Assembly (NCBI GenBank): GCA_032622095.1
Contig: CP136064.1
Span: forward strand, 1,178,001-1,242,000
Origin: Siphonodentalium dalli
Lineage: Eukaryota; Mollusca; Scaphopoda; Gadilida; Siphonodentaliidae
Length of the DNA: 64,000 nucleotides
Reading direction: 5' to 3'
The notes beneath the pieces are model-generated. The model was not told where the DNA came from, did not search any database, and saw nothing but the letters and a program-made list of their open reading frames with translations. Position numbers and translations under genes: made by a program. Below, one piece after another: positions 1 through 64,000 of this stretch. The stretch's first letter is position 1. Each line of letters starts with the position of its first letter.

Positions 1-72
1 TGTAACTCAACTTAAAAGGAGATAAGTAACACAGTCACCAACTTAAAGGGGTGTCTGATTTAGACTGGTTCC
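1..72 (+). repeat. Partial monomer, 3' end only, cut by the window edge
   Basis: These 72 bases match the last 72 positions of the reference monomer (158-229). They carry a private gtaactcaac and ttaaaaggagataag. The linker reads ggggtgtctgattta, which joins the gggg of one linker haplotype to the tgtctgattta normally found after aagag. The rest of the unit lies outside the window. Confidence 0.93.
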
Positions 73-2594
73 ATGGTGGAGTACGGTTGGATATTTTCAA
101 TTTGGCGCATGTTTCTCCATACCGCGCCATGTCAAATCTGGCCATATCCGAATCGGGTTGTCATTTACAATGACTGCAGAAAATAAATATCTTCATGTTG
201 GAATGCAAATGTATGTTTAAAGGAACAGATGTATCTCAACTTAAAGGAACATAGGTAACACAGTCACCAACTTAAAGAGGTGTCTGATTTAGACTGGTTC
301 CATGGTGGAGTACGGTTGGATATTTTCTATTTGGCGCATGTTTCTCCATACCGCGCCATGTCAAATCTGGCCATATCCGAATCGGGTTGTCATTTACAAT
401 GACTACAGAAAATAAATATCTTCATGTTGGAATGCAAATGTATGTTTAAAGGAACAGATGTATCTCAACTTAAAGGGACATAAGTAACACAGTCACCAAC
501 TTTAAGGGGTATCTGCTATAGACTGGTTCCATGGTGGAGTACGGTTGGATATTTACTATTTGGCGCATGTTTCTCCATACCGCGCCATGTCAAATCTGGC
601 CATATCCGAATTGGGTTGTCATTTACAATGACTACAGAAAATAAATATCTTCATGTTGGAATGCAAATGTATGTTTAAAGAAACAGATGTATCTCAACTT
701 AAAGGGACATAATAAGTAGCACAGTCACCAACTTTAAGGGGTATCTGCTATAGACTGGTTCCATGGTGGAGTACTGTTGGATATTTTCAATTTGGCGCAT
801 GTTTCTCCCTACCGCGCCATGTCAAATCTGGCCATATCCGAATCGGGTTGTCATTTACAATGACTACAGAAAATAGATATCTTCATGTTGGAATGCAAAT
901 GTATGTTTAAAGGAACAGATGTATCTCAACTTAAAGGGACATAAGTAACACAGTCACCAACTTAAAGGGGTATCTGCTATAGACTGGTTCCATGGTGGAG
1001 TACGGTTGGATATTTTCAATTTGGCGCATGTTTCTCCATACCGCGCCATGTCAAATCTGGCCATATCCGAATCGGGTTGTCATTTACAATGACTGCAGAA
1101 AATATATATCTTCATGGTGGAATGCAAATGTATGTTTAAAGGAACAGATGTATCTCAACTTAAAGGGACATAAGTAACACAGTCACCAACTTAAAGAGGT
1201 GTCTGATTTAGACTGGTTCCATGGTGGAGTACGGTTGGATATTTTCTATTTAGCGCATGTTTCTCCATACCGCGCCATGTCAAATCTGGCCATATCCGAA
1301 TCGGGTTGTCATTTACAATGATTACAGAAAATAAATATCTTCATGTTGGAATGCAAATGTATGTTTAGAGGAACAGATGTATCTCAACTTAAAGGGACAT
1401 AAGTAACACAGTCACCAACTTTAAGGGGTATCTGCTATAGACTGGTTCCATGGTGGAGTACGGTTGGATATTTACTATTTGGCGCATGTTTCTCCATACC
1501 GCGCCATGTCAAATCTGGCCATATCCGAATCGGGTTGTCATTTACAATGACTACAGAAAATAAATATCTTCATGTTGGAATGCAAATGTATGTTTAAAGG
1601 AACAGATGTATCTCAACTTAAAGGGACATAAGTAACACAGTCACCAACTTAAAGGGGTATCTGCTATAGACTGGTTCCATGGTGGAGTACGGTTGGATAT
1701 TTTCAATTTGGCGCATGTTTCTCCATACCGCGCCATGCCAAATCTGGCCCTATCCGAATCGGGTTGTCATTTACAATGACTGCAGAAAATATATATCTTC
1801 ATGGTGGAATGCAAATGTATGTTTAAAGGAACAGATGTATCTCAACTTAAAGGGACATAAGTAACACAGTCACCAACTTTAAGGGGTATCTGCTATAGAC
1901 TGGTTCCATGGTGGAGTACGGTTGGATATTTTCAATTTGGCGCATGTTTCTCCATACCGCGCCATGTCAAATCTGGCCCTATCCGAATCGGGTTGTCATT
2001 TACAATGACTGCAGAAAATATATATCTTCATGTTGGAATGCAAATGTATGTTTAAAGAAACAGATGTATCTCAACTTAAAGCGACATAAGTAGCACAGTC
2101 ACCAACTTTAAGGGGTATCTGCTATAGACTGGTTCCATGGTGGAGTACTGTTGGATATTTTCAATTTGGCGCATGTTTCTCCCTACCGCGCCATGTCAAA
2201 TCTGGCCATATCCGAATCGGGTTGTCATTTACAATGACTACAGAAAATAAATATCTTCATGTTGGAATGCAAATGTATGTTTAAAGGAACAGGTGTATCT
2301 CAACTTAAAGGGAGATAAGTAACACAGTCACCAACTTTAAGGGGTATCTGCTATAGACTGGTTCCATGGTGGAGTACGGTTGGATATTTTCAATTTGGCG
2401 CATGTTTTTCCATACCGCGCCATGTCAAATCTGGCCATATCCGAATCGGGTTGTCATTTACAATGACTACAGAAAATAAATATCTTCATGTTGGAAAGCA
2501 AATGTATGTTTAAAGGAACAGATGTATCTCAACTTAAAGGGACATAAGTAACACAGTCACCAACTTTAAGGGGTATCTGCTATAGACTGGTTCC
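73..2594 (+). repeat. Left-edge monomers, eleven units without local HOR copy
   Basis: Order: N-P-M-J-A-L-M-S-(S/I mix)-J-O. I see no second copy of this eleven-unit order inside the window, although the single types recur. The stretch carries more private changes than most others. Examples are gaattggg near 607, aatagatatc near 872 where other copies have aataaatatc or aatatatatc, catgccaaatc near 1735, and aaagcgacat near 2078. The unit at 1908 mixes the ccctatcc, aaagaaac and tagcac of I with catgttgg of E. It may be a recombinant. Confidence 0.85.
705..716 (+). repeat. 3-bp insertion in a monomer tail
   Basis: The tail of the unit that starts at 531 reads acataataagtagcac where other copies read acataagtagcac. 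Three bases (a taa, aat or ata, depending on alignment) are gained, and that unit is 232 bp long. This is the only insertion I found in 279 units. Confidence 0.9.
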
Positions 2595-4197
2595 ATGGTG
2601 GAGTACGGTTGGAAATTTTCAATTTGGCGCATGTTACTCCATACCGCGCCATGTCAAATCTGGCCATATCCGAATCGGGTTGTCATTTACAATAACTGCA
2701 GAAAATATATATCTTCATGGTGGAATGCAAATGTATGTTTAAAGGAACAGATGTATCTCAACTTAAAGGGACATAAGTAACACAGTCACCAACTTAAAGG
2801 GGTATCTGCTATAGACTGGTTCCATGGTGGAGTACGGTTGGATATTTTCAATTTGGTGCATGTTTCTCCATACCGCGCCATGTCAAATCTGGCCATATCC
2901 GAATCGGGTTGTCATTTACAATGACTACAGAAAATAAATATCTTCATGTTGGAATGCAAATGTATGTTTAAAGAAACAGATGTATCTCAACTTAAAGGGA
3001 CATAAGTAACACAGTCACCAACTTTAAGGGGTATCTGCTATAGACTGGTTCCATGGTGGAGTACTGTTGGATATTTTTAATTTAGCGCATGTTTCTCCCT
3101 ACCGCGCCATGTCAAATCTGGCCATATCCGAATCGGGTTGTCATTTACAATGACTGCAGAAAATATATATCTTCATGGTGGAATGCAAATGTATGTTTAA
3201 AGGAACAGATGTATCTCAACTTAAAGGGACATAAGTAACACAGTCACCAACTTTAAGGGGTATCTGCTATAGACTGGTTCCATGGTGGAGTACGGTTGGA
3301 TATTTTCAATTTGGCGCATGTTTCTCCATACCGCGCCATGTCAAATCTGGCCATATCCGAATCGGGTTGTCATTTACAATGACTGCAGAAAATATATATC
3401 TTCATGTTGGAATGCAAATGAATGTTTAAAGGAACAGATGTATCTCAACTTAAAGGGACATAAGTAACACCGTCACCAACTTTAAGGGGTATCTGCTATA
3501 GACTGGTTACATGGTGGAGTACGGTTGGATATTTTCAATTTTGCGCATGTTTCTCCATACCGCGCCATGTCAAATCTGGCCATATCCGAATCGGGTTGTC
3601 ATTTACAATGACTGCAGAAAATAAATATCTTCATGTTGGAATGCAAATGTATGTTTAAAGGAACAGATGTATCTCAACTTAAAGGGACATAAGTAACACA
3701 GTCACCAACTTTAAGGGGTATCTGCTATAGACTGGTTCCATGGTGGAGTACGGTTGGATATTTACTATTTGGCGCATGTTTCTCCATACCGCGCCATGTC
3801 AAATCTGGCCATATCCGAATCGGGTTGTCATTTACAATGACTACAGAAAATAAATATCTTCATGTTGGAATGCAAATGTATGTTTAAAGGAAGAGATGTA
3901 TCTCAACTTAAAGGGACATAAGTAACACCGTCACCAACTTTAAGGAGTATCTGCTATAGACTGGTTCCATGGTGGAGTACTGTTGCATATTTTCAATTTG
4001 GCGCATGTTTTTTCATACCGCGCCATGTCAAATCTGGCCATATCCGAATCGGGTTGTCATTTTCAATGACTACAGAAAATAAATATCTTCATGTTGGAAT
4101 GCAAATGTATGTTTAAAGGAACAGATGTATCTCAACTTAAAGGGACATAAGTAACACAGTCACCAACTTAAAGGGGTATCTGCTATAGACTGGTTCC

Positions 4198-4383
4198 ATG
4201 GTGGAGTACGGTTGGATATTTTCAATTTGGCGCATGTTTCTCCATACCGCGCCATGTCAAATCTGGCCATATCCGAATCGGGTTGTCATTTACAATGACT
4301 GCAGAAAATATATATCTTCATGGTGGAATGCAAATGTATGTTTAAAGGAACAGATGTATCTCAACTTAAAGGGACATAAGTAA
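4198..4383 (+). other. 61-codon repeat-borne open frame, judged non-coding (representative)
   Basis: From the ATG of the boundary CCATGG, an open frame of 61 codons ends at TAA. About 128 of the 279 monomers have it. In the others, most often T114A turns codon 38 from TAT to TAA. Other closures are a TGA at codon 6 (4427, 7404) and at codon 36 (21373), and a TAG in X units (3053, 6030). The period is not a multiple of three, so neighbouring frames cannot be joined. Common substitutions change residues freely, such as Trp42 to Cys. I see no signal peptide, membrane segment or known motif. Transcription of the satellite is possible, but there is no evidence of translation. Confidence 0.85.
4228..4254. 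repeat. GC-rich 6-bp dyad inside the monomer (representative)
   Basis: TGGCGC at 4228-4233 and GCGCCA at 4249-4254 are perfect reverse complements around a 15-base spacer (monomer positions 31-36 and 52-57). The dyad is present in most units. Variants break the left arm (tttagcgc, ttggagc, ttggtgc, ttttgcgc, tatgcgc) or the right arm (gcgcaatg, gcgacatg, gcgctatg). I saw no compensating change in the other arm, so there is no sign that a hairpin is conserved. Confidence 0.75.
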
Positions 4384-4404
4384 CACAGTCACCAACTTAA
4401 AGGG
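4362..4404 (+). repeat. Internal 12-bp direct repeat in the monomer (representative)
   Basis: CAACTTAAAGGG occurs at 4362-4373 and again at 4393-4404, 31 bp apart. A related TTTAAAGG lies 24 bp upstream of the first TTAAAGG. Many units have ctttaaggg in the second copy, which is a one-base shift of the same motif. The 3' third of the monomer may have grown from shorter repeats. That origin is an inference. Confidence 0.75.
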
Positions 4405-5571
4405 GTATCTGCTATAGACTGGTTCCATGGTGGAGTACGGTTGAATATTTTCAATTTGGCGCATGTTTCTCCATACCGCGCCATGTCAAATCTGGCCCTA
4501 TCCGAATCGGGTTGTCATTTACCATGACTGCAGAAAATATATATCTTCATGGTGGAATGCAAATGTATGTTTAAAGGAACAGATGTCTCTCAACTTAAAG
4601 GGACATAAGTAACACAGTCACCAACTTTAAGGGGTATCTGCTATAGACTGGTTCCATGGTGGAGTACGGTTGGATATTTTCAATTTGGAGCATGTTTCTC
4701 CATACCGCGCCATGTCAAATCTGGCCATATCCGAATCGGGTTGTCATTTACAATGACTGCAGAAAATAAATATCTTCATGTTGGAATGCAAATGAATGTT
4801 TGAAGGAACAGATGTATCTCAACTTAAAGGGACATAAGTAACACCGTCACCAACTTTAAGGGGTATCTGCTATAGACTGGTTACATGGTGGAGTACGGTT
4901 GGATATTTTCAATTTTGCGCATGTTTCTCCATACCGCGCCATGTAAAATCTGGCCATATCCGAATCGGGTTGTCATTTACAATGACTGCAGAAAATAAAT
5001 ATCTTCATGTTGGAATGCAAATGTATGTTTAAAGGAACAGATGTATCTCAACTTAAAGGGACATAAGTAACACAGTCACCAACTTAAAGAGGTGTCTGAT
5101 TTAGACTGGTTCCATGGTGGAGTACGGTTGGATATTTTCTATTTAGCGCATGTTTCTCCATACCGCGTCATGTCAAATCTGGCCATATCCGAATCGGGTT
5201 GTCATTTACAATGATTACAGAAAATAAATATCTTCATGTTGGAATGCAAATGTATGTTTAGAGGAACAGATGTATCTCAACTTAAAGGGACATAAGTAAC
5301 ACAGTCACCAACTTTAAGGGGTATCTGCTATAGACTGGTTCCATGGTGGAGTACGGTTGGATATTTACTATTTGGCGCATGTTTCTCCATACCGCGCCAT
5401 GTCAAATCTGGCCATATCCGAATCGGGTTGTCATTTACAATGACTACAGAAAATAAATATCTTCATGTTGGAATGCAAATGTATGTTTAAAGGAACAGAT
5501 GTATCTCAACTTAAAGGGACATAAGTAACACAGTCACCAACTTAAAGGGGTATCTGCTATAGACTGGTTCC

Positions 5572-8548
5572 ATGGTGGAGTACGGTTGGAAATTTTCAAT
5601 TTGGCGCATGTTACTCCATACCGCGCCATGTCAAATCTGGCCATATCCGAATCGGGTTGTCATTTACAATAACTGCAGAAAATATATATCTTCATGGTGG
5701 AATGCAAATGTATGTTTAAAGGAACAGATGTATCTCAACTTAAAGGGACATAAGTAACACAGTCACCAACTTAAAGGGGTATCTGCTATAGACTGGTTCC
5801 ATGGTGGAGTACGGTTGGATATTTTCAATTTGGTGCATGTTTCTCCATACCGCGCCATGTCAAATCTGGCCATATCCGAATCGGGTTGTCATTTACAATG
5901 ACTACAGAAAATAAATATCTTCATGTTGGAATGCAAATGTATGTTTAAAGAAACAGATGTATCTCAACTTAAAGGGACATAAGTAACACAGTCACCAACT
6001 TTAAGGGGTATCTGCTATAGACTGGTTCCATGGTGGAGTACTGTTGGATATTTTTAATTTAGCGCATGTTTCTCCCTACCGCGCCATGTCAAATCTGGCC
6101 ATATCCGAATCGGGTTGTCATTTACAATGACTGCAGAAAATATATATCTTCATGGTGGAATGCAAATGTATGTTTAAAGGAACAGATGTATCTCAACTTA
6201 AAGGGACATAAGTAACACAGTCACCAACTTTAAGGGGTATCTGCTATAGACTGGTTCCATGGTGGAGTACGGTTGGATATTTTCAATTTGGCGCATGTTT
6301 CTCCATACCGCGCCATGTCAAATCTGGCCATATCCGAATCGGGTTGTCATTTACAATGACTGCAGAAAATATATATCTTCATGTTGGAATGCAAATGAAT
6401 GTTTAAAGGAACAGATGTATCTCAACTTAAAGGGACATAAGTAACACCGTCACCAACTTTAAGGGGTATCTGCTATAGACTGGTTACATGGTGGAGTACG
6501 GTTGGATATTTTCAATTTTGCGCATGTTTCTCCATACCGCGCCATGTCAAATCTGGCCATATCCGAATCGGGTTGTCATTTACAATGACTGCAGAAAATA
6601 AATATCTTCATGTTGGAATGCAAATGTATGTTTAAAGGAACAGATGTATCTCAACTTAAAGGGACATAAGTAACACAGTCACCAACTTTAAGGGGTATCT
6701 GCTATAGACTGGTTCCATGGTGGAGTACGGTTGGATATTTACTATTTGGCGCATGTTTCTCCATACCGCGCCATGTCAAATCTGGCCATATCCGAATCGG
6801 GTTGTCATTTACAATGACTACAGAAAATAAATATCTTCATGTTGGAATGCAAATGTATGTTTAAAGGAAGAGATGTATCTCAACTTAAAGGGACATAAGT
6901 AACACCGTCACCAACTTTAAGGAGTATCTGCTATAGACTGGTTCCATGGTGGAGTACTGTTGCATATTTTCAATTTGGCGCATGTTTTTCCATACCGCGC
7001 CATGTCAAATCTGGCCATATCCGAATCGGGTTGTCATTTTCAATGACTACAGAAAATAAATATCTTCATGTTGGAATGCAAATGTATGTTTAAAGGAACA
7101 GATGTATCTCAACTTAAAGGGACATAAGTAACACAGTCACCAACTTAAAGGGGTATCTGCTATAGACTGGTTCCATGGTGGAGTACGGTTGGATATTTTC
7201 AATTTGGCGCATGTTTCTCCATACCGCGCCATGTCAAATCTGGCCATATCCGAATCGGGTTGTCATTTCCAATGACTGCAGAAAATATATATCTTCATGG
7301 TGGAATGCAAATGTATGTTTAAAGGAACAGATGTATCTCAACTTAAAGGGACATAAGTAACACAGTCACCAACTTAAAGGGGTATCTGCTATAGACTGGT
7401 TCCATGGTGGAGTACGGTTGAATATTTTCAATTTGGCGCATGTTTCTCCATACCGCGCCATGTCAAATCTGGCCCTATCCGAATCGGGTTGTCATTTACC
7501 ATGACTGCAGAAAATATATATCTTCATGGTGGAATGCAAATGTATGTTTAAAGGAACAGATGTCTCTCAACTTAAAGGGACATAAGTAACACAGTCACCA
7601 AATTTAAGGGGTATCTGCTATAGACTGGTTCCATGGTGGAGTACGGTTGGATATTTTCAATTTGGAGCATGTTTCTCCATACCGCGCCATGTCAAATCTG
7701 GCCATATCCGAATCGGGTTGTCATTTACAATGACTGCAGAAAATAAATATCTTCATGTTGGAATGCAAATGAATGTTTGAAGGAACAGATGTATCTCAAC
7801 TTAAAGGGACATAAGTAACACCGTCACCAACTTTAAGGGGTATCTGCTATAGACTGGTTACATGGTGGAGTACGGTTGGATATTTTCAATTTTGCGCATG
7901 TTTCTCCATACCGCGCCATGTAAAATCTGGCCATATCCGAATCGGGTTGTCATTTACAATGACTGCAGAAAATAAATATCTTCATGTTGGAATGCAAATG
8001 TATGTTTAAAGGAACAGATGTATCTCAACTTAAAGGGACATAAGTAACACAGTCACCAACTTAAAGAGGTGTCTGATTTAGACTGGTTCCATGGTGGAGT
8101 ACGGTTGGATATTTTCTATTTAGCGCATGTTTCTCCATACCGCGCCATGTCATATCTGGCCATATCCGAATCGGGTTGTCATTTACAATGATTACAGAAA
8201 ATAAATATCTTCATGTTGGAATGCAAATGTATGTTTAGAGGAACAGATGTATCTCAACTTAAAGGGACATAAGTAACACAGTCACCAACTTTAAGGGGTA
8301 TCTGCTATAGACTGGTTCCATGGTGGAGTACGGTTGGATATTTACTATTTGGCGCATGTTTCTCCATACCGCGCCATGTCAAATCTGGCCATATCCGAAT
8401 CGGGTTGTCATTTACAATGACTACAGAAAATAAATATCTTCATGTTGGAATGCAAATGTATGTTTAAAGGAACAGATGTATCTCAACTTAAAGGGACATA
8501 AGTAACACAGTCACCAACTTAAAGGGGTATCTGCTATAGACTGGTTCC
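5572..8548 (+). repeat. 13-monomer HOR, copy 2 (2977 bp)
   Basis: This repeats the order of 2595-5571 monomer by monomer: A(variant)-B-X-E(variant)-D2-M-R-A-C-K-D2-L-M. Private changes include tttccaatg near 7268, accaaattt near 7599 and catatctgg near 8152. The pattern stops at 8549, where an E-U-P-Q-J string begins, so 8549 is an HOR boundary. Confidence 0.93.
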
Positions 8549-9693
8549 ATGGTGGAGTACGGTTGGATATTTTCAATTTGGCGCATGTTTCTCCATACCG
8601 CGCCATGTCAAATCTGGCCATATCCGAATCGGGTTGTCATTTACAATGACTGCAGAAAATATATATCTTCATGTTGGAATGCAAATGTATGTTTAAAGGA
8701 ACAGATGTATCTCAACTTAAAGGGACATAAGTAACACAGTCACCAACTTTAAGGGGTATCTGCTATAGACTGGTTACATGGTGGAGTACGGTTGGATATT
8801 TTCAATTATGCGCATGTTTCTCCATACCGCGCCATGTCAAATCTGGCCATATCCGAATCGGGTTGTCATTTACAATGACTGCAGAAAATAAATATCTTCA
8901 TGTTGGAATGCAAATGTATGTTTAAAGGAACAGATGTATCTCAACTTAAAGGAACATAAGTAACACAGTCACCAACTTAAAGAGGTGTCTGATTTAGACT
9001 GGTTCCATAGTGGAGTACGGTTGGATATTTTCTATTTGGCGCATGTTTCTCCATACCGCGCCATGTCAAATCTGGCCATATCCGAATCGGGTTGTCATTT
9101 ACAATGACTACAGAAAATAAATATCTTCATGTTGGAATGCAAATGTATGTTTAAAGGAACAGATGTATCTCAACTTAAAGGGACATAAGTAACACAGTCA
9201 CCAACTTTAAGGGGTATCTGCTATAGACTGGTTCCATGGTGGAGTACGGTTGGATATTTTCTATTTGGCGCATGTTTCTCCATACTGCGCCATGTCAAAT
9301 CTGGCCATATCCGAATCGGGTTGTCATTTACAATGACTACAGAAAATAAATATCTTCATGTTGGAATGCAAATGTATGTTTAAAGAAACAGATGTATCTC
9401 AACTTAAAGGAACATAAGTAACACAGACACCAACTTTAAGGGGTATCTGCTATAGACTGGTTCCATGGTGGAGTACTGTTGGATATTTTCAATTTGGCGC
9501 ATGTTTCTCCCTACCGCGCCATGTCAAATCTGGCCATATCCGAATCGGGTTGTCATTTACAATGACTACAGAAAATAAATATCTTCATGTTGGAATGCAA
9601 ATGTATGTTTAAACGAACAGATGTATCTCAACTTAAAGGGACATAAGTAACACAGTCACCAACTTAAAGGGGTATCTGCTATAGACTGGTTCC
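8549..9693 (+). repeat. Five-monomer segment E-U-P-Q-J
   Basis: This is the first appearance of subfamilies U (gttacatgg plus aattatgcgca) and Q (actgcgcc), which dominate 8.5-29 kb. The P unit has ccatagtgg in place of ccatggtgg near 9007. The J unit carries tttaaacgaac, a marker shared with J units at 11526, 12900, 14961, 16106 and 18167. The same E-U-P-Q-J order recurs at 10610 and 11984. Confidence 0.9.
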
Positions 9694-11754
9694 ATGGTGG
9701 AGTACGGTTGGATATTTTCAATTTGGCGCATGTTTCTCCATACCGCGCCATGTCAAATCTGGCCATATCCGAATCGGGTTGTCATTTACAATGACTGCAG
9801 AAAATATATATCTTCATGGTGGAATGCAAATGTATGTTTAAAGGAACAGATGTATCTCAACTTAAAGGGACATAAGTAACACAGTCACCAACTTAAAGGG
9901 GTATCTGCTATAGACTGGTTCCATGGTGGAGTACTGTTGGATATTTTCAATTTGGCGCATGTTTCTCCCTACCGCGCCATGTCAAATCTGGCCATATCCG
10001 AATCGGGTTGTCATTTACAATGACTACAGAAAATAAATATCTTCATGTTGGAATGCAAATGTATGTTTAAAGGAACAGATGTATCTCAACTTAAAGGGAC
10101 ATAAGTAACACAGTCACCAACTTAAAGGGGTATCTGCTATAGACTGGTTCCATGGTGGAGTACGGTTGGATATTTTCAATTTGGCGCATGTTTCTCCATA
10201 CCGCGCAATGTCAAATCTGGCCATATCCGAATCGGGTTGTCATTTACAATGACTGCAGAAAATATATATCTTCATGGTGGAATGCAAATGTATGTTTAAA
10301 GGAACAGATGTATCTCAACTTAAACGGACATAAGTAACACAGTCACCAACTTAAAGGGGTATCTGCTATAGACTGGTTCCATGGTGGAGTACGGTTGGAT
10401 ATTTTCAATTTGGCGCATGTTTCTCCATACCGCGCCATGTCAAATCTGGCCCTATCCGAATCGGGTTGTCATTTACAATGACTGCAGAAAATATATATCT
10501 TCATGGTGGAATGCAAATGTATGTTTAAAGGAACAGATGTATCTCAACTTAAAGGGACATAAGTAACACAGTCACCAACTTAAAGGGGTATCTGCTATAG
10601 ACTGGTTCCATGGTGGAGTACGGTTGGATATTTTCAATTTGGCGCATGTTTCTCCATACCGCGCCATGTCAAATCTGGCCATATCCGAATCGGGTTGTCA
10701 TTTACAATGACTGCAGAAAATATATATCTTCATGTTGGAATGCAAATGTATGTTTAAAGGAACAGATGTATCTCAACTTAAAGGGACATAAGTAACACAG
10801 TCACCAACTTTAAGGGGTATCTGCTATAGACTGGTTACATGGTGGAGTACGGTTGGATATTTTCAATTATGCGCATGTTTCTCCATACCGCGCCATGTCA
10901 AATCTGGCCATATCCGAATCGGGTTGTCATTTACAATGACTGCAGAAAATAAATATCTTCATGTTGGAATGCAAATGTATGTTTAAAGGAACAGATGTAT
11001 CTCAACTTAAAGGAACATAAGTAACACAGTCACCAACTTAAAGAGGTGTCTGATTTAGACTGGTTCCATGGTGGAGTACGGTTGGATATTTTCTATTTGG
11101 CGCATGTTTCTCCATACCGCGCCATGTCAAATCTGGCCATATCCGAATCGGGTTGTCATTTACAATGACTACAGAAAATAAATATCTTCATGTTGGAATG
11201 CAAATGTATGTTTAAAGGAACAGATGTATCTCAACTTAAAGGGACATAAGTAACACAGTCACCAACTTTAAGGGGTATCTGCTATAGACTGGTTCCATGG
11301 TGGAGTACGGTTGGATATTTTCTATTTGGCGCATGTTTCTCCATACTGCGCCATGTCAAATCTGGCCATATCCGAATCGGGTTGTCATTTACAATGACTA
11401 CAGAAAATAAATATCTTCATGTTGGAATGCAAATGTATGTTTAAAGAAACAGATGTATCTCAACTTAAAGGAACATAAGTAACACAGTCACCAACTTTAA
11501 GGGGTATCTGCTATAGACTGGTTCCATGGTGGAGTACTGTTGGATATTTTCAATTTGGCGCATGTTTCTCCCTACCGCGCCATGTCAAATCTGGCCATAT
11601 CCGAATCGGGTTGTCATTTACAATGACTACAGAAAATAAATATCTTCATGTTGGAATGCAAATGTATGTTTAAACGAACAGATGTATCTCAACTTAAAGG
11701 GACATAAGTAACACAGTCACCAACTTAAAGGGGTATCTGCTATAGACTGGTTCC
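9694..11754 (+). repeat. Nine-monomer HOR A-J-T-S-E-U-P-Q-J (2061 bp)
   Basis: Nine units, 9 x 229 = 2061 bp. Subfamily T at 10152 (gcgcaatg plus aaacggaca) is distinctive and recurs at 13587, 16793, 18854, 21144, 27555, 29387, 32131 and 34877, always directly before an S or E unit. The next segment starts with S at 11755, as though A-J-T had been removed from a second copy. Confidence 0.9.
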
Positions 11755-11983
11755 ATGGTGGAGTACGGTTGGATATTTTCAATTTGGCGCATGTTTCTCC
11801 ATACCGCGCCATGTCAAATCTGGCCCTATCCGAATCGGGTTGTCATTTACAATGACTGCAGAAAATATATATCTTCATGGTGGAATGCAAATGTATGTTT
11901 AAAGGAACAGATGTATCTCAACTTAAAGGGACATAAGTAACACAGTCACCAACTTAAAGGGGTATCTGCTATAGACTGGTTCC
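11755..11983 (+). repeat. S monomer at a shortened HOR boundary
   Basis: The neighbouring copies read J-A-J-T-S-E, but here J is followed directly by S and then E. An in-register loss of three monomers (A-J-T), or an exchange between A and S, explains this. The two differ at few sites, so I cannot place the join. Confidence 0.75.
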
Positions 11984-14900
11984 ATGGTGGAGTACGGTTG
12001 GATATTTTCAATTTGGCGCATGTTTCTCCATACCGCGCCATGTCAAATCTGGCCATATCCGAATCGGGTTGTCATTTACAATGACTGCAGAAAATATATA
12101 TCTTCATGTTGGAATGCAAATGTATGTTTAAAGGAACAGATGTATCTCAACTTAAAGGGACATAAGTAACACAGTCACCAACTTTAAGGGGTATCTGCTA
12201 TAGACTGGTTACATGGTGGAGTACGGTTGGATATTTTCAATTATGCGCATGTTTCTCCATACCGCGCCATGTCAAATCTGGCCATATCCGAATCGGGTTG
12301 TCATTTACAATGACTGCAGAAAATAAATATCTTCATGTTGGAATGCAAATGTATGTTTAAAGGAACAGATGTATCTCAACTTAAAGGAACATAAGTAACA
12401 CAGTCACCAACTTAAAGAGGTGTCTGATTTAGACTGGTTCCATGGTGGAGTACGGTTGGATATTTTCTATTTGGCGCATGTTTCTCCATACCGCGCCATG
12501 TCAAATCTGGCCATATCCGAATCGGGTTGTCATTTACAATGACTACAGAAAATAAATATCTTCATGTTGGAATGCAAATGTATGTTTAAAGGAACAGATG
12601 TATCTCAACTTAATGGGACATAAGTAACACAGTCACCAACTTTAAGGGGTATCTGCTATAGACTGGTTCCATGGTGGAGTACGGTTGGATATTTTCTATT
12701 TGGCGCATGTTTCTCCATACTGCGCCATGTCAAATCTGGCCATATCCGAATCGGGTTGTCATTTACAATGACTACAGAAAATAAATATCTTCATGTTGGA
12801 ATGCAAATGTATGTTTAAAGAAACAGATGTATCTCAACTTAAAGGAACATAAGTAACACAGTCACCAACTTTAAGGGATATCTGCTATAGACTGGTTCCA
12901 TGGTGGAGTACTGTTGGATATTTTCAATTTGGCGCATGTTTCTCCCTACCGCGCCATGTCAAATCTGGCCATATCCGAATCGGGTTGTCATTTACAATGA
13001 CTACAGAAAATAAATATCTTCATGTTGGAATGCAAATGTATGTTTAAACGAACAGATGTATCTCAACTTAAAGGGACATAAGTAACACAGTCACCAACTT
13101 AAAGGGGTATCTGCTATAGACTGGTTCCATGGTGGAGTACGGTTGGATATTTTCAATTTGGCGCATGTTTCTCCATACCGCGCCATGTCAAATCTGGCCA
13201 TATCCGAATCGGGTTGTCATTTACAATGACTGCAGAAAATATATATCTTCATGGTGGAATGCAAATGTATGTTTAAAGGAACAGATGTATCTCAACTTAA
13301 AGGGACATAAGTAACACAGTCACCAACTTAAAGGGGTATCTGCTATAGACTGGTTCCATGGTGGAGTACTGTTGGATATTTTCAATTTGGCGCATGTTTC
13401 TCCCTACCGCGCCATGTCAAATCTGGCCATATCCGAATCGGGTTGTCATTTACAATGACTACAGAAAATAAATATCTTCATGTTGGAATGCAAATGTATG
13501 TTTAAAGGAACAGATGTATCTCAACTTAAAGGGACATAAGTAACACAGTCACCAACTTAAAGGGGTATCTGCTATAGACTGGTTCCATGGTGGAGTACGG
13601 TTGGATATTTTCAATTTGGCGCATGTTTCTCCATACCGCGCAATGTCAAATCTGGCCATATCCGAATCGGGTTGTCATTTACAATGACTGCAGAAAATAT
13701 ATATCTTCATGGTGGAATGCAAATGTATGTTTAAAGGAACAGATGTATCTCAACTTAAACGGACATAAGTAACACAGTCACCAACTTAAAGGGGTATCTG
13801 CTATAGACTGGTTCCATGGTGGAGTACGGTTGGATATTTTCAATTTGGCGCATGTTTCTCCATACCGCGCCATGTCAAATCTGGCCCTATCCGAATCGGG
13901 TTGTCATTTACAATGACTGCAGAAAATATATATCTTCATGGTGGAATGCAAATGTATGTTTAAAGGAACAGATGTATCTCAACTTAAAGGGACATAAGTA
14001 ACACAGTCACCAACTTTAAGGGGTATCTGCTATAGACTGGTTCCATGGTGGAGTACGGTTGGATATTTTCAATTTGGCGCATGTTTCTCCATACCGCGCC
14101 ATGTCAAATCTGGCCATATCCGAATCGGGTTGTCATTTACAATGACTGCAGAAAATATATATCTTCATGTTGGAATGCAAATGTATGTTTAAAGGAACAG
14201 ATGTATCTCAACTTAAAGGGACATAAGTAACACAGTCACCAATATTAAGGGGTATCTGCTATAGACTGGTTCCATGGTGGAGTACGGTTGGATATTTTCA
14301 ATTATGCGCATGTTTCTCCATACCGCGCCATGTCAAATCTGGCCATATCCGAATCGGGTTGTCATTTACAATGACTGCAGAAAATATATATCTTCATGTT
14401 GGAATGCAAATGTATGTTTAAAGGAACAGATGTATCTCAACTTAAAGGAACATAAGTAACACAGTCACCAACTTAAAGAGGTGTCTGATTTAGACTGGTT
14501 CCATGGTGGAGTACGGTTGGATATTTTCTATTTGGCGCATGTTTCTCCATACCGCGCCATGTCAAATCTGGCCATATCCGAATCGGGTTGTCATTTACAA
14601 TGACTACAGAAAATAAATATCTTCATGTTGGAATGCAAATGTATGTTTAAAGGAACAGATGTATCTCAACTTAAAGGGACATAAGTAACACAGTCACCAA
14701 CTTTAAGGGGTATCTGCTATAGACTGGTTCCATGGTGGAGTACGGTTGGATATTTTCTATTTGGCGCATGTTTCTCCATACTGCGCCATGTCAAATCTGG
14801 CCATATCCGAATCGGGTTGTCATTTACAATGACTACAGAAAATAAATATCTTCATGTTGGAATGCAAATGTATGTTTAAAGAAACAGATGTATCTCAACT

Positions 14901-15189
14901 TAAAGGAACATAAGTAACACAGTCACCAACTTTAAGGGGTATCTGCTATAGACTGGTTCCATGGTAGAGTACTGTTGGATATTTTCAATTTGGCGCATGT
15001 TTCTCCCTACCGCGCCATGTCAAATCTGGCCATATCCGAATCGGGTTGTCATTTACAATGACTACAGAAAATAAATATCTTCATGTTGGAATGCAAATGT
15101 ATGTTTAAACGAACAGATGTATCTCAACTTAAAGGGACATAAGTAACACAGTCACCAACTTAAAGGGGTATCTGCTATAGACTGGTTCC
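11984..15189 (+). repeat. 14-monomer HOR, copy 1 (3206 bp)
   Basis: Order: E-U-P-Q-J-A-J-T-S-E-(E/U mosaic)-P-Q-J. The markers that prove the period are taatggg in the first P tail (near 12610), agggatatctg before the first J (near 12876), the mosaic unit at 14274, and tggtagagtac in the last J (near 14966). All recur 3206 bp (14 x 229) downstream. Confidence 0.93.
14274..14502 (+). repeat. E/U mosaic monomer
   Basis: Markers alternate along the unit. The preceding linker aatattaagg and gttccatgg are E-like, aattatgcgca is U-like, the open tatata is E-like, and the tail aaaggaacat is U-like. The separate parents stand side by side at 19541 (E) and 19770 (U). A single crossover cannot give this pattern. 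Two or more exchanges, or a short conversion tract, are needed. A second copy at 17480 comes from the 14-mer duplication. Confidence 0.85.
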
Positions 15190-18100
15190 ATGGTGGAGTA
15201 CGGTTGGATATTTTCAATTTGGCGCATGTTTCTCCATACCGCGCCATGTCAAATCTGGCCATATCCGAATCGGGTTGTCATTTACAATGACTGCAGAAAA
15301 TATATATCTTCATGTTGGAATGCAAATGTATGTTTAAAGGAACAGATGTATCTCAACTTAAAGGGACATAAGTAACACAGTCACCAACTTTAAGGGGTAT
15401 CTGCTATAGACTGGTTACATGGTGGAGTACGGTTGGATATTTTCAATTATGCGCATGTTTCTCCATACCGCGCCATGTCAAATCTGGCCATATCCGAATC
15501 GGGTTGTCATTTACAATGACTGCAGAAAATAAATATCTTCATGTTGGAATGCAAATGTATGTTTAAAGGAACAGATGTATCTCAACTTAAAGGAACATAA
15601 GTAACACAGTCACCAACTTAAAGAGGTGTCTGATTTAGACTGGTTCCATGGTGGAGTACGGTTGGATATTTTCTATTTGGCGCATGTTTCTCCATACCGC
15701 GCCATGTCAAATCTGGCCATATCCGAATCGGGTTGTCATTTACAATGACTACAGAAAATAAATATCTTCATGTTGGAATGCAAATGTATGTTTAAAGGAA
15801 CAGATGTATCTCAACTTAATGGGACATAAGTAACACAGTCACCAACTTTAAGGGGTATCTGCTATAGACTGGTTCCATGGTGGAGTACGGTTGGATATTT
15901 TCTATTTGGCGCATGTTTCTCCATACTGCGCCATGTCAAATCTGGCCATATCCGAATCGGGTTGTCATTTACAATGACTACAGAAAATAAATATCTTCAT
16001 GTTGGAATGCAAATGTATGTTTAAAGAAACAGATGTATCTCAACTTAAAGGAACATAAGTAACACAGTCACCAACTTTAAGGGATATCTGCTATAGACTG
16101 GTTCCATGGTGGAGTACTGTTGGATATTTTCAATTTGGCGCATGTTTCTCCCTACCGCGCCATGTCAAATCTGGCCATATCCGAATCGGGTTGTCATTTA
16201 CAATGACTACAGAAAATAAATATCTTCATGTTGGAATGCAAATGTATGTTTAAACGAACAGATGTATCTCAACTTAAAGGGACATAAGTAACACAGTCAC
16301 CAACTTAAAGGGGTATCTGCTATAGACTGGTTCCATGGTGGAGTACGGTTGGATATTTTCAATTTGGCGCATGTTTCTCCATACCGCGCCATGTCAAATC
16401 TGGCCATATCCGAATCGGGTTGTCATTTACAATGACTGCAGAAAATATATATCTTCATGGTGGAATGCAAATGTATGTTTAAAGGAACAGATGTATCTCA
16501 ACTTAAAGGGACATAAGTAACACAGTCACCAACTTAAAGGGGTATCTGCTATAGACTGGTTCCATGGTGGAGTACTGTTGGATATTTTCAATTTGGCGCA
16601 TGTTTCTCCCTACCGCGCCATGTCAAATCTGGCCATATCCGAATCGGGTTGTCATTTACAATGACTACAGAAAATAAATATCTTCATGTTGGAATGCAAA
16701 TGTATGTTTAAAGGAACAGATGTATCTCAACTTAAAGGGACATAAGTAACACAGTCACCAACTTAAAGGGGTATCTGCTATAGACTGGTTCCATGGTGGA
16801 GTACGGTTGGATATTTTCAATTTGGCGCATGTTTCTCCATACCGCGCAATGTCAAATCTGGCCATATCCGAATCGGGTTGTCATTTACAATGACTGCAGA
16901 AAATATATATCTTCATGGTGGAATGCAAATGTATGTTTAAAGGAACAGATGTATCTCAACTTAAACGGACATAAGTAACACAGTCACCAACTTAAAGGGG
17001 TATCTGCTATAGACTGGTTCCATGGTGGAGTACGGTTGGATATTTTCAATTTGGCGCATGTTTCTCCATACCGCGCCATGTCAAATCTGGCCCTATCCGA
17101 ATCGGGTTGTCATTTACAATGACTGCAGAAAATATATATCTTCATGGTGGAATGCAAATGTATGTTTAAAGGAACAGATGTATCTCAACTTAAAGGGACA
17201 TAAGTAACACAGTCACCAACTTTAAGGGGTATCTGCTATAGACTGGTTCCATGGTGGAGTACGGTTGGATATTTTCAATTTGGCGCATGTTTCTCCATAC
17301 CGCGCCATGTCAAATCTGGCCATATCCGAATCGGGTTGTCATTTACAATGACTGCAGAAAATATATATCTTCATGTTGGAATGCAAATGTATGTTTAAAG
17401 GAACAGATGTATCTCAACTTAAAGGGACATAAGTAACACAGTCACCAATATTAAGGGGTATCTGCTATAGACTGGTTCCATGGTGGAGTACGGTTGGATA
17501 TTTTCAATTATGCGCATGTTTCTCCATACCGCGCCATGTCAAATCTGGCCATATCCGAATCGGGTTGTCATTTACAATGACTGCAGAAAATATATATCTT
17601 CATGTTGGAATGCAAATGTATGTTTAAAGGAACAGATGTATCTCAACTTAAAGGAACATAAGTAACACAGTCACCAACTTAAAGAGGTGTCTGATTTAGA
17701 CTGGTTCCATGGTGGAGTACGGTTGGATATTTTCTATTTGGCGCATGTTTCTCCATACCGCGCCATGTCAAATCTGGCCATATCCGAATCGGGTTGTCAT
17801 TTACAATGACTACAGAAAATAAATATCTTCATGTTGGAATGCAAATGTATGTTTAAAGGAACAGATGTATCTCAACTTAAAGGGACATAAGTAACACAGT
17901 CACCAACTTTAAGGGGTATCTGCTATAGACTGGTTCCATGGTGGAGTACGGTTGGATATTTTCTATTTGGCGCATGTTTCTCCATACTGCGCCATGTCAA
18001 ATCTGGCCATATCCGAATCGGGTTGTCATTTACAATGACTACAGAAAATAAATATCTTCATGTTGGAATGCAAATGTATGTTTAAAGAAACAGATGTATC

Positions 18101-18395
18101 TCAACTTAAAGGAACATAAGTAACACAGTCACCAACTTTAAGGGGTATCTGCTATAGACTGGTTCCATGGTAGAGTACTGTTGGATATTTTCAATTTGGC
18201 GCATGTTTCTCCCTACCGCGCCATGTCAAATCTGGCCATATCCGAATCGGGTTGTCATTTACAATGACTACAGAAAATAAATATCTTCATGTTGGAATGC
18301 AAATGTATGTTTAAACGAACAGATGTATCTCAACTTAAAGGGACATAAGTAACACAGTCACCAACTTAAAGGGGTATCTGCTATAGACTGGTTCC
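15190..18395 (+). repeat. 14-monomer HOR, copy 2 (3206 bp)
   Basis: It has the same order as 11984-15189, with taatggg near 15817, agggatatctg near 16080, the mosaic unit at 17480 and tggtagagtac near 18170. Internally the 14-mer is two related half-blocks, one with and one without A-J-T-S, so it is itself a composite of a shorter unit. It ends where A-J-T-S resumes at 18396. Confidence 0.93.
17480..17708 (+). repeat. E/U mosaic monomer, duplicated copy
   Basis: It has the same marker combination as the unit at 14274, 3206 bp away. This makes inheritance by block duplication far likelier than a second independent mosaic. Confidence 0.85.
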
Positions 18396-20685
18396 ATGGT
18401 GGAGTACGGTTGGATATTTTCAATTTGGCGCATGTTTCTCCATACCGCGCCATGTCAAATCTGGCCATATCCGAATCGGGTTGTCATTTACAATGACTGC
18501 AGAAAATATATATCTTCATGGTGGAATGCAAATGTATGTTTAAAGGAACAGATGTATCTCAACTTAAAGGGACATAAGTAACACAGTCACCAACTTAAAG
18601 GGGTATCTGCTATAGACTGGTTCCATGGTGGAGTACTGTTGGATATTTTCAATTTGGCGCATGTTTCTCCCTACCGCGCCATGTCAAATCTGGCCATATC
18701 CGAATCGGGTTGTCATTTACAATGACTACAGAAAATAAATATCTTCATGTTGGAATGCAAATGTATGTTTAAAGGAACAGATGTATCTCAACTTAAAGGG
18801 ACATAAGTAACACAGTCACCAACTTAAAGGGGTATCTGCTATAGACTGGTTCCATGGTGGAGTACGGTTGGATATTTTCAATTTGGCGCATGTTTCTCCA
18901 TACCGCGCAATGTCAAATCTGGCCATATCCGAATCGGGTTGTCATTTACAATGACTGCAGAAAATATATATCTTCATGGTGGAATGCAAATGTATGTTTA
19001 AAGGAACAGATGTATCTCAACTTAAACGGACATAAGTAACACAGTCACCAACTTAAAGGGGTATCTGCTATAGACTGGTTCCATGGTGGAGTACGGTTGG
19101 ATATTTTCAATTTGGCGCATGTTTCTCCATACCGCGCCATGTCAAATCTGGCCCTATCCGAATCGGGTTGTCATTTACAATGACTGCAGAAAATATATAT
19201 CTTCATGGTGGAATGCAAATGTATGTTTAAAGGAACAGATGTATCTCAACTTAAAGGGACATAAGTAACACAGTCACCAACTTTAAGGGGTATCTGCTAT
19301 AGACTGGTTCCATGGTGGAGTACGGTTGGATATTTTCAATTTGGCGCATGTTTCTCCATACCGCGCCATGTCAAATCTGGCCATATCCGAATCGGGTTGT
19401 CATTTACAATGACTGCAGAAAATATATATCTTCATGTTGGAATGCAAATGTATGTTTAAAGGAACAGATGTATCTCAACTTAAAGGGACATAAGTAACAC
19501 AGTCACCAATATTAAGGGGTATCTGCTATAGACTGGTTCCATGGTGGAGTACGGTTGGATATTTTCAATTTGGCGCATGTTTCTCCATACCGCGCCATGT
19601 CAAATCTGGCCATATCCGAATCGGGTTGTCATTTACAATGACTGCAGAAAATATATATCTTCATGTTGGAATGCAAATGTATGTTTAAAGGAACAGATGT
19701 ATCTCAACTTAAAGGGACATAAGTAACACAGTCACCAACTTTAAGGGGTATCTGCTATAGACTGGTTACATGGTGGAGTACGGTTGGATATTTTCAATTA
19801 TGCGCATGTTTCTCCATACCGCGCCATGTCAAATCTGGCCATATCCGAATCGGGTTGTCATTTACAATGACTGCAGAAAATAAATATCTTCATGTTGGAA
19901 TGCAAATGTATGTTTAAAGGAACAGATGTATCTCAACTTAAAGGAACATAAGTAACACAGTCACCAACTTAAAGAGGTGTCTGATTTAGACTGGTTCCAT
20001 GGTGGAGTACGGTTGGATATTTTCTATTTGGCGCATGTTTCTCCATACCGCGCCATGTCAAATCTGGCCATATCCGAATCGGGTTGTCATTTACAATGAC
20101 TACAGAAAATAAATATCTTCATGTTGGAATGCAAATGTATGTTTAAAGGAACAGATGTATCTCAACTTAAAGGGACATAATTAACACAGTCACCAACTTT
20201 AAGGGGTATCTGCTATAGACTGGTTCCATGGTGGAGTACGGTTGGATATTTTCTATTTGGCGCATGTTTCTCCATACTGCGCCATGTCAAATCTGGCCAT
20301 ATCCAAATCGGGTTGTCATTTACAATGACTACAGAAAATAAATATCTTCATGTTGGAATGCAAATGTATGTTTAAAGAAACAGATGTATCTCAACTTAAA
20401 GGAACATAAGTAACACAGTCACCAACTTTAAGGGGTATCTGCTATAGACTGGTTCCATGGTGGAGTACTGTTGGATATTTTCAATTTGGCGCATGTTTCT
20501 CCCTACCGCGCCATGTCAAATCTGGCCATATCCGAATCGGGTTGTCATTTACAATGACTACAGAAAATAAATATCTTCATGTTGGAATGCAAATGTATGT
20601 TTAAAGGAACAGATGTATCTCAACTTAAAGGGACATAAGTAACACAGTCACCAACTTAAAGGGGTATCTGCTATAGACTGGTTCC
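18396..20685 (+). repeat. 10-monomer HOR A-J-T-S-E-E-U-P-Q-J (2290 bp)
   Basis: Ten units, with two consecutive E units (19312, 19541) before U. This is the un-fused arrangement of what is a single E/U mosaic in the preceding 14-mer. Private changes include ataattaac near 20178 and atccaaatcgg near 20303. A further A-J-T-S-E run starts at 20686. Confidence 0.9.
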
Positions 20686-22059
20686 ATGGTGGAGTACGGT
20701 TGGATATTTTCAATTTGGCGCATGTTTCTCCATACCGCGCCATGTCAAATCTGGCCATATCCGAATCGGGTTGTCATTTACAATGACTGCAGAAAATATA
20801 TATCTTCATGGTGGAATGCAAATGTATGTTTAAAGGAACAGATGTATCTCAACTTAAAGGGACATAAGTAACACAGTCACCAACTTAAAGGGGTATCTGC
20901 TATAGACTGGTTCCATGGTGGAGTACTGTTGGATATTTTCAATTTGGCGCATGTTTCTCCCTACCGCGCCATGTCAAATCTGGCCATATCCGAATCGGGT
21001 TGTCATTTACAATGACTACAGAAAATATATATCTTCATGTTGGAATGCAAATGTATGTTTAAAGGAACAGATGTATCTCAACTTAAAGGGACATAAGTAA
21101 CACAGTCACCAACTTAAAGGGGTATCTGCTATAGACTGGTTCCATGGTGGAGTACGGTTGGATATTTTCAATTTGGCGCATGTTTCTCCATACCGCGCAA
21201 TGTCAAATCTGGCCATATCCGAATCGGGTTGTCATTTACAATGACTGCAGAAAATATATATCTTCATGGTGGAATGCAAATGTATGTTTAAAGGAACAGA
21301 TGTATCTCAACTTAAACGGACATAAGTAACACAGTCACCAACTTAAAGGGGTATCTGCTATAGACTGGTTCCATGGTGGAGTACGGTTGGATATTTTCAA
21401 TTTGGCGCATGTTTCTCCATACCGCGCCATGTCAAACCTGGCCCTATTCGAATCGAGTTGTCATTTACAATGACTGCTGAAAATATATATCTTCATGGTG
21501 GAATGCAAATGTATGTTTAAAGGAACAGATGTATCTCAACTTAAAGGGACATAAGTAACACAGTCACCAACTTTAAGGGGTATCTGCTATAGACTGGTTC
21601 CATGGTGGAGTACGGTTGGATATTTTCAATTTGGCGCATGTTTCTCCATACCGCGCCATGTCAAATCTGGCCATATCCGAATCGGGTTGTCATTTACAAT
21701 GACTGCAGAAAATATATATCTTCATGTTGGAATGCAAATGTATGTTTAAAGGAACAGATGTATCTCAACTTAAAGGGACATAAGTAACACAGTCACCAAT
21801 AATAAGGGGTATCTGCTATAGACTGGTTCCATGGTGGAGTACGGTTGGATATTTTCAATTTGGCGCATGTTTCTCCATATCGCGCCATGTCAAATCTGGC
21901 CATATCCGAATCGGGTTGTCATTTACAATGACTGCAGAAAATATATATCTTCATGTTGGAATGCAAATGTATGTTTAAAGGAACAGATGTATCTCAACTT
22001 AAAGGGACATAAGTAACACCGTCACCAACTTTAAGGGGTATCTGCTATAGACTGGTTAC
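20686..22059 (+). repeat. Six-monomer segment A-J-T-S-E-F
   Basis: This starts as another copy of the 10-mer but changes after E to F (catatcgcg, tail aacaccgtc), which leads into the G-H-I series at 22060. The J at 20915 has the open tatata, unlike most J units. The E tail has aataataagg near 21799 in place of aatattaagg. It is the first appearance of F in the window. Confidence 0.88.
21373..21601 (+). repeat. Divergent S monomer with clustered private substitutions
   Basis: Four changes not seen in other S units lie within about 45 bases: tcaaacctgg, ccctattcg, aatcgagttg and actgctgaaa. The last one puts a TGA in the 61-codon frame. The unit is otherwise a standard S in a standard T-S-E context. 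Confidence 0.85.
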
Positions 22060-24807
22060 ATGGTGGAGTACGGTTGGATATTTGCAATTTTGCGCATGTT
22101 TCTCCATACCGCGACATGTCAAATCTGGCCATATCCGAATCGGGTTGTCATTTACAATGACTGCAGAAAATATATATCTTCATGTTGGAATGCAAATGTA
22201 TGTTTAAAGGAACAGATGTATCTCAACTTAAAGGGACATAAGTAACACAGTCACCAACTTTAAGGGGTATCTGCTATAGACTGGTTACATGGTGGAGTAC
22301 GGTTGGATATTTTCAATTTTGCGCATGTTTCTCCATACCGCGCCATGTCAAATCTGCCCATATCCGAATCGGGTTGTCATTTACAATGACTGCAGAAAAT
22401 AAATATCTTCATGTTGGAATGCAAATGTATGTTTAAAGGAACAGATGTATCTCAACTTAAAGGAACATAGGTAACACAGTCACCAACTTAAAGAGGTGTC
22501 TGATTTAGACTGGTTCCATGGTGGAGTACGGTTGGATATTTTCTATTTGGCGCATGTTTCTCCATACCGCGCCATGTCAAATCTGGCCCTATCCGATTCG
22601 GGTTGTCATTTACAATGACTGCAGAAAATATATATCTTCATGGTGGAATGCAAATGTATGTTTAAAGAAACAGATGTATCTCAACTTAAAGGGACATAAG
22701 TAGCACAGTCACCAACTTTAAGGGGTATCTGCTATAGACTGGTTCCATGGTGGAGTACTGTTGGATATTTTCAATTTGGCGCATGTTTCTCCCTACCGCG
22801 CCATGTCAAATCTGGCCATATCCGAATCGGGTTGTCATTTACAATGACTGCAGAAAATATATATCTTCATGGTGGAATGCAAATGTATGTTTAAAGGAAC
22901 AGATGTATCTCAACTTAAAGGGACATAAGTAACACAGTCACCAACTTTAAGGGGTATCTGCTATAGACTGGTTCCATGGTGGAGTACGGTTGGATATTTT
23001 CAATTTGGCGCATGTTTCTCCATACCGCGCCATGTCAAATCTGGCCATATCCGAATCGGGTTGTCATTTACAATGACTGCAGAAAATATATATCTTCATG
23101 TTGGAATGCAAATGTATGTTTAAAGGAACAGATGTATCTCAACTTAAAGGGACATAAGTAACACAGTCACCAATATTAAGGGGTATCTGCTATAGACTGG
23201 TTCCATGGTGGAGTACGGTTGGATATTTTCAATTTGGCGCATGTTTCTCCATACCGCGCCATGTCAAATCTGGCCATATCCGAATCGGGTTGTCATTTAC
23301 AATGACTGCAGAAAATATATATCTTCATGTTGGAATGCAAATGTATGTTTAAAGGAACAGATGTATCTCAACTTAAAGGGACATAAGTAACACAGTCACC
23401 AACTTTAAGGGATATCTGCTATAGACTGGTTACATGGTGGAGTACGGTTGGATATTTTCAATTATGCGCATGTTTCTCCATACCGCGCCATGTCAAATCT
23501 GGCCATATCCGAATCGGGTTGTCATTTACAATGACTGCAGAAAATAAATATCTTCATGTTGGAATGCAAATGTATGTTTAAAGGAACAGATGTATCTCAA
23601 CTTAAAGGAACATAAGTAACACAGTCACCAACTTAAAGAGGTGTCTGATTTAGACTGGTTCCATGGTGGAGTACGGTTGGATATTTTCTATTTGGCGCAT
23701 GTTTCTCCATACCGCGCCATGTCAAATCTGGCCATATCCGAATCGGGTTGTCATTTACAATGACTACAGAAAATAAATATCTTCATGTTGGAATGCAAAT
23801 GTATGTTTAAAGGAACAGATGTATCTCAACTTAAAGGGACATAAGTAACACAGTCACCAACTTTAAGGGGTATCTGCTATAGACTGGTTCCATGGTGGAG
23901 TACGGTTGGATATTTTCTATTTGGCGCATGTTTCTCCATACTGCGCCATGTCAAATCTGGCCATATCCGAATCGGGTTGTCATTTACAATGACTACAGAA
24001 AATAAATATCTTCATGTTGGAATGCAAATGTATGTTTAAAGAAACAGATGTATCTCAACTTAAAGGAACATAAGTAACACAGTCACCAACTTTAAGGGGT
24101 ATCTGCTATAGACTGGTTCCATGGTGGAGTACTGTTGGATATTTTCAATTTGGCGCATGTTTCTCCCTACCGCGCCATGTCAAATCTGGCCATATCCGAA
24201 TCGGGTTGTCATTTACAATGACTACAGAAAATAAATATCTTCATGTTGGAATGCAAATGTATGTTTAAAGGAACAGATGTATCTCAACTTAAAGGGACAT
24301 AAGTAACACAGTCACCAACTTAAAGGGGTATCTGCTATAGACTGGTTCCATGGTGGAGTACGGTTGGATATTTTCAATTTGGCGCATGTTTCTCCATACC
24401 GCGCCATGTCAAATCTGGCCATATCCGAATCGGGTTGTCATTTACAATGACTGCAGAAAATATATATCTTCATGGTGGAATGCAAATGTATGTTTAAAGG
24501 AACAGATGTATCTCAACTTAAAGGGACATAAGTAACACAGTCACCAACTTAAAGGGGTATCTGCTATAGACTGGTTCCATGGTGGAGTACTGTTGGATAT
24601 TTTCAATTTGGCGCATGTTTCTCCCTACCGCGCCATGTCAAATCTGGCCATATCCGAATCGGGTTGTCATTTACAATGACTACAGAAAATAAATATCTTC
24701 ATGTTGGAATGCAAATGTATGTTTAAAGGAACAGATGTATCTCAACTTAAAGGGACATAAGTAACACAGTCACCAACTTAAAGGGGTATCTGCTATAGAC
24801 TGGTTCC
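22060..24807 (+). repeat. 12-monomer HOR, copy 1 (2748 bp)
   Basis: Order: G-H-I-J(variant)-E-E-U-P-Q-J-A-J. The J variant at 22747 has the J 5' half (gtactgttgg, ccctacc) and an A-like 3' half (gcag, tatata, catggtgg). G (tttgcaatttt, gcgacatg) and I (ccgattcgg) first appear here and recur 2748 bp later. Confidence 0.92.
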
Positions 24808-27554
24808 ATGGTGGAGTACGGTTGGATATTTGCAATTTTGCGCATGTTTCTCCATACCGCGACATGTCAAATCTGGCCATATCCGAATCGGGTTGTCATT
24901 TACAATGACTGCAGAAAATATATATCTTCATGTTGGAATGCAAATGTATGTTTAAAGGAACAGATGTATCTCAACTTAAAGGGACATAAGTAACACAGTC
25001 ACCAACTTTAAGGGGTATCTGCTATAGACTGGTTACATGGTGGAGTACGGTTGGATATTTTCAATTTTGCGCATGTTTCTCCATACCGCGCCATGTCAAA
25101 TCTGCCCATATCCGAATCGGGTTGTCATTTACAATGACTGCAGAAAATAAATATCTTCATGTTGGAATGCAAATGTATGTTTAAAGGAACAGATGTATCT
25201 CAACTTAAAGGAACATAGGTAACACAGTCACCAACTTAAAGAGGTGTCTGATTTAGACTGGTTCCATGGTGGAGTACGGTTGGATATTTTCTATTTGGCG
25301 CATGTTTCTCCATACCGCGCCATGTCAAATCTGGCCCTATCCGATTCGGGTTGTCATTTACAATGACTGCAGAAAATATATATCTTCATGGTGGAATGCA
25401 AATGTATGTTTAAAGAAACAGATGTATCTCAACTTAAAGGGACATAAGTAGCACAGTCACCAACTTTAAGGGGTATCTGCTATAGACTGGTTCCATGGTG
25501 GAGTACTGTTGGATATTTTCAATTTGGCGCATGTTTCTCCCTACCGCGCCATGTCAAATCTGGCCATATCCGAATCGGGTTGTCATTTACAATGACTGCA
25601 GAAAATATATATCTTCATGGTGGAATGCAAATGTATGTTTAAAGGAACAGATGTATCTCAACTTAAAGGGACATAAGTAACACAGTCACCAACTTTAAGG
25701 GGTATCTGCTATAGACTGGTTCCATGGTGGAGTACGGTTGGATATTTTCAATTTGGCGCATTTTCTCCATACCGCGCCATGTCAAATCTGGCCATATCCG
25801 AATCGGGTTGTCATTTACAATGACTGCAGAAAATATATATCTTCATGTTGGAATGCAAATGTATGTTTAAAGGAACAGATGTATCTCAACTTAAAGGGAC
25901 ATAAGTAACACAGTCACCAATATTAAGGGGTATCTGCTATAGACTGGTTCCATGGTGGAGTACGGTTGGATATTTTCAATTTGGCGCATGTTTCTCCATA
26001 CCGCGCCATGTCAAATCTGGCCATATCCGAATCGGGTTGTCATTTACAATGACTGCAGAAAATATATATCTTCATGTTGGAATGCAAATGTATGTTTAAA
26101 GGAACAGATGTATCTCAACTTAAAGGGACATAAGTAACACAGTCACCAACTTTAAGGGGTATCTGCTATAGACTGGTTACATGGTGGAGTACGGTTGGAT
26201 ATTTTCAATTATGCGCATGTTTCTCCATACCGCGCCATGTCAAATCTGGCCATATCCGAATCGGGTTGTCATTTACAATGACTGCAGAAAATAAATATCT
26301 TCATGTTGGAATGCAAATGTATGTTTAAAGGAACAGATGTATCTCAACTTAAAGGAACATAAGTAACACAGTCACCAACTTAAAGAGGTGTCTGATTTAG
26401 ACTGGTTCCATGGTGGAGTACGGTTGGATATTTTCTATTTGGCGCATGTTTCTCCATACCGCGCCATGTCAAATCTGGCCATATCCGAATCGGGTTGTCA
26501 TTTACAATGACTACAGAAAATAAATATCTTCATGTTGGAATGCAAATGTATGTTTAAAGGAACAGATGTATCTCAACTTAAAGGGACATAAGTAACACAG
26601 TCACCAACTTTAAGGGGTATCTGCTATAGACTGGTTCCATGGTGGAGTACGGTTGGATATTTTCTATTTGGCGCATGTTTCTCCATACTGCGCCATGTCA
26701 AATCTGGCCATATCCGAATCGGGTTGTCATTTACAATGACTACAGAAAATAAATATCTTCATGTTGGAATGCAAATGTATGTTTAAAGAAACAGATGTAT
26801 CTCAACTTAAAGGAACATAAGTAACACAGTCACCAACTTTAAGGGGTATCTGCTATAGACTGGTTCCATGGTGGAGTACTGTTGGATATTTTCAATTTGG
26901 CGCATGTTTCTCCCTACCGCGCCATGTCAAATCTGGCCATATCCGAATCGGGTTGTCATTTACAATGACTACAGAAAATAAATATCTTCATGTTGGAATG
27001 CAAATGTATGTTTAAAGGAACAGATGTATCTCAACTTAAAGGGACATAAGTAACACAGTCACCAACTTAAAGGGGTATCTGCTATAGACTGGTTCCATGG
27101 TGGAGTACGGTTGGATATTTTCAATTTGGCGCATGTTTCTCCATACCGCGCCATGTCAAATCTGGCCATATCCGAATCGGGTTGTCATTTACAATGACTG
27201 CAGAAAATATATATCTTCATGGTGGAATGCAAATGTATGTTTAAAGGAACAGATGTATCTCAACTTAAAGGGACATAAGTAACACAGTCACCAACTTAAA
27301 GGGGTATCTGCTATAGACTGGTTCCATGGTGGAGTACTGTTGGATATTTTCAATTTGGCGCATGTTTCTCCCTACCGCGCCATGTCAAATCTGGCCATAT
27401 CCGAATCGGGTTGTCATTTACAATGACTACAGAAAATAAATATCTTCATGTTGGAATGCAAATGTATGTTTAAAGGAACAGATGTATCTCAACTTAAAGG
27501 GACATAAGTAACACAGTCACCAACTTAAAGGGGTATCTGCTATAGACTGGTTCC
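24808..27554 (+). repeat. 12-monomer HOR, copy 2 (2747 bp)
   Basis: It repeats G-H-I-J(variant)-E-E-U-P-Q-J-A-J and is one base shorter because of a deletion near 25761. Its first G differs from other G units in having gttccatgg instead of gttacatgg and a preceding acttaaagggg linker. The duplication junction therefore falls between that site and the first G marker about 27 bases later. Confidence 0.92.
25755..25768 (+). repeat. 1-bp deletion in an E monomer
   Basis: The unit starting at 25724 reads gcgcattttctcc where others read gcgcatgtttctcc, so one G is lost. The unit is 228 bp and its 61-codon frame is shifted. It is the only single-base deletion I found in the array. Confidence 0.93.
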
Positions 27555-28928
27555 ATGGTGGAGTACGGTTGGATATTTTCAATTTGGCGCATGTTTCTCC
27601 ATACCGCGCAATGTCAAATCTGGCCATATCCGAATCGGGTTGTCATTTACAATGACTGCAGAAAATATATATCTTCATGGTGGAATGCAAATGTATGTTT
27701 AAAGGAACAGATGTATCTCAACTTAAACGGACATAAGTAACACAGTCACCAACTTAAAGGGGTATCTGCTATAGACTGGTTCCATGGTGGAGTACGGTTG
27801 GATATTTTCAATTTGGCGCATGTTTCTCCATACCGCGCCATGTCAAATCTGGCCATATCCGAATCGGGTTGTCATTTACAATGACTGCAGAAAATATATA
27901 TCTTCATGTTGGAATGCAAATGTATGTTTAAAGGAACAGATGTATCTCAACTTAAAGGGACATAAGTAACACAGTCACCAACTTTAAGGGGTATCTGCTA
28001 TAGACTGGTTACATGGTGGAGTACGGTCGGATATTTTCAATTATGCGCATGTTTCTCCATACCGCGCCATGTCAAATCTGGCCATATCCGAATCGGGTTG
28101 TCATTTACAATGACTGCAGAAAATAAATATCTTCATGTTGGAATGCAAATGTATGTTTAAAGGAACAGATGTATCTCAACTTAAAGGAACATAAGTAACA
28201 CAGTCACCAACTTAAAGAGGTGTCTGATTTAGACTGGTTCCATGGTGGAGTACGGTTGGATATTTTCTATTTGGCGCATGTTTCTCCATACCGCGCCATG
28301 TCAAATCTGGCCATATCCGAATCGGGTTGTCATTTACAATGACTACAGAAAATAAATATCTTCATGTTGGAATGCAAATGTATGTTTAAAGGAACAGATG
28401 TATCTCAACTTAAAGGGACATAAGTAACACAGTCACCAACTTTAAGGGGTATCTGCTATAGACTGGTTCCATGGTGGAGTACGGTTGGATATTTTCTATT
28501 TGGCGCATGTTTCTCCATACTGCGCCATGTCAAATCTGGCCATATCCGAATCGGGTTGTCATTTACAATGACTACAGAAAATAAATATCTTCATGTTGGA
28601 ATGCAAATGTATGTTTAAAGAAACAGATGTATCTCAACTTAAAGGAACATAAGTAACACAGTCACCAACTTTAAGGGGTATCTGCTATAGACTGGTTCCA
28701 TGGTGGAGTACTGTTGGATATTTTCAATTTGGCGCATGTTTCTCCCTACCGCGCCATGTCAAATCTGGCCATATCCGAATCGGGTTGTCATTTACAATGA
28801 CTACAGAAAATAAATATCTTCATGTTGGAATGCAAATGTATGTTTAAAGGAACAGATGTATCTCAACTTAAAGGGACATAAGTAACACAGTCACCAACTT
28901 AAAGGGGTATCTGCTATAGACTGGTTCC
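27555..28928 (+). repeat. Six-monomer segment T-E-U-P-Q-J
   Basis: This joins the 12-mer series to the 2.74-kb triplicated block. Usually S lies between T and E, and here S is absent. The U unit has a private cggtcgg near 28026. The following A at 28929 starts the triplicated block. Confidence 0.88.
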
Positions 28929-29796
28929 ATGGTGGAGTACGGTTGGATATTTTCAATTTGGCGCATGTTTCTCCATACCGCGCCATGTCAAATCTGGCCA
29001 TATCCGAATCGGGTTGTCATTTACAATGACTGCAGAAAATATATATCTTCATGGTGGAATGCAAATGTATGTTTAAAGGAACAGATGTATCTCAACTTAA
29101 AGGGACATAAGTAACACAGTCACCAACTTAAAGGGGTATCTGCTATAGACTGGTTCCATGGTGGAGTACTGTTGGATATTTTCAATTTGGCGCATGTTTC
29201 TCCCTACCGCGCCATGTCAAATCTGGCCATATCCGAATCGGGTTGTCATTTACAATGACTACAGAAAATAAATATCTTCATGTTGGAATGCAAATGTATG
29301 TTTAAAGGAACAGATGTATCTCAACTTAAAGGGACATAAGTAACACAGTCACCAACTTAAAGGGGTATCTGCTATAGACTGGTTCCATGTTGGAGTACGG
29401 TTGGATATTTTCAATTTGGCGCATGTTTCTCCATACCGCGCAATGTCAAATCTGGCCATATCCGAATCGGGTTGTCATTTACAATGACTGCAGAAAATAT
29501 ATATCTTCATGGTGGAATGCAAATGTATGTTTAAAGGAACAGATGTATCTCAACTTAAACGGACATAAGTAACACAGTCACCAACTTAAAGGGGTATCTG
29601 CTATAGACTGGTTCCATGGTGGAGTACGGTTGGATATTTTCAATTTGGCGCATGTTTCTCCATACCGCGCCATGTCAAATCTGGCCCTATCCGAATCGGG
29701 TTGTCATTTACAATGACTGCAGAAAATATATATCTTCATGGTGGAATGCAAATGTATGTTTAAAGGAACAGATGTATCTCAACTTAAAGGGACATA

Positions 29797-29812
29797 AGTA
29801 ACAGTCACCAAC
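29797..29812 (+). repeat. 2-bp deletion marker after S, copy 1 of 3
   Basis: The tail reads agtaacagtcacc where others read agtaacacagtcacc, so one CA is lost from a short ACACA run. The following unit starts 227 bp downstream. The same loss lies at the same place in the next two blocks (near 32545 and 35291), so it predates their duplication. Confidence 0.93.
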
Positions 29813-30758
29813 TTTAAGGGGTATCTGCTATAGACTGGTTCCATGGTGGAGTACGGTTGGATATTTTCAATTTGGCGCATGTTTCTCCATACCGCGCCAT
29901 GTCAAATCTGGCCATATCCGAATCGGGTTGTCATTTACAATGACTGCAGAAAATATATATCTTCATGTTGGAATGCAAATGTATGTTTAAAGGAACAGAT
30001 GTATCTCAACTTAAAGGGACATAAGTAACACAGTCACCAATATTAAGGGGTATCTGCTATAGACTGGTTCCATGGTGGAGTACGGTTGGATATTTTCAAT
30101 TTGGCGCATGTTTCTCCATATCGCGCCATGTCAAATCTGGCCATATCCGAATCGGGTTGTCATTTACAATGACTGCAGAAAATATATATCTTCATGTTGG
30201 AATGCAAATGTATGTTTAAAGGAACAGATGTATCTCAACTTAAAGGGACATAAGTAACACCGTCACCAACTTTAAGGGGTATCTGCTATAGACTGGTTAC
30301 ATGGTGGAGTACGGTTGGATATTTTCAATTTTGCGCATGTTTCTCCATACCGCGCCATGTCAAATCTGCCCATATCCGAATCGGGTTGTCATTTACAATG
30401 ACTGCAGAAAATAAATATCTTCATGTTGGAATGCAAATGTATGTTTAAAGGAACAGATGTATCTCAACTTAAAGGAACATAGGTAACACAGTCACCAACT
30501 TAAAGAGGTGTCTGATTTAGACTGGTTCCATGGTGGAGTACGATTGGATATTTTCTATTTGGCGCATGTTTCTCCATACCGCGCCATGTCAAATCTGGCC
30601 CTATCCGATTCGGGTTGTCATTTACAATGACTGCAGAAAATATATATCTTCATGGTGGAATGCAAATGTATGTTTAAAGAAACAGATGTATCTCAACTTA
30701 AAGGGACATAAGTAGCACAGTCACCAACTTTAAGGGGTATCTGCTATAGACTGGTTCC

Positions 30759-30987
30759 ATGGTGGAGTACTGTTGGATATTTTCAATTTGGTGCATGTTT
30801 TTCCATACCGCGCCATGTCAAATCTGGCCATATCCGAATCGGGTTGTCATTTACAATGACTACAGAAAATAAATATCTTCATGTTGGAAAGCAAATGTAT
30901 GTTTAAAGGAACAGATGTATCTCAACTTAAAGGGACATAAGTAACACAGTCACCAACTTAAAGAGGTGTCTGCTATAGACTGGTTCC
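30759..30987 (+). repeat. J/O hybrid monomer, early crossover
   Basis: The unit starts as J (gtactgttgg) but from position 34 is O (ttggtgca, tttttcc, ggaaagcaa). The linker that follows is itself chimeric: aagaggtgtctg followed by ctata. J and O stand as neighbours at 36707/36936, 39684/39913 and 45180/45409. The crossover lies between positions 13 and 34. Copies are at 33503 and 36249. Confidence 0.86.
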
Positions 30988-31626
30988 ATGGTGGAGTACG
31001 GTTGGATATTTTCAATTTGGCGCATGTTTCTCCATACCGCGCCATGTCAAATCTGGCCATATCCGAATCGGGTTGTCATTTACAATGACTGCAGAAAATA
31101 TATATCTTCATGTTGGAATGCAAATGTATGTTTAAAGGAACAGATGTATCTCAACTTAAAGGGACATAAGTAACACAGTCACCAATATTAAGGGGTATCT
31201 GCTATAGACTGGTTCCATGGTGGAGTACGGTTGGATATTTTCTATTTGGCGCATGTTTCTCCATACTGCGCCATGTCAAATCTGGCCATATCCGAATCGG
31301 GTTGTCATTTACAATGACTACAGAAAATAAATATCTTCATGTTGGAATGCAAATGTATGTTTAAAGAAACAGATGTATCTCAACTTAAAGGAACATAAGT
31401 AACACAGTCACCAACTTTAAGGGGTATCTGCTATAGACTGGTTCCATGGTGGAGTACTGTTGGATATTTTCAATTTGGCGCATGTTTCTCCCTACCGCGC
31501 CATGTCAAATCTGGCCATATCCGAATCGGGTTGTCATTTACAATGACTACAGAAAATAAATATCTTCATGTTGGAATGCAAATGTATGTTTAAAGGAACA
31601 GATGTATCTCAACTTAAAGGGACATA

Positions 31627-31642
31627 AGTAACAGTCACCAAC
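31627..31642 (+). repeat. 2-bp deletion marker after J, unique to one block
   Basis: The same CA loss occurs in a J tail at the end of block copy 1. The matching J tails at 34376 and elsewhere are full length. It arose separately or was copied locally from an S tail. The short ACACA run makes slippage plausible. Confidence 0.92.
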
Positions 31643-31672
31643 TTAAAGGGGTATCTGCTATAGACTGGTTCC

Positions 31673-34418
31673 ATGGTGGAGTACGGTTGGATATTTTCAA
31701 TTTGGCGCATGTTTCTCCATACCGCGCCATGTCAAATCTGGCCATATCCGAATCGGGTTGTCATTTACAATGACTGCAGAAAATATATATCTTCATGGTG
31801 GAATGCAAATGTATGTTTAAAGGAACAGATGTATCTCAACTTAAAGGGACATAAGTAACACAGTCACCAACTTAAAGGGGTATCTGCTATAGACTGGTTC
31901 CATGGTGGAGTACTGTTGGATATTTTCAATTTGGCGCATGTTTCTCCCTACCGCGCCATGTCAAATCTGGCCATATCCGAATCGGGTTGTCATTTACAAT
32001 GACTACAGAAAATAAATATCTTCATGTTGGAATGCAAATGTATGTTTAAAGGAACAGATGTATCTCAACTTAAAGGGACATAAGTAACACAGTCACCAAC
32101 TTAAAGGGGTATCTGCTATAGACTGGTTCCATGTTGGAGTACGGTTGGATATTTTCAATTTGGCGCATGTTTCTCCATACCGCGCAATGTCAAATCTGGC
32201 CATATCCGAATCGGGTTGTCATTTACAATGACTGCAGAAAATATATATCTTCATGGTGGAATGCAAATGTATGTTTAAAGGAACAGATGTATCTCAACTT
32301 AAACGGACATAAGTAACACAGTCACCAACTTAAAGGGGTATCTGCTATAGACTGGTTCCATGGTGGAGTACGGTTGGATATTTTCAATTTGGCGCATGTT
32401 TCTCCATACCGCGCCATGTCAAATCTGGCCCTATCCGAATCGGGTTGTCATTTACAATGACTGCAGAAAATATATATCTTCATGGTGGAATGCAAATGTA
32501 TGTTTAAAGGAACAGATGTATCTCAACTTAAAGGGACATAAGTAACAGTCACCAACTTTAAGGGGTATCTGCTATAGACTGGTTCCATGGTGGAGTACGG
32601 TTGGATATTTTCAATTTGGCGCATGTTTCTCCATACCGCGCCATGTCAAATCTGGCCATATCCGAATCGGGTTGTCATTTACAATGACTGCAGAAAATAT
32701 ATATCTTCATGTTGGAATGCAAATGTATGTTTAAAGGAACAGATGTATCTCAACTTAAAGGGACATAAGTAACACAGTCACCAATATTAAGGGGTATCTG
32801 CTATAGACTGGTTCCATGGTGGAGTACGGTTGGATATTTTCAATTTGGCGCATGTTTCTCCATATCGCGCCATGTCAAATCTGGCCATATCCGAATCGGG
32901 TTGTCATTTACAATGACTGCAGAAAATATATATCTTCATGTTGGAATGCAAATGTATGTTTAAAGGAACAGATGTATCTCAACTTAAAGGGACATAAGTA
33001 ACACCGTCACCAACTTTAAGGGGTATCTGCTATAGACTGGTTACATGGTGGAGTACGGTTGGATATTTTCAATTTTGCGCATGTTTCTCCATACCGCGCC
33101 ATGTCAAATCTGCCCATATCCGAATCGGGTTGTCATTTACAATGACTGCAGAAAATAAATATCTTCATGTTGGAATGCAAATGTATGTTTAAAGGAACAG
33201 ATGTATCTCAACTTAAAGGAACATAGGTAACACAGTCACCAACTTAAAGAGGTGTCTGATTTAGACTGGTTCCATGGTGGAGTACGATTGGATATTTTCT
33301 ATTTGGCGCATGTTTCTCCATACCGCGCCATGTCAAATCTGGCCCTATCCGATTCGGGTTGTCATTTACAATGACTGCAGAAAATATATATCTTCATGGT
33401 GGAATGCAAATGTATGTTTAAAGAAACAGATGTATCTCAACTTAAAGGGACATAAGTAGCACAGTCACCAACTTTAAGGGGTATCTGCTATAGACTGGTT
33501 CCATGGTGGAGTACTGTTGGATATTTTCAATTTGGTGCATGTTTTTCCATACCGCGCCATGTCAAATCTGGCCATATCCGAATCGGGTTGTCATTTACAA
33601 TGACTACAGAAAATAAATATCTTCATGTTGGAAAGCAAATGTATGTTTAAAGGAACAGATGTATCTCAACTTAAAGGGACATAAGTAACACAGTCACCAA
33701 CTTAAAGAGGTGTCTGCTATAGACTGGTTCCATGGTGGAGTACGGTTGGATATTTTCAATTTGGCGCATGTTTCTCCATACCGCGCCATGTCAAATCTGG
33801 CCATATCCGAATCGGGTTGTCATTTACAATGACTGCAGAAAATATATATCTTCATGTTGGAATGCAAATGTATGTTTAAAGGAACAGATGTATCTCAACT
33901 TAAAGGGACATAAGTAACACAGTCACCAATATTAAGGGGTATCTGCTATAGACTGGTTCCATGGTGGAGTACGGTTGGATATTTTCTATTTGGCGCATGT
34001 TTCTCCATACTGCGCCATGTCAAATCTGGCCATATCCGAATCGGGTTGTCATTTACAATGACTACAGAAAATAAATATCTTCATGTTGGAATGCAAATGT
34101 ATGTTTAAAGAAACAGATGTATCTCAACTTAAAGGAACATAAGTAACACAGTCACCAACTTTAAGGGGTATCTGCTATAGACTGGTTCCATGGTGGAGTA
34201 CTGTTGGATATTTTCAATTTGGCGCATGTTTCTCCCTACCGCGCCATGTCAAATCTGGCCATATCCGAATCGGGTTGTCATTTACAATGACTACAGAAAA
34301 TAAATATCTTCATGTTGGAATGCAAATGTATGTTTAAAGGAACAGATGTATCTCAACTTAAAGGGACATAAGTAACACAGTCACCAACTTAAAGGGGTAT
34401 CTGCTATAGACTGGTTCC
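31673..34418 (+). repeat. Triplicated 12-monomer HOR, copy 2 (2746 bp)
   Basis: It has the same order and the same private markers as copy 1: ccatgttgg near 32131, the 2-bp loss near 32545, tacgattgg near 33280 and the J/O hybrid at 33503. It lacks the second 2-bp loss seen at 31631. By eye I see almost no other difference from copy 1, which suggests a very recent duplication or strong homogenisation. Confidence 0.93.
32541..32556 (+). repeat. 2-bp deletion marker after S, copy 2 of 3
   Basis: The tail of the S unit at 32360 reads agtaacagtcacc. It matches the loss near 29801 and shifts the next unit start to 32587 (227 bp). Confidence 0.93.
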
Positions 34419-37164
34419 ATGGTGGAGTACGGTTGGATATTTTCAATTTGGCGCATGTTTCTCCATACCGCGCCATGTCAAATCTGGCCATATCCGAATC
34501 GGGTTGTCATTTACAATGACTGCAGAAAATATATATCTTCATGGTGGAATGCAAATGTATGTTTAAAGGAACAGATGTATCTCAACTTAAAGGGACATAA
34601 GTAACACAGTCACCAACTTAAAGGGGTATCTGCTATAGACTGGTTCCATGGTGGAGTACTGTTGGATATTTTCAATTTGGCGCATGTTTCTCCCTACCGC
34701 GCCATGTCAAATCTGGCCATATCCGAATCGGGTTGTCATTTACAATGACTACAGAAAATAAATATCTTCATGTTGGAATGCAAATGTATGTTTAAAGGAA
34801 CAGATGTATCTCAACTTAAAGGGACATAAGTAACACAGTCACCAACTTAAAGGGGTATCTGCTATAGACTGGTTCCATGTTGGAGTACGGTTGGATATTT
34901 TCAATTTGGCGCATGTTTCTCCATACCGCGCAATGTCAAATCTGGCCATATCCGAATCGGGTTGTCATTTACAATGACTGCAGAAAATATATATCTTCAT
35001 GGTGGAATGCAAATGTATGTTTAAAGGAACAGATGTATCTCAACTTAAACGGACATAAGTAACACAGTCACCAACTTAAAGGGGTATCTGCTATAGACTG
35101 GTTCCATGGTGGAGTACGGTTGGATATTTTCAATTTGGCGCATGTTTCTCCATACCGCGCCATGTCAAATCTGGCCCTATCCGAATCGGGTTGTCATTTA
35201 CAATGACTGCAGAAAATATATATCTTCATGGTGGAATGCAAATGTATGTTTAAAGGAACAGATGTATCTCAACTTAAAGGGACATAAGTAACAGTCACCA
35301 ACTTTAAGGGGTATCTGCTATAGACTGGTTCCATGGTGGAGTACGGTTGGATATTTTCAATTTGGCGCATGTTTCTCCATACCGCGCCATGTCAAATCTG
35401 GCCATATCCGAATCGGGTTGTCATTTACAATGACTGCAGAAAATATATATCTTCATGTTGGAATGCAAATGTATGTTTAAAGGAACAGATGTATCTCAAC
35501 TTAAAGGGACATAAGTAACACAGTCACCAATATTAAGGGGTATCTGCTATAGACTGGTTCCATGGTGGAGTACGGTTGGATATTTTCAATTTGGCGCATG
35601 TTTCTCCATATCGCGCCATGTCAAATCTGGCCATATCCGAATCGGGTTGTCATTTACAATGACTGCAGAAAATATATATCTTCATGTTGGAATGCAAATG
35701 TATGTTTAAAGGAACAGATGTATCTCAACTTAAAGGGACATAAGTAACACCGTCACCAACTTTAAGGGGTATCTGCTATAGACTGGTTACATGGTGGAGT
35801 ACGGTTGGATATTTTCAATTTTGCGCATGTTTCTCCATACCGCGCCATGTCAAATCTGCCCATATCCGAATCGGGTTGTCATTTACAATGACTGCAGAAA
35901 ATAAATATCTTCATGTTGGAATGCAAATGTATGTTTAAAGGAACAGATGTATCTCAACTTAAAGGAACATAGGTAACACAGTCACCAACTTAAAGAGGTG
36001 TCTGATTTAGACTGGTTCCATGGTGGAGTACGATTGGATATTTTCTATTTGGCGCATGTTTCTCCATACCGCGCCATGTCAAATCTGGCCCTATCCGATT
36101 CGGGTTGTCATTTACAATGACTGCAGAAAATATATATCTTCATGGTGGAATGCAAATGTATGTTTAAAGAAACAGATGTATCTCAACTTAAAGGGACATA
36201 AGTAGCACAGTCACCAACTTTAAGGGGTATCTGCTATAGACTGGTTCCATGGTGGAGTACTGTTGGATATTTTCAATTTGGTGCATGTTTTTCCATACCG
36301 CGCCATGTCAAATCTGGCCATATCCGAATCGGGTTGTCATTTACAATGACTACAGAAAATAAATATCTTCATGTTGGAAAGCAAATGTATGTTTAAAGGA
36401 ACAGATGTATCTCAACTTAAAGGGACATAAGTAACACAGTCACCAACTTAAAGGGGTATCTGCTATAGACTGGTTCCATGGTGGAGTACGGTTGGATATT
36501 TTCTATTTGGCGCATGTTTCTCCATACCGCGCCATGTCAAATCTGGCCCTATCCGATTCGGGTTGTCATTTACAATGACTGCAGAAAATATATATCTTCA
36601 TGGTGGAATGCAAATGTATGTTTAAAGAAACAGATGTATCTCAACTTAAAGGGACATAAGTAGCACAGTCACCAACTTTAAGGGGTATCTGCTATAGACT
36701 GGTTCCATGGTGGAGTACTGTTGGATATTTTCAATTTGGCGCATGTTTCTCCCTACCGCGCCATGTCAAATCTGGCCATATCCGAATCGGGTTGTCATTT
36801 ACAATGACTACAGAAAATAAATATCTTCATGTTGGAATGCAAATGTATGTTTAAAGGAACAGATGTATCTCAACTTAAAGGGACATAAGTAACACAGTCA
36901 CCAACTTTAAGGGGTATCTGCTATAGACTGGTTCCATGGTGGAGTACGGTTGGATATTTTCAATTTGGTGCATGTTTTTCCATACCGCGCCATGTCAAAT
37001 CTGGCCATATCCGAATCGGGTTGTCATTTACAATGACTACAGAAAATAAATATCTTCATGTTGGAAAGCAAATGTATGTTTAAAGGAACAGATGTATCTC
37101 AACTTAAAGGGACATAAGTAACACAGTCACCAACTTAAAGGGGTATCTGCTATAGACTGGTTCC
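34419..37164 (+). repeat. Triplicated 12-monomer HOR, copy 3, last three units replaced
   Basis: Nine units match copies 1 and 2 (A-J-T-S-E-F-H-I-J/O, 34419-36477), including the 2-bp loss near 35291. The last three are I-J-O instead of E-Q-J, so the homology ends at about 36478 inside the J/O tail. The I-J-O run leads into the next HOR class, in which I-J-O is also the closing triplet. Confidence 0.92.
35287..35302 (+). repeat. 2-bp deletion marker after S, copy 3 of 3
   Basis: The tail of the S unit at 35106 reads agtaacagtcacc, the third occurrence of the shared loss. It confirms that copy 3 belongs to the same duplication family although its last three units differ. Confidence 0.93.
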
Positions 37165-40141
37165 ATGGTGGAGTACGGTTGGATATTTTCAATTTGGCGC
37201 ATGTTTCTCCATACCGCGCCATGTCAAATCTGGCCATATCCGAATCGGGTTGTCATTTACAATGACTGCAGAAAATATATATCTTCATGGTGGAATGCAA
37301 ATGTATGTTTAAAGGAACAGATGTATCTCAACTTAAAGGGACATAAGTAACACAGTCACCAACTTAAAGGGGTATCTGCTATAGACTGGTTCCATGGTGG
37401 AGTACGGTTGGATATTTTCAATTTGGTGCATGTTTCTCCATACCGCGCCATGTCAAATCTGGCCATATCCGAATCGGGTTGTCATTTACAATGACTACAG
37501 AAAATAAATATCTTCATGTTGGAATGCAAATGTATGTTTAAAGAAACAGATGTATCTCAACTTAAAGGGACATAAGTAACACAGTCACCAACTTTAAGGG
37601 GTATCTGCTATAGACTGGTTCCATGGTGGAGTACGGTTGGATATTTTCAATTTGGCGCATGTTTCTCCATACCGCGCCATGTCAAATCTGGCCCTATCCG
37701 AATCGGGTTGTCATTTACCATGACTGCAGAAAATATATATCTTCATGGTGGAATGCAAATGTATGTTTAAAGGAACAGATGTATCTCAACTTAAAGGGAC
37801 ATAAGTAACACCGTCACCAACTTTAAGGGGTATCTGCTATAGACTGGTTACATGGTGGAGTACGGTTGGATATTTTCAATTTTGCGCATGTTTCTCCATA
37901 CCGCGCCATGTAAAATCTGGCCATATCCGAATCGGGTTGTCATTTTCAATGACTACAGAAAATAAATATCTTCATGTTGGAATGCAAATGTATGTTTAAA
38001 GGAACAGATGTATCTCAACTTAAAGGGACATAAGTAACACAGTCACCAACTTAAAGGGGTATCTGCTATAGACTGGTTCCATGGTGGAGTACGGTTGGAT
38101 ATTTTCAATTTGGCGCATGTTTCTCCATACCGCGCCATGTCAAATCTGGCCATATCCGAATCGGGTTGTCATTTACAATGACTGCAGAAAATATATATCT
38201 TCATGGTGGAATGCAAATGTATGTTTAAAGGAACAGATGTATCTCAACTTAAAGGGACATAAGTAACACAGTCACCAACTTAAAGGGGTGTCTGCTATAG
38301 ACTGGTTCCATGGTGGAGTACGGTTGGATATTTTCAATTTGGCGCATGTTTCTCCATACCGCGCCATGTCAAATCTGGCCATATCCGAATCGGGTTGTCA
38401 TTTACAATGACTGCAGAAAATATATATCTTCATGGTGGAATGCAAATGTATGTTTAAAGGAACAGATGTATCTCAACTTAAAGGGACATAAGTAACACAG
38501 TCACCAACTTTAAGGGGTATCTGCTATAGACTGGTTCCATGGTGGAGTACGGTTGGATATTTTCAATTTGGCGCATGTTTCTCCATACCGCGCCATGTCA
38601 AATCTGGCCATATCCGAATCGGGTTGTCATTTACAATGACTGCAGAAAATATATATCTTCATGTTGGAATGCAAATGTATGTTTAAAGGAACAGATGTAT
38701 CTCAACTTAAAGGGACATAAGTAACACAGTCACCAATATTAAGGGGTATCTGCTATAGACTGGTTCCATGGTGGAGTACGGTTGGATATTTTCAATTTGG
38801 CGCATGTTTCTCCATATCGCGCCATGTCAAATCTGGCCATATCCGAATCGGGTTGTCATTTACAATGACTGCAGAAAATATATATCTTCATGTTGGAATG
38901 CAAATGTATGTTTAAAGGAACAGATGTATCTCAACTTAAAGGGACATAAGTAACACCGTCACCAACTTTAAGGGGTATCTGCTATAGACTGGTTACATGG
39001 TGGAGTACGGTTGGATATTTGCAATTTTGCGCATGTTTCTCCATACCGCGACATGTCAAATCTGGCCATATCCGAATCGGGTTGTCATTTACAATGACTG
39101 CAGAAAATATATATCTTCATGTTGGAATGCAAATGTATGTTTAAAGGAACAGATGTATCTCAACTTAAAGGGACATAAGTAACACAGTCACCAACTTTAA
39201 GGGGTATCTGCTATAGACTGGTTACATGGTGGAGTACGGTTGGATATTTTCAATTTTGCGCATGTTTCTCCATACCGCGCCATGTCAAATCTGGCCATAT
39301 CCGAATCGGGTTGTCATTTACAATGACTGCAGAAAATAAATATCTTCATGTTGGAATGCAAATGTATGTTTAAAGGAACAGATGTATCTCAACTTAAAGG
39401 AACATAGGTAACACAGTCACCAACTTAAAGAGGTGTCTGATTTAGACTGGTTCGATGGTGGAGTACGGTTGGATATTTTCTATTTGGCGCATGTTTCTCC
39501 ATACCGCGCCATGTCAAATCTGGCCCTATCCGATTCGGGTTGTCATTTACAATGACTGCAGAAAATATATATCTTCATGGTGGAATGCAAATGTATGTTT
39601 AAAGAAACAGATGTATCTCAACTTAAAGGGACATAAGTAGCACAGTCACCAACTTTAAGGGGTATCTGCTATAGACTGGTTCCATGGTGGAGTACTGTTG
39701 GATATTTTCAATTTGGCGCATGTTTCTCCCTACCGCGCCATGTCAAATCTGGCCATATCCGAATCGGGTTGTCATTTACAATGACTACAGAAAATAAATA
39801 TCTTCATGTTGGAATGCAAATGTATGTTTAAAGGAACAGATGTATCTCAACTTAAAGGGACATAAGTAACACAGTCACCAACTTTAAGGGGTATCTGCTA
39901 TAGACTGGTTCCATGGTGGAGTACGGTTGGATATTTTCAATTTGGTGCATGTTTTTCCATACCGCGCCATGTCAAATCTGGCCATATCCGAATCGGGTTG
40001 TCATTTACAATGACTACAGAAAATAAATATCTTCATGTTGGAAAGCAAATGTATGTTTAAAGGAACAGATGTATCTCAACTTAAAGGGACATAAGTAACA
40101 CAGTCACCAACTTAAAGGGGTATCTGCAATAGACTGGTTCC
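37165..40141 (+). repeat. 13-monomer HOR A-B-C-D-A-A-E-F-G-H-I-J-O (2977 bp)
   Basis: Thirteen units. The first twelve positions of this block recur from 40142 (A-B-C-D-A-A-E-F-G-H-I), but the final J-O pair is there fused into one hybrid at 42661. Markers include ccgtcaccaac tails after C and F, and ttcgatggtgg in I near 39452. The linker before 38310 is a recombinant (ggggtgtctgctata). Confidence 0.92.
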
Positions 40142-43100
40142 ATGGTGGAGTACGGTTGGATATTTTCAATTTGGCGCATGTTTCTCCATACCGCGCCATG
40201 TCAAATCTGGCCATATCCGAATCGGGTTGTCATTTACAATGACTGCAGAAAATATATATCTTCATGGTGGAATGCAAATGTATGTTTAAAGGAACAGATG
40301 TATCTCAACTTAAAGGGACATAAGTAACACAGTCACCAACTTAAAGGGGTATCTGCTATAGACTGGTTCCATGGTGGAGTACGGTTGGATATTTTCAATT
40401 TGGTGCATGTTTCTCCATACCGCGCCATGTCAAATCTGGCCATATCCGAATCGGGTTGTCATTTACAATGACTACAGAAAATAAATATCTTCATGTTGGA
40501 ATGCAAATGTATGTTTAAAGAAACAGATGTATCTCAACTTAAAGGGACATAAGTAACACAGTCACCAACTTTAAGGGGTATCTGCTATAGACTGGTTCCA
40601 TGGTGGAGTACGGTTGGATATTTTCAATTTGGCGCATGTTTCTCCATACCGCGCTATGTCAAATCTGGCCCTATCCGAATCGGGTTGTCATTTACCATGA
40701 CTGCAGAAAATATATATCTTCATGGTGGAATGCAAATGTATGTTTAAAGGAACAGATGTATCTCAACTTAAAGGGACATAAGTAACACCGTCACCAACTT
40801 TAAGGGGTATCTGCTATAGACTGGTTACATGGTGGAGTACGGTTGGATATTTTCAATTTTGCGCATGTTTCTCCATACCGCGCCATGTAAAATCTGGCCA
40901 TATCCGAATCGGGTTGTCATTTTCAATGACTACAGAAAATAAATATCTTCATGTTGGAATGCAAATGTATGTTTAAAGGAACAGATGTATCTCAACTTAA
41001 AGGGACATAAGTAACACAGTCACCAACTTAAAGGGGTATCTGCTATAGACTGGTTCCATGGTGGAGTACGGTTGGATATTTTCAATTTGGCGCATGTTTC
41101 TCCATACCGCGCCATGTCAAATCTGGCCATATCCGAATCGGGTTGTCATTTACAATGACTGCAGAAAATATATATCTTCATGGTGGAATGCAAATGTATG
41201 TTTAAAGGAACAGATGTATCTCAACTTAAAGGGACATAAGTAACACAGTCACCAACTTAAAGGGGTATCTGCTATAGACTGGTTCCATGGTGGAGTACGG
41301 TTGGATATTTTCAATTTGGCGCATGTTTCTCCATACCGCGCCATGTCAAATCTGGCCATATCCGAATCGGGTTGTCATTTACAATGACTGCAGAAAATAT
41401 ATATCTTCATGGTGGAATGCAAATGTATGTTTAAAGGAACAGATGTATCTCAACTTAAAGGGACATAAGTAACACAGTCACCAACTTTAAGGGGTATCTG
41501 CTATAGACTGGTTCCATGGTGGAGTACGGTTGGATATTTTCAATTTGGCGCATGTTTCTCCATACCGCGCCATGTCAAATCTGGCCATATCCGAATCGGG
41601 TTGTCATTTACAATGACTGCAGAAAATATATATCTTCATGTTGGAATGCAAATGTATGTTTAAAGGAACAGATGTATCTCAACTTAAAGGGACATAAGTA
41701 ACACAGTCACCAATATTAAGGGGTATCTGCTATAGACTGGTTCCATGGTGGAGTACGGTTGGATATTTTCAATTTGGCGCATGTTTCTCCATATCGCGCC
41801 ATGTCAAATCTGGCCATATCCGAATCGGGTTGTCATTTACAATGACTGCAGAAAATATATATCTTCATGTTGGAATGCAAATGTATGTTTAAAGGAACAG
41901 ATGTATCTCAACTTAAAGGGACATAAGTAACACCGTCACCAACTTTAAGGGGTATCTGCTATAGACTGGTTACATGGTGGAGTACGGTTGGATATTTGCA
42001 ATTTTGCGCATGTTTCTCCATACCGCGACATGTCAAATCTGGCCATATCCGAATCGGGTTGTCATTTACAATGACTGCAGAAAATATATATCTTCATGTT
42101 GGAATGCAAATGTATGTTTAAAGGAACAGATGTATCTCAACTTAAAGGGACATAAGTAACACAGTCACCAACTTTAAGGGGTATCTGCTATAGACTGGTT
42201 ACATGGTGGAGTACGGTTGGATATTTTCAATTTTGCGCATGTTTCTCCATACCGCGCCATGTCAAATCTGCCCATATCCGAATCGGGTTGTCATTTACAA
42301 TGACTACAGAAAATAAATATCTTCATGTTGGAATGCAAATGTATGTTTAAAGGAACAGATGTATCTCAACTTAAAGGGACATAAGTAACACAGTCACCAA
42401 CTTAAAGAGGTGTCTGATTTAGACTGGTTCCATGGTGGAGTACGGTTGGATATTTTCTATTTGGCGCATGTTTCTCCATACCGCGCCATGTCAAATCTGG
42501 CCCTATCCGATTCGGGTTGTCATTTACAATGACTGCAGAAAATATATATCTTCATGGTGGAATGCAAATGTATGTTTAAAGAAACAGATGTATCTCAACT
42601 TAAAGGGACATAAGTAGCACAGTCACCAACTTTAAGGGGTATCTGCTATAGACTGGTTCCATGGTGGAGTACTGTTGGATATTTTCAATTTGGCGCATGT
42701 TTCTCCCTACCGCGCCATGTCAAATCTGGCCATATCCGAATCGGGTTGTCATTTACAATGACTACAGAAAATAAATATCTTCATGTTGGAAAGCAAATGT
42801 ATGTTTAAAGGAACAGATGTATCTCAACTTAAAGGGACATAAGTAACACAGTCACCAACTTAAAGGGGTATCTGCAATAGACTGGTTCCATGGTGGAGTA
42901 CGGTTGGATATTTTCAATTTGGCGCATGTTTCTCCATACCGCGCCATGTCAAATCTGGCCCTATCCGAATCGGGTTGTCATTTACCATGACTGCAGAAAA
43001 TATATATCTTCATGGTGGAATGCAAATGTATGTTTAAAGGAACAGATGTATCTCAACTTAAAGGGACATAAGTAACACCGTCACCAACTTTAAGGGGTAT

Positions 43101-45637
43101 CTGCTATAGACTGGTTACATGGTGGAGTACGGTTGGATATTTTCAATTTTGCGCATGTTTCTCCATACCGCGCCATGTAAAATCTGGCCATATCCGAATC
43201 GGGTTGTCATTTTCAATGACTACAGAAAATAAATATCTTCATGTTGGAATGCAAATGTATGTTTAAAGGAACAGATGTATCTCAACTTAAAGGGACATAA
43301 GTAACACAGTCACCAACTTAAAGGGGTATCTGCTATAGACTGGTTCCATGGTGGAGTACGGTTGGATATTTTCAATTTGGCGCATGTTTCTCCATACCGC
43401 GCCATGTCAAATCTGGCCATATCCGAATCGGGTTGTCATTTACAATGACTGCAGAAAATATATATCTTCATGGTGGAATGCAAATGTATGTTTAAAGGAA
43501 CAGATGTATCTCAACTTAAAGGGACATAAGTAACACAGTCACCAACTTAAAGGGGTATCTGCTATAGACTGGTTCCATGGTGGAGTACGGTTGGATATTT
43601 TCAATTTGGCGCATGTTTCTCCATACCGCGCCATGTCAAATCTGGCCATATCCGAATCGGGTTGTCATTTACCATGACTGCAGAAAATATATATCTTCAT
43701 GGTGGAATGCAAATGTATGTTTAAAGGAACAGATGTATCTCAACTTAAGGGGACATAAGTAACACAGTCACCAACTTTAAGGGGTATCTGCTATAGACTG
43801 GTTCCATGATGGAGTACGGTTGGATATTTTCAATTTGGAGCATGTTTCTCCATACCGCGCCATGTCAAATCTGGCCATATCCGAATCGGGTTGTCATTTA
43901 CAATGACTGCAGAAAATAAATATCTTCATGTTGGAATGCAAATGAATGTTTGAAGGAACAGATGTATCTCAACTTAAAGGGACATAAGTAACACCGTCAC
44001 CAACTTTAAGGGGTATCTGCTATAGACTGGTTACATGGTGGAGTACGGTTGGATATTTTCAATTTTGCGCATGTTTCTCCATACCGCGCCATGTAAAATC
44101 TGGCCATATCCGAATCGGGTTGTCATTTACAATGACTGCAGAAAATAAATATCTTCATGTTGGAATGCAAATGTATGTTTAAAGGAACAGATGTATCTCA
44201 ACTTAAAGGGACATAAGTAACACAGTCACCAACTTAAAGAGGTGTCTGATTTAGACTGGTTCCATGGTGGAGTACGGTTGGATATTTTCTATTTAGCGCA
44301 TGTTTCTCCATACCGCGCCATGTCAAATCTGGCCATATCCGAATCGGGTTGTCATTTACAATGACTACAGAAAATAAATATCTTCATGTTGGAATGCAAA
44401 TGTATGTTTAGAGGAACAGATGTATCTCAACTTAAAGGGACATAAGTAACACAGTCACCAACTTTAAGGGGTATCTGCTATAGACTGGTTCCATGGTGGA
44501 GTACGGTTGGATATTTACTATTTGGCGCATGTTTCTCCATACCGCGCCATGTCAAATCTGGCCATATCCGAATCGGGTTGTCATTTACAATGACTACAGA
44601 AAATAAATATCTTCATGTTGGAATGCAAATGTATGTTTAAAGGAACAGATGTATCTCAACTTAAAGGGACATAAGTAACACAGTCACCAACTTAAAGGGG
44701 TATCTGCTATAGACTGGTTCCATGGTGGAGTACGGTTGGATATTTTCAATTTGGCGCATGTTTCTCCATACCGCGCCATGTCAAATCTGGCCATATCCGA
44801 ATCGGGTTGTCATTTACAATGACTGCAGAAAATAAATATCTTCATGTTGGAATGCAAATGTATGTTTAAAGGAACAGATGTATCTCAACTTAAAGGGACA
44901 TAAGTAACACAGTCACCAACTTAAAGAGGTGTCTGATTTAGACTGGTTCGATGGTGGAGTACGGTTGGATATTTTCTATTTGGCGCATGTTTCTCCATAC
45001 CGCGCCATGTCAAATCTGGCCCTATCCGATTCGGGTTGTCATTTACAATGACTGCAGAAAATATATATCTTCATGGTGGAATGCAAATGTATGTTTAAAG
45101 AAACAGATGTATCTCAACTTAAAGGGACATAAGTAGCACAGTCACCAACTTTAAGGGGTATCTGCTATAGACTGGTTCCATGGTGGAGTACTGTTGGATA
45201 TTTTCAATTTGGCGCATGTTTCTCCCTACCGCGCCATGTCAAATCTGGCCATATCCGAATCGGGTTGTCATTTACAATGACTACAGAAAATAAATATCTT
45301 CATGTTGGAATGCAAATGTATGTTTAAAGGAACAGATGTATCTCAACTTAAAGGGACATAAGTAACACAGTCACCAACTTTAAGGGGTATCTGCTATAGA
45401 CTGGTTCCATGGTGGAGTACGGTTGGATATTTTCAATTTGGTGCATGTTTTTCCATACCGCGCCATGTCAAATCTGGCCATATCCGAATCGGGTTGTCAT
45501 TTACAATGACTACAGAAAATAAATATCTTCATGTTGGAAAGCAAATGTATGTTTAAAGGAACAGATGTATCTCAACTTAAAGGGACATAAGTAACACAGT
45601 CACCAACTTAAAGGGGTATCTGCAATAGACTGGTTCC
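40142..45637 (+). repeat. 24-monomer HOR, copy 1 (5496 bp)
   Basis: Order: A-B-C-D-A-A-E-F-G-H-I-(J/O)-C-D-A-C-K-D2-L-M-N-I-J-O. The second half contains C-K-D2-L-M, also found at 4427-5571. Distinctive markers gcgctatg in C (near 40652), tctgcaatag (near 42871) and ccatgatgg in K (near 43804) all recur 5496 bp (24 x 229) downstream. Confidence 0.92.
42661..42889 (+). repeat. J/O hybrid monomer, late crossover
   Basis: The 5' part is J (gtactgttgg, ccctacc). The 3' part is O (ggaaagcaa, then tctgcaata in the linker). In the related block the same place is held by separate J (39684) and O (39913) units, so exactly 229 bp are missing. J and O share the sequence between ccctacc and ggaaagcaa, so the crossover lies between about positions 46 and 135. 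Copies are at 48157 and 52508, both with gtaactcaac added. Confidence 0.9.
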
Positions 45638-48600
45638 ATGGTGGAGTACGGTTGGATATTTTCAATTTGGCGCATGTTTCTCCATACCGCGCCATGTCAA
45701 ATCTGGCCATATCCGAATCGGGTTGTCATTTACAATGACTGCAGAAAATATATATCTTCATGGTGGAATGCAAATGTATGTTTAAAGGAACAGATGTATC
45801 TCAACTTAAAGGGACATAAGTAACACAGTCACCAACTTAAAGGGGTATCTGCTATAGACTGGTTCCATGGTGGAGTACGGTTGGATATTTTCAATTTGGT
45901 GCATGTTTCTCCATACCGCGCCATGTCAAATCTGGCCATATCCGAATCGGGTTGTCATTTACAATGACTACAGAAAATAAATATCTTCATGTTGGAATGC
46001 AAATGTATGTTTAAAGAAACAGATGTATCTCAACTTAAAGGGACATAAGTAACACAGTCACCAACTTTAAGGGGTATCTGCTATAGACTGGTTCCATGGT
46101 GGAGTACGGTTGGATATTTTCAATTTGGCGCATGTTTCTCCATACCGCGCTATGTCAAATCTGGCCCTATCCGAATCGGGTTGTCATTTACCATGACTGC
46201 AGAAAATATATATCTTCATGGTGGAATGCAAATGTATGTTTAAAGGAACAGATGTATCTCAACTTAAAGGGACATAAGTAACACCGTCACCAACTTTAAG
46301 GGGTATCTGCTATAGACTGGTTACATGGTGGAGTACGGTTGGATATTTTCAATTTTGCGCATGTTTCTCCATACCGCGCCATGTAAAATCTGGCCATATC
46401 CGAATCGGGTTGTCATTTTCAATGACTACAGAAAATAAATATCTTCATGTTGGAATGCAAATGTATGTTTAAAGGAACAGATGTATCTCAACTTAAAGGG
46501 ACATAAGTAACACAGTCACCAACTTAAAGGGGTATCTGCTATAGACTGGTTCCATGGTGGAGTACGGTTGGATATTTTCAATTTGGCGCATGTTTCTCCA
46601 TACCGCGCCATGTCAAATCTGGCCATATCCGAATCGGGTTGTCATTTACAATGACTGCAGAAAATATATATCTTCATGGTGGAATGCAAATGTATGTTTA
46701 AAGGAACAGATGTATCTCAACTTAAAGGGACATAAGTAACACAGTCACCAACTTAAAGGGGTATCTGCTATAGACTGGTTCCATGGTGGAGTACGGTTGG
46801 ATATTTTCAATTTGGCGCATGTTTCTCCATACCGCGCCATGTCAAATCTGGCCATATCCGAATCGGGTTGTCATTTACAATGACTGCAGAAAATATATAT
46901 CTTCATGGTGGAATGCAAATGTATGTTTAAAGGAACAGATGTATCTCAACTTAAAGGGACATAAGTAACACAGTCACCAACTTTAAGGGGTATCTGCTAT
47001 AGACTGGTTCCATGGTGGAGTACGGTTGGATATTTTCAATTTGGCGCATGTTTCTCCATACCGCGCCATGTCAAATCTGGCCATATCCGAATCGGGTTGT
47101 CATTTACAATGACTGCAGAAAATATATATCTTCATGTTGGAATGCAAATGTATGTTTAAAGGAACAGATGTATCTCAACTTAAAGGGACATAAGTAACAC
47201 AGTCACCAATATTAAGGGGTATCTGCTATAGACTGGTTCCATGGTGGAGTACGGTTGGATATTTTCAATTTGGCGCATGTTTCTCCATATCGCGCCATGT
47301 CAAATCTGGCCATATCCGAATCGGGTTGTCATTTACAATGACTGCAGAAAATATATATCTTCATGTTGGAATGCAAATGTATGTTTAAAGGAACAGATGT
47401 ATCTCAACTTAAAGGGACATAAGTAACACCGTCACCAACTTTAAGGGGTATCTGCTATAGACTGGTTACATGGTGGAGTACGGTTGGATATTTGCAATTT
47501 TGCGCATGTTTCTCCATACCGCGACATGTCAAATCTGGCCATATCCGAATCGGGTTGTCATTTACAATGACTGCAGAAAATATATATCTTCATGTTGGAA
47601 TGCAAATGTATGTTTAAAGGAACAGATGTATCTCAACTTAAAGGGACATAAGTAACACAGTCACCAACTTTAAGGGGTATCTGCTATAGACTGGTTACAT
47701 GGTGGAGTACGGTTGGATATTTTCAATTTTGCGCATGTTTCTCCATACCGCGCCATGTCAAATCTGCCCATATCCGAATCGGGTTGTCATTTACAATGAC
47801 TACAGAAAATAAATATCTTCATGTTGGAATGCAAATGTATGTTTAAAGGAACAGATGTATCTCAACTTAAAGGGACATAAGTAACACAGTCACCAACTTA
47901 AAGAGGTGTCTGATTTAGACTGGTTCCATGGTGGAGTACGGTTGGATATTTTCTATTTGGCGCATGTTTCTCCATACCGCGCCATGTCAAATCTGGCCCT
48001 ATCCGATTCGGGTTGTCATTTACAATGACTGCAGAAAATATATATCTTCATGGTGGAATGCAAATGTATGTTTAAAGAAACAGATGTATCTCAACTTAAA
48101 GGGACATAAGTAGCACAGTCACCAACTTTAAGGGGTATCTGCTATAGACTGGTTCCATGGTGGAGTACTGTTGGATATTTTCAATTTGGCGCATGTTTCT
48201 CCCTACCGCGCCATGTCAAATCTGGCCATATCCGAATCGGGTTGTCATTTACAATGACTACAGAAAATAAATATCTTCATGTTGGAAAGCAAATGTATGT
48301 TTAAAGGAACAGATGTAACTCAACTTAAAGGGACATAAGTAACACAGTCACCAACTTAAAGGGGTATCTGCAATAGACTGGTTCCATGGTGGAGTACGGT
48401 TGGATATTTTCAATTTGGCGCATGTTTCTCCATACCGCGCCATGTCAAATCTGGCCCTATCCGAATCGGGTTGTCATTTACCATGACTGCAGAAAATATA
48501 TATCTTCATGGTGGAATGCAAATGTATGTTTAAAGGAACAGATGTATCTCAACTTAAAGGGACATAAGTAACACCGTCACCAACTTTAAGGGGTATCTGC

Positions 48601-51133
48601 TATAGACTGGTTACATGGTGGAGTACGGTTGGATATTTTCAATTTTGCGCATGTTTCTCCATACCGCGCCATGTAAAATCTGGCCATATCCGAATCGGGT
48701 TGTCATTTTCAATGACTACAGAAAATAAATATCTTCATGTTGGAATGCAAATGTATGTTTAAAGGAACAGATGTATCTCAACTTAAAGGGACATAAGTAA
48801 CACAGTCACCAACTTAAAGGGGTATCTGCTATAGACTGGTTCCATGGTGGAGTACGGTTGGATATTTTCAATTTGGCGCATGTTTCTCCATACCGCGCCA
48901 TGTCAAATCTGGCCATATCCGAATCGGGTTGTCATTTACAATGACTGCAGAAAATATATATCTTCATGGTGGAATGCAAATGTATGTTTAAAGGAACAGA
49001 TGTATCTCAACTTAAAGGGACATAAGTAACACAGTCACCAACTTAAAGGGGTATCTGCTATAGACTGGTTCCATGGTGGAGTACGGTTGGATATTTTCAA
49101 TTTGGCGCATGTTTCTCCATACCGCGCCATGTCAAATCTGGCCATATCCGAATCGGGTTGTCATTTACCATGACTGCAGAAAATATATATCTTCATGGTG
49201 GAATGCAAATGTATGTTTAAAGGAACAGATGTATCTCAACTTAAGGGGACATAAGTAACACAGTCACCAACTTTAAGGGGTATCTGCTATAGACTGGTTC
49301 CATGATGGAGTACGGTTGGATATTTTCAATTTGGAGCATGTTTCTCCATACCGCGCCATGTCAAATCTGGCCATATCCGAATCGGGTTGTCATTTACAAT
49401 GACTGCAGAAAATAAATATCTTCATGTTGGAATGCAAATGAATGTTTGAAGGAACAGATGTATCTCAACTTAAAGGGACATAAGTAACACCGTCACCAAC
49501 TTTAAGGGGTATCTGCTATAGACTGGTTACATGGTGGAGTACGGTTGGATATTTTCAATTTTGCGCATGTTTCTCCATACCGCGCCATGTAAAATCTGGC
49601 CATATCCGAATCGGGTTGTCATTTACAATGACTGCAGAAAATAAATATCTTCATGTTGGAATGCAAATGTATGTTTAAAGGAACAGATGTATCTCAACTT
49701 AAAGGGACATAAGTAACACAGTCACCAACTTAAAGAGGTGTCTGATTTAGACTGGTTCCATGGTGGAGTACGGTTGGATATTTTCTATTTAGCGCATGTT
49801 TCTCCATACCGCGCCATGTCAAATCTGGCCATATCCGAATCGGGTTGTCATTTACAATGACTACAGAAAATAAATATCTTCATGTTGGAATGCAAATGTA
49901 TGTTTAGAGGAACAGATGTATCTCAACTTAAAGGGACATAAGTAACACAGTCACCAACTTTAAGGGGTATCTGCTATAGACTGGTTCCATGGTGGAGTAC
50001 GGTTGGATATTTACTATTTGGCGCATGTTTCTCCATACCGCGCCATGTCAAATCTGGCCATATCCGAATCGGGTTGTCATTTACAATGACTACAGAAAAT
50101 AAATATCTTCATGTTGGAATGCAAATGTATGTTTAAAGGAACAGATGTATCTCAACTTAAAGGGACATAAGTAACACAGTCACCAACTTAAAGGGGTATC
50201 TGCTATAGACTGGTTCCATGGTGGAGTACGGTTGGATATTTTCAATTTGGCGCATGTTTCTCCATACCGCGCCATGTCAAATCTGGCCATATCCGAATCG
50301 GGTTGTCATTTACAATGACTGCAGAAAATAAATATCTTCATGTTGGAATGCAAATGTATGTTTAAAGGAACAGATGTATCTCAACTTAAAGGAACATAAG
50401 TAACACAGTCACCAACTTAAAGAGGTGTCTGATTTAGACTGGTTCCATGGTGGAGTACGGTTGGATATTTTCTATTTGGCGCATGTTTCTCCATACCGCG
50501 CCATGTCAAATCTGGCCATATCCGAATCGGGTTGTCATTTACAATGACTACAGAAAATAAATATCTTCATGTTGGAATGCAAATGTATGTTTAAAGGAAC
50601 AGATGTATCTCAACTTAAAGGGACATAAGTAACACAGTCACCAACTTTAAGGGGTATCTGCTATAGACTGGTTCCATGGTGGAGTACGGTTGGATATTTT
50701 CTATTTGGCGCATGTTTCTCCATACTGCGCCATGTCAAATCTGGCCATATCCGAATCGGGTTGTCATTTACAATGACTACAGAAAATAAATATCTTCATG
50801 TTGGAATGCAAATGTATGTTTAAAGAAACAGATGTATCTCAACTTAAAGGGACATAAGTAACACAGTCACCAACTTTAAGGGGTATCTGCTATAGACTGG
50901 TTCCATGGTGGAGTACTGTTGGATATTTTCAATTTGGCGCATGTTTCTCCCTACCGCGCCATGTCAAATCTGGCCATATCCGAATCGGGTTGTCATTTAC
51001 AATGACTACAGAAAATAAATATCTTCATGTTGGAATGCAAATGTATGTTTAAAGGAACAGATGTATCTCAACTTAAAGGGACATAAGTAACACAGTCACC
51101 AACTTAAAGGGGTATCTGCTATAGACTGGTTCC
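45638..51133 (+). repeat. 24-monomer HOR, copy 2 (last three units replaced)
   Basis: The first 21 units (45638-50446) follow the order of 40142-44950. The last three are P-Q-J instead of I-J-O. The change falls at the N/P boundary, where the N tail carries aaaggaacat. From 47699 onward this copy is also the first copy of a 19-mer tandem pair, so the two HOR periods overlap. Confidence 0.9.
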
Positions 51134-52049
51134 ATGGTGGAGTACGGTTGGATATTTTCAATTTGGCGCATGTTTCTCCATACCGCGCCATGTCAAATCT
51201 GGCCATATCCGAATCGGGTTGTCATTTACAATGACTGCAGAAAATATATATCTTCATGGTGGAATGCAAATGTATGTTTAAAGGAACAGATGTATCTCAA
51301 CTTAAAGGGACATAAGTAACACAGTCACCAACTTAAAGGGGTATCTGCTATAGACTGGTTCCATGGTGGAGTACTGTTGGATATTTTCAATTTGGCGCAT
51401 GTTTCTCCCTACCGCGCCATGTCAAATCTGGCCATATCCGAATCGGGTTGTCATTTACAATGACTACAGAAAATAAATATCTTCATGTTGGAATGCAAAT
51501 GTATGTTTAAAGGAACAGATGTATCTCAACTTAAAGGGACATAAGTAACACAGTCACCAACTTAAAGGGGTATCTGCTATAGACTGGTTCCATGGTGGAG
51601 TACGGTTGGATATTTTCAATTTGGCTCATGTTTCTCCATACCGCGCCATGTCAAATCTGGCCCTATCCGAATCGGGTTGTCATTTACAATGACTGCAGAA
51701 AATATATATCTTCATGGTGGAATGCAAATGTATGTTTAAAGGAACAGATGTATCTCAACTTAAAGGGACATAAGTAACACAGTCACCAACTTTAAGGGGT
51801 ATCTGCTATAGACTGGTTCCATGGTGGAGTACGGTTGGATATTTTCAATTTGGCGCATGTTTCTCCATACCGCGCCATGTCAAATCTGGCCATATCCGAA
51901 TCGGGTTGTCATTTACAATGACTGCAGAAATTATATATCTTCATGTTGGAATGCAAATGTATGTTTAAAGGAACAGATGTATCTCAACTTAAAGGGACAT
52001 AAGTAACACAGTCACCAACTTTAAGGGGTATCTGCTATAGACTGGTTAC
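47699..52049 (+). repeat. 19-monomer HOR, copy 1 (4351 bp)
   Basis: Order: H-I-(J/O)-C-D-A-C-K-D2-L-M-N-P-Q-J-A-J-S(variant)-E(variant). The S variant has ttggctcatg near 51622. The E variant has gaaattatatatc near 51927. Both recur 4351 bp (19 x 229) later. H follows E directly at 52050, so F and G, present at 47241 and 47470, are missing at the junction. Confidence 0.92.
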
Positions 52050-55000
52050 ATGGTGGAGTACGGTTGGATATTTTCAATTTTGCGCATGTTTCTCCATACC
52101 GCGCCATGTCAAATCTGCCCATATCCGAATCGGGTTGTCATTTACAATGACTACAGAAAATAAATATCTTCATGTTGGAATGCAAATGTATGTTTAAAGG
52201 AACAGATGTATCTCAACTTAAAGGGACATAAGTAACACAGTCACCAACTTAAAGAGGTGTCTGATTTAGACTGGTTCCATGGTGGAGTACGGTTGGATAT
52301 TTTCTATTTGGCGCATGTTTCTCCATACCGCGCCATGTCAAATCTGGCCCTATCCGATTCGGGTTGTCATTTACAATGACTGCAGAAAATATATATCTTC
52401 ATGGTGGAATGCAAATGTATGTTTAAAGAAACAGATGTATCTCAACTTAAAGGGACATAAGTAGCACAGTCACCAACTTTAAGGGGTATCTGCTATAGAC
52501 TGGTTCCATGGTGGAGTACTGTTGGATATTTTCAATTTGGCGCATGTTTCTCCCTACCGCGCCATGTCAAATCTGGCCATATCCGAATCGGGTTGTCATT
52601 TACAATGACTACAGAAAATAAATATCTTCATGTTGGAAAGCAAATGTATGTTTAAAGGAACAGATGTAACTCAACTTAAAGGGACATAAGTAACACAGTC
52701 ACCAACTTAAAGGGGTATCTGCAATAGACTGGTTCCATGGTGGAGTACGGTTGGATATTTTCAATTTGGCGCATGTTTCTCCATACCGCGCCATGTCAAA
52801 TCTGGCCCTATCCGAATCGGGTTGTCATTTACCATGACTGCAGAAAATATATATCTTCATGGTGGAATGCAAATGTATGTTTAAAGGAACAGATGTATCT
52901 CAACTTAAAGGGACATAAGTAACACCGTCACCAACTTTAAGGGGTATCTGCTATAGACTGGTTACATGGTGGAGTACGGTTGGATATTTTCAATTTTGCG
53001 CATGTTTCTCCATACCGCGCCATGTAAAATCTGGCCATATCCGAATCGGGTTGTCATTTTCAATGACTACAGAAAATAAATATCTTCATGTTGGAATGCA
53101 AATGTATGTTTAAAGGAACAGATGTATCTCAACTTAAAGGGACATAAGTAACACAGTCACCAACTTAAAGGGGTATCTGCTATAGACTGGTTCCATGGTG
53201 GAGTACGGTTGGATATTTTCAATTTGGCGCATGTTTCTCCATACCGCGCCATGTCAAATCTGGCCATATCCGAATCGGGTTGTCATTTACAATGACTGCA
53301 GAAAATATATATCTTCATGGTGGAATGCAAATGTATGTTTAAAGGAACAGATGTATCTCAACTTAAAGGGACATAAGTAACACAGTCACCAACTTAAAGG
53401 GGTATCTGCTATAGACTGGTTCCATGGTGGAGTACGGTTGGATATTTTCAATTTGGCGCATGTTTCTCCATACCGCGCCATGTCAAATCTGGCCATATCC
53501 GAATCGGGTTGTCATTTACCATGACTGCAGAAAATATATATCTTCATGGTGGAATGCAAATGTATGTTTAAAGGAACAGATGTATCTCAACTTAAGGGGA
53601 CATAAGTAACACAGTCACCAACTTTAAGGGGTATCTGCTATAGACTGGTTCCATGATGGAGTACGGTTGGATATTTTCAATTTGGAGCATGTTTCTCCAT
53701 ACCGCGCCATGTCAAATCTGGCCATATCCGAATCGGGTTGTCATTTACAATGACTGCAGAAAATAAATATCTTCATGTTGGAATGCAAATGAATGTTTGA
53801 AGGAACAGATGTATCTCAACTTAAAGGGACATAAGTAACACCGTCACCAACTTTAAGGGGTATCTGCTATAGACTGGTTACATGGTGGAGTACGGTTGGA
53901 TATTTTCAATTTTGCGCATGTTTCTCCATACCGCGCCATGTAAAATCTGGCCATATCCGAATCGGGTTGTCATTTACAATGACTGCAGAAAATAAATATC
54001 TTCATGTTGGAATGCAAATGTATGTTTAAAGGAACAGATGTATCTCAACTTAAAGGGACATAAGTAACACAGTCACCAACTTAAAGAGGTGTCTGATTTA
54101 GACTGGTTCCATGGTGGAGTACGGTTGGATATTTTCTATTTAGCGCATGTTTCTCCATACCGCGCCATGTCAAATCTGGCCATATCCGAATCGGGTTGTC
54201 ATTTACAATGACTACAGAAAATAAATATCTTCATGTTGGAATGCAAATGTATGTTTAGAGGAACAGATGTATCTCAACTTAAAGGGACATAAGTAACACA
54301 GTCACCAACTTTAAGGGGTATCTGCTATAGACTGGTTCCATGGTGGAGTACGGTTGGATATTTACTATTTGGCGCATGTTTCTCCATACCGCGCCATGTC
54401 AAATCTGGCCATATCCGAATCGGGTTGTCATTTACAATGACTACAGAAAATAAATATCTTCATGTTGGAATGCAAATGTATGTTTAAAGGAACAGATGTA
54501 TCTCAACTTAAAGGGACATAAGTAACACAGTCACCAACTTAAAGGGGTATCTGCTATAGACTGGTTCCATGGTGGAGTACGGTTGGATATTTTCAATTTG
54601 GCGCATGTTTCTCCATACCGCGCCATGTCAAATCTGGCCATATCCGAATCGGGTTGTCATTTACAATGACTGCAGAAAATAAATATCTTCATGTTGGAAT
54701 GCAAATGTATGTTTAAAGGAACAGATGTATCTCAACTTAAAGGAACATAAGTAACACAGTCACCAACTTAAAGAGGTGTCTGATTTAGACTGGTTCCATG
54801 GTGGAGTACGGTTGGATATTTTCTATTTGGCGCATGTTTCTCCATACCGCGCCATGTCAAATCTGGCCATATCCGAATCGGGTTGTCATTTACAATGACT
54901 ACAGAAAATAAATATCTTCATGTTGGAATGCAAATGTATGTTTAAAGGAACAGATGTATCTCAACTTAAAGGGACATAAGTAACACAGTCACCAACTTTA

Positions 55001-56400
55001 AGGGGTATCTGCTATAGACTGGTTCCATGGTGGAGTACGGTTGGATATTTTCTATTTGGCGCATGTTTCTCCATACTGCGCCATGTCAAATCTGGCCATA
55101 TCCGAATCGGGTTGTCATTTACAATGACTACAGAAAATAAATATCTTCATGTTGGAATGCAAATGTATGTTTAAAGAAACAGATGTATCTCAACTTAAAG
55201 GGACATAAGTAACACAGTCACCAACTTTAAGGGGTATCTGCTATAGACTGGTTCCATGGTGGAGTACTGTTGGATATTTTCAATTTGGCGCATGTTTCTC
55301 CCTACCGCGCCATGTCAAATCTGGCCATATCCGAATCGGGTTGTCATTTACAATGACTACAGAAAATAAATATCTTCATGTTGGAATGCAAATGTATGTT
55401 TAAAGGAACAGATGTATCTCAACTTAAAGGGACATAAGTAACACAGTCACCAACTTAAAGGGGTATCTGCTATAGACTGGTTCCATGGTGGAGTACGGTT
55501 GGATATTTTCAATTTGGCGCATGTTTCTCCATACCGCGCCATGTCAAATCTGGCCATATCCGAATCGGGTTGTCATTTACAATGACTGCAGAAAATATAT
55601 ATCTTCATGGTGGAATGCAAATGTATGTTTAAAGGAACAGATGTATCTCAACTTAAAGGGACATAAGTAACACAGTCACCAACTTAAAGGGGTATCTGCT
55701 ATAGACTGGTTCCATGGTGGAGTACTGTTGGATATTTTCAATTTGGCGCATGTTTCTCCCTACCGCGCCATGTCAAATCTGGCCATATCCGAATCGGGTT
55801 GTCATTTACAATGACTACAGAAAATAAATATCTTCATGTTGGAATGCAAATGTATGTTTAAAGGAACAGATGTATCTCAACTTAAAGGGACATAAGTAAC
55901 ACAGTCACCAACTTAAAGGGGTATCTGCTATAGACTGGTTCCATGGTGGAGTACGGTTGGATATTTTCAATTTGGCTCATGTTTCTCCATACCGCGCCAT
56001 GTCAAATCTGGCCCTATCCGAATCGGGTTGTCATTTACAATGACTGCAGAAAATATATATCTTCATGGTGGAATGCAAATGTATGTTTAAAGGAACAGAT
56101 GTATCTCAACTTAAAGGGACATAAGTAACACAGTCACCAACTTTAAGGGGTATCTGCTATAGACTGGTTCCATGGTGGAGTACGGTTGGATATTTTCAAT
56201 TTGGCGCATGTTTCTCCATACCGCGCCATGTCAAATCTGGCCATATCCGAATCGGGTTGTCATTTACAATGACTGCAGAAATTATATATCTTCATGTTGG
56301 AATGCAAATGTATGTTTAAAGGAACAGATGTATCTCAACTTAAAGGGACATAAGTAACACAGTCACCAATATTAAGGGGTATCTGCTATAGACTGGTTCC
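52050..56400 (+). repeat. 19-monomer HOR, copy 2 (4351 bp)
   Basis: It follows 47699-52049 unit by unit, including gtaactcaac in the J/O hybrid (near 52669), ccatgatgg in K, ttggctcatg and gaaattatatatc. The last tail is aatattaagg rather than actttaagg, and F-G-H follow. The duplication therefore ends in that tail. Confidence 0.92.
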
Positions 56401-57316
56401 ATGGTGGAGTACGGTTGGATATTTTCAATTTGGCGCATGTTTCTCCATATCGCGCCATGTCAAATCTGGCCATATCCGAATCGGGTTGTCATTTACAATG
56501 ACTGCAGAAAATATATATCTTCATGTTGGAATGCAAATGTATGTTTAAAGGAACAGATGTATCTCAACTTAAAGGGACATAAGTAACACCGTCACCAACT
56601 TTAAGGGGTATCTGCTATAGACTGGTTACATGGTGGAGTACGGTTGGATATTTGCAATTTTGCGCATGTTTCTCCATACCGCGACATGTCAAATCTGGCC
56701 ATATCCGAATCGGGTTGTCATTTACATTGACTGCAGAAAATATATATCTTCATGTTGGAATGCAAATGTATGTTTAAAGGAACAGATGTATCTCAATTTA
56801 AAGGGACATAAGTAACATAGTCACCAACTTTAAGGGGTATCTGCTATAGACTGGTTACATGGTGGAGTACGGTTGGATATTTTCAATTTTGCGCATGTTT
56901 CTCCATACCGCGCCATGTCAAATCTGGCCATATCCGAATCGGGTTGTCATTTACAATGACTGCAGAAAATAAATATCTTCATGTTGGAATGCAAATGTAT
57001 GTTTAAAGGAACAGATGTATCTCAACTTAAAGGGACATAAGTAACACAGTCACCAACTTTAAGGGGTATCTGCTATAGACTGGTTCCATGGTGGAGTACG
57101 GTTGGATATTTTCAATTTGGTGCATGTTTTTCCATACCGCGCCATGTCAAATCTGGCCATATCCGAATCGGGTTGTCATTTACAATGACTACAGAAAATA
57201 AATATCTTCATGTTGGAAAGCAAATGTATGTTTAAAGGAACAGATGTATCTCAACTTAAAGGGACATAAGTAACACAGTCACCAACTTAAAGGGGTATCT
57301 GCAATAGACTGGTTCC
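56401..57316 (+). repeat. Four-monomer segment F-G-H-O
   Basis: G at 56630 carries two changes that mark the rest of the window: ttacattgac and ctcaatttaaagg. It also has a private aacatagtc. H at 56859 has ctggcca and the closed taaata with gcag. This four-unit string is the closing part of the 12-mer that follows. Confidence 0.9.
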
Positions 57317-59835
57317 ATGGTGGAGTACGGTTGGATATTTTCAATTTGGCGCATGTTTCTCCATACCGCGCCATGTCAAATCTGGCCATATCCGAATCGG
57401 GTTGTCATTTACAATGACTGCAGAAAATATATATCTTCATGGTGGAATGCAAATGTATGTTTAAAGGAACAGATGTATCTCAACTTAAAGGGACATAAGT
57501 AACACAGTCACCAACTTAAAGGGGTATCTGCTATAGACTGGTTCCATGGTGGAGTACGGTTGGATATTTTCAATTTGGTGCATGTTTCTCCATACCGCGC
57601 CATGTCAAATCTGGCCATATCCGAATCGGGTTGTCATTTACAATGACTACAGAAAATAAATATCTTCATGTTGGAATGCAAATGTATGTTTAAAGAAACA
57701 GATGTATCTCAACTTAAAGGGACATAAGTAACACAGTCACCAACTTTAAGGGGTATCTGCTATAGACTGGTTCCATGGTGGAGTACTGTTGCATATTTTC
57801 AATTTGGCGCATGTTTTTCCATACCGCGCCATGTCAAATCTGGCCATATCCGAATCGGGTTGTCATTTTCAATGACTACAGAAAATAAATATCTTCATGT
57901 TGGAATGCAAATGTATGTTTAAAGGAACAGATGTATCTCAACTTAAAGGGACATAAGTAACACAGTCACCAACTTAAAGGGGTATCTGCTATAGACAGGT
58001 TCCATGGTGGAGTACGGTTGGATATTTTCAATTTGGCGCATGTTTCTCCATACCGCGCCATGTCAAATCTGGCCCTATCCGAATCGGGTTGTCATTTACC
58101 ATGACTGCAGAAAATATATATCTTCATGGTGGAATGCAAATGTATGTTTAAAGGAACAGATGTATCTCAACTTAAAGGGACATAAGTAACACCGTCACCA
58201 ACTTTAAGGGGTATCTGCTATAGACTGGTTACATGGTGGAGTACGGTTGGATATTTTCAATTTTGCGCATGTTTCTCCATACCGCGCCATGTAAAATCTG
58301 GCCATATCCGAATCGGGTTGTCATTTTCAATGACTACAGAAAATAAATATCTTCATGTTGGAATGCAAATGTATGTTTAAAGGAACAGATGTATCTCAAC
58401 TTAAAGGGACATAAGTAACACAGTCACCAACTTAAAGGGGTATCTGCTATAGACTGGTTCCATGGTGGAGTACTGTTGGATATTTTCAATTTGGCGCATG
58501 TTTCTCCCTACCGCGCCATGTCAAATCTGGCCATATCCGAATCGGGTTGTCATTTACAATGACTACAGAAAATAAATATCTTCATGTTGGAATGCAAATG
58601 TATGTTTAAAGGAACAGATGTATCTCAACTTAAAGGGACATAAGTAACACAGTCACCAACTTAAAGGGGTATCTGCTATAGACTGGTTCCATGGTGGAGT
58701 ACGGTTGGATATTTTCAATTTGGCGCATGTTTCTCCATACCGCGCCATGTCAAATCTGGCCCTATCCGAATCGGGTTGTCATTTACAATGACTGCAGAAA
58801 ATATATATCTTCATGGTGGAATGCAAATGTATGTTTAAAGGAACAGATGTATCTCAACTTAAAGGGACATAAGTAACACAGTCACCAACTTTAAGGGGTA
58901 TCTGCTATAGACTGGTTCCATGGTGGAGTACGGTTGGATATTTTCAATTTGGCGCATGTTTCTCCATACCGCGCCATGTCAAATCTGGCCATATCCGAAT
59001 CGGGTTGTCATTTACAATGACTGCAGAAATTATATATCTTCATGTTGGAATGCAAATGTATGTTTAAAGGAACAGATGTATCTCAACTTAAAGGGACATA
59101 AGTAACACAGTCACCAATATTAAGGGGTATCTGCTATAGACTGGTTCCATGGTGGAGTACGGTTGGATATTTTCAATTTGGCGCATGTTTCTCCATATCG
59201 CGCCATGTCAAATCTGGCCATATCCGAATCGGGTTGTCATTTACATTGACTGCAGAAAATATATATCTTCATGTTGGAATGCAAATGTATGTTTAAAGGA
59301 ACAGATGTATCTCAATTTAAAGGGACATAAGTAACACAGTCACCAACTTTAAGGGGTATCTGCTATAGACTGGTTACATGGTGGAGTACGGTTGGATATT
59401 TTCAATTTTGCGCATGTTTCTCCATACCGCGCCATGTCAAATCTGGCCATATCCGAATCGGGTTGTCATTTACAATGACTGCAGAAAATAAATATCTTCA
59501 TGTTGGAATGCAAATGTATGTTTAAAGGAACAGATGTATCTCAACTTAAAGGGACATAAGTAACACAGTCACCAACTTTAAGGGGTATCTGCTATAGACT
59601 GGTTCCATGGTGGAGTACGGTTGGATATTTTCAATTTGGTGCATGTTTTTCCATACCGCGCCATGTCAAATCTGGCCATATCCGAATCGGGTTGTCATTT
59701 ACAATGACTACAGAAAATAAATATCTTCATGTTGGAAAGCAAATGTATGTTTAAAGGAACAGATGTATCTCAACTTAAAGGGACATAAGTAACACAGTCA
59801 CCAACTTAAAGGGGTATCTGCAATAGACTGGTTCC
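57317..59835 (+). repeat. 11-monomer HOR with fused F/G (2519 bp)
   Basis: Order: A-B-R-C-D-J-S-E(variant)-(F/G hybrid)-H-O. R (gttgcata, tttttcc, tttcaatg) was last seen at 6946. C is preceded by a private gacaggttcc near 57994, which recurs at 60513 and 63261. It is one monomer shorter than the next copy because F and G are fused. Confidence 0.93.
59149..59377 (+). repeat. F/G hybrid monomer
   Basis: The 5' part has F's catatcgcg and its intact gcgccatg, and lacks G's tttgcaatttt. The 3' part has G's ttacattgac and ctcaatttaaagg. F and G are separate neighbours at 56401/56630 and 61668/61897. The crossover lies between about positions 55 and 97 of the monomer, and exactly one repeat length is lost. 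Confidence 0.93.
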
Positions 59836-62583
59836 ATGGTGGAGTACGGTTGGATATTTTCAATTTGGCGCATGTTTCTCCATACCGCGCCATGTCAAAT
59901 CTGGCCATATCCGAATCGGGTTGTCATTTACAATGACTGCAGAAAATATATATCTTCATGGTGGAATGCAAATGTATGTTTAAAGGAACAGATGTATCTC
60001 AACTTAAAGGGACATAAGTAACACAGTCACCAACTTAAAGGGGTATCTGCTATAGACTGGTTCCATGGTGGAGTACGGTTGGATATTTTCAATTTGGTGC
60101 ATGTTTCTCCATACCGCGCCATGTCAAATCTGGCCATATCCGAATCGGGTTGTCATTTACAATGACTACAGAAAATAAATATCTTCATGTTGGAATGCAA
60201 ATGTATGTTTAAAGAAACAGATGTATCTCAACTTAAAGGGACATAAGTAACACAGTCACCAACTTTAAGGGGTATCTGCTATAGACTGGTTCCATGGTGG
60301 AGTACTGTTGCATATTTTCAATTTGGCGCATGTTTTTCCATACCGCGCCATGTCAAATCTGGCCATATCCGAATCGGGTTGTCATTTTCAATGACTACAG
60401 AAAATAAATATCTTCATGTTGGAATGCAAATGTATGTTTAAAGGAACAGATGTATCTCAACTTAAAGGGACATAAGTAACACAGTCACCAACTTAAAGGG
60501 GTATCTGCTATAGACAGGTTCCATGGTGGAGTACGGTTGGATATTTTCAATTTGGCGCATGTTTCTCCATACCGCGCCATGTCAAATCTGGCCCTATCCG
60601 AATCGGGTTGTCATTTACCATGACTGCAGAAAATATATATCTTCATGGTGGAATGCAAATGTATGTTTAAAGGAACAGATGTATCTCAACTTAAAGGGAC
60701 ATAAGTAACACCGTCACCAACTTTAAGGGGTATCTGCTATAGACTGGTTACATGGTGGAGTACGGTTGGATATTTTCAATTTTGCGCATGTTTCTCCATA
60801 CCGCGCCATGTAAAATCTGGCCATATCCGAATCGGGTTGTCATTTTCAATGACTACAGAAAATAAATATCTTCATGTTGGAATGCAAATGTATGTTTAAA
60901 GGAACAGATGTATCTCAACTTAAAGGGACATAAGTAACACAGTCACCAACTTAAAGGGGTATCTGCTATAGACTGGTTCCATGGTGGAGTACTGTTGGAT
61001 ATTTTCAATTTGGCGCATGTTTCTCCCTACCGCGCCATGTCAAATCTGGCCATATCCGAATCGGGTTGTCATTTACAATGACTACAGAAAATAAATATCT
61101 TCATGTTGGAATGCAAATGTATGTTTAAAGGAACAGATGTATCTCAACTTAAAGGGACATAAGTAACACAGTCACCAACTTAAAGGGGTATCTGCTATAG
61201 ACTGGTTCCATGGTGGAGTACGGTTGGATATTTTCAATTTGGCGCATGTTTCTCCATACCGCGCCATGTCAAATCTGGCCCTATCCGAATCGGGTTGTCA
61301 TTTACAATGACTGCAGAAAATATATATCTTCATGGTGGAATGCAAATGTATGTTTAAAGGAACAGATGTATCTCAACTTAAAGGGACATAAGTAACACAG
61401 TCACCAACTTTAAGGGGTATCTGCTATAGACTGGTTCCATGGTGGAGTACGGTTGGATATTTTCAATTTGGCGCATGTTTCTCCATACCGCGCCATGTCA
61501 AATCTGGCCATATCCGAATCGGGTTGTCATTTACAATGACTGCAGAAATTATATATCTTCATGTTGGAATGCAAATGTATGTTTAAAGGAACAGATGTAT
61601 CTCAACTTAAAGGGACATAAGTAACACAGTCACCAATATTAAGGGGTATCTGCTATAGACTGGTTCCATGGTGGAGTACGGTTGGATATTTTCAATTTGG
61701 CGCATGTTTCTCCATATCGCGCCATGTCAAATCTGGCCATATCCGAATCGGGTTGTCATTTACAATGACTGCAGAAAATATATATCTTCATGTTGGAATG
61801 CAAATGTATGTTTAAAGGAACAGATGTATCTCAACTTAAAGGGACATAAGTAACACCATCACCAACTTTAAGGGGTATCTGCTATAGACTGGTTACATGG
61901 TGGAGTACGGTTGGATATTTGCAATTTTGCGCATGTTTCTCCATACCGCGACATGTCAAATCTGGCCATATCCGAATCGGGTTGTCATTTACATTGACTG
62001 CAGAAAATATATATCTTCATGTTGGAATGCAAATGTATGTTTAAAGGAACAGATGTATCTCAATTTAAAGGGACATAAGTAACACAGTCACCAACTTTAA
62101 GGGGTATCTGCTATAGACTGGTTACATGGTGGAGTACGGTTGGATATTTTCAATTTTGCGCATGTTTCTCCATACCGCGCCATGTCAAATCTGGCCATAT
62201 CCGAATCGGGTTGTCATTTACAATGACTGCAGAAAATAAATATCTTCATGTTGGAATGCAAATGTATGTTTAAAGGAACAGATGTATCTCAACTTAAAGG
62301 GACATAAGTAACACAGTCACCAACTTTAAGGGGTATCTGCTATAGACTGGTTCCATGGTGGAGTACGGTTGGATATTTTCAATTTGGTGCATGTTTTTCC
62401 ATACCGCGCCATGTCAAATCTGGCCATATCCGAATCGGGTTGTCATTTACAATGACTACAGAAAATAAATATCTTCATGTTGGAAAGCAAATGTATGTTT
62501 AAAGGAACAGATGTATCTCAACTTAAAGGGACATAAGTAACACAGTCACCAACTTAAAGGGGTATCTGCAATAGACTGGTTCC
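59836..62583 (+). repeat. 12-monomer HOR, full copy (2748 bp)
   Basis: Order: A-B-R-C-D-J-S-E(variant)-F-G-H-O, with F and G separate. F's tail here reads aacaccatcacc near 61855 where other F tails read aacaccgtcacc. Otherwise it matches the 11-mer before it at nearly every diagnostic site. Confidence 0.93.
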
Positions 62584-64000
62584 ATGGTGGAGTACGGTTG
62601 GATATTTTCAATTTGGCGCATGTTTCTCCATACCGCGCCATGTCAAATCTGGCCATATCCGAATCGGGTTGTCATTTACAATGACTGCAGAAAATATATA
62701 TCTTCATGGTGGAATGCAAATGTATGTTTAAAGGAACAGATGTATCTCAACTTAAAGGGACATAAGTAACACAGTCACCAACTTAAAGGGGTATCTGCTA
62801 TAGACTGGTTCCATGGTGGAGTACGGTTGGATATTTTCAATTTGGTGCATGTTTCTCCATACCGCGCCATGTCAAATCTGGCCATATCCGAATCGGGTTG
62901 TCATTTACAATGACTACAGAAAATAAATATCTTCATGTTGGAATGCAAATGTATGTTTAAAGAAACAGATGTATCTCAACTTAAAGGGACATAAGTAACA
63001 CAGTCACCAACTTTAAGGGGTATCTGCTATAGACTGGTTCCATGGTGGAGTACTGTTGCATATTTTCAATTTGGCGCATGTTTTTCCATACCGCGCCATG
63101 TCAAATCTGGCCATATCCGAATCGGGTTGTCATTTTCAATGACTACAGAAAATAAATATCTTCATGTTGGAATGCAAATGTATGTTTAAAGGAACAGATG
63201 TATCTCAACTTAAAGGGACATAAGTAACACAGTCACCAACTTAAAGGGGTATCTGCTATAGACAGGTTCCATGGTGGAGTACGGTTGGATATTTTCAATT
63301 TGGCGCATGTTTCTCCATACCGCGCCATGTCAAATCTGGCCCTATCCGAATCGGGTTGTCATTTACCATGACTGCAGAAAATATATATCTTCATGGTGGA
63401 ATGCAAATGTATGTTTAAAGGAACAGATGTATCTCAACTTAAAGGGACATAAGTAACACCGTCACCAACTTTAAGGGGTATCTGCTATAGACTGGTTACA
63501 TGGTGGAGTACGGTTGGATATTTTCAATTTTGCGCATGTTTCTCCATACCGCGCCATGTAAAATCTGGCCATATCCGAATCGGGTTGTCATTTTCAATGA
63601 CTACAGAAAATAAATATCTTCATGTTGGAATGCAAATGTATGTTTAAAGGAACAGATGTATCTCAACTTAAAGGGACATAAGTAACACAGTCACCAACTT
63701 AAAGGGGTATCTGCTATAGACTGGTTCCATGGTGGAGTACGGTTGGATATTTTCAATTTGGCGCATGTTTCTCCATACCGCGCCATGTCAAATCTGGCCA
63801 TATCCGAATCGGGTTGTCATTTACAATGACTGCAGAAAATATATATCTTCATGGTGGAATGCAAATGTATGTTTAAAGGAACAGATGTATCTCAACTTAA
63901 AGGGACATAAGTAACACAGTCACCAACTTAAAGGGGTATCTGCTATAGACTGGTTCCATGGTGGAGTACGGTTGGATATTTTCAATTTGGCGCATGTTTC
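62584..64000 (+). repeat. Third copy of the 12-mer, cut by the window edge
   Basis: Order: A-B-R-C-D-A, then 43 bases of a further unit (63958-64000). The sixth unit (63729) is A, not the J expected from the two copies before. This copy therefore changes class after D, resembling the A-B-C-D-A order of 40142. Truncation prevents following it further. Confidence 0.9.
63958..64000 (+). repeat. Partial monomer, 5' end only, cut by the window edge
   Basis: The first 43 positions match the reference A unit exactly. The array clearly continues beyond the window. Confidence 0.95.

Follow-up and report, generated by a model that had tools for sequence, protein, structure and literature searches.

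The window, by which we mean the whole 64,000-nucleotide stretch of DNA that was analysed, is filled from end to end (1..64000, forward strand) by one continuous, same-strand, head-to-tail array of a 229-bp satellite (TRF: period 229, 279.5 copies, 96% matches), with a G+C content of approximately 39%. Cutting the array at a single 229-bp phase yields 278 complete monomers, of which 272 are 229 bp long, four 227 bp, one 228 bp and one 232 bp. As all 278 fall within 227-232 bp, the array is in register throughout, as duplication in phase by whole monomers demands. The single 232-bp monomer (586-817), the only one of that length among the 278, carries a 3-bp insertion. The complete monomers comprise 95 distinct sequences, and random pairs within the array differ on average at 3.3% of sites, or about 7.5 bases. 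Clustering sets apart a minor class of 29 of the 278 monomers; linked variants at columns 162 and 164 are carried by exactly these 29 and by no others, and variants at columns 153 and 157 are in strong linkage with them (monomer columns 153-164).

The satellite itself has few distinguishing features. Its single-strand fold is unremarkable (z -0.49), inverted repeats within two monomers do not exceed 9 nt, and the ten strongest periods in the A/T dinucleotide spectrum of the consensus include none near 10 bp. Rfam gave zero matches up to E 1 for positions 1-3000, and no complete open reading frame of at least 70 aa overlaps 1-4000. Exact matches to a 29-base core of the satellite were absent from prokaryotic genome contigs and viral contigs, as were matches to 574 bases of it from plasmids and phages, two results that say little about a eukaryotic satellite. 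In the excerpted passages of five papers (PMC10615816, PMC10569240, PMC10405479, PMC11573200, PMC9026859), the only other 229-bp satellite monomer named is SatE_mex of the fish Astyanax mexicanus, given there without a sequence to compare; the same set gives 354 bp for the melon centromere motif. From the kind of sequence, we would guess that the array is centromeric.

An earlier note on this DNA proposed that the higher-order period of the array changes repeatedly along its length, and our analysis confirms such a mosaic: no single higher-order period spans the 64 kb. The best single lag is 12 monomers, at which near-identical partners occur in 47 of 266 pairs, and on this ground a canonical higher-order repeat (HOR) array with a constant period was rejected. 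A constant period is what the earlier note had named as the refutation of its reading, and neither the phase split nor the lag analysis shows one. When only runs of four or more monomers are counted, 257 of the 278 have a near-identical partner at some lag below 60. At a single lag (again below 60), up to 18 consecutive monomers are identical to their partners, compared to 1-3 in 200 shuffles of the monomer order.

The duplicated blocks were traced mainly as lag runs, and the end of each block was placed at the end of its matched run plus one lag; all lie on the forward strand. From left to right, base-level lag runs identify a 13-monomer tandem duplication at 2568..8144 (1.87 copies, 3 differences) and a 6-monomer duplication at 10326..12613, with about 1.7 copies at 0 mismatches and, once younger events are collapsed, 2.22 copies with 3 mismatches. 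These are followed by a 14-monomer tandem duplication at 11905..18520 (2.06 copies, 0 differences in 3455 aligned columns). Inside and past this block, at 16112..19570, lies an older, partial 9-monomer duplication (1.68 copies, a run of 6.1 monomers), which reaches about three copies in the collapse to 94 monomers described below, and four in that to 86, after younger events are removed. This run is cleaner than the lag-9 signal between the 13- and 14-monomer blocks, which comprises only five monomers from 8604. A weak, old 10-monomer lag at 17535..21427 (seven monomers matched, 0.86 differences per monomer) corresponds to the final collapse, which shows the greatest divergence (22 differences) and is the least certain step. 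A 12-monomer tandem duplication occupies 22059..27579 (2.01 copies, 2 differences), and its second copy is overlapped by an 8-monomer duplication at 25925..29389 (1.89 copies).

A second 12-monomer block, at 28442..36455, is present in three copies (2.92). In its middle copy, the monomer starting at 31501 carries a 2-bp deletion that is also present in the monomer four repeats on and that monomer's lag-12 counterparts (together those from 29671, 32415 and 35161), possibly as a result of a short gene conversion. Further right are a 13-monomer duplication at 36478..42270 (1.95 copies, 3 differences), a 24-monomer duplication at 39408..50392 (a block of 5.5 kb, 2.00 copies, 1 difference) and a 19-monomer duplication at 47581..56369 (2.02 copies, 0 differences in 4498 aligned columns). 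The 13- and 24-monomer duplications (together 36478-50392) are bounded in one common monomer, m171, where the runs at lags 13 and 37 have the same limits and the run at lag 24 begins; this shared boundary may be coincidental or reflect one complex event. Lags 11, 12 and 23, together with the collapse, resolve the stretch at 56685..63740 into 11- and then 12-monomer duplications that differ by a single monomer, with three copies in all, the 11-monomer part having 2.02 copies.

In total, copy number is approximately two (1.87-2.06) in eight of the nine main blocks and 2.92 in the ninth, with weaker or older lags of 6, 9, 10 and 15 beside them. The copied blocks range from 6 to 24 monomers (1.4-5.5 kb), and each adjoins its source. 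All ten periods listed in the earlier note have a counterpart, eight of them strong (13, 14, 12, 12, 13, 24, 19 and 11/12) and two, 9 and 10, weak; the 6- and 8-monomer duplications lie outside its list. Its wording of "tandem block periods" needs qualification: most are single two-copy duplications instead of a repeating HOR, though the second 12 and the 11/12 reach three copies and the older 9 three or four.

Between copies, the main blocks diverge at 0-0.11% of columns. The nine together show 15 differing columns in 31,394 aligned, four of which represent the 2-bp deletion in the middle copy of the three-copy block, counted twice. Seven of the 15, these four among them, have alleles found in three or more monomers and eight are near-private, that is, with an allele present in at most two monomers. 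On the question of gene-conversion tracts shorter than a monomer, linkage decays with distance at P 0.04, but at P 0.375 when the tight block at columns 146-164 is left out.

The edges of the blocks are sharp. The first monomer beyond the matched run differs from its counterpart at that lag at 5-14 positions in all 29 of 29 values (mean 8.6), which are not all independent, and this mismatch resembles that of random pairs, with means of 7.5 in the array and 7.9 in the collapsed core. The second and third flanking monomers show 0 to 18 differences, with one single 0. As the flanks are as unlike as random pairs, nothing points to an earlier register at the lag of the block, and each block looks like the joining of two ordinary monomers at equal phase. 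The candidate junction intervals are scattered over the monomer (e.g., columns 56-146, 0-42 and 176-201), and a fixed junction site is not apparent among the collapsed events, which are few. Junction identity in the first six collapses extends over 90, 207, -10, 42, 118 and 25 columns; these lengths are not set apart from those expected at random (median 49.5, quartiles 27-82) and give no sign of selection for long junction homology.

The history of the array was approached by greedy collapse, in which the least diverged tandem duplication is removed first. With blocks of at least 4 monomers admitted in the first three stages and of at least 3 in the last, 15 nested collapses reduce the 278 monomers to a core of 94, with block sizes of 19, 14, 24, 11, 12, 12, 12, 13, 6, 8, 13, 12, 9, 9 and 10 (mean 12.3); several of these steps are repeat steps within three-copy blocks. 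This supports the view, also put forward in the earlier note, that several generations of duplication are still visible. Under other settings, 14 steps led to a core of 104 monomers; where single-monomer steps were permitted, 26 steps led to one of 86, with the 24 now read as 23, only one 13 left and a second 11 appearing. The main young blocks recur across settings and the exact history is not unique; the order of events is one that we infer and do not see directly. Duplications of at least 3 monomers number 14 in the real array, while among 40 shuffles 34 had none, five had one and one had two. The events counted are duplications only, as deletions leave no countable trace in one haplotype. 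Within the core of 94, neighbours at lags 1-9 are no more alike than random pairs; values at lags 10, 15, 25 and 30 are slightly and weakly low, and may be remnants of still older events.

The one-phase array, the block copies, their sharp edges and nesting, and the unequal divergence among blocks are direct observations. Repeats that are 97% identical were joined true to phase, and the adjacent stretch that was copied measures 1.4-5.5 kb, a combination that points to out-of-register homologous repair. We consider it probable that the array turns over in this way, through one in-register tandem duplication after another, each of 6-24 monomers. The end of a broken strand, most likely at a collapsed replication fork, would re-anneal to a monomer that lies several repeats behind the correct one and copy the block anew, as in break-induced replication; alternatively, the copy could arise by unequal exchange between sister chromatids. 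Either way, each event would unite two ordinary monomers of approximately 97% identity in matching phase, a step of which homologous recombination is capable. The pathway is inferred, and both routes fit the window. Our preference for break-induced replication derives from findings in other species, as given in section 8 of the review PMC12321929: in Arabidopsis, insertions from adjacent sequence outnumber deletions, which is read there as consistent with break-induced replication, and changes in human arrays depend on PIF1 and RAD52. The earlier note had suggested unequal exchange or slippage. Repeated, layered duplication is upheld by our data, but slippage in the narrow sense, over a few bases, is unlikely given copied blocks of this length and junctions in differing parts of the monomer.

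Block sizes that centre near 12 (the mean over the 15 collapses), a 24 that is twice 12 and the position of lag 12 as the commonest near-identical lag would all be expected if a single ancestral HOR of about 12 monomers had drifted in period by single-monomer gains and losses, with that register guiding the exchanges. Against this, at the block lag the immediate flanks differ like random pairs, and lag 12 is not favoured in the collapsed core, where the weakly low lags are others. We therefore regard an ancestral 12-monomer register as improbable. An origin in extrachromosomal circles, amplified by rolling circle and then reinserted, is less probable still: in-register tandem copies would be expected here too, but this route predicts many copies per unit, whereas two copies are seen in eight main units and three in the ninth, and the older 9 does not exceed about four.

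The blocks could also have been repeated or mis-joined by the assembler, and the absence of differences between the 14-monomer copies and between the 19-monomer copies, together with the one difference in the 24-monomer block, would be in line with such an error. These three blocks could be assembly expansions. For the array as a whole we rate an artefact as unlikely, marginally more so than the ancestral register, since four blocks (both 13s, the first 12 and the 8) show 1-3 differences each, with at least one near-private change in every one of them. Moreover, the duplicated units, at most 5.5 kb in size, are short relative to modern long reads.

A separate question is whether duplications have a minimum size. 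Identical adjacent monomers are absent from the window, near-identical pairs at lags 1-5 number 23 (400 shuffles averaged 51.9 and never fell below 36), and collapsing recovered no events of 3-5 monomers. To simulate this, a core of 104 monomers was grown by random duplications and point mutations, without deletions, in 40 runs per size law. Sizes drawn evenly over 1-24 gave a mean of 26.5 pairs at lags 1-5, with 23 or fewer in 16 of 40 runs and no 3-5-monomer event in 10 of 40; for sizes even over 1-31 the corresponding runs were 21 and 13, for a geometric law with mean 12 they were 13 and 2, and for sizes of 6-24 they were 27 and 32 (each out of 40). Large duplications therefore account for most of the short-lag deficit, and only under the geometric law is the absence of 3-5-monomer events unusual. 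Smaller events were found in the real array (10 of one monomer and one of two), but 30 shuffles gave 15-33 events each, all of 1-2 monomers in the one shuffle for which sizes were listed, so that one- and two-monomer duplications are indistinguishable from chance by the collapsing method. The lack of duplications of 1-5 monomers is only suggestive. It is conceivable, though we consider it rather doubtful, that repair duplicates only blocks of at least about 6 monomers (1.4 kb), a floor perhaps set by the extent of resection or the re-annealing distance behind the fork, so that neighbours avoid becoming copies. If it held in the full array and in relatives, such a floor would constrain the repair mechanism.

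Taken together, the window is a clear example of a known mode of satellite array evolution. Single duplication events can be read off the array, and their sizes, edges and order measured in turn; such event-by-event measurement is what is needed to separate models of satellite turnover. As in human alpha-satellite HOR arrays, monomers occur in blocks that were copied as units, in layered expansions. Active human HOR arrays keep one period. They extend over 340 kb to 4.8 Mb in the excerpted accounts, whereas no period in the window goes beyond three, or at most about four, copies, and its monomers differ by only about 3%. The earlier note's contrast with the human arrays is fair in this respect, but constant period does not hold as a general rule, as the in-frame duplications of Arabidopsis illustrate (PMC12321929).

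Both the unequal-exchange model of Smith (1976) and the break-induced-replication model of Rice (2020), as described in the excerpted text of PMC8997354, involve in-register tandem duplications able to nest, and the window fits either. The pattern agrees with reports on plant centromeres. In mutation-accumulation lines of Arabidopsis, in-frame indels of 1-31 monomers are described for the centromeres (Dong et al., 2025, as reported in section 8 of the review PMC12321929), a range that includes the 6-24-monomer tandem blocks of the window. As in the CEN178/CEN180 arrays described there, copies are in register and derive from adjoining sequence, and higher-order blocks arise from small in-frame indels. 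In contrast to Arabidopsis, where according to the same review HORs are mostly of 2 or 3 monomers, the blocks recovered here comprise 6-24, and the monomer is of 229 bp instead of 178 bp.
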